Assembly: GCF_002105535.1 (NCBI RefSeq)
Contig: NZ_CP015848.1
Coordinates: forward strand, 1,178,907 to 1,242,906
Length of the DNA: 64,000 bases
Direction of reading: 5' to 3'
DNA from: Magnetospirillum sp. ME-1
Lineage (GTDB): Bacteria; Pseudomonadota; Alphaproteobacteria; Rhodospirillales; Magnetospirillaceae
Below are positions 1 to 64,000 of the stretch, piece by piece. Below the pieces are notes generated by a model. The model did no database searches. It was not told where the DNA came from and worked only from the letters and a program-made list of their open reading frames with translations. The position numbers were made by a program, and so were the translations under genes. Numbering within the stretch: the stretch's first letter is position 1; every line of letters starts with the position of its first letter.

Positions 1-558
1 GACAGCGCCATGGTGGCCACCTTAAGCGGAGGTGCCGCGCCGCTGCTGCAATCCCTGATCGCCGCCGCCGGCCCCGCCGCCCGCGCGCTGGCCGAGCTGG
101 GCGCCCTGGACCTGCCGCCGGCCGCGGCGCTCGAGCGCGACCGTCTGGCCCAGGTGGTGCACCTGGTCGGCAATGACCTGCCGGGCCTGACGCTGACCGT
201 GGATCCGGTGGAAAATCGCGGCTTCGAATACCATACCGGCCTGTCCTTCACCCTGTTCGCCCGCAATATCGGCGCCGAGCTGGGACGTGGCGGACGGTAC
301 AAGGGCGGGGGCGAGCCGGCTACCGGCGCCACCGTGTTCATGGATTCGGTTCTCGCCGCTTTGCCGGGGCCCAAGCTGCCCAGGCGGCTGTTCGTTCCGG
401 CGGGGACGCCCCGGGCCTGGGCCCAGGCGTTCCGCGCCCAGGGCTGGGTGACGGTGTCGGGGCTGGACCCCGCCGCCGATCCGAAAGTGGAAGCAAGGCG
501 TCAGGGCTGCGGGCATCGCCTCGGCCCCGACGGTATCGTTGACGTGGAATTAGGTTAG
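1..558 (+). CDS. hisZ: ATP phosphoribosyltransferase regulatory subunit HisZ (C-terminal part)
   Basis: HisZ is a catalytically dead histidyl-tRNA synthetase paralogue that partners the short form of HisG in the first step of histidine synthesis. The reading frame is already open at base 1, so the N-terminal part lies outside the window; about 185 residues are seen. Visible features are the class II synthetase-like core segment FEYHTG, and the glycine-rich [10 protein letters not shown] followed by [10 protein letters not shown]. The stop codon lies only 10 bases before purA, which suggests one transcription unit. The purA neighbour and the lack of the histidyl-tRNA synthetase anticodon-binding tail support HisZ over HisS. 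Assignment is by eye from motifs. Confidence 0.85.
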
Positions 559-568
559 GGGACGAGTA

Positions 569-1858
<1,290 letters not shown>

Positions 1859-1928
1859 GCCGGCGCTGCGAAATTCCTGAGCGATCTGATTGTAGGACGG
1901 CCTTTCCGCCTTTAGACTGAGAAGCAGT

Positions 1929-1950
1929 CCGGCCCCGTCACCGGGGCCGG
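1929..1950 (+). other. Perfect 9-bp stem-loop between purA and the pseudokinase gene
   Basis: CCGGCCCCG (1929-1937) and CGGGGCCGG (1942-1950) form a perfect stem with a four-base loop. There is no T-tract on the plus strand. It may be a weak terminator for purA or a leader structure just ahead of the ribosome binding site of the next gene. The function is inferred only. Confidence 0.5.
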
Positions 1951-1966
1951 CCCATGGAAGGGGCAG

Positions 1967-4057
1967 ATGTCGGAAATCGACGAGGCCGAGATCGAGACAG
2001 AGATCGATCCGGCCGAGGACGAGGATGGCGATGACGTCAAGGTGGAGGTGGTCAAGCAGACCGGTCCACCCGGGGTTCTGCGCGACCGCTTCACTATCCG
2101 TTCCAACCAGCCCTTGCCCGAATTGTCGACGCCCTCGGCCGATGCCTTCGTCGCCGAGGACAAGCGCGATCCCAGCCGTGCCCTGTTCGGCCTGATCTGC
2201 AAGCCAGAGCTGCCGCCCCGCGTCAACGTGATGCGGGCCCTGAAGGGGGTGTCCTCGCCCGGCCTGATGCAGTTGGTGGAGTGGGGGCCCATGAGCTGGC
2301 CGCCCGCCGGCCGCCAGTGCATGACCGTGGTCTATGAACGTCCGGCCGGGAACCGGGTGATGACGTCGCTGCGCGGCGAGATTCCGCGTATCGACGAGTA
2401 CCAGATCACCAAGCGGGTGGTGGAGCCGCTGACCGCGGCGCTGAAGGAAATGGACGGGCGTGGCGTTCCCCATCGCTCCATCCGGCCCACCAACATGTTC
2501 TGGGGCGACGGCAACGGCGAACGGATCGCCTTCGGCGATTGCGTCTGCGCGCCCCCGGCCTTCGACCAGCCGGTGCTGTTCGAGACGGTGGAATCGGGCA
2601 TGTGCACCCCCATCGCGCGGGGCAGCGGCGACCACACCGAGGACTTCTATGCGATGGGGGTCACCATCGCCTTCCTGATCCTGGGGCGCAATCCGGCGGC
2701 GGGGCTCAGCGACGACGCCATCCTGGCGGCCAAGATCCAGCAGGGCAGCTACAATCTGCTGATCGGCGACGAGCGGCTGTCGCTGCCCATCATCGAACTG
2801 CTGAAGGGCCTCTTGTGCGACGACGGCTCGCAGCGCTGGGACATCGAGGATTTGGATCTCTGGCTGTCGGGGCGCCGCATGTCGCCGCTGCAGCCCAGGG
2901 GCGAGAAGCGGGCGGCGCGCGGCTTTCCCTTCATGGGCAAGGAGTACTTCAACGGCCGCGAACTGTCCCAGGCCATGGCCAAGAACTGGGACCAGGCCAT
3001 CCCGCCGGTGGTCGAGGGCAAGCTGGAACTGTGGCTGCGCCGCGCCGTCGAGGACAAGGACAAGGCCAACGTGGTGGCGGAAGTGGTGCGCATGGCGCTC
3101 AACTCGTCCACCGACAAGAAAAGCTCCACCGATCTGATGCTGTGCAAGATCCTGATCCTGTTGGATCAGGCCGCGCCCATCCGCTACAAGGGCTTCAACG
3201 CCATGCCCGATGGCTTCGGCTCGGCCCTGGCGGCGGTGATGGCGTCGCGCGGCGATACCAGGCTGCTGACCGAGATCATCCTGCGCGAGGTGCCGCGCCT
3301 GTGGTTCGAGATGCGCGGCGAGTACCAGCCCGACAACTCGCTGATGGAATCCAACTTCAAGGAATTGCGCTCGTACCTGACCCAGACCGGCATGGGGTAC
3401 GGGCTGGAGCGCTGCCTGTACGAGCTGAACGACGCGCTGCCCTGCCAGAGCCTGCTGCTGGGCGAGGAATACGTGGTCGAGGTCAAGGAATTGCTGCCGG
3501 CCCTCAACGTGGCGGCGGCCAAACGCACCGACGGCAAGCAGATCCCCGTGGACCGCCACATCGCCGCCTTCCTCGGCGCCCGCATGCGCTCGGACATCGA
3601 CCGCAACCTCACGGCGCTCAACGATTCCAATTCCAGCGTGGCCATGATGGGGGCGCTGAACCTGTTCGCCGTGCTGCAATACCGTCTGGGCCCCGAATCC
3701 CTGCCCGGCCTGGCCGCCTGGGTGGGCGTGATGATCGCCCCCATCGTCCAGGGCTTCCACGGCCGCGAGAAGCGCAAGGAACTGGAAAAGGAAATCCCCA
3801 GGCTGGTGCGCAAGGGCTCGGTGGTGGAGATCTACAACCTGCTGGAAAACGTCGACGAGCGGGTGCGCGACGAGCAGGAATTCACCTTCGCCCAGGCCCA
3901 GTACGCCGCCGCCGAGGAGGAGATCAAGCACATCTTGATGGAAACCGAGGAGCGCGCCGCCGAGGCCGACAAGATCGGACGCCAGACGGCGGCGGTCACC
4001 GGCATCATCGTGGCCATGATCACCGCGTCCATCGTGGTGATCTCAGCGGTTTTTTAG
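1967..4057 (+). CDS. Tail-anchored protein with a degenerate protein kinase domain (pseudokinase)
   Basis: A 696-residue protein starting after AAGGGGCAG. The first 45 residues are strongly acidic. Residues about 60-300 have the layout of a Ser/Thr protein kinase: a hinge-like VVYERPAG, then HRSIRPTN at about residue 167 where active kinases have HRDxxxxN, and IAFGDCV near residue 188 in place of DFG. A helix-F-like DFYAMGVTIAFLILG follows. The catalytic aspartates are therefore missing, so phosphotransfer is unlikely. The middle 350 residues are helical and not recognised. A single hydrophobic segment (about 672-695) closes the protein, so it is probably tail-anchored with the kinase fold in the cytoplasm. 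No partner is evident apart from the following membrane protein gene. Confidence 0.7.
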   Translation: MSEIDEAEIETEIDPAEDEDGDDVKVEVVKQTGPPGVLRDRFTIRSNQPLPELSTPSADAFVAEDKRDPSRALFGLICKPELPPRVNVMRALKGVSSPGLMQLVEWGPMSWPPAGRQCMTVVYERPAGNRVMTSLRGEIPRIDEYQITKRVVEPLTAALKEMDGRGVPHRSIRPTNMFWGDGNGERIAFGDCVCAPPAFDQPVLFETVESGMCTPIARGSGDHTEDFYAMGVTIAFLILGRNPAAGLSDDAILAAKIQQGSYNLLIGDERLSLPIIELLKGLLCDDGSQRWDIEDLDLWLSGRRMSPLQPRGEKRAARGFPFMGKEYFNGRELSQAMAKNWDQAIPPVVEGKLELWLRRAVEDKDKANVVAEVVRMALNSSTDKKSSTDLMLCKILILLDQAAPIRYKGFNAMPDGFGSALAAVMASRGDTRLLTEIILREVPRLWFEMRGEYQPDNSLMESNFKELRSYLTQTGMGYGLERCLYELNDALPCQSLLLGEEYVVEVKELLPALNVAAAKRTDGKQIPVDRHIAAFLGARMRSDIDRNLTALNDSNSSVAMMGALNLFAVLQYRLGPESLPGLAAWVGVMIAPIVQGFHGREKRKELEKEIPRLVRKGSVVEIYNLLENVDERVRDEQEFTFAQAQYAAAEEEIKHILMETEERAAEADKIGRQTAAVTGIIVAMITASIVVISAVF

Positions 4058-4125
4058 GGCGCTCCGCCTGACCTCGAATGCCCGCGGCATTGCCATCGGC
4101 GGGCCGTGGTGCCATGCTTCGGCCC

Positions 4126-4623
4126 ATGGCAAAGAAAATGTCAGCAGTGGAACAGGCGCGTGCGGCGGCGGCGGCGAAGAAAGCCGGTGCCGGCGGCGGC
4201 GGAATCAACAAGGGCGTGGTCCTGATGGTCCTGGCCGCCCTGGTGCCGTTCTCGCTGCCCACCGTGGCCCTGGTGGGCTTCGGCATGCTGCCGACGCTGG
4301 CGTCGTGGGCCACCGAGAAGGGGCCCAACAAGTACGCCTTCCTGTGCGTCGGCGGCCTGAACTTCGCCGGCGTTTTCCCCTACCTCTTCACTCTGTGGTT
4401 CGGCGTCCATACCCTGGACGAGGCGCTGCGCATGCTGACCGATCCGGTCATGCTGATGACCGCCTATGGCTGTTCCGCCATCGGCTGGGGCATCTACGCC
4501 GCCATGCCGCCCATGGTGGCCAGCTATCTGGCCGCCACCGGCCAGCGCCGGGTTAACAACCTCAAGGCGGCCCAGAAGAAGCTGATCGAGGATTGGGGCG
4601 ACGAGGTTGCCAAGAAGGGGTGA
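4126..4623 (+). CDS. Small integral membrane protein, function unknown
   Basis: About 165 residues if translation begins at MAKKMSAVEQ; ATGs at 4078, 4114 and 4138 are alternatives because no start has a strong ribosome binding site. After an alanine/glycine/lysine-rich N-terminus (AAAAAKKAGAGGGG) there are three likely membrane helices: GVVLMVLAALVPFSLPTVAL, a segment around FLCVGGLNFAGVFPYLFTLW, and a segment around MLMTAYGCSAIGWGIYAAMP. A charged cytosolic tail follows. It lies 68 bases after the pseudokinase gene on the same strand and ends before a bidirectional terminator, so the two may form one operon. I do not recognise the family. Confidence 0.65.
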   Translation: MAKKMSAVEQARAAAAAKKAGAGGGGINKGVVLMVLAALVPFSLPTVALVGFGMLPTLASWATEKGPNKYAFLCVGGLNFAGVFPYLFTLWFGVHTLDEALRMLTDPVMLMTAYGCSAIGWGIYAAMPPMVASYLAATGQRRVNNLKAAQKKLIEDWGDEVAKKG

Positions 4624-4645
4624 GGCATTCCGAAAGGTCCGGCAT

Positions 4646-4680
4646 GAAAAAACCCCCGACCACCGGCCGGGGGTTTTTTC
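4646..4680. terminator. Bidirectional intrinsic terminator
   Basis: The arm AAAAAACCCCCG (4647-4658) pairs with CGGGGGTTTTTT (4668-4679) around a nine-base loop. The A-run and T-run on either side make it a Rho-independent terminator in both directions. It serves the membrane protein gene on the left and rpoH arriving from the right. Confidence 0.93.
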
Positions 4681-4697
4681 ATGGTTTCTGACCGGTC

Positions 4698-5588
4698 TTA
4701 CGCCCGGTTCTGGGATTCCGCCTGGGCCGAGGCGGACTTGACCGACTTCTGCAGCTTCTCGAAGGCGCGCACCTCGATCTGGCGCACCCTTTCCCGCGAG
4801 ATGCCGTAGCGCTGGGACAGGTCCTCCAGGGTGGCCGGCTCCTCGGTCAGGCGACGCTGGACCAGGATGGCCCGTTCGCGGTCGTTGAGCGCGGCCAGGG
4901 CGCTGGTCAGCATCTGCCGGCGCTGGCCCAGTTCCTCGCGCTCGCCCAGTTCGGTCTCCTGGTCCTCGTGGTCGTCCACCAGCCAGTCCTGCCATTCGCC
5001 CTCGCCCTCGGCGCGCACCGGCGCGTTCAGGGAGTGGTCGGGGCTGGACAGCCGCCGGTTCATGGTGACGACCTCGTCCTCGGTGACGTCCAGCTTGGTG
5101 GCGATCATGGCCACGTTCTCGGCGGACATGTCGCCTTCCTCGATGGCCTGCATCTGGCCCTTGAGCTTGCGCAGGTTGAAGAACAGCTTCTTCTGGGCGG
5201 CGGTGGTGCCCATCTTCACCAGCGACCAGGAATGCAGGATGTATTCCTGGATGGCGGCGCGGATCCACCACATGGCGTAGGTGGCCAGCCGGAAGCCCCG
5301 TTCGGGGTCGAAGCGGCGCACCGCCTGCATCATGCCGACATTGCCTTCGCTGATCAGCTCGCCCAGCGGCAGGCCATAGCCGCGATAGCCCATGGCGATC
5401 TTGGCCACCAGGCGCAGATGGCTGGTCACCAGCCGGTTGGCCGCCGGCAGGTCGCCGTGCTCACGGAAGCGCTTGGCCAGGAGGTATTCCTCCTCGGGCG
5501 GCAGCATGGGGAACTTGCGGATGTCCTGAAGGTACCGGGTCAGGTTGCCTTCCGGCGCGAGCGACAGACTGGAAGCGATTGCCGTCAT
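4698..5588 (-). CDS. rpoH: RNA polymerase heat-shock sigma factor RpoH (sigma-32)
   Basis: Directs RNA polymerase to heat-shock promoters. The 296 residues are the normal length. Region 2 is clear, with YAMWWIRAAIQEYIL for -10 recognition and melting, and it is followed by the RpoH box QKKLFFNLRKLK that separates RpoH from RpoD/RpoS. Region 4 ends with the helix-turn-helix GISRERVRQIEVRAFEKLQ, which contacts the -35 element. The start is supported by AGAGGAG eight bases upstream. Its 3' end faces the shared terminator at 4646-4680. The 128 bases upstream, before rluD ends, should hold its promoter, but I see no unambiguous -35/-10 pair. Confidence 0.97.
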   Translation of the reverse strand: MTAIASSLSLAPEGNLTRYLQDIRKFPMLPPEEEYLLAKRFREHGDLPAANRLVTSHLRLVAKIAMGYRGYGLPLGELISEGNVGMMQAVRRFDPERGFRLATYAMWWIRAAIQEYILHSWSLVKMGTTAAQKKLFFNLRKLKGQMQAIEEGDMSAENVAMIATKLDVTEDEVVTMNRRLSSPDHSLNAPVRAEGEGEWQDWLVDDHEDQETELGEREELGQRRQMLTSALAALNDRERAILVQRRLTEEPATLEDLSQRYGISRERVRQIEVRAFEKLQKSVKSASAQAESQNRA

Positions 5589-5716
5589 CGTCTCATCTCC
5601 TCTTACCGTGCGGAGGGTTTTCCCTCGTTTGCGGACCGGCCCATCAGAAAGCCGTCCGTCGTCACCGGTTGATGAGACGATAATGTCATAGCTCTGAGCT
5701 CAAGTATAGGTGAATT

Positions 5717-6700
5717 TTATAGAACCTCTAAAATCTGGATCAATTCATTGATATCAAGTGGCATGCAGCTTTCGAAGTGGGCATCATATCCTTTAGTAGG
5801 ATGGGAAAAACCAAGTAGGTAGGCATGAAGGGCCTGGCGCGGGAAACCGGTCACTGCCTCCCTCACCTCAGGTGGTAGGACCACTCGCCGGTTACCGCGA
5901 ATGCGCCCATAGACGGAATCCCCGATCAGGGGGTGGCCGATGCTGGTCATATGGACGCGGATCTGATGGGTACGTCCCGTCGCCAGCCGGCATTCCACCA
6001 GACTGACGGCCCCGGCGGCGAAACTCTTCAGCACCCGGTAGCGGGTCAGGGCCGGCTTGCCGCCGGACTTGACCACGGCCATCTTCTTGCGGTCGTTGGG
6101 GTTGCGGCCGATATTGCCCTCGATCTCGCCCTGGCGGGGGCTGGGCGTGCCCCAGACCAGGGCCCAGTAGGCGCGCTCCAGGGTATGGGCGGCGAATTGG
6201 GCCGACAGGCCGCGATGGGCGGCGTCGGTCTTGGCGGCCACCAGCAGGCCGCTGGTGTCCTTGTCGATGCGATGCACGATGCCGGGGCGCCGCACGCCGC
6301 CGATGCCGGCCAGGGACTCGCCGCAATGGGCCAGCAGGGCGTTGACCAGGGTCTCGTCGGGATTGCCGGGGGCGGGGTGGACCACCATGCCCGGCGGCTT
6401 GTCGATGACGATGAGATCCTCGTCCTCGTAGACCACGTTGAGCGCGATATCCTGGGCTTCGGGCTCGGCGGGGGCGTCGGGGGGGACCTCGACGGCGAAG
6501 CGCTGGCCGGGTTTGACCCTCAGCGAGGCGTCGGATATGGTCGTGGCCTCCAGGCTGACCCGGCCGTCCTCGATCAGCGCCTTGATGCGGGTGCGCGACA
6601 GGTCCGGCAGGCGGGCCGCCAGCCAGCGGTCCAGCCGGGTACCGGCCTCCTCGGCCTCGACGGCGGCGGGGGAAAGGTGCTGGGTCACGGGACTGTCCAT
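5717..6700 (-). CDS. rluD: Ribosomal large subunit pseudouridine synthase, RluD type
   Basis: Isomerises uridines in 23S rRNA (RluD modifies helix 69). About 327 residues from MDSPVTQHL. An N-terminal S4-like RNA-binding domain (about 20-85, TRLDRWLAARLPDLSRTRIK) precedes the RsuA/RluD catalytic domain. Within that domain, GIVHRIDKDTSGLL contains the catalytic aspartate and GRTHQIRVHMTSIGHPLIGD is the second signature. The open frame runs on upstream to about 7609, but that stretch lies under other genes and the S4 domain begins right after this ATG, so I place the start here. It is divergent from the next gene with a 27-base gap. RluA/RluC are close relatives; RluD fits best because of the S4 domain and the HRIDKDTSG form. 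Confidence 0.92.
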   Translation of the reverse strand: MDSPVTQHLSPAAVEAEEAGTRLDRWLAARLPDLSRTRIKALIEDGRVSLEATTISDASLRVKPGQRFAVEVPPDAPAEPEAQDIALNVVYEDEDLIVIDKPPGMVVHPAPGNPDETLVNALLAHCGESLAGIGGVRRPGIVHRIDKDTSGLLVAAKTDAAHRGLSAQFAAHTLERAYWALVWGTPSPRQGEIEGNIGRNPNDRKKMAVVKSGGKPALTRYRVLKSFAAGAVSLVECRLATGRTHQIRVHMTSIGHPLIGDSVYGRIRGNRRVVLPPEVREAVTGFPRQALHAYLLGFSHPTKGYDAHFESCMPLDINELIQILEVL

Positions 6701-6727
6701 CCGCGAACAGGGATTGAAGCTGGGATT

Positions 6728-7057
6728 ATGAAAGCGATCAAGGCGTTGGTGGTGTTCCTGGGGGTGCTGCTGCTGGCCGGTCTCGGCCTCCTCGGCTATG
6801 GGCTTTACAGCAAAGCGCCGATGAAGGGAACGCCCACGGCCCAGTCGGGCGGTTCCGTCCTTGCTCCGGTGGCGGAATTCGGCCAACTGGCCGTGCCGGT
6901 TCCGGCCGGATCGCGCATCGAGCAGATGGTGGTGGCGGGCGAGCGGGTTGTGCTGCGCCTGTCCGGCGGCGGGCCCGAGCGCATCCTGGTGCTCGACCCC
7001 GGCCAGGGCAAGGTGGCGGGCAGTTTCGCGCTGACCCCCGAGCCGGCCGTCCGCTAG
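6728..7057 (+). CDS. Small single-helix membrane-anchored protein
   Basis: A 109-residue protein. Residues 4-27 are hydrophobic (ALVVFLGVLLLAGLGLLGYG), forming either an uncleaved membrane anchor or a signal peptide. The remaining part is a small beta-rich domain with VPVPAGSRIEQMVVAGERVV and RILVLDPGQGKV. I infer that this domain faces the periplasm. It lies 22 bases upstream of the JAMM peptidase gene, so the two are likely co-transcribed. I recognise no named family. Confidence 0.75.
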   Translation: MKAIKALVVFLGVLLLAGLGLLGYGLYSKAPMKGTPTAQSGGSVLAPVAEFGQLAVPVPAGSRIEQMVVAGERVVLRLSGGGPERILVLDPGQGKVAGSFALTPEPAVR

Positions 7058-7078
7058 AGGCGCGGGGGCAGCGGGCGC

Positions 7079-7549
7079 ATGCTGGTCCTCTCGGCGCAAC
7101 AGATGGCCGACATCGCCGCCGCCGCCGAATCCGCCTGGCCGGCCGAGGGCTGTGGCCTGCTGATCGGCAAGGGGCGGCGGGTGATCACCGTCACCCGGGT
7201 GATGAATGCCGACAATCTTTTGAAATCCCAAGGCAACGACCGCTTCGAGCTGGACCCGAAAATCCGCTTCGAGGCCGAGCGCCTGGTGCGCGGAACCAGG
7301 GAGCGGGTGTTGGGCCACTGGCACTCCCATCCCGACGGCAGCGCCCAACCCTCGGCCACCGATCTTGCCCAGGCCTGGGAGCCCGATCTGATCTGGCTGA
7401 TCGTCGGAACCGCCGCCGATTCTGAGGGGCGCCCCCAAGCCGTCCAGATGCTTGCCCACCGCCTGGACCGGGACAGCGGGCGGGTCTTTCCCGTCCGCAT
7501 GGAAACAGCGGAAAAAAGGGCTTGCCAGGCCGCCCGCTTTCCGACATAA
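7079..7549 (+). CDS. JAB1/MPN (JAMM) metallopeptidase-like protein
   Basis: A 156-residue protein of the JAB/MPN fold, zinc hydrolases that include deubiquitinase-like and Mec+/prokaryotic isopeptidases. The JAMM zinc motif is complete: a glutamate in PAEGCGLLIG (about residue 24), then GHWHSHPDG with the two histidine ligands and SATD with the aspartate (about 80-97). It is a stand-alone domain without fused ThiS or E1-like partners, and no ubiquitin-like or E1-like gene is nearby. The substrate cannot be inferred. It ends just before tRNA-Glu. Confidence 0.85.
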   Translation: MLVLSAQQMADIAAAAESAWPAEGCGLLIGKGRRVITVTRVMNADNLLKSQGNDRFELDPKIRFEAERLVRGTRERVLGHWHSHPDGSAQPSATDLAQAWEPDLIWLIVGTAADSEGRPQAVQMLAHRLDRDSGRVFPVRMETAEKRACQAARFPT

Positions 7550-7570
7550 AGCGGGCCTCGCGCCTCTTAC

Positions 7571-7646
7571 GTCCCCATCGTCTAGAGGCCTAGGACACCG
7601 CCCTCTCACGGCGGTAACCGGGGTTCGAATCCCCGTGGGGACGCCA
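7571..7646 (+). tRNA. tRNA-Glu (anticodon CTC)
   Basis: The acceptor strand GTCCCC pairs with GGGGAC, followed by G and an encoded CCA. The anticodon arm CCGCC-CTCTCAC-GGCGG presents CTC, which reads GAG glutamate codons. The T arm CCGGG-GTTCGAAT-CCCCG is intact. The 3' part (7600-7646) is repeated at 31745-31791 and is the attachment site of the integrated element. Because the element supplies this 3' end, the tRNA remains functional after integration. Confidence 0.97.
7600..7646 (+). repeat. attL: left direct repeat of the island (tRNA-Glu 3' end)
   Basis: The 47 bases covering the anticodon loop to CCA of tRNA-Glu are identical to 31745-31791 except for T7615 against C31760. Placement at a tRNA 3' end next to a tyrosine integrase-bearing element is the usual arrangement for attachment sites. 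Confidence 0.92.
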
Positions 7647-7681
7647 GCGATTTCAATGAGTTAGCCGAATTTGAAATGCCC

Positions 7682-7704
7682 AGTACCCAGTCTGGTGCCT
7701 AGTC
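7682..7704 (+). repeat. Putative integrase arm-type site, left end
   Basis: A 23-base block beginning AGTACCCAGTC matches 31605-31627 at 20 of 23 positions in the same orientation. Both copies lie inside the element, close to its ends. That is where tyrosine integrase arm-binding sites are expected; binding itself is inferred. Confidence 0.55.
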
Positions 7705-7988
7705 GTATGGTCGCGGATTAGGCCGGATTGGCGTGGACTGCGCATGGCTAGATTGTTTCCGCCGTGGGTGTGACGCCCTGGCCAAATGAAGATCAACCTT
7801 ACAGATGTGGGCCACGCAGATGTGCGTCGGTGCAGCGATGCCTGCCAGGACACCGCCGTCGTGGAGGTGGGCATCGCGGGATGAGCCATGGGAAGGGCAA
7901 TAGTCCGTCACTATTCGTGGCTAGACACATCAATCGGCGCCCGAGCAGTGTTAACGCAGACCGATGACCTACATCATTGAGGTGGGCG
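7705..7988. other. Non-coding left end of the island
   Basis: No convincing gene is seen. Short open frames on both strands lack ribosome binding sites and plausible protein sequence. A GCGTGGACTGC at about 7730 resembles the core of the 19-base repeats near the right end of the island (31647-31728). Confidence 0.4.
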
Positions 7989-8177
7989 ATGGCCGGGGCG
8001 GAAGATGAGGGCTGTCCACTACGTAGCGCGCTAAAGGCGGTAGAGAGTTTCGATGAGCTCTGGCCGGGCCTGGGGTGTGCCATCCATGGGGAGTGTGACC
8101 ACCGCAACCTTTGCGCAGAAGAGGCAATGGCCGTCATACAAAGAAACTCTGACCGAATGCCCTCCTCTGACGATTGA
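7989..8177 (+). CDS. Possible small cysteine-containing protein
   Basis: A 62-residue open frame starting MAGAEDEGCPLRSALKAVES. It is preceded by a fair ribosome binding site (GAGGTGGGCG directly before ATG). It contains four cysteines (GCPLR, GCAIHGECDH, NLCAEE), a pattern that could bind metal. No family is recognised and its coding status is uncertain. It sits alone at the left end of the island. Confidence 0.4.
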   Translation: MAGAEDEGCPLRSALKAVESFDELWPGLGCAIHGECDHRNLCAEEAMAVIQRNSDRMPSSDD

Positions 8178-8335
8178 TGCCGCTGATCACGGGGCGCGAT
8201 CCCCACCCAGAAGTTGGATGCGCATCAATTCGTTTCAATTCGCTCCGACCTGGCGCCCTGAGATTTAACCGCCATTAACCAGCCACAATGTAGGGTCAGG
8301 TTCCTGGGGTTCCATCTGTCCAAAGATCGAAGGCC

Positions 8336-8536
8336 ATGAACAACTCTTTGCTCGAACTCATCGCTGATGCCGTTGAAGCTGCCAAGGCTGGCGGCATGTC
8401 CCGCGCCATTGCGCTCGACTACGCAACCACGGCCATCCAGCAGACCGAGGCCGACATGCCCTATCTTGTTGCTCGCCGCATTGCCGAGGGGCTGCTGCCT
8501 GACGCTGGTGACGTTGAGTGCGGGATTGCCGCGTAG
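8336..8536 (+). CDS. Small hypothetical protein of the island
   Basis: A 66-residue, mainly helical, acidic protein (MNNSLLELIADAVEAAKAGG). The sequence looks like a real small phage/plasmid accessory protein, with balanced composition and regular amphipathic helices. The upstream GAAGG is close to the ATG. It has no recognised domain. It is followed by a 318-base non-coding stretch containing DnaA-box-like sites. Confidence 0.5.
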   Translation: MNNSLLELIADAVEAAKAGGMSRAIALDYATTAIQQTEADMPYLVARRIAEGLLPDAGDVECGIAA

Positions 8537-8854
8537 AGCAAGACTGGTGCCTATATATTAAGTAGGCAATAGAACGGGGGCACATTTACCCACAGAAGCT
8601 GTGGATAACTCTGTCGAAAATTCTCAATCCCGCTCTCTGATGCGCAGCAATCCGCGCCTGTCAGCTGTCTGCTCAGATCTTAAGCAGGCCGAATTTTCGC
8701 GGTTGCGAGCCTGTTGCAGTGCGAATGTTAAGCAAAGATTACTACGGCTTTGAGGCTGTGAATAACTGTGAAACACAGGCTGTAGCCGCAGATCATTTGC
8801 CTGAGCAGCTGGGCGGTAAATTACGGCTGTAAGGACGCAGCAATATATCTGGCG
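8537..8854. other. Non-coding stretch with two DnaA-box-like sequences
   Basis: No gene is seen in these 318 bases. They contain TGTGGATAA at 8600-8608, which is an exact reverse complement of the TTATCCACA DnaA box. TGTGAATAA at 8757-8765 is one base different. The composition is less GC-rich than the neighbours. It separates rightward from leftward genes, so it must at least hold divergent or convergent regulatory signals. A role in replication is speculative. Confidence 0.45.
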
Positions 8855-9061
8855 CTAGTTCACCCGATCATCCGGCCCAGGCTCTGAGCGCAGCAGTTCC
8901 GCAGCAGCAAGACTGATCTGGCTCCAGATGGACCAGCCCGCCATATCACCATTCGCCTTGAACGCCTGCGCCCGCTCGGCAGCATAGGACGAAGCTTCCT
9001 TGCGGTGACTGTGGATCAGCAGGGCGGCAGAGCGCCAGATGTCGGGATCGGTGATCAACAT
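8855..9061 (-). CDS. Small hypothetical protein, DUF6961-like
   Basis: A 68-residue protein, MLITDPDIWRSAALLIHSHR onward, with RAQAFKANGDMAGWSIWSQI. The pattern of an N-terminal D-x-W helix, an alanine-rich AAERA segment, GD and W-x-x-I is typical of short proteins found in alphaproteobacterial mobile elements (annotated DUF6961, as far as I recall). The start is supported by AGAGGG. It is the last gene in a leftward run of small genes. Function is unknown. Confidence 0.65.
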   Translation of the reverse strand: MLITDPDIWRSAALLIHSHRKEASSYAAERAQAFKANGDMAGWSIWSQISLAAAELLRSEPGPDDRVN

Positions 9062-9113
9062 GCCCTCTATCCATTTCCGTAAACGCCTGCATAGGCGAGG
9101 CGCGTCCTGATCG

Positions 9114-9368
9114 TCACGGGACGGGTTTGTGGATCAACGCTTCAATGGCTATGGCGCAATCTTCAGCAGTGGTTCTAGGATCGACATGCAGCCCAGCACG
9201 AATCATCTCGGCCATATCACGCAATGCCTTCTCCCGTTCTTCGCGGGCGACGAAGCGGAGGGCCTGGGCGGTGATGCTCTGAATTGCGGTGATGGGCTCC
9301 TTCGCCGTTACCGCCTTATACACGCTCCACGCAAGCTCAATCCCGAGGTCATCAAACCTGTCTGCCAT
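9114..9368 (-). CDS. Small hypothetical helical protein
   Basis: 84 residues from MADRFDDLG, chosen because AGAGGAAG lies six bases upstream; the longer open frame upstream overlaps the preceding gene and looks like noise. The sequence is helical and charged, with AREEREKALRDMAEMIRAG. The gene start lies inside or next to the 3' end of the upstream gene (9382-9624), suggesting one operon. No domain is recognised. Confidence 0.6.
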   Translation of the reverse strand: MADRFDDLGIELAWSVYKAVTAKEPITAIQSITAQALRFVAREEREKALRDMAEMIRAGLHVDPRTTAEDCAIAIEALIHKPVP

Positions 9369-9381
9369 CAATATCTTCCTC

Positions 9382-9624
9382 TCAATCCACCATCCTCTTC
9401 CTGAGCAGATTGTCGCCCCGCAGCGTCTTACGCCACAGGTTGGGCGCAGTCTGGAATGCCAGCCCCTGAGCGACTGCATCGTCCTTTACCCATTGCGGCA
9501 CATCCGAGGCCAGTTCCCAATCCTTGCTCGCCCCCATCAGCCACAGCAGAACGGCCTGCTCGGGCGTGAAGAGTGGGAGGTCGTCGTCGTCAAGCTCTTC
9601 GTAGTCGTTGTCGTTATCGCTCAT
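9382..9624 (-). CDS. Small acidic hypothetical protein
   Basis: 80 residues with a very acidic N-terminus (MSDNDNDYEELDDDDLPLF), then TPEQAVLLWLMGASKDWELA and a basic C-terminus. AGGGG lies eight bases before the ATG. It is in the same leftward group of small island genes. Strong charge polarity is common in phage and plasmid accessory proteins. Function is unknown. Confidence 0.6.
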   Translation of the reverse strand: MSDNDNDYEELDDDDLPLFTPEQAVLLWLMGASKDWELASDVPQWVKDDAVAQGLAFQTAPNLWRKTLRGDNLLRKRMVD

Positions 9625-9678
9625 CAGAATAGCCCCTTCAGTGAGGATCCTGCGGTTAGTCGTCTCCTCAGGTGGAAA

Positions 9679-9834
9679 TCACCTAAACAGCAGCCACAGC
9701 GCAACGGCAATGAGCCCCAAAGCAGAGCAGGCTAAGGCAACGATCTGGTAACGCGTTCGGCGCTGCTTCTCGCGGAGAAGGCTTGACCGCCGTTGGGACT
9801 GGCGCCAGGATAGTCGGAAGGGCTTTTCATCCAT
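9679..9834 (-). CDS. Very small single-pass membrane protein
   Basis: 51 residues from MDEKPFRLSW. The N-terminal half is basic (RQSQRRSSLLREKQRRTRYQ). It is followed by one hydrophobic helix, IVALACSALGLIAVALWLLF, which ends the protein. Predicted topology is N-in. It is short and unplaced, but its composition is typical of a real tail-anchored miniprotein. Confidence 0.45.
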   Translation of the reverse strand: MDEKPFRLSWRQSQRRSSLLREKQRRTRYQIVALACSALGLIAVALWLLFR

Positions 9835-9991
9835 CTGGCTAACCGGTGAACCGGCGCCAAGCCGCAAAGACCCCAATCGATATGGCCGTGAGGATCACCC
9901 GCTCACGGCGCCGCCGCTGCCGCATGGTCGGAGAAAGGGATGGGCGGGGCATTAGGGTAGTCATCGGAGGACTCAATTGGCCGTTGTGCTA

Positions 9992-10234
9992 TCACGCGGA
10001 GGTCTTGACGGGCTGTTCAGTTCTGCGGCGGATCAAGCGTCCGACCCACACAATAATCAACCCGCCACCGATGAAGATCGAGCCCTCCATCAGGATTAGC
10101 GGTGCATACGCGGCCACAGAAGCATCTGCCAAGGTCGAAACGAGGGCGTAGCTGTAACTGACGGCGTTGTACGCCACCACTGCCCAGCCAAACAACCGGA
10201 TGATGTTTCCAATAGATGGCGTTGTATCGATCAT
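9992..10234 (-). CDS. Small membrane protein with two predicted helices
   Basis: 80 residues with a good ribosome binding site (AGGGGGAAGCC before ATG). Hydrophobic stretches lie at about 10-35 (LFGWAVVAYNAVSYSYALVS) and 42-66 (APLILMEGSIFIGGGLIIVW), with a basic tail GRLIRRRTEQ. It belongs to the leftward run of small island genes. Two-helix miniproteins of this sort often act as holin-like or toxin-like proteins, but nothing here proves that. Confidence 0.55.
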   Translation of the reverse strand: MIDTTPSIGNIIRLFGWAVVAYNAVSYSYALVSTLADASVAAYAPLILMEGSIFIGGGLIIVWVGRLIRRRTEQPVKTSA

Positions 10235-10277
10235 GGCTTCCCCCTATCAGTTCATGCTTTCCGTTCGTGCAGCGTGC

Positions 10278-10451
10278 TCATCCTCGCCGCCTCGGCGTCA
10301 GTTTCTCAGACGCCTGCATCAGCCGCTCCATCTCGGCCTCCTCGGCGGGCGATGGCCGCAGGTCCACCGGCAGGCGCATGGTGCTCAGGCGGCGGAACAG
10401 CTCCTCTACCGTGGGCCTTGGGGTGGCGGTTTTGTCGTCGTTGTTGGGCAT
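10278..10451 (-). CDS. Very small hypothetical protein with a strong ribosome binding site
   Basis: 57 residues starting MPNNDDKTATPRPTVEELFR and ending LTPRRRG. A canonical GGAGG lies seven bases before the ATG, which supports translation even though the protein is short. It contains a helical VEELFRRLSTMRLP and an acidic PAEEAEMERLMQ helix, with a basic end. It starts the leftward run of small genes and lies just downstream of the terminator at 10485-10513. Confidence 0.6.
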   Translation of the reverse strand: MPNNDDKTATPRPTVEELFRRLSTMRLPVDLRPSPAEEAEMERLMQASEKLTPRRRG

Positions 10452-10484
10452 GGCTTAGCCTCCTGTCAGGGGCACAATCATACC

Positions 10485-10513
10485 AAAAGCCCCCGCCTTG
10501 CGGCAGGGGCCTT
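10485..10513 (-). terminator. Intrinsic terminator for leftward transcription
   Basis: GCCCCCGCC (10489-10497) pairs with GGCAGGGGC (10502-10510) with one mismatch and a four-base loop. On the minus strand it is followed by CTTTTGG. It should stop transcripts coming from the cupin/pcrS genes before the small-gene run. Confidence 0.6.
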
Positions 10514-10536
10514 GATCTCCACAGTGACCGGACCTG

Positions 10537-10823
10537 TCAGACCTCGACCCCGGGCCAGTCTGCAAGCCTTCCCAGATCGACGCCTAGCTTACCGGCCAGC
10601 ATCGCCACCGCGTCATTGTGCAGCTCGAGGACGGCCTGATCGCCCTAGCTGATATACGAGCCACTGATTGTGCCGTAACGGCCAGGGCGTCGGTGGCGCT
10701 GCCGATGGCGCTGACGCAAATCTTCCGCTAGGTCTGCTCAGCGCCCTTGTCAGCCATCAACCAGCCAGAAAGCGTCAGGCGAAAGCGGCCATTGGGATGA
10801 CGGCCTTGGATGTCGCTGATGAT
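10537..10823 (-). pseudogene. Degraded coding remnant
   Basis: The minus strand shows two protein-like blocks in different frames. The right block includes IISDIQGRHPNGRFRLTLSG, then WLMADKG and an in-frame stop. The left block, about 35 codons with no start, includes DQAVLELHNDAVAMLAGKLG and ends at 10537. They look like pieces of one broken gene. No family is recognised, and this could be chance in a GC-rich sequence. Confidence 0.3.
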
Positions 10824-10894
10824 CCCGAGCCTGCTCGGCCCGTGCGGGGGCGGATACTTTTGTCTGGTTACACGGCACGGTGAATGACTTGAAC

Positions 10895-11242
10895 TCAGGG
10901 CTCAGTCACCTCAAACCCAGCATCCGAAGGGGCAACGACCGAGGCGAATACAAACGGGACCGCGCCACGGTTGCGGGCGCCATGTGTCTGTCCAGGGGCC
11001 GCGATGGCCAGGTCGCCGGCCTTGATCATCCGGGTCTCGCCACCACCGAGCAGATATTCGGCCTCTCCCGAGATCACCACCCAGGTGTCCTGTCCGTGAG
11101 GATGGCGATGGGCTGCGATCTCCTGGCCGGGCAGCAGGTGCCAGACCACCAGGGCGGTCTGCTCCGACTGGGCGACCACCACCCGTTCGACCTGTTCGGG
11201 GTTGGGGTGGGTGTGCTCTTGGATGGAGACGATGCGGTTCAT
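10895..11242 (-). CDS. Single-domain cupin protein (cytoplasmic)
   Basis: 115 residues forming one cupin barrel. Motif 1 is HRHPHGQDTWVVISGEAEYL, with likely metal ligands H45, H47 and Q51. Motif 2 is PGQTHGARN, with H87. There is no signal peptide. The start overlaps the pcrS stop by four bases (ATGA), so it is translationally coupled to the sensor kinase. It is clearly related to the C-terminal cupin of the exported protein at 22862-24193: both share the HRHP-x-GQDTWVV and THGARN/VHGARN blocks. A role in signal sensing or in handling reactive chlorine or its products is inferred from position only. Confidence 0.85.
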   Translation of the reverse strand: MNRIVSIQEHTHPNPEQVERVVVAQSEQTALVVWHLLPGQEIAAHRHPHGQDTWVVISGEAEYLLGGGETRMIKAGDLAIAAPGQTHGARNRGAVPFVFASVVAPSDAGFEVTEP

Positions 11243-13110
11243 GGGATCTCCGTCATGGATTGTTCGGCCTGCCAGTGGGGCGAAACCAGGGGCAGGATCA
11301 CCCGGGCGATGGTCCCTCCACTCGGATTGGGCTCCAGGTGCAATTCCCCGTCATGGCTCTTGACCAGACGGTGAACGATGGTGAGGCCGAGCCCGGTTCC
11401 CTTGGCCCGGGTGGTGAAGAAGGGTTCGAGAACCTTGCCGTGGATGCTGTCGGGGATTCCCGATCCGGTATCCGCGATGCTGACCTCGACGGCCGGTCGT
11501 GACTTGAACAGCGCCGACCTTGCCTCGATGGTCAGGTGTCCGCCCGGCTCCATGGCCTGAATGGCATTGGCCAGCAGGTTCTGGAACACCTGGATCAGCC
11601 GGGTGCGATCCCCCCACACCTTGGGCAGGGAATGGTGCCCATCGGTACATACCACGATGGACTGTTCGGTAATCTCCGGAAGCATGGAGACCGTCGCAAC
11701 CTCGATGACGTCGTCCAGGTCGACCCAGTCGGGTTCAAGGCCGTTGGGGCGGGCGAAGTCCAGCATGTCCGTCAGGATGTTTTCCATGTAAGACACCTGG
11801 CGCAGAGCGATATCGCATCCATCGCTGAACTCGTCGGCAACGGCCCGGTGATGGTTGTCGAGAATCTTCAGGTTCATCTTCACCGAGGACAGCGCGTTGC
11901 GGATGTCGTGGGCGATCATGGTCGCCATGCGTCCCAAGGCCGCCTGCTCCTCGTTCTTGGCCGCATCCCGCAGGGCCTCGAGCATGCGCATCATGGCCCG
12001 GGCCAGAACGCCGAACTCATCACGGCGGCCACTGGCGGGCGATGTGATGTCGCGCTCGCCATCCCGGATGCGATCCGCGAGCAAGGTGAGTTCCTGAATG
12101 GGCTGGGTCAGGTACTTGGTGGCAAGGGCCAGGGCGAAGGCGACCATGCCGCCGACCACCAGGGCCATCACGGCCAGTTCCGTACGAAAACCAAGGATTT
12201 GATTGTCCATCTCGGTCAGCGAGGCGGCCCCTCCCACCACCAGGACCGGTGCGTTCGGCCGCAGCAGGGGATCGGCCAGCAACACCCGGTACAGCACCAC
12301 CGCCATATGGGTTTCGGGGCTGTCGAAGCGCAATTGGGGGTCGCTGCCGTATGACCATTTCTGCCAGCGCTCCCCCAGCCTGAAATCCCTGATCATGGAG
12401 TTGGACCAAGTGATGGACTTGGTCTCCTGCTGCCCTGTGGGGCGGTAGAGGTATTCTCCGTCACGGTTGCCGATGAAGAAGGTGATATCGGTCCGCGGGC
12501 GTCCAAAACCGCCGACCAATGTGTCGAAATCGATGGCGATCACCAGGGCGCCTTCCACCCGGCCATCCTTGGTGGCGACGGGGGTGGCGGCGTAGATGAC
12601 CCGCGCCTTCTGATCCACTTCGTCGCGGACATTGCGCACCATCACCTGTGACAGGGTGACATTGCCCGGCCAAAGCTTGACCGCTTCCTCGGCCATCATG
12701 ACGAAATCGGATTCGACCGCAGCCCCGACTCCCTTGGCGCGCAGCCCCAGCTCCGTTTGCTCAACCGAGATGGTTGCCGCACCGGCCGTGTTCGGCTGCA
12801 GCAATATTCGGGTATAGGCGGGGCGCTTTTGCATCAGTCCCGCATATCGCTCGGTCAGTCTTCTGCGGGTTTCCGGGTCCTTGCTAGCCCCGGCCCCTCC
12901 CTCCTCGGCCAGGACCTGGAGGTCGCTTCTGACCATGTCGAGGGTATTGTAGATGATCCGCGACTCGCGATTGACGCTTTCGGAGAGGCGCTGGCGCGAC
13001 AGGTCGTGAAGGGTGGCGGTCGTTCGAGACAGGGTGAACAGCGCAATGCCGGCAATGGCCAGCACCGAGATCAGATAGGTCAGGCCGAAAATTTTCCGCG
13101 ATGTCTTCAT
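11239..13110 (-). CDS. pcrS: Sensor histidine kinase of the perchlorate cluster (PcrS)
   Basis: A 623-residue membrane kinase from MKTSRKIFGLTYLISVLAIA. The first membrane helix spans about 9-27 and the second about 312-330. The roughly 280 residues between them form a periplasmic Cache-like sensor. A HAMP segment follows (LADRIRDGERDITSP). The dimerisation domain carries the phospho-acceptor histidine in MIAHDIRNALSS (about 400), and the ATPase domain has N, G1 (DTGSGIP) and G2 (GTGLGLTIV) boxes. This is the NtrB/DctB style that pairs with sigma54 activators. It is divergent from pcrR with a 140-base gap and coupled to the downstream cupin. It is expected to phosphorylate PcrR. The symbol follows the usage I recall for perchlorate islands. 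Confidence 0.85.
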   Translation of the reverse strand: MKTSRKIFGLTYLISVLAIAGIALFTLSRTTATLHDLSRQRLSESVNRESRIIYNTLDMVRSDLQVLAEEGGAGASKDPETRRRLTERYAGLMQKRPAYTRILLQPNTAGAATISVEQTELGLRAKGVGAAVESDFVMMAEEAVKLWPGNVTLSQVMVRNVRDEVDQKARVIYAATPVATKDGRVEGALVIAIDFDTLVGGFGRPRTDITFFIGNRDGEYLYRPTGQQETKSITWSNSMIRDFRLGERWQKWSYGSDPQLRFDSPETHMAVVLYRVLLADPLLRPNAPVLVVGGAASLTEMDNQILGFRTELAVMALVVGGMVAFALALATKYLTQPIQELTLLADRIRDGERDITSPASGRRDEFGVLARAMMRMLEALRDAAKNEEQAALGRMATMIAHDIRNALSSVKMNLKILDNHHRAVADEFSDGCDIALRQVSYMENILTDMLDFARPNGLEPDWVDLDDVIEVATVSMLPEITEQSIVVCTDGHHSLPKVWGDRTRLIQVFQNLLANAIQAMEPGGHLTIEARSALFKSRPAVEVSIADTGSGIPDSIHGKVLEPFFTTRAKGTGLGLTIVHRLVKSHDGELHLEPNPSGGTIARVILPLVSPHWQAEQSMTEIP

Positions 13111-13196
13111 GGAGCGCGCTGTCCCCTGCGGCTGCCGGCCATCTCGGCCCAAGCTTAATCTTCCCCACCGGACGGTGCTATGCTGTCTCGACGAGT

Positions 13197-13212
13197 TGGC
13201 CGGGTTATTGCA
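13197..13212 (+). promoter_or_regulatory. Sigma54 promoter for pcrR
   Basis: TGGCCGGGTTATTGCA fits the -24/-12 consensus TGGCACG-N4-TTGCW with correct spacing; the invariant GG and GC pairs are present. It lies 38 bases before the pcrR start codon, which allows a leader of about 25 bases. PcrR itself is a sigma54 activator, so autoregulation is likely. Confidence 0.75.
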
Positions 13213-13250
13213 ATTCCAATGCCGTCTTTCCTGCTGATCGCGAGTCCAAT

Positions 13251-14627
13251 ATGCCACACATCCTGCTCGTCGATGACGACCGCGCCATCTGCCGGACCCT
13301 GGACCTGCATTTCCAGCAGATCGAGTACACGGTCACCGTCGCGCATTCGGCCGAGGACGGCATCAACAAGGCTGAGGATGCTGACATCGACGTGGTGATT
13401 TCCGATGTCCGCCTGCCGGGAGCGGACGGCATGCAACTCCTTTCCTCCATCAAGACTCGGCGCCCGACCTTGCCGGTGATCATGATCACCGCCTTCCATG
13501 ATTTCGAGACCACGGTGGCGGCCATGCAGGGGGGCGCTATCGATTATGTCCCCAAGCCCATCGACCTGGACGAACTGGATGCGGCGGTGGAGCGGGCCCT
13601 GTCGCAAGGCCGCTCCGGCGAGGGATTGGTGATCGGCACCGCCGCTGGAGCCGGAACCACACAGATCATCGGCCAGTCCTTCGTCATGAAGGAGGTTTTC
13701 AAGCGCATCGGGCTGGTGGCGCAAAGCCGCATAACGGTTCAGATCCTGGGCGAATCCGGCACCGGCAAGGAATTGGTGGCCCGCGCCGTCCACAACGCCA
13801 GCGCCGACCGTCATCACCCCTTCGTGGCCGTCAATTGCGCCGCCCTGGTGGAAACCTTGCTGGAAAGCGAGATGTTCGGCCACGAGCGCGGCGCCTTCAC
13901 CGGCGCGGTCAGCGCCCACAAGGGAAAGGTGGAGCAGGTGGGCGAGGGCACCTTGTTCCTGGACGAAATCGCCGAGCTTTCGCCGCCCATGCAAAGCAAG
14001 CTTCTGCGTATCCTGGAAGAGCGCGAATACACCCCTGTCGGCGGGTCGCAGGTCAAGACCAGCAAGGCGCGCTTCATTACCGCCACCAATGTGGATCTCA
14101 AGGAAAGGGTGGCGTTGGGGCAGTTCCGCGAGGACCTCTATTATCGTCTGAACGTCGCCACTATCAATCTGCCGCCCCTGCGCGAACGGCGCGGCGACAT
14201 TCCGCTTCTGACCGAATTCCTGTTGAAGAAGATCAACAAGGACCTGCGCAAGACCATCCGGCGGGTATCGGCCGAGGCTATCGCCTGCCTCGAGGACTAT
14301 CACTGGCCCGGCAATGTGCGCGAACTGGAAAATGTCCTGATGAAGGCGGCGGTGCTTCAGCGCGGTGACGTCCTGACACCGGATTGCTTGCCGCCCGAAC
14401 TTCGCCACCGCGTGCAGGCCGGGGAGGCCTCGGAGTCGGTCTGTTCCGGCACCCTGTGTTCGCTGCGGGAACTGGAACGCGACCATATCCGCCGTGTGCT
14501 GGCGGAGACCAATTGGCACAAGGGAAAGGCCTGCGACATCCTCGGCGTATCCCGCCCCAGGCTGGAGCGGAGGATCAAGGAGTTCGGCCTGGTCTCGCCG
14601 CGCGGCAAGAATGGTGACGACGACTGA
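13251..14627 (+). CDS. pcrR: Sigma54-dependent response regulator of the perchlorate cluster (PcrR)
   Basis: A 458-residue NtrC-type activator. The receiver (1-120) has the acid pair in LLVDDDRAI, the phospho-acceptor in VVISDVRLPG and the lysine in YVPKPID. The AAA+ domain (about 140-380) has Walker A GESGTGKE, the sigma54 contact loop GAFTGA (214-219), Walker B LFLDEIAEL and the arginine-finger region REDLYYRLNV. The C-terminus is a Fis-type helix-turn-helix (GKACDILGVSRPRLERRIKE). It is expected to open sigma54 promoters once phosphorylated by PcrS. The gene is preceded by its own sigma54 promoter, and its stop codon overlaps one of the palindromes proposed here as PcrR sites. Confidence 0.9.
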   Translation: MPHILLVDDDRAICRTLDLHFQQIEYTVTVAHSAEDGINKAEDADIDVVISDVRLPGADGMQLLSSIKTRRPTLPVIMITAFHDFETTVAAMQGGAIDYVPKPIDLDELDAAVERALSQGRSGEGLVIGTAAGAGTTQIIGQSFVMKEVFKRIGLVAQSRITVQILGESGTGKELVARAVHNASADRHHPFVAVNCAALVETLLESEMFGHERGAFTGAVSAHKGKVEQVGEGTLFLDEIAELSPPMQSKLLRILEEREYTPVGGSQVKTSKARFITATNVDLKERVALGQFREDLYYRLNVATINLPPLRERRGDIPLLTEFLLKKINKDLRKTIRRVSAEAIACLEDYHWPGNVRELENVLMKAAVLQRGDVLTPDCLPPELRHRVQAGEASESVCSGTLCSLRELERDHIRRVLAETNWHKGKACDILGVSRPRLERRIKEFGLVSPRGKNGDDD

Positions 14628-14639
14628 ACGAATCGTTCA
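14625..14639. promoter_or_regulatory. Putative PcrR binding site 1 (overlaps the pcrR stop)
   Basis: TGAACGAATCGTTCA is an interrupted palindrome (TGAACG-N3-CGTTCA). Its first three bases are the pcrR stop codon. It is one of four related sites: 14659-14673, 21758-21772 and 21790-21804 are the others. Assignment to PcrR is by co-occurrence with sigma54 promoters. Confidence 0.6.
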
Positions 14640-14658
14640 ATTCCACCGGCCCTCCATT

Positions 14659-14673
14659 TGAACGAAGCGTTCA
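14659..14673. promoter_or_regulatory. Putative PcrR binding site 2
   Basis: TGAACGAAGCGTTCA is a near-perfect palindrome centred 34 bases (about three helical turns) from site 1. The same half-site order and spacing (32 bases) occurs upstream of pcrA. A pair of sites on one DNA face is typical for enhancer-binding proteins. Confidence 0.62.
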
Positions 14674-14688
14674 GTCTTCAAAGACAAA

Positions 14689-14722
14689 CCCGCCGGTCAC
14701 GGGGGCAATCGTGACCGGCGGG
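14689..14722 (-). terminator. Terminator of the pcr-cld operon
   Basis: CCCGCCGGTCACG (14689-14701) pairs perfectly with CGTGACCGGCGGG (14710-14722), with an eight-base loop. On the minus strand the hairpin is followed by TTTGTCTTTG, so it mainly ends transcripts coming from cld. It sits between the convergent pcrR and cld genes. Confidence 0.85.
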
Positions 14723-14777
14723 CTCGGCTGTTCCGACCGTGGGAGGTTGGTGGGGAGTCCGGCCGGACAGCTACCGC

Positions 14778-16296
<1,519 letters not shown>

Positions 16297-16299
16297 GGT

Positions 16300-16980
16300 T
16301 CAGTGCTCCACCCGGGCGGCGGACGGCACCCGGGGGACCTGGCGCTGCATCAGGTCCAGGTCGCCGGCGACGTAGGTGCCCACCAGGCGACACATGGCCC
16401 GATAAAACCCGAAGGCCACCTTGTGTTCGGCGGTGGTCGCCAGGAGCGGCAGCCAACGTCCGAGATGCCGTTCGAGGAAGTCGCGCTGCGCCATAAGGTA
16501 GGGGGCTGGATCCTTCCCCGTCTCTTCGGCATCCGCCTGCTTGGCGGCCAGGAAAGCCATGAACTCAAGCTCGGCCGTCAGATGGTCCTCGGGGGCGTTG
16601 AGGTCGGCGGACACCGCCAGGCCGAAATTCTGATAGAAGGATTTGACTTCCAGCAGGATTTCGGCCCGCTCGGTGTCGCGGATATGAGCCCCTTCGTAAA
16701 GCGGGCAGGGCGACGACGGCGCGTCCAGTTCGAAGCTGCAGAGATAGGCGCTCTCCACCGCGTCGCAGTCAGTCCCCGACGGCACGGCCAGTTCTTCGGC
16801 CAGGGCCAGCACGGCGACGGCCGAACCGGGATAGACCTGGGAAATGGTGTCGCACAGCTCGGCCTGGAGCTGGCCGTCGATGATGTTCCGGCAGATCATC
16901 TCCTCGGGATAGGAGAAGGCTTCGGCCAGCAGGCCATAGGCTTCGGCGCGGAACGCGGCCATTCTGGGTTCGGGGATCAT
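16300..16980 (-). CDS. pcrD: TorD/NarJ-type chaperone for the perchlorate reductase (PcrD)
   Basis: A cytosolic redox-enzyme maturation protein expected to bind the PcrA twin-arginine signal and help insert the Mo cofactor before export. 226 residues, all helical, with AAFRAEAYGLLAEAFSYPEE at the N-terminus. CPLYEGAHIRDTERAEILLE follows, close to the P-x-YE segment typical of DMSO-reductase type II chaperones, and then ELEFMAFLAAKQADAEE. It overlaps pcrC by four bases (ATGA) and is coupled to it. The pcrABCD gene order (cytochrome before chaperone) is that of perchlorate rather than chlorate reductase operons. Confidence 0.9.
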   Translation of the reverse strand: MIPEPRMAAFRAEAYGLLAEAFSYPEEMICRNIIDGQLQAELCDTISQVYPGSAVAVLALAEELAVPSGTDCDAVESAYLCSFELDAPSSPCPLYEGAHIRDTERAEILLEVKSFYQNFGLAVSADLNAPEDHLTAELEFMAFLAAKQADAEETGKDPAPYLMAQRDFLERHLGRWLPLLATTAEHKVAFGFYRAMCRLVGTYVAGDLDLMQRQVPRVPSAARVEH

Positions 16981-17669
16981 TCTCCACCCTCCTTGGCGTT
17001 CTTCTGGAATTCCGGGCGCAGCTTGTGCACGGGTTCGCCTGCGAAGACGCCGATCAGCTTGAAGTGGTCATGGACGCCCTTGGCCTTGCCGCCGGCCCGC
17101 ACCGCCTTGTCGAAATCGAAGGCGTATTTGGAGTCGATAGCCGGGGTGAAGGGGCTGGCCACTTTGGTGGCGGCGCCATGGCATTTGGCGCAGGCCTTCT
17201 CGTAGTCGAAGCTCTGTCCCGCCTCGATCAGAACCTTGCGGTCGGTGGTGGCGCCGCCCTTCTTGAAGCGGCCCTCGGCATCGCCGTGCTCCTTCTTGAA
17301 GGCGCTGCCGGCGCCGTGGCAGGACTCGCAGCCCACCGCCGCCAGGGACTTGGCCTGGGCGGGCTGCATGGCGGGATCATAGCCACCCGGCTCGCCATAG
17401 CCGGTGGTGTGGCAGCCCAGGCAATTGGCGTCGGCGGTATAGTCCTTGGCCGGGTCCAGCTTGGCCTTGGCCTTGGCCTCGGGCCGGATTCCAGGCTTCA
17501 ACAGATCGAAGGCCTTGGCGTGGCCGGTGGCCTGCCAGGATTCGGCCTGAAGGTCGTGGCACTTGCCGCAGACCTTGGTGCCTTCATAGATCGCCTTGTC
17601 GGCCGCGTGGGCGGCCGGCGCGAACAGCGCCAGCCCCACGGCCACAATGAACGGAAAGAGCTTTTTCAT
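16977..17669 (-). CDS. pcrC: Periplasmic tetraheme cytochrome c (c554 type, PcrC)
   Basis: An electron carrier between PcrQ and the reductase. 230 residues. The signal peptide covers 1-22 (MKKLFPFIVAVGLALFAPAA). Four CxxCH sites lie at 34-38 (CGKCH), 83-87 (CLGCH), 114-118 (CESCH) and 160-164 (CAKCH), with additional histidines for distal ligation, as in the cytochrome c554 family. It lies 15 bases after pcrB and overlaps pcrD. Type II DMSO-reductase relatives such as DdhC or ClrC are single-heme b-type subunits; a multiheme c subunit here supports a perchlorate reductase operon. Confidence 0.92.
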   Translation of the reverse strand: MKKLFPFIVAVGLALFAPAAHAADKAIYEGTKVCGKCHDLQAESWQATGHAKAFDLLKPGIRPEAKAKAKLDPAKDYTADANCLGCHTTGYGEPGGYDPAMQPAQAKSLAAVGCESCHGAGSAFKKEHGDAEGRFKKGGATTDRKVLIEAGQSFDYEKACAKCHGAATKVASPFTPAIDSKYAFDFDKAVRAGGKAKGVHDHFKLIGVFAGEPVHKLRPEFQKNAKEGGE

Positions 17670-17684
17670 CGCAATGGCGCCTTA

Positions 17685-18689
17685 TCAGGTCAGGGGAGAG
17701 ATCATCATGTCGGCGCTGCGCACTCCGATCATGGTGTCCATCACTTCGGAGGGCATGCCGCTCATCTTGCGGCTGCGCTCGGACCGCAGCAGGGCCAAGG
17801 CCGAGCCGACCTCGCGTCCGAACAGCTGTTCGAGATAGGCCAGCGGGATTTTGGGCGTGTTGGTCAGGTTGCCCTGGGCGTCCTCGACCATGGGGCCGAA
17901 GGCCGGCGGAATGTAGAAGACGTTGGGCTTGGTGCCCTTCTCGGGGTAGAGCGGCAGGGCGACCTTGAAGACGTTGACCAGCTTGTGGACCGAGCTGTTC
18001 ATGTCGTCGAGGAAGCCCACATGCATGGCGCGGCCGGCGCATTGGGCGACGCAGGCCGAGGCCACGCCCTTCTCGATGCGGGGATAGCAGCCGATGCACT
18101 TGTTGCCCTTGAGATCGGCCATGTTGAGGAAGGCCTTGCCGTAGGGGCAGGCTTCGACGCACGACCCGGTGCCCTTGCACTTGTCCAGGTTGATGACGTT
18201 GATGCCGTCCTGGACGCGACGGTAGATGGCGTCGTTGGGGCACGCTTCGAGACAGGCCGGCTGCGAGCAGTGATTGCACATGCGCGGCAGGAAGAAATAG
18301 TGGTTGTTGGGATATTCGCCGGCGCCCTGTTCCTCGTCCCAGTTGGGGGCGCTGTGGGGCGTCGGGCTGGGACGCGCCCGGTCGGCCTTGCCCTGGAACA
18401 GGCGGCCGTCATAATCGAATTCGAAGGGCACGCCGTAATCGGCGGCGCCGGGGCGCTTTCCCTTCTGCAATTCGCCGTCCTTGTAGCCGCCGCCCTTGGC
18501 CGTCCAGTTGCGGGGATAGCCCTGGCCCGGGGCGGTCTCGACGTTGCGCCAGTACATGAAGGCCTGGCCGGGATGGCCGGTCCACAGCCGCTTGCAGGCC
18601 ACGGTGCAGGTCTGGCAGCCGATGCACTTGTTGAGGTCGACGACGAAGGCGATCTGCCGGCTGGGAACCGCCATTGCTTTGGTGGTCAT
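17685..18689 (-). CDS. pcrB: Perchlorate reductase beta subunit, four Fe-S clusters (PcrB)
   Basis: A periplasmic iron-sulfur subunit passing electrons from the cytochrome to PcrA. 334 residues with no own signal, so it is probably exported with PcrA by the Tat system. Four cysteine groups are seen: CIGCQTCTVAC (22-32), CNHCSQPACLEAC, CKGTGSCVEAC and CIGC with a later CVAQC. One position of the third group departs from the CxxC pattern. The sequence WTGHPGQAFMYWRNVETAPG is typical of the NarH/DdhB/PcrB branch. It lies 75 bases after pcrA in the same operon. Confidence 0.94.
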   Translation of the reverse strand: MTTKAMAVPSRQIAFVVDLNKCIGCQTCTVACKRLWTGHPGQAFMYWRNVETAPGQGYPRNWTAKGGGYKDGELQKGKRPGAADYGVPFEFDYDGRLFQGKADRARPSPTPHSAPNWDEEQGAGEYPNNHYFFLPRMCNHCSQPACLEACPNDAIYRRVQDGINVINLDKCKGTGSCVEACPYGKAFLNMADLKGNKCIGCYPRIEKGVASACVAQCAGRAMHVGFLDDMNSSVHKLVNVFKVALPLYPEKGTKPNVFYIPPAFGPMVEDAQGNLTNTPKIPLAYLEQLFGREVGSALALLRSERSRKMSGMPSEVMDTMIGVRSADMMISPLT

Positions 18690-18764
18690 GTCGGAACTCC
18701 TGTTTTCGGTCCCGCCGGGCCACGGTCAGGGCCCGGCGGCGGAATGTGTTGGATCGAGGTCAGG

Positions 18765-21560
18765 TCACAGCTGCTTGGTGACGGTTCCCGTGTACTTGCG
18801 CATCTCCACCCGCGTGTCGCGCTGGCTGCCGCCGGGGCCGTAGTAATTGGGCCTGAATAGCAGGTGGCCGTAATTGCCGACCAGATGGGTGGGGGTGATG
18901 CGGATGGGGCAGACGCTCTGGCTGCTGCCCTCGATCAGGTCCATGTAGAGCTCGGGCGTGTGGTACATGGAGATGCGGCCCGGCTGCTCGCCGTCCTTTA
19001 CCTTGACCCGGACGATGACCTTGCCGTGATCGTTGAAGATCTCCGCCCAGTCGTTGTCCTTGAGGCCGCGGGCCTCGGCCTCGGCGCGGGGAATTTCCAC
19101 CATGGGGCCGCCGCGCTGAAGCCGCAGCATCAGCGGATTGTCCTTGAAGGTGGAATGGATGGCGTGGCGCGAATGCGGCGTGTTGAAGCGCAGCGGATAC
19201 TTGTCGGCGTCGATGGGCGCCTTGTAGACCGGCAGTTCGACCCCCAGGGAGAAGAACACCTCGTGGTCGATGTAGAACTGCTGGCGGCCGGTCAGCGTCG
19301 GCCAGGGGCGCTTGTTGACGGCGAAGAACTGGAACGGCGTGTAGGGCACCCCTTCCTTCATGGGCGAGGTCCAGTTGGCCTTGAAGCGCACCGGCTTCTC
19401 GCGAATCTGGTCCAGGGTGATGCCCTTGCTCTGGGGCGCGTTGTCCAGGATGAACTGGGCGGCGGCCTCGTCGGTATCGAGCTTGCCGTTGTCGGTGAAC
19501 TGCGCCGACAGGGTGGCGAGATCGCGGTTCCACTTGAACTGCTCGTCGAAGAACGACTTGAAGCCCTTGGCGATGGCCGCTTCCTCGACCTTCTTGGTCA
19601 GTGCCTTGAAAATTTGCCAGTCGGTCTTGGATTCCCACATGGGAGCGATGGCCGGCTCGGTCATGTTGATGAAGGTGTGTTCCTCGGTGACGTTGAGGTC
19701 GGTCTTCTCGTACCAATGGGCCGAGGGCAGCACGATGTCCGAGTACAGCGCCTGGCTGTCCATGCGGATGTTGGCGGTAACGATCAGGTCCAGCTTGGGC
19801 CACAGGTTGCGGAGCACGTATTTCTGCCCCTTGGCCTGATTGAGGAAGTTGCCGCGATAGCAGATGAAGACTTTGGGGTCGCGCCCGTCGCGGGGGTAGA
19901 TGGGCATCTGCTTGGTATCGAGGGACTGCTTCAGATACTTGCCGGTGTCGATGCCCACCTTCTCCATGCCGTCATAGGCTTCGCCGTGGACATAGGACCA
20001 GATGGTGGTCTGGCAGAAGCGCTGCTTGCCGGCGCCCTGCGGGAAGGACAGGGCGGCGACGCCGGGCACGAAGGTCGGCTTCCACTGGCCGATATAGTGA
20101 TTGACGCCACCGCCATTCTTGCCCTCGTTGGCGGTCAGCGACGACAGGAAGTGGAACACCCGCATCAGGATGTCGGAGTAGTACCAGTGGCCGGTGCCGC
20201 CGCCGGTGATGATCATGGCCGGCTTGGCCATGGCGTATTCACGGCCCACCTGGACCACGGTCTTGGCGTTGACGCCGGTGATGGCCGCCACCTTCTCGGG
20301 GGTGTAATCGGCCATGATGCGGGCGCGGTAGAGCTCGTAGACCGGCTGGCATTCCACGGTCTTGCCGTTCAGCAGCTTGATCTTGAACTTGCCTTCCAGG
20401 GCCGGATCCAGGGCACCGAGGTCAAGGGTGCCGTCGGGGAAGGTCAGCGTGTTGCGGGCCAGGAAGGGGGGCTGCACCGTCGGCTTGACCTCGGGATCAT
20501 CGCCCCAGCTGCCACGCATCAGCACCGGCATGCCGGTCTTCATGTCCCAGGCGTAGAACCGGTTCTTGGAGCCATCGGCCACCAGATCGGATTCGCGCAG
20601 GAACATCCTGGTGTCCGAGCGCACCAGAAGGGGCATGTCGGTCTGCTCCTTCAGGTTATGGGCGTCGAACAGCTTTTCCTTGATGATGACGTGGGCCATG
20701 CCCAGCGCCAGGGCCACGTCGGTGCCGGGCTTGGGGTGAACCCACAGATCGGCCTTGATGGTCGAGGCGTTGTAATCGGGCGCGATGCTGACGATCTTGG
20801 TGCCGTTCAACGACGCTTCGGCCAGGAAATGCGCGTCGGGAATGCGGGTCTGGGAGGGATTGGCGCCCCACAGGACGATATAGCGGGCATTGTACCAATC
20901 CGCCGCCTCGCTGGTGTCGCCCTGGACGCCGCAGGTCTGAGTCTGGCCGGGAGGCTGGTCGCCATACCAGTCGAAGAAGGTGTGGGTATGGGCGCCGATC
21001 AGGTGGGCGAAGCGGTGACCGCCCGAGAACGACACCGGCGCCACGGCCGGGACCGGCGAATAGACGCTGATGGCGTCGGGGCCTTCCATCTTGATGGTAT
21101 CGACGATCTTGTCGGCGATCATGCCGAGCGCCTCGTCCCAGCTGGCCCGGCGCCACTTGCCCTCGCCGCGCTCGCCGACCCGGATCAGCGGATACTTCAG
21201 GCGGGTGGCGCTGTAGACGTAGTCGGTGGCGCATTCGCCCTTGTTACAGCCACGCGGATTGTACTCGGGCACGCCCTTCAGCATGGGAGCGTCCTTGGAC
21301 TGCTCCTCACGCAGGATCACGCCGTTCTTCTGGTAGACGTAATGGGGGCAGGCACCGGTGCAGTTGATGAGGTGGGCGCCACGGGTCTTCTTGTCCCAGC
21401 TCCACTGGTCACGGTGAAACTGCTCCCAGCCGCTGTAGTCGAAATCCCGGCCGGGATCCGTGGCGGCCAGGGCGCGGAAGGAGAAAGTTCCGGCAAGCCC
21501 CACCCCCAGGGACGTGGCCCCGGCGGTCTTGAGGAATGAACGGCGTGAACGTTCGGCCAT
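18765..21560 (-). CDS. pcrA: Perchlorate reductase catalytic subunit, Mo-bis-MGD (PcrA)
   Basis: Reduces perchlorate to chlorate and chlorite in the periplasm. It is a type II DMSO-reductase family enzyme of 931 residues. The twin-arginine signal is RRSFLKTAG with the hydrophobic part to about residue 31. The Fe-S motif is H63, C67, C71 and CNKGEC (105-110), that is H-x3-C-x3-C...C. D201 in WYGDQPPGQTQ is the likely Mo ligand. F195, F196 and W493 fall near the aromatic gate positions described for Azospira PcrA. The start is set by AAGGAG six bases upstream; the frame is open further up, but a sigma54 promoter lies there. SerA, ClrA and DdhA are relatives; the neighbouring cld and the pcrABCD order decide the call. 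Confidence 0.95.
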   Translation of the reverse strand: MAERSRRSFLKTAGATSLGVGLAGTFSFRALAATDPGRDFDYSGWEQFHRDQWSWDKKTRGAHLINCTGACPHYVYQKNGVILREEQSKDAPMLKGVPEYNPRGCNKGECATDYVYSATRLKYPLIRVGERGEGKWRRASWDEALGMIADKIVDTIKMEGPDAISVYSPVPAVAPVSFSGGHRFAHLIGAHTHTFFDWYGDQPPGQTQTCGVQGDTSEAADWYNARYIVLWGANPSQTRIPDAHFLAEASLNGTKIVSIAPDYNASTIKADLWVHPKPGTDVALALGMAHVIIKEKLFDAHNLKEQTDMPLLVRSDTRMFLRESDLVADGSKNRFYAWDMKTGMPVLMRGSWGDDPEVKPTVQPPFLARNTLTFPDGTLDLGALDPALEGKFKIKLLNGKTVECQPVYELYRARIMADYTPEKVAAITGVNAKTVVQVGREYAMAKPAMIITGGGTGHWYYSDILMRVFHFLSSLTANEGKNGGGVNHYIGQWKPTFVPGVAALSFPQGAGKQRFCQTTIWSYVHGEAYDGMEKVGIDTGKYLKQSLDTKQMPIYPRDGRDPKVFICYRGNFLNQAKGQKYVLRNLWPKLDLIVTANIRMDSQALYSDIVLPSAHWYEKTDLNVTEEHTFINMTEPAIAPMWESKTDWQIFKALTKKVEEAAIAKGFKSFFDEQFKWNRDLATLSAQFTDNGKLDTDEAAAQFILDNAPQSKGITLDQIREKPVRFKANWTSPMKEGVPYTPFQFFAVNKRPWPTLTGRQQFYIDHEVFFSLGVELPVYKAPIDADKYPLRFNTPHSRHAIHSTFKDNPLMLRLQRGGPMVEIPRAEAEARGLKDNDWAEIFNDHGKVIVRVKVKDGEQPGRISMYHTPELYMDLIEGSSQSVCPIRITPTHLVGNYGHLLFRPNYYGPGGSQRDTRVEMRKYTGTVTKQL

Positions 21561-21644
21561 GATGCGCTCCTTGAGTCTTTGCCTCGAATCGGTCGGCATG
21601 CTGTTCTGGTGTCGGCGCTGGGCCGAGCAATGTCCGGACAGAAG

Positions 21645-21660
21645 CGCAAAGCCCATGCCA
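21645..21660 (-). promoter_or_regulatory. Sigma54 promoter of the pcrABCDQ-cld operon
   Basis: Read on the minus strand, TGGCATGGGCTTTGCG matches TGGCACG-N4-TTGCW with exact spacing. It lies about 85 bases before the pcrA start codon, and two palindromic sites sit 100-150 bases further upstream. This is the standard layout for an NtrC-type activator such as PcrR. Confidence 0.8.
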
Positions 21661-21757
21661 GAAGGGGCAAAGACCCGATTTCGCAGTAGCCTCACGAATT
21701 TTCCGGGTATTGCAGGATCTGCTAATTGATCTGGATCAGAAGTGGCGGGGTACCACT

Positions 21758-21772
21758 CAAACGCTTCGTTCA
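21758..21772. promoter_or_regulatory. Putative PcrR upstream activating site A before pcrA
   Basis: On the minus strand this reads TGAACGAAGCGTTTG, 13 of 15 bases identical to the palindrome at 14659-14673. It is centred about 110 bases upstream of the sigma54 promoter. Confidence 0.65.
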
Positions 21773-21789
21773 ATTGTCATCGGCTCAAT

Positions 21790-21804
21790 TGAACGAAATG
21801 ATCA
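21790..21804. promoter_or_regulatory. Putative PcrR upstream activating site B before pcrA
   Basis: TGAACGAAATGATCA keeps the TGAACGAA half-site, with a weaker second half. It is centred 32 bases from site A and inverted with respect to it: CAATTGAACGAA faces its reverse complement across about 14 bases. Confidence 0.55.
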
Positions 21805-21833
21805 TCCTGCACCTGCGAAGAATAAGCTGCGGA

Positions 21834-22802
21834 TCAGCCGCCGGTCATGCTCATGGGGCGCGACTGACGCAGATGGGCAAAGTCGTGGCCCAGGGCCTTG
21901 CCGGCGACGGCGTCATCAATGACGTCTTCCAGCATGGCGCCGGTGGAATCCGCTCTGAGAGCAGCCCCCAGATTGAAGCCGTCGTCCCGTCCCAGGCAGG
22001 GATAGACCATGCCGGTACAGGTCAGCCGCATGCGGTCGCAACTGCCGCAGAAACCATGACTGAGCGGGGTGATGAAGCCGATCCGTCTACCGGTTTCCGC
22101 CACATCCACATAGCGGGCGGGACCGCTGGTGCGGTGACCCGAGTCGGTCAGCGTCCAGCGTTGCGCAAGCTCGTCTCGCAGCCGGGGCAGCGATAATGAC
22201 GGCCCGATGCTTGCGCCTCCGCCCATGGGCATGGCTTCGATCAGACAGAGATCGAGGCCGAGGCCGCCACACCAGCCGATCAGGCGGTCCCATTCCCTGG
22301 GCGGCTGTCCCTCCAGCGCCACGGCGTTGACCTTGACGGCCAGTCCGGCCTTGCGCGCGGCAATGATACCCTCGATGACCGTCTCGACCCTGCCGCCTCG
22401 GGTCAGCAGGCGAAAGCGGTCGGGGTCAAGGGTGTCGAGGGATACATTGACCCGGCGCATGCCGGCCTGCGCCAGCAATGACGCGTACCGCGCCAGCTGA
22501 GTGCCGTTGGTGGTCAGGGTCAGTTCGTCGAGCCCATTCTGTCCGATCAGCGATCCTAAATCGGCCACGAGGCTGATGATGTTGCGCCGCACCAGCGGCT
22601 CTCCCCCGGTCAGGCGGATTTTGCGCACGCCACGGGCGATGAAGGCGCGGCAGATTCTGGCCAGTTCCTCAAGGGTCAGCACATCCCGCCGCGGCAGAAA
22701 CTCGGGATCTTCGGCCATGCAGTACAGGCAGCGGAGATTGCAGCGGTCGGTCACCGAGACCCGCAGATAGGAAATCTTCCGTCCGTGACGATCCATCAAC
22801 AT
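21834..22802 (-). CDS. moaA: GTP 3',8-cyclase MoaA
   Basis: A radical SAM enzyme that starts molybdenum cofactor synthesis from GTP together with MoaC. 322 residues. The SAM cluster motif is C21-C25-C28 (CNLRCLYC). The second [4Fe-4S] motif, GFCGSCDRMRLTCTG, lies in the C-terminal part. The C-terminus is the conserved GG that enters the active site. RLTGGEPLVR is also present. The gene lies upstream of pcrA in the same direction, inside the island. An extra copy here probably supports cofactor supply when large amounts of PcrA are made; no other moa/mob gene is present, so it must work with the chromosomal pathway. Confidence 0.95.
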   Translation of the reverse strand: MLMDRHGRKISYLRVSVTDRCNLRCLYCMAEDPEFLPRRDVLTLEELARICRAFIARGVRKIRLTGGEPLVRRNIISLVADLGSLIGQNGLDELTLTTNGTQLARYASLLAQAGMRRVNVSLDTLDPDRFRLLTRGGRVETVIEGIIAARKAGLAVKVNAVALEGQPPREWDRLIGWCGGLGLDLCLIEAMPMGGGASIGPSLSLPRLRDELAQRWTLTDSGHRTSGPARYVDVAETGRRIGFITPLSHGFCGSCDRMRLTCTGMVYPCLGRDDGFNLGAALRADSTGAMLEDVIDDAVAGKALGHDFAHLRQSRPMSMTGG

Positions 22803-22861
22803 CGGCCTGCTCCCGTGGCATCAGGCATGGCGCCTGATCTCGGGATGGAGCAAGAACCGTG

Positions 22862-24193
22862 CTAGTTCTCGCCCGGCTCGACCCCGGCATCGGCCGGGGT
22901 GACCGTGGAGACGAAAATGAAGGGGGAGGTTCCGGTGTTGCGGGCACCATGCACCTGCCCGGTGGTGGCGATGGCGATGTCGCCGGTCTTGATCTTACGG
23001 CTCTTGCCGCCACCCATCAGGTAATCGGCCTCGCCCGCCAGCACCACCCAGGTGTCCTGTCCTTCGGGATGGCGATGCGGCTCGAGCCCCTGTCCCGGCA
23101 AGACATGCCAGCCGGTGACCACGGCATGCTCCGTTTGGCTGATGACATGGCGCCGGACCATCTTGGCATCGGGCTTGGCGAAATCCTCGACGGTGTAGAC
23201 CCTGTTCGTTGTTCCGTCCTTTCGAACGGCAGCGGGTTCGTAAACCTTGCGGATGCCATCGGGCGTACCGCCGACCCGCGCTCCGGGAAGGCTGGCGACC
23301 AGGGCGCGGGCATGGGAGACCGCCGAATGGACGTCCGATGGAGTCATGCCGGTCTGGGGCGGGGCCAGCACGGTGGGAATCGTAACCCCGGTCTTTGCCT
23401 TGATCGCGGAAATTTCGGCCAATACGGTCCCCAGGAGGTCCATGACATGGGCCGGCTTGATGGTTCCGTTCCGGCGTTCGGGGAGGACGACCCCCATGGG
23501 GATGACCAGATTCGGGTTGCTCTCGGTTAGCACCTTGATGTCTACCAGCAGGCCGATGGCGTTGTCGTAGGTATCCACCGGTCGCCGGGCCGGAATGACC
23601 GGCGGCGGAGGCACCGGCGCGGTAACGCCCAGAGACGACCTCACGAGTTCCAGATCATTGACGATAGAAAGCGCAATCCGCATGACGTCATTGGGAGATG
23701 TCGCCGGCAGTCCCAGGCCATCCACCTGCAGCTCCGCCCGGCGCAGTGCCGCGAAATTATCGGTCGGCCCCATTTCCCGCGATGGCCGGGTCATCTTGGC
23801 AACCGGAGGGTTGCCGAAGATCGGCCGCAAATCCTTCAAGCCCAGCAGCATCTTCTCGACGAAGAACTTGACGTCGTCGGGCTGGACCTCGCGCACCGCT
23901 ATTTCAGGCACCGGCTGGAGCGGCAGTCCATTGAGCTGGCGGACGGCCTGAATCTTCAAAAGCACCTCGCGGGCTTTCTGCAGGACGTGGCGGGGCAGCC
24001 GTTCCGTCAGGGGCGGCGCCTGGGGATCCACCGCCGGCATGGTGCCATTCGCATCATGGAAAGCCGCGAGTTGGGCGTTGACGGCTTCGATGGCCTGGTA
24101 GGTGTCGGCGGGAGTCGCTGCCTCGCCGGCTGCAGTGCCAGCGATAAGGAGCAATAACGCCCCGATCCAAATCCGAATACGGCAGCCCGACAT
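22862..24193 (-). CDS. Exported protein with a helical region and C-terminal cupin domain
   Basis: 443 residues. Residues 1-26 look like a signal peptide (RIWIGALLLLIAGTAAGEAA). Residues about 27-330 are helical and not recognised. Two segments share the pattern DTYxAI (DTYQAIEAVN near 30, DTYDNAIGLL near 210), suggesting an internal duplication. The final ~110 residues are a cupin with HRHPEGQDTWVVLAGEADYL and GQVHGARN, very similar to the 115-residue cytosolic cupin at 10895-11242. It follows the same leftward direction and lies 59 bases before moaA. The predicted location is the periplasm, where chlorite and hypochlorite arise; its function is unknown. Confidence 0.8.
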   Translation of the reverse strand: MSGCRIRIWIGALLLLIAGTAAGEAATPADTYQAIEAVNAQLAAFHDANGTMPAVDPQAPPLTERLPRHVLQKAREVLLKIQAVRQLNGLPLQPVPEIAVREVQPDDVKFFVEKMLLGLKDLRPIFGNPPVAKMTRPSREMGPTDNFAALRRAELQVDGLGLPATSPNDVMRIALSIVNDLELVRSSLGVTAPVPPPPVIPARRPVDTYDNAIGLLVDIKVLTESNPNLVIPMGVVLPERRNGTIKPAHVMDLLGTVLAEISAIKAKTGVTIPTVLAPPQTGMTPSDVHSAVSHARALVASLPGARVGGTPDGIRKVYEPAAVRKDGTTNRVYTVEDFAKPDAKMVRRHVISQTEHAVVTGWHVLPGQGLEPHRHPEGQDTWVVLAGEADYLMGGGKSRKIKTGDIAIATTGQVHGARNTGTSPFIFVSTVTPADAGVEPGEN

Positions 24194-24480
24194 ATCTAGT
24201 TCCCACGTCAGCCGCCGTCCCCCGTCGCGATCACGAGGTTAGGCGAAATCTCAGCCCCGGCCAAATCGCTTTATAGCAGAGAAAGCGAGTTGGGGCGGAC
24301 CGTCTTTGATCTCTGCAAATTTGACGCCAAGTGCCGGGGCGGTCGTCCCCCGATGGGCGGCTAAAACCACACGTCCAATACCGTAGTCAGCAACTGGGGA
24401 TGGGAATCCGAAACACTGATCGACAGCAGTGTCCGCTTACGCAGTCTTGGATCCAAATTCTGCCCGGCCGCTTTCGGCCC
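24194..24480. other. Intergenic region, no gene seen
   Basis: 287 bases separating the perchlorate cluster from the phage-like right part of the island. No supported gene is seen on either strand. It should contain the promoter of the exported cupin gene; I find no clear sigma54-type or palindromic site here. Confidence 0.4.
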
Positions 24481-24765
24481 TTAGCCGATACCCGTATTGA
24501 CGATCAGAACGATGCCTCCATCGGGTCCGCTGATCTCGCTGTTCCGCAACTTGGGGCGAACATAGGGCGCGATGTCGGCCAGCACCTTGGCGCGAAGATC
24601 GACCGGGGTATCGGGAGCCTGGGCCAGCAGGGCAAGTTCCACCACCGGGTCGAAGTCGGCGCCCACTTTCTCGGCCAGCATGGCCGCAAGCTCGCTGGTC
24701 CGCTTGTTCGGCGTTCCAGGCTTGCGCCCACCGCGCCGCTCTCCAGGCTTCGATCCTCTCGGCAC
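24481..24765 (-). CDS. Phage-type small protein (DUF5681-like)
   Basis: 94 residues from a GTG start with GGAGAG ahead of it. The basic N-terminus GRKPGTPNKRTSELAAMLAE is typical of short phage or mobile-element proteins that occur near terminase small subunits. The middle region, VVELALLAQAPDTPVDLRAK, is a helical repeat also seen in that group. No terminase or capsid gene is nearby, so it is probably a leftover of phage-related DNA within the island. Confidence 0.65.
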   Translation of the reverse strand: MPRGSKPGERRGGRKPGTPNKRTSELAAMLAEKVGADFDPVVELALLAQAPDTPVDLRAKVLADIAPYVRPKLRNSEISGPDGGIVLIVNTGIG

Positions 24766-24839
24766 CGCTACTCTCCACTAACTAAGCTATGATATAACAT
24801 ATCACTTTCGGGGCGGGGCATCATCAACATATTGCGACA

Positions 24840-25310
24840 ATGCCAGCGTTCACTCGCTATTTGATGCGTCACATGCAACAGGTAGCCAGGCGCCATCTGA
24901 CCGAGAGCCAACGCGCCGCCATCGCGGCCAAGCTGGCGAACATGCAGCAGGGGGCGCGGACGGATTTGGAACCTTCTGCAAATTTGCAGAGCACAAGCCG
25001 CGCCGATGCCGCCGCCATGCTCAACGTGTCCGAGCGCAGCGTCAACGCGGCCAAGAAGGTCCAGAAGGCCGATCCAGCCCTGTTCGCCAAGGTCGAGAGC
25101 GGCGAGGTCGCGGTATCGAGTGCCGAGAGGACGGTGCGGGTGGCGCGGCCATTGACGAGGAGGTGCTGGCCGAGGCTGCGAAAATCAGGTCTGCGGGGTC
25201 ATCTGACCATTTTTGCGGGGTCATTTGCGGGGTCAACCCGCACCTCAAACCCGCGGAAAACTGCCATTTGCGGGGTCGTGCGGGGTCAAATCGGCCATTC
25301 CCATCTCTAA
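24840..25310 (+). pseudogene. Degraded ParB-like / replication-accessory gene fragment
   Basis: The first ~100 residues carry a recognisable block of ParB/RepB-like mobile-element proteins: RRHLTESQRAAIAAKLANM, then SRADAAAMLNVSERSVNAAK (a helix-turn-helix) and VESGEVAVSSAERTV. The upstream ParB nuclease-like part is absent. After about 25140 the coding signal jumps to another frame (IDEEVLAEAAKIRSAG) before the repeats begin. It is therefore truncated at both ends and probably inactive. Its position beside iteron-like repeats and a primase gene suggests an old replication or partition module. Confidence 0.6.
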
Positions 25311-25500
25311 GTCACCGATTTTATTTGGTGATACTCCCGCTTATAAAAAAAATACACCCACGAAAAGAGGAAAATGACCCCGCAGACCCCGCAAATCTTC
25401 AAAAAACCGCAGTTTTCTGCGGGTTTCGGGCGCGGGGTCGCGCTCACATCTGACCCCGCATGACCCCGCACGACCCCGCACGACCCCGCACGACCCCCGC
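25193..25500. repeat. Inverted arrays of GCGGGGTC flanking an AT-rich core (iteron-like)
   Basis: GCGGGGTC occurs on the plus strand at 25193, 25215, 25227, 25270, 25280 and 25432. Its complement GACCCCGC occurs at 25376, 25385, 25452, 25462, 25472 and 25482, plus a variant with one extra C at 25492. The last five are spaced exactly 10 bases apart. Between the two arms, about 25310-25370 is strongly AT-rich and contains TCACC/GGTGA as a small stem. The layout resembles a plasmid or phage origin with iterons next to a primase/helicase gene. Confidence 0.8.
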
Positions 25501-25501
25501 A

Positions 25502-28500
25502 TTACACCCGAGCCACCCGCCATTCCGCCACTTTCAAATGCGCGTTTTCGCGCTGCTCGAGGCGCAATCCATCGACGATCTCGCGCCGGTGGTTTCCCAG
25601 ATACGCGCTGATCATGCGGCTGGCCGCACCGCCGATTTTTCCTCGGGTAAGCTCTGCCAGCACGCCTCGTAGATGGCGAGCGGCACTTACTTTCTCGGTG
25701 TCAGCGGCCTCGGCCTGGGCATCGGCATCGGCATAGGCCGCGTGCCATTTAAAGCTCGCCGCTTCACTTACCCTGTCCTCGAGGTCACGGACTAGCACCC
25801 ACTCGTCGCCAAGCACGCCGTGCCAGGCTGCCAGGAAGGCGCGTAGCTCCGAACGCTGCCCATCGTCGGCGGCCAGATCAAGCTGACTGGCCAGTGGATC
25901 GGCCATGCCGAGCCAGACCAGGCAGGCCGGAACCACGGACGCCCAAGTCTCGTAGGATCCCAGCGTCAGGGCGCACGGGTTGGGCTTGCCGGCTAGAATG
26001 AAGGCGCGCAGGACCGTGAACACGTCGGCCAGAAGCCGCTGGCGGTGCTGCATGACGTACCCGACCAGATCGACGATACCGAAATGCTGGTCCTCGGGTC
26101 GCTCCAGGCCCGAGTCGATCACCACCCGGAGCCACCGCCGGGCCGCGTCGGCCCTGGCCGCCAGATTGTTTCCAGTCGCTGCCATCAGTACCCGCGTCGG
26201 CAGCCCACCAGCCATGGTCGACTCCCCCAGCACACGATCGTCCCAACTCGTCATCGTCATCATGGCGTCGAGCGGGCCGCCGCCAACGGGCGCCAGCAAG
26301 TTGTCCAGGCACAGGCTCGTCGTGCCCCGGAGCAACTGCGCCGTCAGCTGCTTGCGCTGTTCGGCCTCGCTGAAATCCTTCTCGGGCGCGACCATTGAAG
26401 GCGCGCGACCATAGAGCAGGGCGTTGGCCGCCCGCACGGCCAAGGTTTTGCCCGAACCGCGCTTGTGTGCCGAGACGATGAGCCCAGGCGCCAGGTCAAT
26501 TACCTGGCGGATGGCCCCGGTCAGGACGTAGGCGGCCAAAACCGAGCGTCCAACTTCGGCGTCCGCAAACACAAATTCGCTGAAAGGCGCCAGCACCCGC
26601 TCCATGGCCGCCACGGCGTCGCCACGACTGGGCTGTGCTGGTACCTCCAGCGGCGGTGCGCTTCCCGAATAGAACAGCCCCGACACAGGGTCATAGCCGG
26701 TGCTGCCGTGGATCTCCCCGGTCTCCAGGCGCAGCACCGGGACATCAGTGATGCCGACCAGCGGGGGAACACTCCAATGGCCGACGTTTGACGCCAGCTT
26801 GCGGACGATGTCGGGTGGCGGGTCAATCGTCCGCTCGCCGTCTTCACGGCTCGGCTGCACCCAGGTGGCGGCCTCGGCCAGGCGCAGGCTCAGGTCGGCG
26901 TCACTCATGGCAACGATGCGGTGGTCACTGTCGATGCCGGACTTCGCCATGCGTACCAAGGCGCCACCGCGCTCGAACGCGATCGGCGGGGTCTGTGCCG
27001 CCAGCGCCTCGTCGGCGGCCTTCACTGCCGCAAGGGCGCCGCCAGCCCGCACCCGGATCACCGGCTTGCCTGCGGCATGGGCTTGGTCATCGAGGTCCGC
27101 CACATCCGCACTGGACGCGGCCTCCTCTGCCGCCTTCAACGTCGCCGTCATGGCGCGCACGCCGACACCGGACTGCCGCGCGGCCCGCTTGATCAGCGCT
27201 TCGCGCTCAACCGGGGACAGTTTGAGTGTACCCGCCATGGCTTCCAGGGCAGAGGCGGCATCAGTGCCGGCGCCGTCCAGCGTAGCACCGGCCGACGCCG
27301 CGTCGTGCCACAGGCGATAGTACACGCCGCCGTGAGCGAAGGAGTTGATCGCCACCCGACTGCTAGCGGCGAATACCTTGGCCTTACAGCGGCCGTAGAC
27401 TACGCCCTCGACCGGATCGGCGAGCGTCTCGCCGTCGAAGCGGTCGGGATCCGCCAGCACCTCGGCCACAGTCACAACGCCAATTTCGCTGTCGTCGAAC
27501 TCCAGCACGTCGGCGCCCGTAAGATCTCCTACAAGACGATTGTCGATGATGCGCGTGGCGGCCTTGGCCGACACGCCACGCGCCACCAGGCGGTCCACCT
27601 CGCGCCCCTTGTACACCGTCCTGACCCTACGGGCTTCAGGTTCGGCTGCGGCCTTAGCGTCGGCCAGCAGACGGCGGTATTCGACAGCCTCCGCCGGAGC
27701 CAGATCGGCCAACTGCTTGCTGTCCACGATGTCACCGTCCAGGTGAACGGCCCGCCGCACCTCGGCATCCTGGGCCAGGCCGTAGCCTAAAGTAGGCGCC
27801 CCCTCAAAAATCAGACGCTCAGGCGCCCAAACGCTCGTATCGACAACGCTACGCTCAAGCGGCGTGCCGGACGCGCTTACCCAGAACCAGCCGAGGCCGG
27901 CGAGCCAGCATCGCTGGTGCAACACCTCCAGGAACCGTTTGGCGTCTGAGCCGTCACGCAGGGCCAGATAGACATGAACCCCACCGCTGTCGGGGAAGCG
28001 GTGACCGTCGGCGGTGCGGATCAGGCCGGAACTGGTCGATGCCCGCTGGACCGTACCTGCAGCGGCAAGGGCCGGAAACACGAATTGCAGGCCCGACCAG
28101 AAGCCACCCAGGTCGTCCAGGCGCTGCTTCACAGCGGCCGGCATGCCCTTGCGGTCGAAGTCGAGCAACACAAACGCCGGTTCGCCGGGACGATAGTCGA
28201 AGGCGTCCCTGGTGCGGGCGACAGCGCCACTGGAGGGCCGCTTCCGAGTACAGACCATTACGGTGTCGCCCTCGGCGACAAGGGTGCCGGTGCCCAGAGC
28301 CTGCTCGCTGGTTGTGCTGTTGATCAATTCGGCCAGGCCGCTGAAAAGTTCGCCGTTGGCAAGGCACACCCGTTTGGCGGCACCCGACTGCATGAAGCAG
28401 GCGCTGCCGTCGCTGCTGACGGTGCCATCAGCGGCAAGGGTAACCTCCTTGGTCAGCGGGCCGCCGTCCTTGGAAAACAGGGTGAGTTCGACCGCGACGC

Positions 28501-28504
28501 CCAT
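25502..28504 (-). CDS. Mobile-element primase/helicase-like protein
   Basis: About 1000 residues. The upstream gene ends in TGATG, so the ATG at 28504 overlaps its stop. The N-terminal half resembles bifunctional primases of integrated elements and plasmids (VHVYLALRDG, then ADPVEGVVYGRCKAKVF and INSFAHGGVYYRL). The C-terminal half has a P-loop SAHKRGSGKT near residue 685, LCLDNLLAP as a Walker B-like strand and MAATGNNLAARADAARRWLR as a sensor/arginine-finger region. It probably primes and unwinds the excised element. It is adjacent to the iteron-like region. Family placement is by pattern, not search. Confidence 0.78.
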   Translation of the reverse strand: MGVAVELTLFSKDGGPLTKEVTLAADGTVSSDGSACFMQSGAAKRVCLANGELFSGLAELINSTTSEQALGTGTLVAEGDTVMVCTRKRPSSGAVARTRDAFDYRPGEPAFVLLDFDRKGMPAAVKQRLDDLGGFWSGLQFVFPALAAAGTVQRASTSSGLIRTADGHRFPDSGGVHVYLALRDGSDAKRFLEVLHQRCWLAGLGWFWVSASGTPLERSVVDTSVWAPERLIFEGAPTLGYGLAQDAEVRRAVHLDGDIVDSKQLADLAPAEAVEYRRLLADAKAAAEPEARRVRTVYKGREVDRLVARGVSAKAATRIIDNRLVGDLTGADVLEFDDSEIGVVTVAEVLADPDRFDGETLADPVEGVVYGRCKAKVFAASSRVAINSFAHGGVYYRLWHDAASAGATLDGAGTDAASALEAMAGTLKLSPVEREALIKRAARQSGVGVRAMTATLKAAEEAASSADVADLDDQAHAAGKPVIRVRAGGALAAVKAADEALAAQTPPIAFERGGALVRMAKSGIDSDHRIVAMSDADLSLRLAEAATWVQPSREDGERTIDPPPDIVRKLASNVGHWSVPPLVGITDVPVLRLETGEIHGSTGYDPVSGLFYSGSAPPLEVPAQPSRGDAVAAMERVLAPFSEFVFADAEVGRSVLAAYVLTGAIRQVIDLAPGLIVSAHKRGSGKTLAVRAANALLYGRAPSMVAPEKDFSEAEQRKQLTAQLLRGTTSLCLDNLLAPVGGGPLDAMMTMTSWDDRVLGESTMAGGLPTRVLMAATGNNLAARADAARRWLRVVIDSGLERPEDQHFGIVDLVGYVMQHRQRLLADVFTVLRAFILAGKPNPCALTLGSYETWASVVPACLVWLGMADPLASQLDLAADDGQRSELRAFLAAWHGVLGDEWVLVRDLEDRVSEAASFKWHAAYADADAQAEAADTEKVSAARHLRGVLAELTRGKIGGAASRMISAYLGNHRREIVDGLRLEQRENAHLKVAEWRVARV

Positions 28505-28866
28505 CACGCGCACTCCCCCGACCGGAGTTCGATCACGCACGGCAGCCAGGTCAACCGCCGATAGTCCTCAAACGGGCGAGTGTCTTTCACCACCGGCAGC
28601 CTCGGGACCACCCTGCCATAGGCCAGCAGGTAGGTGGGCGGCGGCACCGGGGTGAAGCTGATGCGACCTGCGGCATGCAACTCGCCCAACGCCTCCACGC
28701 CTTCATCGGACGTGCCCGGCCAGATGGTGACCAGACTGGCCCCGTAGGTCATGGCACCGTCGCCACCGACAACGGGAACTGCGGAGATCAGTTCGTCGAA
28801 AGTCAAGGCGCCACCGGCGTCAGCCAGGGCCTCCAAGATGACTTGTTGAGTGTCTCTGGTAATCAT
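28504..28866 (-). CDS. Small protein coupled to the primase/helicase
   Basis: 120 residues from MITRDTQQVI, chosen because GGAG lies six bases before this ATG; an ATG 12 bases upstream is an alternative. The N-terminal region (ILEALADAGGALTFDELIS) has a winged-helix-like pattern. A loop region follows and then a C-terminal strand set ending CVIELRSGECA. The stop overlaps the start of the primase gene (TGATG), so the two are translationally coupled. No named family. Confidence 0.65.
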   Translation of the reverse strand: MITRDTQQVILEALADAGGALTFDELISAVPVVGGDGAMTYGASLVTIWPGTSDEGVEALGELHAAGRISFTPVPPPTYLLAYGRVVPRLPVVKDTRPFEDYRRLTWLPCVIELRSGECA

Positions 28867-29023
28867 CGGGTACTCCATCTTAGGGAGCCGGCGTCGTCTC
28901 GACGCTGGCGGGGGAGGCCCGGCAGGCTTGAACGGAACAAGGTGGCGGTGTATAAGAAAAGCGCGTCAGCAGTCCTTACCTAATTCGCCAGCCCGTCCGG
29001 TCGCCACCGGGCGGGTTGTTGCT

Positions 29024-29287
29024 TTAGGACGCCTTGCGGGCGCGGGGGTTGGGGGAACGGCGCTTGACCGGCGGGGCCTTGCGGGCCTCGGCGATAAGCT
29101 TGTCCAAGCTCTCGCGGAGGACCAAGCGGCGACCGGCGAACAGGACGGTTTCCAGTTTGCCGTCCTTGATCATTTCCCAGATCGAGCTATCGGAGATACC
29201 GGCATAGGGCGCGGCGATCTTGACCGGCATGAGGGCCGGTTGGATTGCAATGCTCGACACAATGGTCGGCCGAGTAGTGGGCTGCAT
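29024..29287 (-). CDS. Excisionase/AlpA-like DNA-binding protein
   Basis: 87 residues. The centre reads AAPYAGISDSSIWEMIKDGK followed by RRLVLRESLDKLI, the compact winged helix-turn-helix (MerR/Xis/AlpA type) common to recombination directionality factors. The C-terminus is very basic (PPVKRRSPNPRARKAS). It lies between the integrase pair and the replication genes, the usual place for a factor controlling excision. An internal ATG at about 29231 is a possible alternative start. Confidence 0.75.
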   Translation of the reverse strand: MQPTTRPTIVSSIAIQPALMPVKIAAPYAGISDSSIWEMIKDGKLETVLFAGRRLVLRESLDKLIAEARKAPPVKRRSPNPRARKAS

Positions 29288-29369
29288 GGGCTTGTACCTA
29301 TCGGCATGGGTTGCTGCGATAGGGCATACTGTCGTGGCCCGGCCCTAATAGCGGGGGGACAAACCCCGC

Positions 29370-30092
29370 CTACTTTTCCCCCCGAATGACCTGGTATCGC
29401 CGACCGTCTACTTCCAGCGCCACCCGTCCATAGTCTGGGTGGTCATCGACGCTGCCGCCCCTAGCACGAAGGGCTTCACCCTCGGCACGGGCCACATTGG
29501 TCCACGCCTTGATGTTCGCGGGGATGGCGCCGCCGAGCTTCTGGTTCTTGGTCTTCGCCCACTCGGTCAGCGCGTCCCTGCCAAGGACGCCGTAAGCCTC
29601 TTCGACATCCGCAATCGCGTCACTTCGGCTCTTTCCAGCACCTTGCCGGAACGCCTGGTACTGGAGGGCGCGGATCTGCAGCGTCCAGCGGTTGGCCGTC
29701 CCCGGCTGTCGGCTCGACGGCACGATTATCGGATGGTCCTGGCCGTTGTGCGCCGCGTAGAGGGCTTGCTGCAGTTCCGCCATGACGCGGCCGGGGGCAA
29801 ATTCCAGAACCCGCGCCGCGACCAGGCGCTTCTCGGCGCCTTTCGCGCCTTCGACTTGGTCCCAGATGTCGGCAGGAGCGTGGTCAGGCGCGCTTTCTGA
29901 CCGTGCCCAGGCCAAGGCGCAGGCGGCCCAATAGTCCAGAGCCCAGCCGCCGTGGACCTGCGTGATGGTGGAAAACTCCAGCAGCGCCTTGATGGCGGCT
30001 TCCTGCTTAAACTGGTCCGTCTTTGCCTCGTCAAAGGCTTTCTTGCAGGCGTTGATCCGCTTGATTGCGCCGAAAAGCGATACCTCATCCAT
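29370..30092 (-). CDS. Hypothetical protein coupled to the integrase
   Basis: 240 residues from MDEVSLFGAIKR; the ATG overlaps the integrase stop (TGATG), indicating translational coupling. The first 120 residues are helical (ALLEFSTITQ, DYWAACALAWARSE). The second half contains RALQYQAFRQGAGKSRSDAI and ALTEWAKTKNQKLGGAIPAN, and the end RVALEVDGRRYQVIRGEK looks like a small beta domain. I do not recognise it. Such integrase-linked genes often take part in element control, but that is inference. Confidence 0.6.
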   Translation of the reverse strand: MDEVSLFGAIKRINACKKAFDEAKTDQFKQEAAIKALLEFSTITQVHGGWALDYWAACALAWARSESAPDHAPADIWDQVEGAKGAEKRLVAARVLEFAPGRVMAELQQALYAAHNGQDHPIIVPSSRQPGTANRWTLQIRALQYQAFRQGAGKSRSDAIADVEEAYGVLGRDALTEWAKTKNQKLGGAIPANIKAWTNVARAEGEALRARGGSVDDHPDYGRVALEVDGRRYQVIRGEK

Positions 30093-31522
30093 CACGCCGC
30101 CCCCCGCTTCTTGGCCGCTTTGGCCGTTCGCGTCCTGATCCTGGCGCACTCTGCACAGACGACGGAGCCCTTGGAATTGCGGTACGGCGGGAACTCGGCA
30201 TAGCTATGCCCGTGCCGGCACTGTCCCTCGACACGTGGTAACGCCGTTACCTCCTCCCCCGCCCCAAGTAACGCGTTACCGGCCTCGGTTGTCTCGATGG
30301 CGCCCAGGTCCAGCATGGAGGCGCGGGCCACAGCATCAGCTACGCTGGCGATGTCACGGCTGTAGGTGCGTTCGATCATGGTTACAGATGTATCGTGCAG
30401 AGCCGCCACCAGCCGCAGCGGGACGCCCTTCAGCGCCATGCGGACGATGCTTGAGTGCCGCAGGGCGTAGGCCGTGATTTCCTCGATCTGATACGGCTCC
30501 ACCTCGGCAGGCTTCAGCCCCGCTGCCTTGACGGCGCGGGCGAATGGTCGTGAATGGTCGGATTTGGCCCAGGCGCCGCCACCCGGCTTCTGAAGCAAGA
30601 CGCCGGTCGGACCGATGCCCTCGGCTGCCGCCTTCAGACGCTTGGCCAGCGCCGCCGGGATCGGAACCGGGGTGGATCTGGCTGCCTTCTGCCCCTTGCC
30701 CTTGTTCGACACCGGGATCATCAGGCGGGGATCAGCAGTGCCATTCTGCAGATCAGCCACTTTCAGAGCAGCGACCTGCGAGTATCTGCTGCCGGTCACC
30801 GCCAGCACCTCGACCAGCAGGCCAAACGCCAGGGATTGGGAGTAAGCCGCCTTGACCAGTTTGCCGACCACGGCATCGGACAGGATGACGTTGCGGCTGC
30901 TCTCGGCATCGCCCAGCGTCTTCAGACCGATTTCCCACGCGGCCCGGCTAGTGATGGTCACGCCCTGGTCGGCATCTGCCGCCATGTTGAGCGCAGCCTT
31001 GATGGGGGTGGTGGTGCGATTGACGGTCGCCGCCGCCAATTTGTCGGCCAGCCCATCCCGCCATGTCTTCAGCATGTCCACTGTCAGATCAGTCACGGAG
31101 GTCTTCATCAGCTTTTCCGACAGATGGGACCGGACCCGGCTGACGTTGCCGTAATCGCCGCCGCGTACCTTCAGGTCGCGCTCGTAGGCGTTCAGCGCCT
31201 CGTCCAGTGTCAAAGGTGCCTTACGGGCGACGGTGCGGTCTTCCTTCGCCCAATTGAACGCCTTGGCGCTGGCCTGGGCAAAGGAGAGAACGCCAGAGCC
31301 ATCGGCGTCTTCATAGTCGTCAGCCAGGCCGACCACGCCTTCATTGAATCCGCCCTTGCCGTTGGCCTTGCGGGCGATCCAACGGCCAGTGCCCTCGCAG
31401 CGGCGATAGCCAATGCTGATGCCGTCGCCCAATGCCTGCCATATCGGCTTCTTCGCCAGCGGAAGCCCCAGACGGTAATTCCGCTTGGACAGATCTGATG
31501 TGACTTTCGGTGCGCGCGCCAT
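30092..31522 (-). CDS. int: Tyrosine recombinase (integrase) of the tRNA-Glu island
   Basis: Catalyses site-specific integration and excision at tRNA-Glu. 476 residues from ATG 31522, which has GGAG seven bases upstream. N-terminal arm- and core-binding domains precede the catalytic domain. That domain carries the first arginine in TGSRYSQV (about 246), ALRHSSIVR (about 358; the usual first His of HxLR is Tyr here) and the nucleophile in ERTYSRD (about 387). The last 40 residues are an extra zinc-ribbon-like tail with CRHGHSY and VVCAECARIR. The gene lies about 220 bases inside the right attachment site and reads away from it. Confidence 0.92.
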   Translation of the reverse strand: MARAPKVTSDLSKRNYRLGLPLAKKPIWQALGDGISIGYRRCEGTGRWIARKANGKGGFNEGVVGLADDYEDADGSGVLSFAQASAKAFNWAKEDRTVARKAPLTLDEALNAYERDLKVRGGDYGNVSRVRSHLSEKLMKTSVTDLTVDMLKTWRDGLADKLAAATVNRTTTPIKAALNMAADADQGVTITSRAAWEIGLKTLGDAESSRNVILSDAVVGKLVKAAYSQSLAFGLLVEVLAVTGSRYSQVAALKVADLQNGTADPRLMIPVSNKGKGQKAARSTPVPIPAALAKRLKAAAEGIGPTGVLLQKPGGGAWAKSDHSRPFARAVKAAGLKPAEVEPYQIEEITAYALRHSSIVRMALKGVPLRLVAALHDTSVTMIERTYSRDIASVADAVARASMLDLGAIETTEAGNALLGAGEEVTALPRVEGQCRHGHSYAEFPPYRNSKGSVVCAECARIRTRTAKAAKKRGAA

Positions 31523-31604
31523 AACCATTCTCCACGCCGAAACCGGGCACCAAACTGGACACCGGGGCCACTTTCCCCGCGCCGCATCAAGGCGGCGGAA
31601 ACGC

Positions 31605-31627
31605 AGTACCCAGTCTAGTACCCAGTC
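31605..31627 (+). repeat. Putative integrase arm-type site, right end (tandem)
   Basis: Two copies of AGTACCCAGTC separated by one T. The block matches 7682-7704 near the left end at 20 of 23 bases, in the same orientation. It overlaps the region upstream of the integrase start, so integrase could also repress its own gene here. Confidence 0.6.
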
Positions 31628-31646
31628 CATATACAGCCATCATCAT

Positions 31647-31728
31647 GGATGCGCGTGGACGGCAATTCAAGCAGAATTGCGCTATAACAGGTAGTTAATG
31701 CATGACGGCGGATGCGTGTGGACGCCAA
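31647..31728 (+). repeat. 19-base direct repeats between integrase gene and attR
   Basis: 31647-31665 and 31710-31728 share 17 of 19 bases around GCGYGTGGACGSCAA (Y is C or T, S is G or C). An inverted repeat CAATTC/GAATTG (31663-31679) lies between them. Placement next to attR suggests binding sites for integrase, excisionase or IHF-like factors. Confidence 0.5.
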
Positions 31729-31744
31729 ATTTAGCGTCTGATCT

Positions 31745-31791
31745 GCCCTCTCACGGCGGCAACCGGGGTTCGAATCCCCGTGGGGACGCCA
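31745..31791 (+). repeat. attR: right direct repeat of the island
   Basis: A copy of the tRNA-Glu 3' part from the anticodon stem to CCA, with C31760 in place of T7615. No 5' half of a tRNA precedes it, so it is not a functional tRNA gene. It marks the right junction with host DNA. Confidence 0.92.
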
Positions 31792-31823
31792 AGCGATTTT
31801 CCGCACTTGATACGGCTGATGAC

Positions 31824-31846
31824 GCGGCTCCGGTAGGGGGAGCCGC
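31824..31846 (+). terminator. Stem-loop after attR, probable former tRNA-Glu terminator
   Basis: GCGGCTCC (31824-31831) pairs with GGAGCCGC (31839-31846) around a seven-base loop. It would have followed tRNA-Glu before the island inserted. The T-tract is weak. Confidence 0.5.
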
Positions 31847-31880
31847 CGTGGCGTTGTTCGTGGATATTTCCAACCGCAGT

Positions 31881-32600
31881 TCAGGCCGCGCTTTGCCGCG
31901 CGGAGAGCTGTGCCGCGAACACGTAGCCAAGGCCGCGCGCCGAGCGGATGGGCAGGGATTCCCCGGCCTTCTGCATGACCTTGCGCCGCAGCCGCGTGAT
32001 GATCGTGCTGATGGCGCTGTCGTCGTAGACGTCGCCCTTCTTGCCCAGGGCGATGGCCAGTTCCCGGCGGCTTGCCGAGTTTTTCGGGTTGGCGATCAAG
32101 GTTCCGATCACCCGGTATTCCGCGTTGCTGAGCATCACCTTGCGGCCGTTGGGGGCCGTCAGCAGCCAGTCCAGGGTGGCAAGCTCCCAGCGGGGCAGGG
32201 TGCCGTCGCCAAGGGCCGGGGCGCGGACCGTCCGCCCCGGCTTCAGCCGGCGGAGCAGGCTGCGGATCACCGCTTCGAACTCGCGGAACGGAACGGGCTT
32301 GACCAGGCAGGCGTCGGCCCCGGCCTTCAGGCCCAGGATCCTTTCCTCGAGATCGTCATGGGCCATCAGCATCAGGATTCCCGCTCCGGTGCGCGGGCGC
32401 AGCCTCGCGGCCATGGAGGCGGCGTCCTCATCCGCCCGATCGATGTCGAGCACCACCAGATCCACCGGTGCCGACGACAGCATGCGGTCGAGTTCTCCGA
32501 AGGACCGGGCATGAAGAACGTTCATCCCGATCAGGCCGAGAGACCGGCTCACGCTTTCGGGCTGGTCGGGTTGGTTCGTCACGACGATGATGTTTGCCAT
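31881..32600 (-). CDS. OmpR-family response regulator with atypical receiver
   Basis: 239 residues from MANIIVVTNQ; a longer frame would start at TTG. The receiver lacks the N-terminal acid pair (VVTNQPD where VVDDE-like is usual) but keeps the aspartate in VVLDIDRAD and the lysine in CLVKPVP. The C-terminal winged helix is clear (SNAEYRVIGTLIANP, STIITRLRRKV, SARGLGYVF). Phosphorylation may therefore be weak or absent. The gene is divergent from the large hybrid kinase at 32781, with a 180-base gap in which GGTATCGA occurs twice. Confidence 0.85.
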   Translation of the reverse strand: MANIIVVTNQPDQPESVSRSLGLIGMNVLHARSFGELDRMLSSAPVDLVVLDIDRADEDAASMAARLRPRTGAGILMLMAHDDLEERILGLKAGADACLVKPVPFREFEAVIRSLLRRLKPGRTVRAPALGDGTLPRWELATLDWLLTAPNGRKVMLSNAEYRVIGTLIANPKNSASRRELAIALGKKGDVYDDSAISTIITRLRRKVMQKAGESLPIRSARGLGYVFAAQLSARQSAA

Positions 32601-32780
32601 TGCTGTCCCCAACGGTATCGATCCCTCTCCTCCGGCAACCCTAGGTCAAGGGTATCGACACCGTATGGACGGGCTGTGGACGGCTGTTCACATGGGAGGC
32701 CGACGGAGCTGGCCCGGCTGGACGCTGCCGGTTCAGGCCGGATAGGATTCGGACCGGATGCGGATTCGAAAGAGGGTTGG

Positions 32781-35700
32781 GTGCGTCTGCTCACGCTGAT
32801 GATGCTGCTGTGGAGCCTTGGCTCGGGAATGGCCCTGGCCCAAGGCAATGAGGCCGTGCAGCCCTGGGACACCGTCGCGCCGCCGGTCTTCCGGCACCTG
32901 ACCCCCGCCGACGGATTGCCCTATCCCGTGGCGCTGGCGCTGGCCCAGGACAGCCACGGCTTCATCTGGGTGGCCACGCCCGGCGGCGTCGCCCGGTGGG
33001 ACGGATACCGCATGACGGTCTTTCGCCACGACGACGACGACCCCAATTCCCTGCCGGAAAATATCGTGACCTCGGCGCTGACCGACGGGCAGGGGCAGGT
33101 CTGGTTCGGGACCGTGTCGGGGATCGTCGTCCGTTACGACGAAGCCATCAGGGGCTTCGTCTCGTACCGCAATCCCGGCGGCAGCTTCGAACGGCCCAAC
33201 GGCATGAGCGGCGACGGCGCCGGCGGGATATGGCTTGCCGGCCGCCAGGGGCTGGCCCGCCTGGACGCCGCCTCCAAGGTCTGGCGCCATGAAGCCGGCC
33301 TGCCCGCCGGCGAGGTCGGCAGCGTTCTGGTCGATCGTTCCGGGGCGGTGTGGGCGGGAACGGTCAACGGCCTGATGCGCCAGCGCGGCGCCCGGCGGCT
33401 GTTCGAACCGGTGGTCCTGCCCGCCCAGGCCGACGGCGACATGGTCTCCGCCCTGTTCGAGGACGATGACGGGCGGGTGTGGTTCGCCACCCGGCGCGGG
33501 CTGGTCGGGCGGGTGGAGAGCGGCGGCCAGGCCGTGCTCGTATCGGCCCTGCCGCCTTCGGGCTACCGCGTCACCGCCATGATCCAGCCCCGGCCGGGAG
33601 TGCTGTGGATCGGCGATTACGGCGGCGGCATCCGCGAATTGCGTCTGGCGACCGGCGAAGTCGGCCGGATCTCCCATGATCCGACCATCGGCACCAGCCT
33701 GGGAGACGATTCGGTCACCGACATGCTGGTCGATCGCGCCGGTCTGGTCTGGGTCAGCAGCCTGCGCGGCATTCATCGCCATATTCCCGACAACGGCGGC
33801 GTCCTGACCCTGGTGCGCGGCAGTCCCGGCGGTCTGCCGGGAAAGGATGTGCGCGCCGTCACGGCCACCGGGGACGGCCGGGTCTGGCTGGGATTCCGCT
33901 CCGAGGGCCTGGCCCTGCTGGACCCGGCGGCCGGTGTGGTCAAGGCGGTGCCGCCGGGCCGCGGTCCCGCCGGACTGCCGGGCGGCGTCATTCAGGCCAT
34001 TGCCGAGGCTGGCGACGGCCGCCTGTGGATCGGCCAAACCGCAGGCCTGTTCCAGGTGGACGTGGCGACCGGACAAACCACGCCCTACGCGCCCCTGGAC
34101 GGAGCCAATATCTGGGCGCTGCGCCGGGACGGGGATGCGCTGTGGGCGGGCGGCTATATGGGGCTGATGCGCATTCCCCTGGACGGCGCGCCGGCGAGGA
34201 CCTTTCATTTCAATCGCGACGATCCGGCCAGTCTCAGCGGCAACAGCGTCCATGCCCTGCACCACGACAGCGCCGGGCGGCTGTGGGTGGGAACCCAGCG
34301 GGGACTGAACCTGCTCGAGGATGCGGGCAAGGGGACCTTCCGCCGTTTCCTGAACGATCCCGACGACCCGGAGAGCCTGCCCAGCAACACGGTCAACGGC
34401 ATCGCCGAGGATCGCTTCGGCCGGATATGGCTGGCCACCAGCAACGGCATCGGCATCCTTGATCCCAGGCAGCAGGGCAAGGCCCGTTTCCTGCGCCTGG
34501 GAAACGCCAGCGGCCTGCCCCACGGCACCGTCCTGTCGGTCATCGACGGGGGAGAGAGCGGGATCATCGCGGGAACCGGCGACGGCCTGGCCCTGGTGGA
34601 TCCGAAAACCCTGGCCGTCCGCACCCTCGGCCCCGCCGAAGGGGTGCAGATCCAGACATTCTGGACCGGAGCGTCCACCCGGTTGCCCGACGGCACGGTG
34701 GTGATGGGCGGATTCGGCGGCATGGTCGTCCTTCGTCCGGTTCCGCCCCCCGCCTGGACGTTCAGCCCCCCGGTGGTGGTGACGGACATCCGGGTCGGCG
34801 GGCGCACGGCCGGGGGGAACGGCGAAATCGTCGTCCGTCCCGAGGACGGCGGCTTTCAGGTGGATTTCTCGGCGCTGGACTTCTCGGCCCCGGACCGCAA
34901 CCGCTATGCCTACCGCCTGATCGGCAACGACGGGGAGTGGATCGCCACCGGTCCCCGGAACCGCACCGCCGGCTACACCAATCTTTCACCGGGGCTTTAC
35001 CGCCTGGAGCTTCGGGGCAGCAACAGCGTCGGCACCTGGACCGAGCCTCCCAGCCGGCTGGACGTCCGCGTGCTGCCGGCCTGGTACCAGACATGGTGGT
35101 TCCGCCTGCTGGTCGGGCTGGGGGTGTTGGCCGCCGTGGCCGGGGCTGCGTGGGCGCGCCGGGCCTATTACCTGCGCCGCGAGCAGGAGCTGACCCGGCA
35201 GGTGGCGGCCAAGACGTCGGAAGCCGAGGCCGCCATGCTGCGGGCCCTGGCCGGCGAGGAAGAAGCCCGCCGGGCCAAGGAGGAAGCGGAGGCGTCGGCC
35301 CAGACCAAGTCCCGCTTCCTGGCCATCATCGGCCACGAAATCCGCACGCCGCTCAACGGTCTGCTCGGCATGCTGCAATTGCTCGATCCGCGCGGGCTCG
35401 ATCACGGTCCGCGCGAATTGCTGACCACGGCGAAGAGGGCCGGCGAGACCCTGCGGCATCTGGTGGAGAGCATCCTGGTCTACGGCCGTGACGGCGCCAG
35501 CGAGCAGCAGCTCAGCCATGACCATGTGGAACTGCGCCGTCTCGCCGAGGAGGCGGTGGAGCTGATCCGGGCTCCGGCCCTGGCCAAGGGGCTGAGTCTG
35601 ACCTTGTCCGTCGAGCCCGAGGGGCCGGTCTGGATTGCTTGCGACCATGCCAAACTGTCGCGCATCCTGGTCAATCTGCTGGGCAACGCCGTCAAGTTCA

Positions 35701-36800
35701 CCGAACAGGGCGCGATCTCGGTGTCGGTGGCCTTCGTTGCCGAGGAACGCGGCGGAGCGCTGACCATCGAGGTCGCCGACACCGGCATCGGCATTGCCGC
35801 CGATCTTCGCGACGCCGTCTTCGGCGATTTCGTTCAGGCCGATGATTCCATCACCCGCCGGCATGGCGGCGTCGGGCTGGGGCTGGCCATTTCCCGGCGC
35901 ATGGCCGCCCTGATGGGGGGGACCCTGACCGTGGAGAGCGAGGTGGGGGCCGGCAGCACCTTTCGTCTCGCCCTTGACGTGGAGACGGGAACCGCCCCCA
36001 CGGTGTCCGCGTCCCATCCGCCCGTCCCGTCCGGCCTCGGGCTCCGCGTTCTGGTGGTGGACGACGACGAGATCAACCTGGCGGTGGCCAGGCATCTGCT
36101 CGTCCGCCTGGGGCACAGCCCGACCCAGGCAAGCAGCGGCGAGGCGGCCATCGAGGCGGTGGCCGGCGGCCAATTCGACGTCGTCCTCATGGACTTGCGC
36201 ATGCCCGGCATGGACGGCATGGACGCTGCCCGGCGCATCCGGCGGCACGAGGGCGGGCGCACGCCGCGCACGCGGATCTACGCCATGACCGCCGACCTCA
36301 CCGACGAGATCCGGCGGCAATGCCAGGCGGCGGGCATGGACGGCGAATTGTCCAAGCCGGTGCGGCTGGAGGAGGTGCGCGACGTCCTGGCAGCGACGCA
36401 ACCGTCCCAGAGGGCGCCCAGCCCCGTGGACGCGGATTATCTGGCGTTGCAGCTGGATATTCTTGGACTGGATGAGGTGATCCGGCTGGCGCGGCTGTTC
36501 CAGCGGACGTCGCACGGAATGATCCGGGCCATGGAGAAGGCCGCCGAAGCGGAGGACAGGCCGGCGGTCGCGGCCCAGGCCCACCGGCTGCGGAGCGCGG
36601 CGGGCTCCCTTTGCCTGCGTGACGTGACGGCCCGGGCGGCGAGCATCGAGGCGGACGCCGCCCAGGCCTCCCGGGCATGGCTGGCCGAGCAACTGGCCAT
36701 GCTGCGCGAGGCACGAAGGACGGGACTGCGCGAGATCACCCGGGCGGCCCGGGGCATGGCCGCCGGCTACGCCGAATCCACGGCCAGTCCGAACCGGTAG
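32781..36800 (+). CDS. Hybrid sensor kinase with two beta-propellers, Y_Y_Y, receiver and HPt domains
   Basis: 1339 residues from a GTG start behind AGAGGG. The signal peptide is 1-21. Residues about 35-685 contain some 13 propeller blades of the form DGxGxxWxGTxxG (DSHGFIWVATPGGV, DGQGQVWFGTVSG and others). A Y_Y_Y domain (about 690-765) and a membrane helix (about 770-795) follow. The cytoplasmic part holds HisKA with the histidine in GHEIRTPLNG (about 852), an ATPase domain, a receiver (LVVDDDEINLA) and a C-terminal HPt with [11 protein letters not shown] (about 1267). This is a full phosphorelay protein for an extracellular ligand. The convergent TorR-like regulator is the likely final target. 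The frame is open through attR upstream, but no start fits there. Confidence 0.88.
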   Translation: MRLLTLMMLLWSLGSGMALAQGNEAVQPWDTVAPPVFRHLTPADGLPYPVALALAQDSHGFIWVATPGGVARWDGYRMTVFRHDDDDPNSLPENIVTSALTDGQGQVWFGTVSGIVVRYDEAIRGFVSYRNPGGSFERPNGMSGDGAGGIWLAGRQGLARLDAASKVWRHEAGLPAGEVGSVLVDRSGAVWAGTVNGLMRQRGARRLFEPVVLPAQADGDMVSALFEDDDGRVWFATRRGLVGRVESGGQAVLVSALPPSGYRVTAMIQPRPGVLWIGDYGGGIRELRLATGEVGRISHDPTIGTSLGDDSVTDMLVDRAGLVWVSSLRGIHRHIPDNGGVLTLVRGSPGGLPGKDVRAVTATGDGRVWLGFRSEGLALLDPAAGVVKAVPPGRGPAGLPGGVIQAIAEAGDGRLWIGQTAGLFQVDVATGQTTPYAPLDGANIWALRRDGDALWAGGYMGLMRIPLDGAPARTFHFNRDDPASLSGNSVHALHHDSAGRLWVGTQRGLNLLEDAGKGTFRRFLNDPDDPESLPSNTVNGIAEDRFGRIWLATSNGIGILDPRQQGKARFLRLGNASGLPHGTVLSVIDGGESGIIAGTGDGLALVDPKTLAVRTLGPAEGVQIQTFWTGASTRLPDGTVVMGGFGGMVVLRPVPPPAWTFSPPVVVTDIRVGGRTAGGNGEIVVRPEDGGFQVDFSALDFSAPDRNRYAYRLIGNDGEWIATGPRNRTAGYTNLSPGLYRLELRGSNSVGTWTEPPSRLDVRVLPAWYQTWWFRLLVGLGVLAAVAGAAWARRAYYLRREQELTRQVAAKTSEAEAAMLRALAGEEEARRAKEEAEASAQTKSRFLAIIGHEIRTPLNGLLGMLQLLDPRGLDHGPRELLTTAKRAGETLRHLVESILVYGRDGASEQQLSHDHVELRRLAEEAVELIRAPALAKGLSLTLSVEPEGPVWIACDHAKLSRILVNLLGNAVKFTEQGAISVSVAFVAEERGGALTIEVADTGIGIAADLRDAVFGDFVQADDSITRRHGGVGLGLAISRRMAALMGGTLTVESEVGAGSTFRLALDVETGTAPTVSASHPPVPSGLGLRVLVVDDDEINLAVARHLLVRLGHSPTQASSGEAAIEAVAGGQFDVVLMDLRMPGMDGMDAARRIRRHEGGRTPRTRIYAMTADLTDEIRRQCQAAGMDGELSKPVRLEEVRDVLAATQPSQRAPSPVDADYLALQLDILGLDEVIRLARLFQRTSHGMIRAMEKAAEAEDRPAVAAQAHRLRSAAGSLCLRDVTARAASIEADAAQASRAWLAEQLAMLREARRTGLREITRAARGMAAGYAESTASPNR

Positions 36801-37522
36801 CCGATTCCGGTGACGGTGACGATCAGCGTGCCGCCGTCCGGCTGGTGGTTCAGCTTGCGGCGCAGGCGCGAAACCAGCGTGTCCACGGTGCGCGTGTCGC
36901 TTTCGCCCGGACGGGAACTCACCACCTCGGCCAGGAAGTCGCGATAGAGCGGGCGCCCGCCGGCTTCGGCCAGCGCCGCCAGCAGATCGAATTCACCTCG
37001 GGTCAGGGAAATCTGCCCGCCGGAGCTGATGGACAGTTCCCGGCGGGTCAGGTCCAGGATGTAGGGGCCGAAGGTCATGACGACGCGGCGGTTGCCCGGC
37101 GCGCTGTCCAGCCGGCGCCGCCGCAGCAAGGCCCGCGCCCGCGCCATCAGTTCCCGCAGGTTGACGGGCTTGGTGACGTAATCGTCCCCCGCCGTCTCCA
37201 GACCGACGACCCGGTCGACCTCGTTGTCCTGCTGGGTGACGAAGATGATGCCCACGGGGCTTTCCGCCCGGATTTCCTGGGCGAGTGCGATGCCGTTGGC
37301 GTCGGGCAGGTGGATGTCGGCGAAGATCAGATCCACCGTCCCCCGCCGGAGCAAGGCGCGGCATTCCGCCGCCGAGCCTGCCTCCTGGACGTCGAATCCG
37401 TCATTGGCGAAATACCGCGCGATCATGGATCGCGTGACCTGATCGTCCTCCAGGACCATCAGGCGCGGACGGCGGTCATGGCTTGCCGGCGCAATGACCG
37501 TCCGATCTTCGAATCTGCTCAT
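36767..37522 (-). CDS. OmpR/TorR-family response regulator
   Basis: 251 residues from MSRFEDRTVI. The receiver has VLEDDQ, the aspartate in IFADIHLPDANG and the lysine in YVTKPVN. The C-terminal winged helix reads LTRGEFDLLAALAEAGGRPL, VDTLVSRLRRKL and VTGIGYRFG. The sequence is of TorR/ArcA type. Its last 34 bases overlap, on the opposite strand, the last codons of the hybrid kinase, which ends in an HPt domain like TorS. The pairing is inferred from this arrangement. Confidence 0.87.
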   Translation of the reverse strand: MSRFEDRTVIAPASHDRRPRLMVLEDDQVTRSMIARYFANDGFDVQEAGSAAECRALLRRGTVDLIFADIHLPDANGIALAQEIRAESPVGIIFVTQQDNEVDRVVGLETAGDDYVTKPVNLRELMARARALLRRRRLDSAPGNRRVVMTFGPYILDLTRRELSISSGGQISLTRGEFDLLAALAEAGGRPLYRDFLAEVVSSRPGESDTRTVDTLVSRLRRKLNHQPDGGTLIVTVTGIGYRFGLAVDSA

Positions 37523-37684
37523 CTCCCCCACAAGCTCCTGACCCCGCCGGCGCCCTCGCTCCCGGCCATCACCAGGACACCATAGGGTGGGGCCGGAGAA
37601 TGGCAAGCCATGGACTGAGGTTAATGATTGCGGATTGTAATCATTACTTCAAGTTGATCCTGGCCTGCCCCTGTCCGGCCGCCG

Positions 37685-37909
37685 CTAATGGGCCGCCGCC
37701 ACCCGGCTGACCCAGTCCAGGTCGCCGGAATGGCGGAGGTCGAGGCCGGCGGGCAGCGACCAGACGGGCTCGGCGTCTTGCGACGGATCGGCTCCTTGCG
37801 GCATGTCGGGCCAGGTCATGGAGGCCTCCATCCGGGCCAGGAGCAGCAGAAGCTCCCAGTCGATGTCGCCGGAGGCCATGGCGTCGCGGGGGACGGGAAG
37901 CGTCTGCAT
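37685..37909 (-). CDS. Small hypothetical protein
   Basis: 74 residues with a good ribosome binding site (AGGAGGAG before ATG). The sequence is rich in tryptophan and acidic residues, with two related segments (SGDIDWELLLLLARMEAS and SGDLDWVSRVAAAH), which may be a short internal repeat. It lies nine bases after the next exported-protein gene and is probably co-transcribed with it. No family is recognised. Confidence 0.6.
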   Translation of the reverse strand: MQTLPVPRDAMASGDIDWELLLLLARMEASMTWPDMPQGADPSQDAEPVWSLPAGLDLRHSGDLDWVSRVAAAH

Positions 37910-37918
37910 GCTCTCCTC

Positions 37919-38209
37919 CTATTGCAGGTCGAGGGGCAGGTTGATGGTGATGCCGGGGCGCTGGGGCACATAGACCACCGGCGGCGGCACGTAGATCACC
38001 CGGGGGCGGCCGTAGACCACCGGCGGCGGGCCCCAATAGCGGTAGCCGTCGCGGTCGCGCCAGCCGCGGTGATCCGACCAGCCGTGATGATGCCTGGACC
38101 AGCCGGGTGGGCCGTCATGGCGCCACGGCGGATCGGCCAGGGCGGGGCTGGCCAGGGTCATGGCGACAGCCGCGGCCAGCAGGGAATTGCGCAAGATCGA
38201 AATCTTCAT
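37919..38209 (-). CDS. Small exported His/Trp/Pro-rich protein
   Basis: 96 residues. The signal peptide is about 1-25 (SLLAAAVAMTLASPALA). The mature part begins with a His/Trp/Arg-rich section (SRHHHGWSDHRGWRDRDGYR), then PPPVVYGRP and VYVPPPVVYVP, and ends with a short hydrophobic tail. Such low-complexity exported proteins are frequent in Magnetospirillum-like genomes; metal binding through the histidines is possible. GAGGAGG precedes the start. Confidence 0.75.
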   Translation of the reverse strand: MKISILRNSLLAAAVAMTLASPALADPPWRHDGPPGWSRHHHGWSDHRGWRDRDGYRYWGPPPVVYGRPRVIYVPPPVVYVPQRPGITINLPLDLQ

Positions 38210-38227
38210 GACCGCCTCCTCGCGGTT

Positions 38228-38497
38228 CTACTTGGATGCCGTGTTCTGGGGCGATTTGTGGCCGGTCCAGCCGTCGGGCAGCAGGGCGCCGATGGCGGCG
38301 CCGCCGCCGGCTCCGATCAGGGCGCCGGTCACCAGGCCGCCGCCGGTCATGGCCGCGATGGCGGCGCCGCCGGCCGCGCCCATGGCGCCGCCCGACAGGG
38401 CCCGCTGCTGCTGGTTGGTCATGTTGGCGCAGCCCGACAGGGCGAGGGCCGCGACGACAACGGCGACGGTAGGGATCTTGGAGCGGATGGTCATCAT
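38228..38497 (-). CDS. Lipoprotein with glycine zipper
   Basis: 89 residues. The lipobox LALSGC (cysteine about 23) predicts a lipoprotein. The body is a glycine-zipper membrane segment (GGAMGAAGGAAIAAMTGGG, then ALIGAGGGAAIGALLP), as in OsmB/SlyB-like proteins. It lies 18 bases before the His-rich protein gene and follows the kinase gene at 38601 in the same direction. It is probably part of an envelope-stress group. Confidence 0.8.
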   Translation of the reverse strand: MMTIRSKIPTVAVVVAALALSGCANMTNQQQRALSGGAMGAAGGAAIAAMTGGGLVTGALIGAGGGAAIGALLPDGWTGHKSPQNTASK

Positions 38498-38600
38498 GGT
38501 CTTATTCCTTCAATGGTGGGATGAACCCATCGCTGACAGGAATACGCCCGTGCCGGGGACCGGGGGGTGAGAAGGCTGTGATAAAGCTGTGACCGGGGGA

Positions 38601-40088
38601 TCAGTCGCAGAGCGGCAGGGCGACCGAGACCGCGAGCCCGCCGCCGGGGGCGTTGGCGGCCCAGGCGCGGCCGCCCATGGCCTCGGCGTTGCGGCGCACG
38701 ATCCACAGGCCCAGGCCGTAATGCTCGACCTCGCCGCCCTGGCCTTCGGGCCGCCGCGACATATGGCGCTCGAAGATGCGTTCCAGATCGCCTTCCGCCA
38801 CGCCGGGGCCGTCATCGGCGACCCGCAGCACGGCCATGCCGTCCTCTGCCCGCAGATCCATGGCGATGCGCCCGCCGGGGGGCGAGAAATCCATGGCGTT
38901 GTCCAGCAGGTTCTCTGCGATGATTTCCAGCATCTCGTCGCTGCCCAAAATCCACAATCCGGCGGCGACGCCCATGTCCAGGCCGATGGAGCGCTCGGCC
39001 GCCATGCGGATGTAGCCCCGCCCCAGCCGGTTGAGCACGGCGGAAGCCTCGATCCGGTCGCGGGGGCGGTCGATCAGGGCGGCGATGGTCTCGTCGGCGC
39101 GGCGGATGGTGGAGACCAGGCCGTCGAGGCGCTCCACCGACCGGCCGATCAGCTCCAGGGCGCGCATCGCCCGGGCGTTGTCGGGGGCGACGGCGCGCCC
39201 CAGGGGCTCCAGGGACTGGGAGATCACCGCCAGCGGCGCCTTCAGCGCGTGGGCGTTCTCCTCCGCCGCCTGGCGCAGCAACCCTTCCGAACGCTTGAGG
39301 GTGGCGACCATGGAATCCAGTTCGGCGGCGACCTCGGCCAGTTCGGGCACCCGGTTCTCCTCGGCGAACGACACCTTGGCCTCGCCCCGGACCACCGATC
39401 GCGCCACCGCCTGGAAACGGCGCAGGTTGCTCCAGGCATCGGTGAAGATGGACAGGACCAGCACCGCCATCAGCAGGTAGATGGACGCCGCCACCTGCAG
39501 GTCGGGCGATTGCCAGTAGGGCCGGCCGATCACCTGTTCCGGCAGGCTGCCGGTGGGCTGGGCGGTCAGCACCACCCAACAGCCCTGGCGGGTGGCATGG
39601 GGGGCCAGAAAGGTGAGCAGTTCGGTGTCCTCGGAGGGGCCGGCCAGCCGCAGGGCCAGCGGGGCGTGGCCCTCGCAGCTGGCGGCCAACTGGGCCAGCA
39701 CGCCGCTCTCCACCAGCCTTTCCATGGCGGCGCGGGCGTCCTGTGGGGCCGTCTCGGGGGCGGAGGCGACCAGCAGGAAGGAGCGGGGGCCGGTGGTCTG
39801 GGCGGGAGAGATGGGATTGGGGCGGAACAGCACCTTGACCGACATGCCGCCCTCGGCCAGGCGCTTCACCGCCGGGTCGATGCTCTCGGCATTGCGCGGC
39901 GTGAACCGGTCCAGCAGGGGGAACAGCGCTTCGCCCACCAGCCGTCCCTGTTCCTGGATCAGGCGCAGCATCAGGGCGTTGCGCTGGCTTTCCACCGCCT
40001 CCAGCCGCAGGTAGAGCAGGGCGGGGACCACGGCGAAGATCAGGGCGATGCTGGCCAGCTTGGCGGCGAAGGATCGCAGGCTAGCCAT
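38601..40088 (-). CDS. Sensor histidine kinase (ChvG-like partner)
   Basis: 495 residues from MASLRSFAAK. It has an N-terminal membrane helix (about 10-28), a periplasmic sensor with QRNALMLRLIQEQGRLVGEA, a second helix (about 200-220, IYLLMAVLVLSIFTDAW), a HAMP-like region, HisKA with AHALKAPLAVISQ and an ATPase domain (DNAMDFSPPGG, ADDGPGV, GLGLWIV). The start overlaps the end of the response regulator gene by eight bases, so the pair is one operon. The sensor begins LRLEAVESQRN, similar to ChvG/ExoS relatives. Confidence 0.87.
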   Translation of the reverse strand: MASLRSFAAKLASIALIFAVVPALLYLRLEAVESQRNALMLRLIQEQGRLVGEALFPLLDRFTPRNAESIDPAVKRLAEGGMSVKVLFRPNPISPAQTTGPRSFLLVASAPETAPQDARAAMERLVESGVLAQLAASCEGHAPLALRLAGPSEDTELLTFLAPHATRQGCWVVLTAQPTGSLPEQVIGRPYWQSPDLQVAASIYLLMAVLVLSIFTDAWSNLRRFQAVARSVVRGEAKVSFAEENRVPELAEVAAELDSMVATLKRSEGLLRQAAEENAHALKAPLAVISQSLEPLGRAVAPDNARAMRALELIGRSVERLDGLVSTIRRADETIAALIDRPRDRIEASAVLNRLGRGYIRMAAERSIGLDMGVAAGLWILGSDEMLEIIAENLLDNAMDFSPPGGRIAMDLRAEDGMAVLRVADDGPGVAEGDLERIFERHMSRRPEGQGGEVEHYGLGLWIVRRNAEAMGGRAWAANAPGGGLAVSVALPLCD

Positions 40089-40806
40089 GGCGCCCGGCCT
40101 GCCAGACATAGCCGAAGCCGGGATAATTGCCGATCTGCTCGAAATCGGGATCGACCGCCTTGAACTTCTCGCGGATGCGCTTGATGGCGGCCCGCACATT
40201 GGTGCGGTAGCCGTCCTCGCCGGCGCCGCCGTGGAAGCCCTTGCCGCGCCCGGCATCGTAGAGCTCGCGGTAGCTGATGTCGCGTCCGGCCTTGGCGGCC
40301 AGGGCCTGGACCATGGCGAATTCGGTGACCGTCAGGTCCACCGGCCGCCCCCGCCATTGGGCGCGGCGGCTGTCTGCGTCCAATGCCAGCTTCCCCAGGC
40401 GGAGGGCGGCGTCCTCGGGCCCGGCGGCCTTGCCGCGCTTCAGAATCAGTTGGATGCGACGGTCCAGGATGGTGAAGCTGCGCGACTTCTCGATGAAGTC
40501 CACGGCGCCCCCCAGCAAGGCCGCCTCCTCGAAGATCTGGTCGCTCAGCACGGTCAGGAAGATCACCGGCAGGGTCATCCGGGCGGCGCGCATGCGGCGC
40601 AGAACCTCGATGCCGTTGAGGCCCGGCATCTTCCAGTCCAGCAGCAGCAGGTCCGGCCGGTCGTCCTGCGCCATGGCCGCCAGGAAATCCTCGCCGTCGC
40701 CCCAGGCGCGCACGCCATAGCCGGCATCGCCCAGGTTTCCCGCCAGGGTTTCGCGGAACAGCGGATCGTCGTCGACGATGCCGATCAGGGCGGCCTCATT
40801 TCCCAT
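40081..40806 (-). CDS. ChvI-like OmpR-family response regulator
   Basis: 241 residues. The receiver has GIVDDDPLF, the aspartate in LLLLDWKMPGLNG and a ChvI-type end AVDFIEKSRSFTILDRRIQL. A winged helix follows (LTVTEFAMVQALAAKAGRDI, RTNVRAAIKRIREKF, YPGFGYVW). In alphaproteobacteria this branch responds to acid or envelope stress and host-associated signals. It overlaps the lipoprotein gene upstream and the kinase gene downstream. Confidence 0.88.
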   Translation of the reverse strand: MGNEAALIGIVDDDPLFRETLAGNLGDAGYGVRAWGDGEDFLAAMAQDDRPDLLLLDWKMPGLNGIEVLRRMRAARMTLPVIFLTVLSDQIFEEAALLGGAVDFIEKSRSFTILDRRIQLILKRGKAAGPEDAALRLGKLALDADSRRAQWRGRPVDLTVTEFAMVQALAAKAGRDISYRELYDAGRGKGFHGGAGEDGYRTNVRAAIKRIREKFKAVDPDFEQIGNYPGFGYVWQAGRHG

Positions 40807-41194
40807 TGCGGCCTCCCGTGTCGCGCAGCCGCCTGATGCAGGTTGCCGCATCCTTGCCCCGCTCCAGTTCGTAGCCCAGAACCCGCTCGATCTCGGTGTC
40901 CACCTCGGGATAGAAGACCAGCGACAGGGCGCAATCGCCCCGGCGGTAGCGCCAGGTCATGCCCATGGCGTGCCGGGTCTCGCTGGTCGGGCGGCCGAAC
41001 AGGGCCAGCACTTCGTCGCGGTTCAGGCCGTTCAGACTTTCAGGCGAGAAGGCGGGCGGAGGAGCGGGGCGGGGCGGCGGCGGCTTTGGCGGCGGCACCT
41101 CGACGGGTGTGGTGGAGGGCCGCGGCGTGTCCATGGAACATGCCGCCAACCCCAAAGCCAGGATAACCGCCAGAATCCGCCGCACCGCCTTCAC
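40796..41194 (-). CDS. Lipoprotein upstream of the ChvI-like regulator
   Basis: 132 residues. The signal with lipobox is ILALGLAACS (cysteine about 19). A proline-rich linker follows (VEVPPPKPPPPRPAPPP), then a small domain with NRDEVLALFGRPTSETRH and WRYRRGDCALSLVFYPEVD, which resembles the SmpA/BamE-type fold used by envelope proteins. It overlaps the regulator gene by 11 bases, so it is translated with the two-component pair and may act as its periplasmic input. That role is inferred. Confidence 0.75.
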   Translation of the reverse strand: MKAVRRILAVILALGLAACSMDTPRPSTTPVEVPPPKPPPPRPAPPPAFSPESLNGLNRDEVLALFGRPTSETRHAMGMTWRYRRGDCALSLVFYPEVDTEIERVLGYELERGKDAATCIRRLRDTGGRNGK

Positions 41195-41449
41195 CGTTCC
41201 CTTGAATGCCTCCGTCGCAGGTTAATTCCCGAATGGAAGCGTCGGGTATGATTTGGCTCACAAAGGGCGTGATACAAGGGCATGGCGGCCTTTGTCGATC
41301 GCGGATAATAATCGGGCAGGGAACGCATGTAATATTCTGTTGTCCTTGCCCGCCATGGGCTGGCCGCGCAATTGAACCCTCGATCAAAACCACGTAATCT
41401 TCAGCCCGCCCATTCCGGCGGGCCACGCAGAGCGAAGGTTTGGGGAACG

Positions 41450-44400
41450 ATGTTCTCGTCATTGGGTATTAGCGTCGCGGAAATCATCTGCCAGGATGAG
41501 GGAGGCGTGTTGTCGCGTGGCGCCGGCCCGCGGGGGGAGCCGGTCCTGCTGCGCTCGGCGGCGTCGGACCGGCCGCCGCAGGCGGTGGTCGCCCGGCTGC
41601 GCCGCGAATTCGATCTGCGCACCGAGCTCGATTCCGGCTGGGCGGTCATCCCCACCGCGTTGGAAGAGGTTTCCGGGCGCCCGGTCCTGATTCTTGCCGA
41701 TCCGGGAGGCGAGCCCCTGTCGCGGTTGATGGAACCGGGGCCGCGCACCTTGCGCCCGGCCGAGGTCGCCCGGCTTGTGCGCCTATCCGTCGCCGTGGCG
41801 CGAAGCCTGGGGAATATCCACGCGGCCGGCCTGTTTCACAAGGCCGTGACCCCGGATCACATTCTGATCGACGAGAACCGCCGGAGCGCGCTGTTCACCG
41901 GTTTCGGATCGGCATCGGCCCTGCGGCGGGAACAGCGTCACAGTGAAATGGCCGGCCCCCTGTCCGGGTCGGTGGTCTACATGGCTCCCGAGCAGACCGG
42001 GCGCATGAACCGGTCGGTGGATTCGCGCTGCGACCTGTATTCCCTGGGCGTGATCCTGTATGAGCTGTTCACCGGGCTGAGGCCGTTTGCCGCCTCGGAC
42101 CCCATGGAATGGGTCCATTGCCATATCGCCCGCCGGGCCGCCCCGCCCCACGAGCGGTCGGTGGGGGTGCCGCCCCAGATTTCCGCCATCATCATGAAGC
42201 TCCTGGCCAAGACCGCCGAGGACCGCTACCAGACCGCCGACGGCCTTGCCGCCGACCTGGAGCGATGCCTGGCCAACTGGAGCGCCGACGGGCGGGTCAC
42301 GGAATTTCCGCTCGGGCAGGACGATCATTCGGGGCTGCTGTCCATCCCCGAACGTCTGTATGGGCGCGAGGCCGAGTCCGAGCGCCTGCAGGCCGCCTTC
42401 GCCCGGGTGGCCGACGAGAGGAAGCCGGAACTGGTGCTGGTCGCCGGCTATTCGGGGATCGGAAAATCCGCCCTGGTCAGTCAGATCCTGCCGATCATGG
42501 TCGAGCGCGATGGCCTGTTCGGGGCGGGCAAGTTCGACCAGCACAAGCGCGACATCCCCTATGCGCCGTTCGCCCAGGCCTTCCACTCCCTGATCCGCCA
42601 GATTCTCGCCACGCCGGAAAGCGATATCCGGCGCTGGAAGGAGGCGTTTCTGCAGGCCCTGGGGGGGCACGGCCAGCTGATCATCGACCTGATTCCCCAG
42701 ATGGAGCTGGTGATCGGTCCGCAGCAATCCCTGCCCAAGCTGCCCACCAGCGAGACCCAGGTGCGCTTCTTCACCGCCTTCCGGCGGTTCGTCGGCGTCC
42801 TGGCCCGGCCCGAGCAGCCCCTGGTGCTGTTCCTCGACGATCTGCAATGGATGGACAGCGGCTCCATGAAGCTGCTGGAGCATCTGATGACCCATCCCGA
42901 GATGCGTCATCTGCTGCTGATCGGCAGCTATCGTGACAACGAGGTGGATGCGTCCCATCCGCTGCTGCAATCCATCGAACTCATCCGCAAGACCGGTGCC
43001 AGGGTCGAGGACATCCTCCTCAGGCCGCTGGCCTACGGCGATCTGGAACGTCTGGTCGTCGATTCCCTGCATTGCCAGGCCGGGCAGGCCGCGGCGCTGG
43101 TGGCGCTGATTTTCGAGAAGACGGCGGGAAATCCCTTTTTCGCCATTCAGTTCCTGACCTCGCTCTTCGAGGAAAAGCTGCTGTGGTTCGACCGGGTCCG
43201 CAGCGAATGGGCCTGGGACCTGGAGGGCATCGCGCGGCTCGGCTACAGCGACAATGTGGTCGCCCTGATGGCGGCCAAGCTGCGCCGCCTGCCCGAGGCC
43301 GAGCAGGCCCAATTGCGGCGGGTGGCCTGCATGGGAAGCGGCGCGACGCTGGACCTGTTGACCGCCGCCTTCGACAGCCCGGTCGACGAGACCCTGTTCC
43401 AGATCGACGCCGCAATCCGCAGCGGGTTCCTGATCCGCCACGGGGACCGGCTCGACTTCGCTCACGACCGGATTCAGGAAGCCGCCTACCTGTCCATCCC
43501 CGCCGACGAACTGGCGCCCATGCATCTGCGGATCGGCCGCAGGATGCTGGACCTGATCGCGCCCGAGGATCTGGACGATCAGCTGTTCAACGTCATTCAC
43601 CATCTGAATCTCGGCTGCGGGCTGATTGCCGACCCGGGCGAGCGGGAGGCGCTGTGCGCGCTCAACGCCCAGGCCGGGCGGCGGGCCAGGGCCTCGTCGG
43701 CCAATGCCTCGGCCCGCAGCTATTTCGTCCAGGCCCGCGACCTGCTGGCCGACGATGCCTGGGAGACGCGCTACAACGAGACCTTCGCCCTCTACCTCGA
43801 CACCTCGGAATGCGAATATCTGGTCGGAAACCATGGGGCGGCCGACGAATTGTTCGGAATGCTGCTGGGCAAGGCCAGGTCCGACGAATTGTCGGCCAAG
43901 GTCTGGCGGCTGCGCTTTCGCATGTTCATGGTATCGGGCCGCTACGGCGAGGCCGTGGCCATCGCGGTGGAAGCGCTGGCCCGCTTCGGCCTGGTCTGCC
44001 CGCAAACCGAGGAGGAAACCTTCCAGGCCGTGGTGGCTGCCCGCCAGGAACTGGCCGCCCATCTGGAAGGCCGCAACGTCGCCGATCTGGCCAATCTGCC
44101 GGAATGCCGCATTCCCGCCGTCAGCGCCCTGATCGGCGTCATCGCCGACGCCATTCCGGCCGTCTACCATGTGCGGCCCAACCTCTATCCCCTGCTGGGC
44201 CTCGTCGGCATCAACCTGTCGCTGACCCATGGCGTCACCGAGGATTCCAGCGCCGCCTTTTCCGGCTATGCCGTGTCGCTGGTGGGGCGCTTCGAGGACT
44301 TCACCACCGGGCTGGAGTTTTCCGAGCTGGCGTTGCGGCTGGGCGAGCGCTTCGACAGCGCGCCCCTGCGCGGCACCTTGCTGTTCCGGCACGGCTATTT

Positions 44401-47308
44401 CGTCGGCCCCTGGAGCCGGCCCATCGCCAAGATCATGCCGGTGCTGGACGATACCTTCCGGACCTGCCTGGACACGGGCAACCTGATCTATGCCGCCTAT
44501 GTGGCCTATGCCTCGGCCTGGATGCTGTTCGAGAAGGGCGAGCCGCTGGACGCGGTCCTGGCGCATCTGCGCAAGTACATGCCGTTCGCCGGCAACGCCC
44601 GCATTCCCTTCGCGGTCCTCATGCTCCGTCTGCAGGAACTGTTCGTGGCGGAACTGCAGGGGGTTCAGCTGCGGATCACCCCGGGCGTGCAGGGCGCCGA
44701 CGACGCCGATAATTCCTACCGGGCGCTGGTGGCGACCGCGCACGGCTATGGCGTGGCGTTCTACCACGTCATCCGCCAGGTCACGCCCTACATCATGGGC
44801 CGGTACGAGGAAGCCCTGGCGGCGGCCCGCCAGACGGCGGAGCATCTGCCCAAGATTTCGTCGTCGGCCATCGAATCCTCCCATCACTTCTTCGCGGCCA
44901 TGTCCATTACGGCCCTGCTGCCCCATGCGTCGGGAGACCGTCGCGAGGAGATGGAAACCTGGCTTGCCGAGCATCGCCGCAAGCTGCGCCTGTGGGCCGG
45001 CCATTGCCCGGAAACCTTCGCCGCCCGCTCGCTGCTGGTCGAAGCCGAGTGCGCCGCCCTGTCCGGCGGCGACAACGACGCCATGCGGATGTACGAAGAC
45101 GCCATCATGTCGGCGCGCGACCACGGCCAGCTCCATTGCGAGGCCATCGCCAACGAGCGCGCCGCGCTGTTCTGCCAGTCCAAGGGGCTGCGCAGCATCG
45201 CGGAAACCTACCTGCGCAACGCCTGCTACGCCTATTCCCGCTGGGGGGCCATGGCCAAGCTGCGCCAGCTGGAGGGGCTCTACCCCCACCTTGCCAATGC
45301 GGCGCTCCAGCTCTCCGGCTCCGCATCCGGGACGGAAAACCTGGACCTGATGACCGTCATCAAGGCCCAGCAGGCGGTCTCGGGCGAGATCGTGCTGGGA
45401 AAGCTGGTGGAATCCCTGCTGCGGATCGTGGTCGAGCATGCCGGTGCCGATCGCGGCCTGCTGATCCTCAGCCAGGACAGCGGCTTTTCCATCGCCGCCA
45501 CTGCCATGGTCGAAGGCGACATCATCGCCGTTTCCACCGCCAATCGCGCCCCGACCGCCGACGATCTGCCGCCTTCGCTGTTCCAGTACGTGGTCCGCAC
45601 CCGTGAACGCATCGTCATCGACAACGCCACCAGCCCCAATTCCTTCATGACCGAGGGCTACGCCGTCGATACCGGCGTCAATTCCATGATGTGCCTGCCG
45701 GTGGTCACCCACGGCGCCCTGTCCGCCGTCCTGTACCTCGAGAACCATCTGGCGGCGGGCGCCTTCACCCGCGACCGCATCGCCGTCCTCGACCTGCTGG
45801 CCACCCAGGCGTCCATCTCGCTGGAAAACGCCCAGCTCTATACCGAGATGGAGGAACGGGTCCGCGACCGGACCAGGGAACTGGCCGAGACCCTGGGGAC
45901 CGTCAAGCACAAGAGCGAGCAGGTTTCCGCCCTGCTGGACAATTCCGGCCAGGGCTTCCTGTCCTTCCGCGCCGACCTGATCGTCGAGCCCGAGTTCAGC
46001 CTTCCCTGCCTGGCGTTCTTTGGCGGATCGCCGGCCGGCCGGCCCATCGATGCCTTGCTGGCCCCCGATGATCCCCAGGCGCGCGAGACCATCCGGGCCG
46101 GCATCAGGGAAGCGCTGACCGAGGACGACGTCTTCCGGGCCGAGCTGTACCTGTCGCTGCTGCCCGGCGAAATCACCGTGGCGGGGCGGACGCTGAAGGC
46201 GGAGTTCAAGCGCCTCGACCGCGCGATCATGGCGGTGCTCACCGACGTGACCGGGGAAAAGCAGCTGGCCGCCCAGGTGGAGCGCGAGCGCACCCGCCTG
46301 GAAATGATCGCCGCCGCCGTGACCAACAGCACCGACTTCTTCAACGCGGTGGACGAGTTCATCGCCTTCGTCGAGAGCGGCCCGGCGCCCTGGCGCCAGC
46401 GGAGCCAGGCGGCCCTGTACCGCGCCATCCATACCTTCAAGGGCACCTTCAACCAGTTGGGCTTCCATCTCCTGCCCGCCATGCTGCACGAGGTGGAAGG
46501 CGAACTCCGGCCCCTGGAGCACGGCATGCACATGGCGGTCGGGGTCTTCGCCCGCGACTGGCAATCGGTGATCGCCGCCGATCTCGAGACCGTGCGCTCG
46601 GCGCTGGGCGACGACTTCATGGCGCGCCGCGGCGTGGTGACCATTTCCATGGATCAGGCCAAGCGCTTCGAGCGCTTCGCCCGCGGCCTGCTGGAGAAAG
46701 GCGAGATCCCCAAGGTTCTGGAAGAGATCGCCGCCATCCGCATGATTTCGCTGCGCCAGGCCATCCTGGATTTCGACAAGATGATCCAGGACCTTTCCGC
46801 CCGCCTGGAAAAGGAGGTCGCTCCCCTGGTGGTTACCGGCGACGACATCCAGGTCGATCCGGAAGTCTTCGGCCATCTGCTGCGGTCTTTGGGCCATGTG
46901 TTCCGCAACGCGGTGGACCACGGCATCGAATCCCCGGATTCCCGGCTGTCCTCGGGCAAGCCGGAAGTGGGCACCATCACCTGCGCCATCCGGCACAGGG
47001 ACGGAGAACTGGACATCCACATTTCCGACGATGGCGCCGGTATCGACGTGGAGATGCTGCGGCGGCGGGCCGAGCAGGTCGTCACCGCCGATGCCGGCCA
47101 ATGGGGCCTGGCCGATCTGGTCTTCGCCGATGGCGTCAGCGTGCGTGCCGCGGCATCGGAAATGTCCGGCAGGGGCGTCGGCATGGGCGCCGTAAAGGCG
47201 ACGGTCGAGGACCTGGGCGGCAGCGTCCGGGTCAGCACCGTGCCGGGCCGGGGAACGGAATTCCTGTTGCGGATCCCCATTCCGCCAGCGGTGGAGAAAA
47301 GGGTCTAG
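41450..47308 (+). CDS. Giant signalling fusion: pseudokinase, AAA ATPase, helical repeats, GAF, PAS-like, HPt and CheA-like ATPase
   Basis: 1952 residues after GGGGAACG. The kinase-like region is about 1-280: FHKAVTPDHILID replaces HRD, LFTGFGSAS replaces DFG, and YMAPEQ with DLYSLGVILYEL is kept. The ATPase region has Walker A AGYSGIGKSA (about 340) and Walker B LFLDDLQWMD (about 465). A long helical, TPR-like middle reaches about 1300. GAF is at about 1315-1460 and a PAS-like region at about 1490-1600. HPt has AIHTFKGTFNQLGF (His about 1660). The CheA-type ATPase end has FRNAVDHGIE and SGRGVGMGAVK. It lacks a receiver, so it must signal to a separate regulator. The related family usually ends in HisKA rather than HPt/CheA. 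Confidence 0.85.
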   Translation: MFSSLGISVAEIICQDEGGVLSRGAGPRGEPVLLRSAASDRPPQAVVARLRREFDLRTELDSGWAVIPTALEEVSGRPVLILADPGGEPLSRLMEPGPRTLRPAEVARLVRLSVAVARSLGNIHAAGLFHKAVTPDHILIDENRRSALFTGFGSASALRREQRHSEMAGPLSGSVVYMAPEQTGRMNRSVDSRCDLYSLGVILYELFTGLRPFAASDPMEWVHCHIARRAAPPHERSVGVPPQISAIIMKLLAKTAEDRYQTADGLAADLERCLANWSADGRVTEFPLGQDDHSGLLSIPERLYGREAESERLQAAFARVADERKPELVLVAGYSGIGKSALVSQILPIMVERDGLFGAGKFDQHKRDIPYAPFAQAFHSLIRQILATPESDIRRWKEAFLQALGGHGQLIIDLIPQMELVIGPQQSLPKLPTSETQVRFFTAFRRFVGVLARPEQPLVLFLDDLQWMDSGSMKLLEHLMTHPEMRHLLLIGSYRDNEVDASHPLLQSIELIRKTGARVEDILLRPLAYGDLERLVVDSLHCQAGQAAALVALIFEKTAGNPFFAIQFLTSLFEEKLLWFDRVRSEWAWDLEGIARLGYSDNVVALMAAKLRRLPEAEQAQLRRVACMGSGATLDLLTAAFDSPVDETLFQIDAAIRSGFLIRHGDRLDFAHDRIQEAAYLSIPADELAPMHLRIGRRMLDLIAPEDLDDQLFNVIHHLNLGCGLIADPGEREALCALNAQAGRRARASSANASARSYFVQARDLLADDAWETRYNETFALYLDTSECEYLVGNHGAADELFGMLLGKARSDELSAKVWRLRFRMFMVSGRYGEAVAIAVEALARFGLVCPQTEEETFQAVVAARQELAAHLEGRNVADLANLPECRIPAVSALIGVIADAIPAVYHVRPNLYPLLGLVGINLSLTHGVTEDSSAAFSGYAVSLVGRFEDFTTGLEFSELALRLGERFDSAPLRGTLLFRHGYFVGPWSRPIAKIMPVLDDTFRTCLDTGNLIYAAYVAYASAWMLFEKGEPLDAVLAHLRKYMPFAGNARIPFAVLMLRLQELFVAELQGVQLRITPGVQGADDADNSYRALVATAHGYGVAFYHVIRQVTPYIMGRYEEALAAARQTAEHLPKISSSAIESSHHFFAAMSITALLPHASGDRREEMETWLAEHRRKLRLWAGHCPETFAARSLLVEAECAALSGGDNDAMRMYEDAIMSARDHGQLHCEAIANERAALFCQSKGLRSIAETYLRNACYAYSRWGAMAKLRQLEGLYPHLANAALQLSGSASGTENLDLMTVIKAQQAVSGEIVLGKLVESLLRIVVEHAGADRGLLILSQDSGFSIAATAMVEGDIIAVSTANRAPTADDLPPSLFQYVVRTRERIVIDNATSPNSFMTEGYAVDTGVNSMMCLPVVTHGALSAVLYLENHLAAGAFTRDRIAVLDLLATQASISLENAQLYTEMEERVRDRTRELAETLGTVKHKSEQVSALLDNSGQGFLSFRADLIVEPEFSLPCLAFFGGSPAGRPIDALLAPDDPQARETIRAGIREALTEDDVFRAELYLSLLPGEITVAGRTLKAEFKRLDRAIMAVLTDVTGEKQLAAQVERERTRLEMIAAAVTNSTDFFNAVDEFIAFVESGPAPWRQRSQAALYRAIHTFKGTFNQLGFHLLPAMLHEVEGELRPLEHGMHMAVGVFARDWQSVIAADLETVRSALGDDFMARRGVVTISMDQAKRFERFARGLLEKGEIPKVLEEIAAIRMISLRQAILDFDKMIQDLSARLEKEVAPLVVTGDDIQVDPEVFGHLLRSLGHVFRNAVDHGIESPDSRLSSGKPEVGTITCAIRHRDGELDIHISDDGAGIDVEMLRRRAEQVVTADAGQWGLADLVFADGVSVRAAASEMSGRGVGMGAVKATVEDLGGSVRVSTVPGRGTEFLLRIPIPPAVEKRV

Positions 47309-47370
47309 GGCGTCGTCTTCGAACCGGTGAACGACGAAATTCTGAACGGATTCGGTATGGGGCAGATCAA

Positions 47371-48540
47371 GTGAAAGCAATTTCCGTTCCCGAGGAACGG
47401 ATGTGGGCGGCCATCGGCGACGAACTGTCCGACCCGACCATCGGCGAGGACCTGCGGCGGCGCCAGGGTCTGTTGTCGCCTTGCGCCATTCAGCTTCCCC
47501 GCCACGACGCCGAGCGGATCGAGCGGGCGGTGCATGTCCTCGACGCCGCCTTCGCCGATCCCATCCTGGTCGAGGCGGCGCTGGAGATCGCCCGGGGCGA
47601 GGGCCTGCCCGACCATGGCCTGGGCGGCTGGATGCTGGGCTTCGACTTCCACCTGACGCCGGAGGGGCCGCGTCTGATCGAGATCAACACCAATCCCGGT
47701 GGCATGCTGGCGGTGGCGGTCCAGGCCCGTGCCCTGGCCGCCTGCCGGCCCGACCTGGGCGACGCCCCCGAGGTGGAGGGAATCGCGCTGGACGCCTTTC
47801 GCGACGAATGGGAACGCCAGCGCGGCGAGGTCACGCTCGGCCGGGTGGCGATCATCGACGACGCCCCGCCCAGCCAGTACCTGGAACCCGAGTTCCAGCT
47901 CTACCGAAGACTGTTCCAGCGGGCCGGCTATCAGGCCGAGATTCTCGATCCCGGCCAGTTCCGGGCCGGCGCGGTGGACATGGTCTATAACCGCCTGGTG
48001 GATTTCAGCCTGGATTCGGCTGCGCATCGGGCGCTGGCCGAGGCTTGGCGCGACGGCCGCACCGTGGTCACCCCCGACCCGCGCGCCCATTTCCTTTATT
48101 CCGACAAGCGGGTGATGGCGCTGCTCTCCGACGAGCAGGCGCTGCGCACCATCGGCGTGCGTCCCGACATCGCCGCCAACGTCGCCCGGGTGGTGCCGCC
48201 CACGATCCCCGTCACCGCCGCCAACGCCGAGGAGCTGTGGGCCGGGCGCAAGCGCTGGTTCTTCAAGCCGGCCAAGGGCCATGCCGGCAAGGCGGTCTAT
48301 CGCGGCGAAAAGCTGTCGCGCTCCACCTGGCCCGTCATCCTGGCCTCGCCCTACGTGGCCCAGCTTTACGTGCCGCCGTCGCGCCTGCGCCCGGACCATG
48401 TGGAGGATGAACTGAAGGTCGATATCCGGGCCAATGCCTGGGGCGGCCGCGTCGTCCAGCTGGCGGCCCGGCTGTACCAGGGCCAGACCACCAACTTCCG
48501 CACCCCGGGCGGCGGCTTCGCCCCGGTCTTCGTGGGCTGA
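47371..48540 (+). CDS. ATP-grasp-like protein
   Basis: 389 residues from a GTG start with GGGG upstream; an ATG at 47401 is an alternative. Near residues 105-115, RLIEINTNPGGM has the E-x-N metal/ATP motif. Near 300, RWFFKPAKGHAGKAVYRG is the ATP-binding K-x-x-x-G segment, followed by VDIRANAWGGRVVQLAARLY and FRTPGGGFAPVF. The E-x-N-like motif comes before the lysine segment, the reverse of the usual order, so it may be permuted or have two half-sites. It lies 62 bases after the giant kinase gene and is likely in its operon. Substrate unknown. Confidence 0.65.
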   Translation: MKAISVPEERMWAAIGDELSDPTIGEDLRRRQGLLSPCAIQLPRHDAERIERAVHVLDAAFADPILVEAALEIARGEGLPDHGLGGWMLGFDFHLTPEGPRLIEINTNPGGMLAVAVQARALAACRPDLGDAPEVEGIALDAFRDEWERQRGEVTLGRVAIIDDAPPSQYLEPEFQLYRRLFQRAGYQAEILDPGQFRAGAVDMVYNRLVDFSLDSAAHRALAEAWRDGRTVVTPDPRAHFLYSDKRVMALLSDEQALRTIGVRPDIAANVARVVPPTIPVTAANAEELWAGRKRWFFKPAKGHAGKAVYRGEKLSRSTWPVILASPYVAQLYVPPSRLRPDHVEDELKVDIRANAWGGRVVQLAARLYQGQTTNFRTPGGGFAPVFVG

Positions 48541-48590
48541 AGGCCGAACCACAGAGTTGCCGTCTGATCACGGTCCGGCCGCCCCGAATC

Positions 48591-51500
48591 TTAACGGCCC
48601 TGTGTTACCTGGCCGAGAAGAATGGATGTCAGCTCCCAGGACGCCATTTCCTGCGCCCGCGTGTGGTGCAGGACCCGGTCGTTGAAATCGTCGTACAGGT
48701 AGAACATCTTGGACAGCGACGTGTAGTAAGCGGTTCCCAGCGAATACATCTCCATTCCACTTTTCAGATAGCGGATGGCGGTGCGGCGGATACGTTCATC
48801 GCCCTGCCCAATCAGGACGAAGAGTGCGGCCGACTGGCCGATGTCGCTGAACGGGAACAGATGCGGCGCGTTGAAGCGCTCGAACAATGTGTCGAGTTCG
48901 TTGAAAAGCACCTGTGGCGTTACGCAAATGGGGCCGCTGTTTCCTTTGCCGAACCGGTTGAGCGACAATTCCAGTGCGGAGGCGTCGAGAAGCAGGCTGT
49001 CGAGCATCACCTTGAGACCGCGCATTCGATTAAGTACAGGATAGCGATGAATGCGCAAATTGTTGTAAAGCGTGAAACGAAGCATCTCCTTCTCTGATCC
49101 AAGGTTCAGCGTTGGTGCCTTCCACAATTCGATCAGATTCAAAAGGCGTTTCAACTGCAAGCTCCACGGGGAGTGCTCTTTATTGCTGTTCTCAAAGCAT
49201 CTGGAGTAACCTTCGACCCGCCAGTTCTCCTCGTCCGTGCTTTCCAGGGCCAATCCAAGAGAGCAGGCGGCCGTGACGGCGTCGGTGGGGATGATGTCGT
49301 GCTCGATGGGAATCTCGCCGTCTTTGACCCAGTTGCTGTCTTTGGACGACCGTCCGGTGTCGCGGGCCAGGGTGAACCAATGGCCGGCGCGTTCGAGGGC
49401 ATAGACACCGAATTCAAACAACTGGAGCCGGTAGCTGCGCAACGCCTCGGCGCCGTCATTCCAGTGGTCTCGAAGCCACCGGTTGGCGTCGGTATCGTCC
49501 GGCAGGGCACTGATCACCCGGAATGACCAGAGGTAACGCGCCACCGTCTGGGCGACCATGACCATTTCGGTGGCGGCATCGTCGAAATGGCCGTCCTCGG
49601 CCCGCATTTCCGCACCGGCCATACTGAGGTGAAGCGAAATCAGCAGCCGGCTGTCGGCATGGTGGGGGGTGTTGAAGCTCAGCCGGTGATTGCCGGCGTC
49701 GTCCCGGTCGTTCCACTTGCCGAACCAGTCGGACAGCCATTCGCCCTGCCAAACCAGCGCGTTGGCGTTCTGGGAGACGCCATGCGCGGGATCGGAAACG
49801 TGGTCGAGGTGGAGCCATGTCCGAAGGGTGTCGAACAACGGAGCGGCGCTGCCGGGCACCGGCATTTTTTTGGCCGGAATCGACGGCTTGCCTATGATCA
49901 GGCTGCACACGGAGACGCGGGCCAGGATCCCTTCGGCCAGATTGGCTACGACGCCGGCGGCCGCGCGCTTCAGGAAGGACGGCGAATTGCCGCCCGCCAG
50001 GGTTCTCCATCCCGTTTCGAGAACCTGAAGCTTGTAAGCGGAGCTTTGCCGGCGGTGGTTCGTGTAGCGCCGGATTTCATGCAGCGCCATACAGTAATGA
50101 AAATGTGACCGCAGCAGATATCCCTCTGCCCCTTCATATCGCTCAATGTCTTGTTTGGTTCTTTTTGTTGATATGTCGCGTCCTTCTGTTACATAGCCCT
50201 TTATGTTAACAGATGGAATTGCAGATCTTCCCTTGAAGAAATAGAGGTCGCCGCTTTTATTGTGAATGTCGGAGATGATCAGGGCGAAGCCGGAATGGGT
50301 CACCTTGTCTGGCCTCTCCGACAAATGAGTCTTCCCATCCCTGACGAAGGGCAGTGTCGCCCGCAATTCCGCCACCGCCTTTTCGACGATGGTCGAACTG
50401 GTGTCGATGTCGCACCACAGCTTTTCCGACACCCAGGCGATGGCGAACAGAGGCTGATAGAGCAGACCGGCATGCTTCAGCGTTTCGCCTTCGGGAGCCA
50501 GGGTGTGCCGGCGGGGGGGCGTCTTGGTGCCGTCGTCCAGGCTGTAGTCGAAACGGATGTAATAGGTGAGGAACTTCCGGGCCAGATGATAGGCTTCGAC
50601 GTACTCGCCCTCCGCCCGCTCGAAATCGCCGGAAAGCTCGCTGGCCATGCCCACCTGCATCATCAGGCGAAGGCGGGTCAACGCCCAGCCCAGCGGGATG
50701 ACCGGATAGGTGCCGGCGGGATTGTCCAGGATGCGGCCCAGGATGCCCTCGGCTTCCTTGGCGGTGGGGTGGCCGCCGGTTCCGGCCAGCAGGGCGTGCA
50801 GTTCCTGGTCGGCCAGACGCAAGGCCCGCCGATAGTGCTGGCAGGCGATGTCGTATTCCTGATCGTATTCATAGAGCTCGCCCAAGGCGGCGAGAATATC
50901 CAGGCTTTCCGGTTCCCGGCCGGTCAGCTGGGCGCGGTAGCTGGCCTTCAGCGCCTGGGATTCGTCGAGGGTGAAGTTCAGCGCCGCCATCTCGCTTTCA
51001 TTGTATTGCGAGATGTAGGAGATCTCCTGGCTGATCTCGCCGCGGAAGCGGAAATCGTACATGCCGTTGACGACCCGATGCAGGTATCGGTGGCCGAAAT
51101 GCCCGACGATGTCGGACAGCAGCTCGCGGATATCCGGGGCGCGGTGGATGTGGGTGAGCTCGTCCACACGCTCGATGTTGCGCCAGCTGAAGGCGCGGCG
51201 ATGGAACTTGAACAGGTTGTCGGTAAGGTCGAAGGCCGACAGCGCCATCTTGTCGTCCCGGTGCAGCAGGCGGGGGCCCAGCTTGGCGGTGAGGTGGCGG
51301 TATACTTCGGCCAGAAACTGGATGCGGACGATGGCGGGGGGATTGAGGCAGATGATCTCGGTACTGCGTCCGACCGGGTCCGTCGCCTGTTCCCGATCGG
51401 GCAGCACCCGGTTCTTCAGACGGATCAGGTCGGCGACCATCTCCTTCAGGCGCTTGGGATTGCCGGTGCTGCGGTAGGTCAGGTACTGGCAGAGGTCGCG

Positions 51501-54500
51501 CAGCACCACGGCCTGCCAGACGGACGGCAACAGGACGGGCTTGCCGTGATAGACGGTGTGCCATACCTCGAGACCAGCCGGCTTCGGCGGCTTGCCGTCC
51601 TCCGCCGACATGAAGACCAGACCGCGTTCCGGGCGGCGGCGGAACCAGGGGAACCAATAATGGTTTTCCGCCTGCCACTGCTCCTGGTAATGCACGGCGA
51701 TCTGGTGCCGCTTTTCCAGATAGAACTGCACCATTTCGTCGAGGCGCTTCTTTTCACCTTGGACGTGGTGGCCGGAATGGGTGTCGGTCAGCAGCGAGGG
51801 AATGTACATTTCCGCGTCGAAGATGCTGGTCAGCAGCGCGGCCCCGGAATGCATGTCGGCCAGCCATTCGTCGTGCAACAGCCTGCCGCCGACAAAGATG
51901 AAGCGGGCCGGACTGTCGGCGATGACCCGCTTCAGGTCCGACAGCAGCCGGTTGGTCATGATGGCGCGCTGGCGCTCATCGAACTGGATACCGCCCGAAG
52001 CGGGGGCCGTCGTCTCGTCCTTGCGCGGGCCGTCGGCCCCGGCCTTGTCGCCCATGGCCGGAACATAATGCCCGCTCTTGGCCCACAGCTTGTCCATTTC
52101 GTCGAAAACGAAGGTGATTTCCGGCGAGGGAATGCCAAGGCGCATCCACTTGCCGCCGGGCAATTCCCAATAGGATCTCGTGCAGTCGCGGATGATGGAA
52201 ATGAAGGCCGCTTCCACCGCCCGGGGATCGATCGGCTTGCGATCGACAGTTCCGGTTTCCTGCGCACCGCCGATCAGGGTGTGGACCCAGCGGGCCGGGG
52301 CCCAGATGTCGCGCTGTCGGTTGGAGACGGTTCTGGCGGTCAGGCCATCCAACAGATCATCGATCCTCTTCAGCATGCTCCTGTAGGGAAGGATGGGGAA
52401 GTAGTTGATGAATTTCAGCCAAATGACATACATTCCAAGGAATACTAGAATATGATAGAGGCGGATGCCGTTAATTGCTGGGCGATCCGGTATGTTTTCC
52501 GTATTAAATGTGGCCTTCAGATTGTTTAGATCATCTCGCTTAATGCTAGTGCTATTTTTTAATTTTGATGTTTCTTCCTTTAGCTGGTCAAGGACGTCAA
52601 TAATTGATGATGGAGATTTTCTCGTCACCTCAGATTCGATGTAGTTTGATAGTGATGACAATATCCTTGAGACATTTTCTTGCTGAGCGGATGTCTCGTT
52701 TGATTGCTTTGGCTTTGCTGATGTTTTTTGTTGTGGCGTTATTTGGTTGATGATTGTATTTATGTTGGATTTGATGTTGTTAATTTCATTTACTTTGCTT
52801 GACGTTAATGCGTTATTCTTGTCGCGAAGCTTGCTTAGGCCGGCTTCAATTGATTCTATCTGTCTGCCGTAGTTGATTATTTCAATATCTGATAGCGCTA
52901 TAAGCCGTTCTATCTCAGACAGGGATTTTCCATCCTTTGTCAGAGGGGTGTTCTTTGTATATGAACGTTCTTTCTGATCGAACCGTGGATCGGTGCTTGC
53001 CAGGAAAATGCTAAGCATTGATGATGATATGATCTTGTTCTGTCTGTAGAGTATATCTGATTCGCCCCATGATAGTATTGGTATGTATAGTGTATCGATT
53101 AGGGGCCAGGTGCTGCTGGCTTTGCATAGGAACCTGGCAATACGTCCCATTTTAATGTTGTTTGGTTCGTCGTCTATCTTGCATTGAATGCCGCTTGTTT
53201 CGTAAAGTTCCTCTCGGATATGGAATGAATCTTTCGTAAACAGCGCGGTCAGTATGACGAGCGTTATTCCTCCGCAGATCCGCATGATCACGGCGAGGTG
53301 GGCGTTCCAGTCAATGAATTGGCGATGGTACTGCTCCCTCAGGGATTGCAGCATGCCGTGAATGACGCTCTCGTGGCGAAGTTGGTCAAAGCCGAGGTTG
53401 ACGGTTGCGATGATGGGCGGGGTGTAGAGGCGATAAATCTGCCAGGTGAGGGTCATCTGCTCCAGGCGACGATACCAATCGGTGGCGTCATAGCCGTGAA
53501 AGGGGCTGTTCTGCTCTGCCTTGTTTTCTTCCTGCTCGTCTGGAGTGAGTTCTTTTCCAGAAAAAACACCGCTTAATCTCGATATAAAGAAAAATTCAAA
53601 TAGCATTAGTGCCATGATGCAGATAATTGACCATAATATGATGTGTTCATCGCTCATGTTTGTTATTGAAAGGTTGTTTTCTGTGCCATTTGTGCGCAAT
53701 TTATATAGTATATTTTCCCTGATATGTTTTGAGTTGTTTATCGACGTTATGAGTATCGACATGCCGAATATCATAAACAGTGATGCTTTGGCTGTAATTA
53801 CGACTTGAGCCAATATGGGTTTTATTGATATATTCGGAATTTCTTTTTGGGAGATGCGCTGGTTTATCTCTGCCGAGATTGTTATGGCAAATATAAAATA
53901 TAATACAAATAAAAACGCAATTGAAGAGTGCGGGGCTCCCAGTGCTGATGTGATGTCTGGCTTTGTTCCGCATATTTTATATGTAATTATTACGGATATT
54001 GCCATGCTTAATGACATATTTGTTGTGGCTAGGTATCTGAGTGTGTTGACGAGCCTTGGGTTGTTGCGGATGGTTGTGCATATGGCCCCTGTTAATAATA
54101 TGTATGTTGTTGGCATTATTATTAACGCCAAGTTCTGGTCCGATTTGCCGAATAGTTTGCTCCAATGTGCAAGGGTCGTGAATGAGATCAGCAGGAACAT
54201 CAAGATGTCCGCCAGGACCCAAACGATCAGGATGAGGCTGGCGTTTGGATAGATGCGTGATCTCCACGCGTACATCAGGCCGAAGATGATCGGGCCGGTC
54301 AGCAGGAACGACAGTGTGTAGCCGATGATTCGGGTGAACACTTCAGATGAGGTCAGCAGGAATCCCGACAGTCGCATGACCAGGACCAGGGTACTGATCA
54401 GCAGGGTCAACACCGTCACGGCCATGAGGGCGTCGACCACCGATTTGCCGCCCTGGATGCGGCGAAAGCGTTCGTAGTGATTATTGGTGTACTCGTCCAG

Positions 54501-54749
54501 GCAATGGCGGACGAAACTGCTTTTCCCCATGCCGCGACGGCCGGTGATCAGGCAGGCCAGCTGGCGGCCACCGAACACCAGCATGCGGATGAGCTGCGAG
54601 CGCAGCACCTGGCGTCCCAGCATCGGGGAATGCCCCTCGTCGGTGGCGCTTCCCGTGTGGTTGCCAAATGGAATGAAGAATTCTTCCGTTGTGATCGACT
54701 GCTTTGGCGTGCTCGGATTCCCGGCCTCATCTGGACTTGCGTCAGCCAT
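48591..54749 (-). CDS. Very large KAP-like membrane NTPase
   Basis: 2052 residues. Walker A is LITGRRGMGKSSF (70-77). A Walker B-like FVFDEMDKL comes only near residue 880. Roughly 800 residues lie between them, holding many hydrophobic segments (such as ALMAVTVLTLLISTLVLVMR, IIGYTLSFLLTGPIIFGLMY and IFAITISAEINQ) and a coiled coil (about 610-760). KAP NTPases are known for membrane helices inserted at this point, although with smaller inserts. After the ATPase part (to about 1130) the C-terminus is helical and repeat-like. The central section (about 52440-54250) is strongly AT-rich compared with both ends. It is a stand-alone gene, convergent with the ATP-grasp-like gene. It may be a signalling or defence NTPase. 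Confidence 0.75.
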   Translation of the reverse strand: MADASPDEAGNPSTPKQSITTEEFFIPFGNHTGSATDEGHSPMLGRQVLRSQLIRMLVFGGRQLACLITGRRGMGKSSFVRHCLDEYTNNHYERFRRIQGGKSVVDALMAVTVLTLLISTLVLVMRLSGFLLTSSEVFTRIIGYTLSFLLTGPIIFGLMYAWRSRIYPNASLILIVWVLADILMFLLISFTTLAHWSKLFGKSDQNLALIIMPTTYILLTGAICTTIRNNPRLVNTLRYLATTNMSLSMAISVIITYKICGTKPDITSALGAPHSSIAFLFVLYFIFAITISAEINQRISQKEIPNISIKPILAQVVITAKASLFMIFGMSILITSINNSKHIRENILYKLRTNGTENNLSITNMSDEHIILWSIICIMALMLFEFFFISRLSGVFSGKELTPDEQEENKAEQNSPFHGYDATDWYRRLEQMTLTWQIYRLYTPPIIATVNLGFDQLRHESVIHGMLQSLREQYHRQFIDWNAHLAVIMRICGGITLVILTALFTKDSFHIREELYETSGIQCKIDDEPNNIKMGRIARFLCKASSTWPLIDTLYIPILSWGESDILYRQNKIISSSMLSIFLASTDPRFDQKERSYTKNTPLTKDGKSLSEIERLIALSDIEIINYGRQIESIEAGLSKLRDKNNALTSSKVNEINNIKSNINTIINQITPQQKTSAKPKQSNETSAQQENVSRILSSLSNYIESEVTRKSPSSIIDVLDQLKEETSKLKNSTSIKRDDLNNLKATFNTENIPDRPAINGIRLYHILVFLGMYVIWLKFINYFPILPYRSMLKRIDDLLDGLTARTVSNRQRDIWAPARWVHTLIGGAQETGTVDRKPIDPRAVEAAFISIIRDCTRSYWELPGGKWMRLGIPSPEITFVFDEMDKLWAKSGHYVPAMGDKAGADGPRKDETTAPASGGIQFDERQRAIMTNRLLSDLKRVIADSPARFIFVGGRLLHDEWLADMHSGAALLTSIFDAEMYIPSLLTDTHSGHHVQGEKKRLDEMVQFYLEKRHQIAVHYQEQWQAENHYWFPWFRRRPERGLVFMSAEDGKPPKPAGLEVWHTVYHGKPVLLPSVWQAVVLRDLCQYLTYRSTGNPKRLKEMVADLIRLKNRVLPDREQATDPVGRSTEIICLNPPAIVRIQFLAEVYRHLTAKLGPRLLHRDDKMALSAFDLTDNLFKFHRRAFSWRNIERVDELTHIHRAPDIRELLSDIVGHFGHRYLHRVVNGMYDFRFRGEISQEISYISQYNESEMAALNFTLDESQALKASYRAQLTGREPESLDILAALGELYEYDQEYDIACQHYRRALRLADQELHALLAGTGGHPTAKEAEGILGRILDNPAGTYPVIPLGWALTRLRLMMQVGMASELSGDFERAEGEYVEAYHLARKFLTYYIRFDYSLDDGTKTPPRRHTLAPEGETLKHAGLLYQPLFAIAWVSEKLWCDIDTSSTIVEKAVAELRATLPFVRDGKTHLSERPDKVTHSGFALIISDIHNKSGDLYFFKGRSAIPSVNIKGYVTEGRDISTKRTKQDIERYEGAEGYLLRSHFHYCMALHEIRRYTNHRRQSSAYKLQVLETGWRTLAGGNSPSFLKRAAAGVVANLAEGILARVSVCSLIIGKPSIPAKKMPVPGSAAPLFDTLRTWLHLDHVSDPAHGVSQNANALVWQGEWLSDWFGKWNDRDDAGNHRLSFNTPHHADSRLLISLHLSMAGAEMRAEDGHFDDAATEMVMVAQTVARYLWSFRVISALPDDTDANRWLRDHWNDGAEALRSYRLQLFEFGVYALERAGHWFTLARDTGRSSKDSNWVKDGEIPIEHDIIPTDAVTAACSLGLALESTDEENWRVEGYSRCFENSNKEHSPWSLQLKRLLNLIELWKAPTLNLGSEKEMLRFTLYNNLRIHRYPVLNRMRGLKVMLDSLLLDASALELSLNRFGKGNSGPICVTPQVLFNELDTLFERFNAPHLFPFSDIGQSAALFVLIGQGDERIRRTAIRYLKSGMEMYSLGTAYYTSLSKMFYLYDDFNDRVLHHTRAQEMASWELTSILLGQVTQGR

Positions 54750-55039
54750 GCCTATCTCCCCCCAGAGCGCAGCAGCTAAAAGTCATATTTTCAGTCTAAT
54801 ATGCATGGTATGCGATAGTCTGTATCGTGGGCAACCGTCTTTGCTGCCTAAAGTTTGAAGTCTGGTGCGGGGGTGAAGTGTATGCCTTGGTGCTGTCATC
54901 CTAAGGTATTGCTGACTATATAACTTTTCTTAAATGGTTGAATTTTTCTGATGGCCGGCGCGGTGAGGCGTCCGTATCCGGATGGCGGGCGGGGGGGGGT
55001 GTCGCTTGGAAGGGGGGGCTTGTGGCCCCTGAAACGGCG
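54750..55039. other. Intergenic region before the second island
   Basis: About 290 bases between the large NTPase gene and the tRNA-Thr remnant. The part next to the NTPase gene is AT-rich (about 54780-54950) and should contain its promoter. The rest contains two G-runs. No gene is supported. Confidence 0.4.
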
Positions 55040-55067
55040 AAAGGCCCCAGGTTTCCCTGAGGCCTTT
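55040..55067 (-). terminator. Terminator that belonged to tRNA-Thr
   Basis: AAAGGCC (55040-55046) pairs with GGCCTTT (55061-55067), and CAGG/CCTG extends the stem. It lies directly after the CCA end of the tRNA-Thr fragment on the minus strand, as expected for the original tRNA terminator. Confidence 0.65.
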
Positions 55068-55069
55068 CA

Positions 55070-55116
55070 TGGTGCTGCCGAATGGAATCGAACCATCGAC
55101 CTTACCCTTACCAAGG
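55070..55116 (-). repeat. Truncated tRNA-Thr(GGT) 3' end: attachment site of the second island
   Basis: Read on the minus strand: CCTTGGTAAGG anticodon-loop region, the T arm with GGTTCGATTCC and the acceptor end GGCAGCACCA. The D arm and 5' acceptor strand are missing, so it is a fragment. An intact tRNA-Thr with its 3' end pointing left is expected beyond the right edge of the window. The integrase gene starts 178 bases further right. Confidence 0.82.
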
Positions 55117-55236
55117 AGAATTCCAGGAGCCTGCTAGAGTTTGTTATTGGCTGGCAATGCCTGTAAAACCTAGCGTTTCTGCCGGCTTTGTGGCATGCTG
55201 AAGTCTGTTCCGACCTGGCTGAATTCACTCCAAGCT

Positions 55237-55258
55237 GTTACCTGAGTGTTACCTGAGT
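55237..55258 (+). repeat. Tandem 11-base repeat before the second integrase gene
   Basis: GTTACCTGAGT occurs twice head to tail (55237-55247 and 55248-55258), between the att fragment and the integrase start. Like the tandem block of the first island, it probably is an integrase arm-type site and may also serve autoregulation. Confidence 0.55.
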
Positions 55259-55293
55259 TTGGAGTGACCGGCAAGGCTGATGGAGATCGCCGC

Positions 55294-56526
55294 ATGCCCA
55301 GGCTTACCAAGCAATTCGTCAATCGCATCCTGGCCGAACCAGAGGCCAAGGACCGGACCTATCTGGACGAAAGCCTTTCAGGGTTTGGATTGCGCGTGCA
55401 AGGCACGGCGGCAAGCTGGATCATCATGTATCGCACCCATGAGGGGCGGCAACGCAAGGTCACCCTTGCCAAGGTGGGAACTCTCACCCCCGACGAAGCT
55501 CGCTCCCTAGCCCGAGAAAAGTTGGCAGAGGCCGCCAAGGGAGGCGATCCTGCCAGCGACAAGACTGCCGCCAGAGAGGCCATGACCGTCGCCCAGGTCT
55601 GCACCTGGTATCTGGAACAGGCCGAGAAAGGAGCGCTACTCGGTCGGCATGGCCGCAAGATCAAGGACTGGACGCTGTACCAGGATCGAAGCCGCATCAA
55701 CACTCACGTCGTGCCGTTGCTGGGAGCCAAAAAAGTGGACAGCCTGTCGCTTGCAGATATCGAGCGCTTTCAGGCCGATATCGTCGCCGGTAAATCGGCC
55801 AAGGCAAGGACCGGCAGAGGTAGCGCCACAAGAGGCGGGATTGGTGCAGCCAGCCGAGTCGTCGGAATGCTGCAAACCATATTCGAACACGCTAAGCGAG
55901 CCAGGCAGATCAAGGCCAATCCCGCTGATGGTGTGAAGAAGCACGCTGACGGCAAGCAGCGCAGGTTCCTTTCGCTTGATGAGATCACTGCACTGGGAGA
56001 GGCGATGCGAGCAGCACCGGACGAAAGTCCGACAGCCATTGCCGCGATCCGTTTTCTGCTGCTCACCGGCCTGCGTCGAAACGAAGCTCTCTCGTTGCCG
56101 TGGAATTGGATCGATACCAAGGCCCGCTGCATCCGCTTCGACGACACCAAGAGCGGGGCACAGCTTCGCCCAATTGGTGCTGATGCCGTGGCTCTGTTGG
56201 AGGAACTAAAGAGGCGTGAGGGCAGCCCGTGGGTCTTTCCAGCAGAGAGAGGGGAGGGCCATTATATCGGGTTGCCAAAAGCGCTGGGGCGTATCTGCGA
56301 ACGCGCCGGGCTGGAAGGCGTTACCATCCACGTGCTTCGCCACTCGTTCGCCGCCACCGCTGCCGCGATGGACTATTCCGAACTCACCATCGCCGGATTG
56401 CTCGGTCACACACTCGCCAGCGTGACCGCGAGATATGCACATGTTCCGGACCGTGCCCTTGTTAATGCAGCTGATGCAGTCTCGGAGCAAATTTCTGCAG
56501 CCTTGGAAGGCCGTATATCGGCATAG
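55294..56526 (+). CDS. int: Tyrosine recombinase (integrase) of the second island
   Basis: 410 residues from ATG 55294, with GGAG eight bases upstream. The N-terminus is of the P4/DUF4102 type, common to tRNA-directed integrases (LTKQFVNRILAE, SGFGLRVQGTAASWIIMYRT, KVTLAKVGTLTPDEARSLAR). The catalytic residues are R in LTGLRRNEAL (about 263), HVLRHSFAAT (about 347) and Y in TARYAHVPD (about 380). This family inserts at tRNA 3' ends, in line with the adjacent tRNA-Thr fragment. Confidence 0.93.
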   Translation: MPRLTKQFVNRILAEPEAKDRTYLDESLSGFGLRVQGTAASWIIMYRTHEGRQRKVTLAKVGTLTPDEARSLAREKLAEAAKGGDPASDKTAAREAMTVAQVCTWYLEQAEKGALLGRHGRKIKDWTLYQDRSRINTHVVPLLGAKKVDSLSLADIERFQADIVAGKSAKARTGRGSATRGGIGAASRVVGMLQTIFEHAKRARQIKANPADGVKKHADGKQRRFLSLDEITALGEAMRAAPDESPTAIAAIRFLLLTGLRRNEALSLPWNWIDTKARCIRFDDTKSGAQLRPIGADAVALLEELKRREGSPWVFPAERGEGHYIGLPKALGRICERAGLEGVTIHVLRHSFAATAAAMDYSELTIAGLLGHTLASVTARYAHVPDRALVNAADAVSEQISAALEGRISA

Positions 56527-56684
56527 TTAGGGCGATTTCGCACGTCAGATACCCCACTTAGGCTGTGCATTGAGGCATCGGCAAGCTCAGACGAATCTCA
56601 GCATACAAGCTCAGGAATTGGGTGCATTGAGCCCATAATGGCGAGGCACCAAACTGAGCGCTGGTTATCGTTCAGGAGATTCCG

Positions 56685-56918
56685 ATGCATTATAAAGAAC
56701 TGTTTTTCGGCTCCAAGCAGGCTGCCGAATATCTGACCCAAAACGGTGTCCAGAGGACTGTAAGCACTCTCGAAACCCTTCGTGTTCGCGGTGGGGGGCC
56801 TCGCTTTCGCAAGGTGAAACGCCAGGTTATCTACGCTCAGTCAGACCTGGATAATTACATCAGCTCGTTAATGTCTGACCCTATGGCCTCAACCTCTGAC
56901 AAGGGGAGGGCCGCTTAG
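56685..56918 (+). CDS. AlpA/excisionase-like DNA-binding protein
   Basis: 77 residues with a CAGGAG site upstream. The pattern FFGSKQAAEYLTQNG, then STLETLRVRGGGPRFRKVKR and VIYAQSDLDNYI, is a typical small helix-turn-helix (AlpA/MerR-like) protein of integrated elements. It follows the integrase by 158 bases. Likely role: control of excision or of island gene expression. Confidence 0.78.
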   Translation: MHYKELFFGSKQAAEYLTQNGVQRTVSTLETLRVRGGGPRFRKVKRQVIYAQSDLDNYISSLMSDPMASTSDKGRAA

Positions 56919-56920
56919 CC

Positions 56921-57145
56921 ATGGCCATGAACGAAGAAGGCCGGACGCCTGCCAGCGTCCAGCCCTCGGAAATTGTCTCAGCGGGCAGCTTCGACACCAC
57001 CGAGAATACCATCGCCGCCAACGCCTGGAAAGCTTTTCAGGCGCTGGCTATCAATCACTGGAGGCATCCCACACGAGCCTCCCTGTTGAAAAAAGAGGAG
57101 GCGTACAGGGCCTTCTATAATGCCTTCGTGGAGGTCTCGTCATGA
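56921..57145 (+). CDS. Small hypothetical protein of the second island
   Basis: 74 residues; AGGGGAGGG lies about ten bases upstream. The N-terminus is polar and the second half helical (AANAWKAFQALAINHWRHPT, then KKEEAYRAFYNAFVEV). Its stop overlaps the start of the next gene (ATGA), so the two are translationally coupled. No family is recognised. Confidence 0.6.
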   Translation: MAMNEEGRTPASVQPSEIVSAGSFDTTENTIAANAWKAFQALAINHWRHPTRASLLKKEEAYRAFYNAFVEVSS

Positions 57146-57768
57146 GCGGCGGAGACCTCTACAACGAACTCGACAATGCGCTTGTCGTCGCTGGCACCAA
57201 GCAGGCGGCGGCTTGGCGCAATCATGTTGGCTGGCCCCTCAAGGCCGTCACCATGGGCTTGGGGGGTGGCGTCTCGAATGTCACCGTCGATTCCGACGGT
57301 AATTATACCCCCAACGATCCCAATGACCCGAATGGCGTCAAAGCTATCATCGCTCCTGTCTGGGCAGGTCCCGCCCCAGGCAAGCCAGAAGACATCATCG
57401 ACCTGGCTGCTTGGGTGCCGAGTACTGGAAAGACCTTCACCCGGTGCGGCCTTGCCGATCTCCTCGGGGAATGGGCGATTTGGAACTGCACCTGCCTCCC
57501 CGTCACCCCCAATCGCCTGATGGTATTCCGCGATCCTTGCCAATGGGCGCAGGCGGCCGTCTGGATTGGTCCTGGCGAACGTGGTGGCCACGGCATTGTT
57601 ATCATCGACTGGTCGCGTACCTACAGCCGCTTGAGCTGCTTGGCAGGCATCGTCGATTTCGTCATCACCGATATCGGGATCGGCCAGCAGCTTCGTTCTG
57701 CTCTTGAACCGCCGCCCCGCCCAATTCCACGCATCCTGTTTGCGGTCGATTACGGGAGAGCGGCATGA
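57142..57768 (+). CDS. Unknown protein coupled to the RepA-like ATPase
   Basis: 208 residues. It shares ATGA overlaps with both neighbours, which places it in a tight four-gene unit. It contains a glycine-rich TMGLGGGVSNVTVDSDGNY, the acidic/asparagine stretch PNDPNDPNG, and CTCLPVTPN. The residues around WIGPGERGGHGIVIIDWS resemble a strand-loop of an enzyme or primase-type fold, but I cannot assign one. In related islands the gene before a RepA-like ATPase is often a primase-polymerase; this is a hypothesis only. Confidence 0.6.
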   Translation: MSGGDLYNELDNALVVAGTKQAAAWRNHVGWPLKAVTMGLGGGVSNVTVDSDGNYTPNDPNDPNGVKAIIAPVWAGPAPGKPEDIIDLAAWVPSTGKTFTRCGLADLLGEWAIWNCTCLPVTPNRLMVFRDPCQWAQAAVWIGPGERGGHGIVIIDWSRTYSRLSCLAGIVDFVITDIGIGQQLRSALEPPPRPIPRILFAVDYGRAA

Positions 57769-58715
57769 AAGATGTGAAACTGATCGACCTGGCTGAAGCA
57801 GAGCGCCAGCCACGTCTCAAATCCATATCCATGGATCAGTTCCTGGCCATGAAGATTCCTTTGAGGGAGATGGTGTTGGCACCGATCATACCGACCCAGG
57901 GCCTGGTGATGGTCTTCGCCGAGCGAGGTATTGGAAAGACCCATGTCGCGCTCAGCATCGCCTACGCCGTGGCTTCTGGGGGAGCCGTCTTTAAATGGTC
58001 TGCGCCTGTGCCGAGGAGGGTGCTGTATATCGATGGTGAAATGCCTGCGGCAACCATGCAAGAGCGCCTGACGGCGATTGATGCCTCCTGGGCCACCAAA
58101 CCCCCGGCCCCTGACTTTCTCCGGATTATAACCCCGGACTTGCAGGATAAGCCGATCCCCGATCTGTCATCTGCGGAAGGCCAGGCCGCTATCGATGAAC
58201 AGATGGCTTTAGGCTGTGACCTGCTGATCTTGGATAATCTTTCGACCCTTTGCCGAGCGGGGCGTGAGAATGAGTCTGAGAGCTGGATTCCGGTCCAGGA
58301 GTGGCTGCTCAGTCTTCGCAAACGCGGCATCTCAGTCTTGATGATCCATCATGCCGGAAAAGGCGGCAAGCAGCGTGGCACCAGCAAGCGCGAAGATGTC
58401 CTCGACACGAGCATCAAGTTGCTTCGACCTGGCAGTTACAACCCGATCGAGGGCGCTCGGTTCGAAGTTCATCTTGAGAAGGCCCGAGGTATCAGCGGCG
58501 AAGATGCGATGCCGTTTGAAGCGAAGCTGGAAATCAGGGACGGTGGGGCAGCCTGGTCATGCCGTTCAATCGAAGACCCAACCATGCCAACGATCGTTGC
58601 CTTGACGATGCAAGGCATGAGCACGCGTGATATCTCATCCGCGACGGGCATCCCTAAGACCAACGTCAACCGCATCCAGGCGAAAGCCAGGAGTGACGGC
58701 CTCCTCGACTCCTGA
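57765..58715 (+). CDS. RepA-like AAA ATPase (hexameric replicative helicase type)
   Basis: 316 residues, overlapping the previous gene by four bases. Walker A is FAERGIGKTHVALS (about 53). RRVLYIDGEMPAATMQERL and LLILDNLSTLC (Walker B, about 155) follow, then SVLMIHHAGKGGKQRGTSKR. This is the RepA/AAA_25 signature of plasmid RSF1010-type helicases found in integrated elements. The last 50 residues contain a helix-turn-helix (MSTRDISSATGIPKTNVNRI). Probable role: replication of the excised island. Confidence 0.85.
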   Translation: MKDVKLIDLAEAERQPRLKSISMDQFLAMKIPLREMVLAPIIPTQGLVMVFAERGIGKTHVALSIAYAVASGGAVFKWSAPVPRRVLYIDGEMPAATMQERLTAIDASWATKPPAPDFLRIITPDLQDKPIPDLSSAEGQAAIDEQMALGCDLLILDNLSTLCRAGRENESESWIPVQEWLLSLRKRGISVLMIHHAGKGGKQRGTSKREDVLDTSIKLLRPGSYNPIEGARFEVHLEKARGISGEDAMPFEAKLEIRDGGAAWSCRSIEDPTMPTIVALTMQGMSTRDISSATGIPKTNVNRIQAKARSDGLLDS

Positions 58716-58719
58716 GAAC

Positions 58720-58760
58720 TGTCCCACTGTCCCAACACTAGGGAGTGGGACAGTGGGACA
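58720..58760. repeat. Perfect 15-bp inverted repeat between the RepA-like gene and hsdR
   Basis: TGTCCCACTGTCCCA (58720-58734) and TGGGACAGTGGGACA (58746-58760) are exact inverted copies around an 11-base loop. Each arm itself repeats TGTCCCA. It has no T-tract. It could be a terminator-like structure or an operator controlling the restriction genes. Confidence 0.6.
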
Positions 58761-58827
58761 CCTTGGCCCAATCACAATCTGAAGGTAGTATTCCGCCCCA
58801 GCAGAGGCTATCAAGCTTGATCAGGCC

Positions 58828-61296
58828 ATGATGGGGGCGTTGGTGGCGATTGATAAGAAAGACCTGTCAGAAGCTGACATCTGCGCCAAGTTCATCACAC
58901 CTGCCTTGCAGCGGGCTGGCTGGGATGAAGATACCCAAATCCGCCGGGAAGTCCCCATCACCAAGGGCCGGATCATCGTGCGTGGCAAGCTGGTCAGCCG
59001 GGGCGCTCCCAGGCGGGCTGATTACGTCTTGTCGTACAAGCCGAACCTCCCGCTGGCCGTTGTAGAAGCCAAGGACAACAACCATACCGTTGGCGATGGA
59101 ATCCAGCAGAGCCTCGACTACGCCATCAGCTTAGAGGTGCCGTTCGCGGCTTCATCCAATGGTGATGGCTTCTTGCTCCATGATCGAACTGGTCACGGCA
59201 CCGTCGAAACCAACCTAGGCATGGATCAATTTCCGTCGCCGCCTGACCTCTGGTCACGCTATCGGGCTTGGAAGGGCTTTCCCCCGGGATCAGAAAGCAT
59301 TGTCCTCCAAGACTATTACGATGACGGCAGCGGCAAGTCGCCGCGCTACTACCAGGTCAACGCCATCAATGCGACCATCGAGGCCATAGCCAAGGGCCAG
59401 GACCGGGTGTTGCTGGTGATGGCGACCGGCACCGGCAAAACCTACACGGCATTCCAAATCATCTGGCGGCTTTGGAAAGCTGGCCGCAAGAAGCGCATCT
59501 TGTTCCTTGCTGACCGAAACGTTCTGGTCGATCAGACCATGGTGAATGACTTTCGTCCGTTCGGCCCTGCCATGGCTAAGCTCTCGACCAACGCCAAGAC
59601 CATTGAGCGCCAGGACGGCAGCATCGAGGAACTGCCCAACGCAATCGACAGCAAGCGGCGCATCGACACGGCGTATGAGATATATCTTGGGCTCTACCAG
59701 GCCATTACCGGCCCCGAAGAACGCCAGAAGCTCTTCCGAGAGTTCTCGCCTGGCTTCTTCGATCTGATCGTCATTGATGAGTGCCATAGAGGCAGCGCCG
59801 CCGAGGACTCGGCTTGGCGCGAAATCCTCGAATACTTCTCGGCTGCAACCCAGATCGGTCTGACCGCCACGCCGAAGGAAACTCGCTACGTTTCCAATAT
59901 CGCCTACTTCGGCAAGCCCGTTTACACCTACTCCCTGAAGCAAGGAATCGCCGATGGGTTCCTAGCCCCGTACAAGGTAATCAAGGTTCACATCGACCGT
60001 GACGTGGAGGGCTACCGCCCGGAGCGCGGCAAACTTGACCGTGATGGCGAAGAGATCGAGGACAGGATTTACAACGGCAAGGACTTCGACCGCACCCTGG
60101 TCATAGACGACCGAACCAAGCTAGTGGCCAAGCGCGTCACTGAATTCCTGAAGGAGAGCGGCGACAGGTTCCAGAAGACGATTATCTTCTGCGTCGATCA
60201 GGAACATGCGGGCCGGATGCGTCAGGCGCTCATCAATGAGAATGCGGACCTTGCCACGGCGAATTCCCGCTACGTCATGCGGATCACCGGCAATGATCCT
60301 GAGGGCCAGGCCCAACTCGGCAACTTCATCGACCCTGAATCGACCTATCCCGTATTGGTCACAACCTCGCGCCTGCTCTCGACCGGCGTGGATGCGCAGA
60401 CGTGTCGGCTGATCGTTCTAGACCGCGACGTAAACTCCATGACCGAGTTTAAACAGATCGTTGGTCGCGGCACCCGCGTCCATGAGGACACCCGGAAATA
60501 CTATTTCACACTGATGGATTTCCGGGGAGCGACCAACCACTTCGCGGACCCCGATTTTGATGGCGAACCGGTGCAGATATACGAGCCTGGACCGGACGAT
60601 CCGATTACTCCTCCCGATGCCCCCCCACCAACTGACGATGACGGACAGCCGTACCCGGAGGAGCCTGACGACGACGAAGTGATCGTTGATGGCGGCTACC
60701 CTGATGATGGCAGCAGCGACGGTGGACCGACCAAAAAAATCTATGTCGATGGCGTCCACGTCTCCATCGTCGCCGAGCGAGTCGAGTATCTGGACGAGAA
60801 CGGCAAGCTGGTTACGGAATCGCTGCGCGACTTCACCAAAGCGGCGTTGAAGAAGCGCTTTGCAAGCCTCGATGATTTCCTGAAGCGCTGGAAGGAAGCT
60901 GAGCGCAAGCAGGCGATCATTGAGGAGTTGGAGGCCGAGGGACTGCCGCTCGAACCCATTGCCGATGAGTTGGGCAAAGACCTCGATCCCTTTGACCTCA
61001 TCTGCCACATAGCCTTCGACAGGAAGCCGCTGACCCGGCGTGAGCGGGCGGAAAACGTAAAGAAACGCGACGTGTTCACAAAGTACGGCCCACAGGCCCG
61101 CGCCGTGCTGGATGCCTTGCTTGCCAAGTACGCCGACGAGGGCATCCTCAATCTCGATGACGCCAACGTATTGAGGGTCGCTCCGTTTACCGCAATGGGC
61201 AGCGTCGTCCAACTCATCAAGGCGTTCGGCGACCGGCAGGGATTCGAGCATGCCGTCCATGAACTTCAATCAGCTCTTTATCAGGAAGTTGCCTAA
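58828..61296 (+). CDS. hsdR: Type I restriction enzyme, restriction subunit HsdR
   Basis: 822 residues. The N-terminal PD-(D/E)xK nuclease is seen as RADYVLSYKPN, then LAVVEAKDNN with the E-x-K pair. The SF2 motor has MATGTGKTYTAFQ (motif I), VIDECHRGSA (DEAH-type motif II), GLTATP (motif III) and VGRGTRVHEDTRK (motif VI). A very acidic linker (about 600-640, PPPTDDDGQPYPEEPDDDEV) precedes the C-terminal HsdM/S-contact domain. The length and layout match EcoEI/EcoKI-like type I enzymes. It cuts DNA lacking the methylation pattern set by HsdM/HsdS. The start has a weak ribosome binding site; ATG 58831 is equally possible. Confidence 0.95.
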   Translation: MMGALVAIDKKDLSEADICAKFITPALQRAGWDEDTQIRREVPITKGRIIVRGKLVSRGAPRRADYVLSYKPNLPLAVVEAKDNNHTVGDGIQQSLDYAISLEVPFAASSNGDGFLLHDRTGHGTVETNLGMDQFPSPPDLWSRYRAWKGFPPGSESIVLQDYYDDGSGKSPRYYQVNAINATIEAIAKGQDRVLLVMATGTGKTYTAFQIIWRLWKAGRKKRILFLADRNVLVDQTMVNDFRPFGPAMAKLSTNAKTIERQDGSIEELPNAIDSKRRIDTAYEIYLGLYQAITGPEERQKLFREFSPGFFDLIVIDECHRGSAAEDSAWREILEYFSAATQIGLTATPKETRYVSNIAYFGKPVYTYSLKQGIADGFLAPYKVIKVHIDRDVEGYRPERGKLDRDGEEIEDRIYNGKDFDRTLVIDDRTKLVAKRVTEFLKESGDRFQKTIIFCVDQEHAGRMRQALINENADLATANSRYVMRITGNDPEGQAQLGNFIDPESTYPVLVTTSRLLSTGVDAQTCRLIVLDRDVNSMTEFKQIVGRGTRVHEDTRKYYFTLMDFRGATNHFADPDFDGEPVQIYEPGPDDPITPPDAPPPTDDDGQPYPEEPDDDEVIVDGGYPDDGSSDGGPTKKIYVDGVHVSIVAERVEYLDENGKLVTESLRDFTKAALKKRFASLDDFLKRWKEAERKQAIIEELEAEGLPLEPIADELGKDLDPFDLICHIAFDRKPLTRRERAENVKKRDVFTKYGPQARAVLDALLAKYADEGILNLDDANVLRVAPFTAMGSVVQLIKAFGDRQGFEHAVHELQSALYQEVA

Positions 61297-61299
61297 GCC

Positions 61300-62757
61300 A
61301 TGTCAGTCCGCAACATCGTCAAATCCATCCAGGACATCATGCGTCAGGACGCTGGCGTTGATGGCGATGCCCAGCGCATCAGCCAGCTCTGCTGGATGTT
61401 CTTCCTCAAGATCATCGACGACCAGGATCAGGAGCTTGAGCTTTTGGATGGGAAGTATCGCTCGCCGATACCGTCGCAATTCCAGTGGCGGACCTGGGCT
61501 GCTGACCCGGAAGGCATGACCGGCGACGAACTGTTGAACTTCGTGAATGGCCAACTGTTCCCGGCACTCAAAGGCATCGTCCCAATCGGCGGAGCCAAGG
61601 ACCGTCGCCGCATCGTCTCGGACGTGTTCGAGGATGCCTATAACTACATGAAGTCCGGCCAGTTGATGCGCCAGGTGATCAACAAGATCAGTGGCGTCGA
61701 TTTCAACAACCTCACTGACCGGCAGCATTTCGGCGACATCTACGAGCAGATTCTGAACGACCTCCAATCCGCTGGCAACGCGGGTGAGTACTACACCCCA
61801 CGCGCCGTCACGGCTTTCATGGCTGATCGTATCGATCCCAAGCCCGGCGAGATTCTGTTCGATCCGTCCTGCGGAACCGGCGGCTTCCTGACCTGCGCTA
61901 TCCGCCATATGCGGGACCGCTATGTGAAGCGTCCCGAGGACGAACAGGCGATGCAGGCAGCATTGCGGGCTGTAGAGAAGAAGCCGATGCCGCACATGCT
62001 CTGCGTGACCAACATGCTGCTGCATGGTGTCGAGGATGCCAGCTTCGTTCGTCACGACAACACGCTGGCGCGGCCCTACATCAGTTGGGAACAGAAGGAC
62101 CGCGTCGATATCGTGCTGACCAATCCGCCGTTCGGCGGCAGGGAAGAAGACGGTATCGAATCAAACTTCCCCCAACACTTCCGTACCAGGGAAACGGCAG
62201 ACCTATTCCTCGCCTTGATCATTCGCCTGCTCAAGCCTAGCGGGCGTGCCGCCGTAGTTCTGCCCGACGGATCGCTGTTCGGCGAGGGCGTCAAGACGCG
62301 GCTGAAGGAGCACCTGATGGAAGAGTGCAACCTCCACACCATCGTGCGGCTGCCCAATTCGGTGTTCCGGCCATATGCTTCCATCGGAACCAATCTGCTA
62401 TTCTTCGAGAAGGGCGAGCCGACCAAGGATATCTGGTTCTACGAGCACCAGTTGCCCGAGGGCCAGAAAGCCTATTCGATGACCAAGCCTATCCGGTTTG
62501 AACATCTGCAAGGCTGCATTGACTGGTGGGGCGGTGCCACGCGCCAAGGCCGCGAGGAGACGCCACGGGCTTGGAAGGTCTCGGCCGAGGAGGTGAAGGC
62601 CCGTGGCTATAACCTGGACATCAAGAACCCGCACACGGTGGCCGACGACCACGGCGATCCGGAAACCCTGCTCGCTGACCTGAACGCCGCTGAGGCTAAT
62701 GCCGCCAGCTTGCGAGACCAATTGAAGGCGATCCTGGCCGAGGCGCTGGCACGATGA
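61300..62757 (+). CDS. hsdM: Type I DNA methyltransferase subunit HsdM
   Basis: 485 residues. It has the N-terminal helical HsdM domain (VKSIQDIMRQDAGVDGDAQR), then the N6-adenine methylase core with the SAM motif FDPSCGTGGFLTC and the catalytic NPPF (LTNPPFGGREEDG). The end, AEANAASLRDQLKAILAEAL, is a coiled coil expected to pack on HsdS. It lies three bases after hsdR and overlaps hsdS by four bases (ATGA). Confidence 0.97.
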   Translation: MSVRNIVKSIQDIMRQDAGVDGDAQRISQLCWMFFLKIIDDQDQELELLDGKYRSPIPSQFQWRTWAADPEGMTGDELLNFVNGQLFPALKGIVPIGGAKDRRRIVSDVFEDAYNYMKSGQLMRQVINKISGVDFNNLTDRQHFGDIYEQILNDLQSAGNAGEYYTPRAVTAFMADRIDPKPGEILFDPSCGTGGFLTCAIRHMRDRYVKRPEDEQAMQAALRAVEKKPMPHMLCVTNMLLHGVEDASFVRHDNTLARPYISWEQKDRVDIVLTNPPFGGREEDGIESNFPQHFRTRETADLFLALIIRLLKPSGRAAVVLPDGSLFGEGVKTRLKEHLMEECNLHTIVRLPNSVFRPYASIGTNLLFFEKGEPTKDIWFYEHQLPEGQKAYSMTKPIRFEHLQGCIDWWGGATRQGREETPRAWKVSAEEVKARGYNLDIKNPHTVADDHGDPETLLADLNAAEANAASLRDQLKAILAEALAR

Positions 62758-64000
62758 ACGCCGAAAGCCTGCTCTCCCACTACCACCGCATCGCCGACGC
62801 CCCCGATGCGGTGGCCCGGCTGAGGAAGTTTATCCTCGACCTCGCGGTGCGCGGCAAGTTGGTGCAGCAGGACCCGAGCGACGAGCCAGCGTCTAACCTG
62901 CTGAAGCGGATCACCGAGGAGAAGGCGCGGCTGGTGAAGGCGGGGGAGATCAAGGATAAGCCTTCGCTTCCTCCCGTCACAGAATCTGAGGTGCTGTTCT
63001 CGATCCCTTCGAAATGGAGTTGGGTTCGGCTTTCCAACATTGTCGATTTCTCTGCTGGACGCACCCCTTCACGCAATGACACGTCGTTCTGGAACAATGG
63101 CGATCATGCCTGGGTGTGTATAGCTGATATGAAGGATGGCCAAGTTTTGACTGCTACGAAGGAAACGGTCAGCGACAAGGCGCGACACCTAGTTTTCGGT
63201 TCTGAACCGGAAACGCCAGGTGCGATAATCATGAGCTTCAAGCTAACTATCGGGAAAATCGCACGACTTGGTATTCCCGCATTCCACAATGAAGCGATAA
63301 TTTCAATCCGTCCGCATATTACAGATCTCGACCCATATCTGTTCATGATCCTTCCGCAGTTTGCCCGCCAAGGAGAAACCAAGGGCGCGATTAAGGGCGC
63401 AACGCTCAATCGCGATTCTATCTCGAATATCTTGATACCGCTTCCGCCCCTCGCCGAACAAAGCCGCATCGTCGCCAAGGTCGATGAGCTGATGGTCCTC
63501 TGTGACAGCCTGGAAGCCGCACGAGCGGAACGAGAGGCCACCCGTGACCGGCTAACGGCGGCGAGCCTCGCCCGCCTCAACACGCCCGATCCCGAGACCT
63601 TCCAGGACGATACCCGCTTCGCACTCGATGCCCTACCGGCACTCACCACACGCCCCGACCAGATCAAGCAACTGCGCCAGACGATCCTGAACCTCGCCGT
63701 GCGCGGTAAGCTGGTGCCGCAGGACTCGAACGACGAGCCCGCGTCGGAACTGCTGAAGCGGATCGCCAAGGAGCGCGTCGAACTGGTCAAGAAAAAGGAA
63801 ATCCGACGAGAGGACCCGCTTGATCCTATTCAACCGACTGAGATGCCGTTTGATGTTCCTGCGACTTGGATTTGGTCGCGAATCGGCGAAGCCGTTCTTT
63901 TCACGCAATATGGGACATCTCAGAAATCGAACCCTTCAGAGAAAGGCGTGCCAGTCCTCACAATGGGGAATATCCAAGAGGGGCTGGTGATCTGGAGCAA
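62754..64000 (+). CDS. hsdS: Type I specificity subunit HsdS (cut by window end)
   Basis: At least 415 residues are visible. It sets the target sequence for methylation and cutting. Target recognition domain 1 begins after IPSKWSWVRLSNIVDFSAG. It ends with the helical spacer LPPLAEQSRIVAKVDELM, a hallmark of HsdS. A near-repeat of the N-terminal leader occurs before the second domain: RKFILDLAVRGKLVQQD near the start and RQTILNLAVRGKLVPQD about 295 residues later. The second recognition domain runs off the window. The ATGA overlap with hsdM supports coupled expression. Confidence 0.93.
   Translation, partial: MNAESLLSHYHRIADAPDAVARLRKFILDLAVRGKLVQQDPSDEPASNLLKRITEEKARLVKAGEIKDKPSLPPVTESEVLFSIPSKWSWVRLSNIVDFSAGRTPSRNDTSFWNNGDHAWVCIADMKDGQVLTATKETVSDKARHLVFGSEPETPGAIIMSFKLTIGKIARLGIPAFHNEAIISIRPHITDLDPYLFMILPQFARQGETKGAIKGATLNRDSISNILIPLPPLAEQSRIVAKVDELMVLCDSLEAARAEREATRDRLTAASLARLNTPDPETFQDDTRFALDALPALTTRPDQIKQLRQTILNLAVRGKLVPQDSNDEPASELLKRIAKERVELVKKKEIRREDPLDPIQPTEMPFDVPATWIWSRIGEAVLFTQYGTSQKSNPSEKGVPVLTMGNIQEGLVIWS

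Follow-up and report, generated by a model that had tools for sequence, protein, structure and literature searches.

The perchlorate reduction island (PRI) of Magnetospirillum sp. ME-1 is probably the 13.3-kb cargo of a non-conjugative integrative element, which is inserted at the 3' end of tRNA-Glu(CTC), has a remaining chassis of ~10.8 kb, and would excise and replicate by itself. The boundaries, gene content, and iteron array of this element were read directly in the window (the whole stretch of 64,000 nucleotides analyzed), and the primase-plus-iteron arrangement was likewise observed in five other loci. The new part is the vehicle, not the cargo: a tRNA-integrated PRI as such is already published (Azospira, tRNA-Pro; PMC4623255).

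Boundaries and attachment site

The preliminary description of a 24-kb element bounded by 47-bp repeats of the tRNA-Glu 3' end was borne out (Table 1): the bracketed interval of 24.1 kb carried pcrABCD, pcrQ, cld, moaA, pcrS/pcrR, and two cupin genes; the two repeat copies lay in direct orientation 24,145 bp apart with 46/47 identity (one mismatch), one of them being the tRNA end and the other adjoining the integrase; and the 47-mer (with N at the variable base) had exactly two sites in the 4.55-Mb genome, namely, both att copies. Four of the five integrase relatives (48–64% identity) adjoined tRNA-Glu or an att-like copy, and tRNA-Glu is an integration hot spot. In another species (G021), the element at tRNA-Glu bore tail-type genes, an observation relevant to the PICI criterion of an att site never used by the prophages of a species.

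The empty tRNA-Glu site that had been sought in relatives was not found among nine same-genus regions compared: all nine retained the left flank and the tRNA, and none had the right flank of the window next to it. G016, a complete genome, had the right flank 69.6 kb further along on the same strand, and no att copy was found beside that flank. The lack of an empty site would favor a reading with no mobile unit, i.e., host genes plus a chance repeat, but this reading is highly improbable and already largely refuted by a 46/47 tRNA-end repeat that adjoined an integrase and had two genome copies and by the distribution of full-length PcrA, which was present in 2/17 genus genomes at unlike places.

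Table 1. Features of the tRNA-Glu element and its attachment gene (positions in the window)
Feature	Position	Strand	Remarks
tRNA-Glu(CTC), attachment gene	7571-7646	+	Intact; ARAGORN
47-bp att repeat, tRNA-side copy	7600-7646	+	tRNA 3' end
Small left-arm ORF	8336-8536	+	
Left-arm ORF	8855-9061	-	DUF6961-like, below cut-off
Left-arm ORF	9114-9479	-	
Left-arm ORF	9382-9624	-	
Left-arm ORF	9992-10234	-	
Left-arm ORF	10278-10451	-	
Small cupin gene, cargo edge	10895-11242	-	Relative 60% identical, same place in L053
PcrS-like histidine kinase	11239-13257	-	HAMP, HisKA, HATPase
PcrR-like response regulator	13101-14627	+	Sigma-54-dependent (NtrC-type)
Chlorite dismutase Cld	14778-15854	-	PF06778; PDB 5a13 433 bits; open frame, true start further in
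PcrQ	15715-16296	-	NapC/NirT-type quinol dehydrogenase
PcrD chaperone	16300-16980	-	TIGR03482 158 bits, cut-off 152
PcrC	16977-17669	-	Multihaem cytochrome c554 type
PcrB, iron-sulfur subunit	17685-18689	-	TIGR03478 495 bits, cut-off 481
PcrA, molybdopterin subunit	18765-21773	-	TIGR03479 1257 bits, cut-off 985; open frame, true start further in
Predicted sigma-54 site	21646-21660	-	Upstream of pcrA
MoaA	21834-22802	-	MoaA-type radical SAM
Large cupin protein, other cargo edge	22862-24193	-	
94-aa protein	24481-24765	-	Matches PHROGs of unknown function only
Weakly ParB-like/HTH ORF	24840-25310	+	Possibly truncated; phrog_21315 E 2.3e-6; phrog_4715 E 0.0017
Candidate replication origin	25192-25490		11 exact TGCGGGGTC iterons (5 on +, followed by 6 on -) flanking an AT-rich core
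Primase-type replication protein	25502-28540	-	PHROG DNA primase E 3e-37; helicase part presumed
124-aa protein	28504-28878	-	phrog_7134 E 0.0027
AlpA/excisionase-like HTH protein	29024-29287	-	HTH_17 E 1.1e-4, below cut-off; phrog_66 E 1.6e-4, weak
259-aa orphan	29370-30149	-	Between AlpA-like gene and integrase
Tyrosine integrase	30092-31630	-	Beside distal repeat; PF00589 32.6 bits, cut-off 27.1; phrog_1 E 4.5e-26
47-bp att repeat, distal copy	31745-31791	+	

Perchlorate cargo

Judged by its genes, the cargo is an ordinary PRI: (i) pcrA, pcrB, and cld were linked on one DNA piece; (ii) the island contained moaA (a marker stated for Alpha- and Betaproteobacteria), pcrQ and pcrC for accessory electron transport, and the regulators pcrS/pcrR; and (iii) the att repeats, the integrase, and the PcrA distribution were signs of horizontal transfer. 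PcrA additionally gave 1571 bits against PDB 4ydd. A complete pathway from quinol to chlorite removal had been proposed; pcrABCD, pcrQ, and cld were indeed present, but "everything" needs a qualifier, there being no look-alike of the carrier PcrO among the island ORFs scanned. A pcrO/napO double mutant of A. suillum PS showed no anaerobic growth (PMC5845722).

The clean split of cargo from chassis was possible because a same-genus genome, the Phaeospirillum sp. GS7 MAG (L053 = G013), bore the same cargo elsewhere: its PRI had eleven cargo genes in identical order, PcrA was 91% identical, and DNA identity ran from 24121 to 10917, i.e., from cupin to cupin. The L053 PRI differed in being located elsewhere in the genome, on a 42-kb contig without tRNA, and no chassis genes or matching integrase were found in the flanks and parts searched; when its site was looked up in the window's genome, the flanking genes had scattered homologues only. 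The cupins, once counted among the vehicle genes, were accordingly reassigned as cargo edges shared with the L053 PRI, the small one being called by eye only and as a relative of the large one. PF00124 (phototrophy) had no match in the window's genome and was present in 3/17 genus genomes.

Upstream of pcrA, the occurrence of a predicted sigma-54 site follows that of PcrR: the site was found in 10/10 loci with PcrR and 0/7 loci without PcrR in view, these loci not being independent (L057 and L068 had the same identities throughout the comparison). The tree of loci left out L068, contained two rows (L059 and L061) with one stop each inside the stretch used, and had a very long outgroup branch. 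Since the sigma-54 pattern was not enriched across the window (5 found vs. 5.51 expected), the weight rests on its position before pcrA and its co-occurrence with PcrR.

Chassis and candidate origin

The element's own regulators, integrase, and replication-type genes were recovered as described earlier, namely, PcrS/PcrR-like proteins, a tyrosine integrase, and an iteron-bearing primase-type locus. The primase-type gene of this locus had no Pfam match and no canonical Walker A motif (regular expression), so that "helicase" is only a presumption. The candidate origin was located directly 3' of this gene: 11/11 exact window matches of TGCGGGGTC fell inside it, while 100 shuffles gave a mean of 1.43 and a largest count of 5, with 0/100 reaching 11, and the iteron pairs occurred nowhere else in the window's genome. 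Of 20 primase homologue loci, six, including the window's own, had an array at the primase 3' end (shuffle maximum 3), and 14 showed none; five of the 19 other homologues had 9- to 12-copy arrays at the same place but in other letters. A double-iteron pattern in two viral contigs was rejected as chance: L185 had two copies and L186 three, one of them far off, and at E 1e-3 no island protein had a relative in either contig.

The left arm (8336-10451) comprised six ORFs without a PHROG match better than about 0.05 (E up to 1), and 297 genomes of the order yielded no relative of the 259-aa orphan. The label "phage-like small genes" was thus sustained in part, by the weak phrog_66 match of the AlpA-like gene but not by the left-arm ORFs. 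A supposed resemblance of the 94-aa protein to terminase was dropped: 1/99 genomes matched, which was its own one, and there was no phage-collection match at E 0.01. No defense gene was matched when 10 island proteins were compared with PADLOC.

Proposed mechanism and mode of transfer

No relaxase, type IV secretion system, capsid, or terminase gene was recognized in the island. The integrase, with the AlpA/Xis-like protein as probable assistant, would recombine the 47-bp repeats; the excised circle would replicate by binding of the primase-type protein to its own iterons and melting of the AT-rich core; and the element would re-integrate at tRNA-Glu. Since no conjugation or virion gene was recognized, cell-to-cell movement would need a helper, with phage packaging as the favored route. 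As for the cargo, PcrQ would take electrons from quinol and deliver them towards PcrC and PcrAB, the periplasmic reduction of perchlorate to chlorite would be the task of PcrAB, Cld would convert the chlorite to chloride and O2, and PcrS-PcrR would activate pcrA from the predicted sigma-54 promoter. Protection from reactive chlorine species is a possible role of the cupins.

Published origins of Gram-negative PICIs lie immediately 3' of the replication gene and have two iteron sets flanking an AT-rich region (PMC6092414), and the same layout was found here. A true PICI-type phage satellite, with AlpA-mediated induction by a helper phage, replication at the iteron origin, and packaging in helper capsids, is conceivable but doubtful. 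It would account for the layout of integrase, AlpA-like gene, and primase in the same direction followed by iterons around an AT-rich core (as in PMC6092414), for the cargo-free size of 10.8 kb, and for two other iteron-bearing primase loci (L174 and L175) that adjoined phage terminase genes. Differences from the PICIs in that source were the lack of a capsid or packaging gene, a primase family common to phage-type loci, and the 13.3-kb respiratory cargo; moreover, the terminase guess for the 94-aa protein was unsupported, 24 kb is large, and the genes were not exclusive, the primase having homologues both beside terminase genes and in plasmids. All genes from integrase to primase were on the minus strand, but the ParB-like ORF was on the plus strand. 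The search used gave no relatives of the integrase, primase, PcrA, or Cld in viral contigs, and comparing the integrase with the phage collection at E 1e-10 likewise yielded no relative. By analogy, the chassis looks to work like a PICI-type replicon, yet it was not classed as a PICI.

Primase homologues were also found in 24 plasmid records, including 6.5- and 12.6-kb plasmids typed non-mobilizable, and together with the plasmid-type iteron origin they would suit an integrative plasmid or mobilizable element with conjugation supplied in trans; this is unlikely, given that no relaxase was found among the ORFs scanned. A decayed, immobile prophage or satellite remnant holding the PRI is likewise unlikely: the possibly truncated ParB-like ORF and the many small ORFs without relatives point that way, but the integrase, the primase, and all cargo genes were open and long, and the att copies still agreed at 46/47 positions.

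Comparison with known PRI vehicles

PRI vehicles described in PMC4623255 include a tRNA-Pro island with xerD-like recombinase, a 145-kb ICE, and a composite transposon. In Azospira suillum PS and its kin, the PRI, known here from that description, was alike in several respects: 48-bp direct repeats of a tRNA 3' end flank its core, a tyrosine-type recombinase is encoded within it, moaA is present, and pcrSR lie on opposite strands. It integrates, however, at tRNA-Pro instead of tRNA-Glu, and its sigF/nrsF/yedYZ/mrpX set and pcrO had no counterparts among the island ORFs scanned in the window. The Dechloromonas aromatica RCB PRI was alike in residing on an integrative mobile element, the 145-kb ICE, which has plasmid replication and conjugation genes; in the window's island, neither relaxase nor type IV secretion genes were recognized inside the att boundaries among the ORFs scanned. 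A primase-iteron origin is not named for PRIs in the consulted text of PMC4623255. The earlier suggestion of a distinct vehicle was supported for the primase-iteron chassis and the tRNA-Glu site but not for the cupins, which belong to the cargo.

Biological meaning

PRIs move within narrow groups. A complete anaerobic respiratory pathway is tentatively, and at rather low probability, proposed as the cargo of a phage-satellite-type element with Int/AlpA excision, its own iteron origin, and helper-phage capsids; if this is true, perchlorate respiration could jump within narrow alphaproteobacterial groups without conjugation. No report of a whole respiratory chain as satellite cargo was found in the accessible part of the open-licence literature, and such a chain would be added to the satellite cargo list if the element is phage-borne. 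The element separates PRI cargo from chassis cleanly, and the island supplies att, origin, and promoter coordinates that are open to direct testing.

Boundaries and cargo of the tRNA-Glu element

The window covered bases 1,178,907-1,242,906 of a 4.55-Mb genome consisting of a single contig, and the element was bracketed by a pair of 47-bp repeats (att copies) with one mismatch, the left copy being the 3' end of tRNA-Glu(CTC), which confirmed the tRNA-Glu island with a perchlorate pathway of the preliminary description; no third exact copy of the repeat was found in the whole 4.55-Mb genome. G+C content (2-kb steps) was ~58-67% between the repeat copies vs ~64-71% outside, to ~49 kb. A separate region at 51000-55000 fell to 46-49% G+C, overlapped a 2052-aa open frame on the minus strand, and is possibly another acquired segment.

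Features of the element (window positions)
Feature	Position	Strand	Remark
Left repeat copy	7600-7646		
Small cupin gene	10895-11242		
Predicted sigma-54 site before pcrA	21646-21660	-	
Large cupin gene	22862-24193		
Iteron set 1	25192-25287	+	five TGCGGGGTC copies
Iteron set 2	25376-25490	-	six TGCGGGGTC copies
Primase-type gene	25502-28540	-	
AlpA-like gene	29024-29287	-	
Integrase gene	30092-31630	-	nearest distal repeat, first of chassis series read leftwards
Distal repeat copy	31745-31791		

The cargo of this perchlorate reduction island (PRI) ran from the small to the large cupin gene through PcrS-like kinase, PcrR-like regulator, Cld, PcrQ, PcrD, PcrC, PcrB, PcrA, and MoaA; PcrA matched 4ydd (1571 bits, alignment of 895 residues), and Cld matched 5a13 (433 bits). 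The perchlorate pathway is of a known kind. It had been described as complete from quinol oxidation onwards: PcrQ to Cld were indeed present, but no PcrO-like ORF was found among those scanned in the element, and the PcrO step may be supplied by the host, or PcrQ may pass directly to PcrC (PMC5845722).

The PcrA scan of named genomes gave 17 loci, among which only L053 (a Phaeospirillum sp. GS7 metagenome-assembled genome locus) shared all eleven genes in identical order within the fetched DNA. L053 was located in G013, a genome of the same genus as the window (contig numbers and coordinates agreed), and full-length PcrA was present in 2 of 17 genus genomes. In the PcrA tree, the window and L053 were sisters (100/99), followed by two Magnetospirillum sequences (89/100). 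DNA identity between the window and L053 was 72% over 24121-21833 and 85% over 21819-10917, stopping at the two cupins with none beyond. L053 also carried a dispersed ~160-base repeat upstream of pcrA (L053:9696-9861), copies of which made up 19 of 43 matches found in the window's genome (74-92% identity). Magnetospirillum sp. UT-4 seemed to have a second pcrA-pcrB-like pair (L055:17596-21036, ~72% DNA identity), adjoining its PRI in the opposite orientation.

The cupins, previously assigned to the vehicle module, were counted as cargo, because Cld is known to be accompanied by a cupin protein, which has a suspected role in the reactive chlorine response (PMC9751292), and the L053 identity ended at both. 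The two cupin genes were mutually related and lay in the same orientation at opposite cargo ends, and each L053 cupin gene also matched the window's other cupin gene in the DNA comparison; recombination between the two could delete or move the cargo.

Regulation of pcrA

The best -24/-12 pattern with fixed GG/GC core was taken from the 345 bases upstream of pcrA. This predicted sigma-54 site had at most two mismatches in 10/10 loci with a PcrR match (at most one in 9/10), the L056 match being 37% identical; L054, whose contig ended before PcrR could show, also had the site, and none of the seven loci without PcrR in view did. Among all these loci, some were near relatives and some had short flanks. 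The pattern count over the whole window was at chance level. In the Rhodoplanes loci (L059, L060, and L066), pcrA had Cld at its opposite side, PcrSR was not in view, and the sigma-54 site was absent, which suggests another mode of control. No mention of a sigma-54 site before pcrA was found in the accessible literature, outside which the primary 2011 and 2014 papers lie, and it may be in print.

Chassis and candidate origin

Leftwards from the distal repeat, the chassis comprised, all on the minus strand, integrase, a 259-aa orphan, an HTH_17/AlpA-like protein, a 124-aa protein, and a 1012-aa primase-type protein. The last matched a PHROG of DNA primases in its N-terminal half (E 3e-37) and PHROGs of unknown function and polymerase/primases in its C-terminal half; it had a DFD motif, and a regular expression returned no canonical Walker A, GSGKT being visible by eye. 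Directly 3' of its gene lay 11 perfect TGCGGGGTC iterons in two sets separated by an AT-rich stretch (68% AT in the best 60 bases); this number was reached in 0/100 window shuffles, and iteron pairs at most 25 bases apart occurred only at this array in the whole genome.

Primase homologues were found at 22 places in 15/79 genomes (window included), 20 of which were examined for arrays. In 6/20 loci (window included), the primase gene had at its 3' end an array of 9-12 perfect 9-mers, vs at most 3 copies in 20 shuffles per locus. Four of these arrays lay within the open frame, at its 3' end, and those of the window and L034 just past it. The repeat letters varied (GACCCCGCA, AAACTCCCC, ACGTTCCCC, and ACATTCCCC), and all contained CCCC; since both strands were used, the arrays were not plain amino-acid repeats. 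The remaining 14/20 loci, some with short flanks, had no array at the primase homologue. Terminase genes adjoined two iteron-bearing primase genes (L174 and L175). Plasmids (24 records) and phages (36 records) also had homologues, and thus the element may instead be plasmid-like.

Insertion site and possible recurring chassis

The left flank and tRNA-Glu were kept in 9/9 same-genus regions compared, and the window's right flank lay directly beside the tRNA in 0/9; the search for an empty tRNA-Glu site, as the preliminary description had proposed, thus yielded no clean one. The right flank (31881-37659, 87%) was found in G016 at 69.6 kb past the tRNA, on the same strand and with no att copy beside it; in this closest complete relative, ~70 kb of other DNA (G016:C1:4010537-4080125) separated the same two flanks. 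In G013, a 37-kb stretch from tRNA-Glu to an att copy matching at 46/46 carried a distant integrase of its own. The tRNA-Glu site is a hot spot.

Some integrase match was found in 26/79 genomes, and five relatives (one a fragment) had 48-64% identity; four of these (G014, G021, G023, and G029) adjoined tRNA-Glu or an att-like copy, and neither was found beside that of G004 in the fetched DNA. An HTH_17/phrog_66 gene was close to the integrase in the G029, G014, and G004 elements, the G014 element also having a RepB-type primase; the G021 element (13.6 kb between repeats) weakly matched the window's AlpA-like protein and also contained one primase/helicase-type gene as well as tail-type genes. 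Integrase, AlpA-like gene, and replication gene at tRNA-Glu therefore seem to make up a recurring chassis whose parts can be exchanged.

Discussion

Replication would start from the candidate iteron origin next to the primase-type gene, as proposed from its likeness to the origin of Gram-negative PICIs (phage satellites), in which the origin lies 3' of the replication gene and consists of two iteron sets flanking an AT-rich region (PMC6092414). The element did not show the gene exclusivity of PICIs, and membership is not claimed. Packaging would be hypothetical; transfer in phage particles is rather unlikely. The element is probably a self-excising, self-replicating, non-conjugative integrative element. 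Integration of a PRI at a tRNA has published precedent; a satellite-like replicon as the PRI vehicle is new, relative to the literature accessible here.
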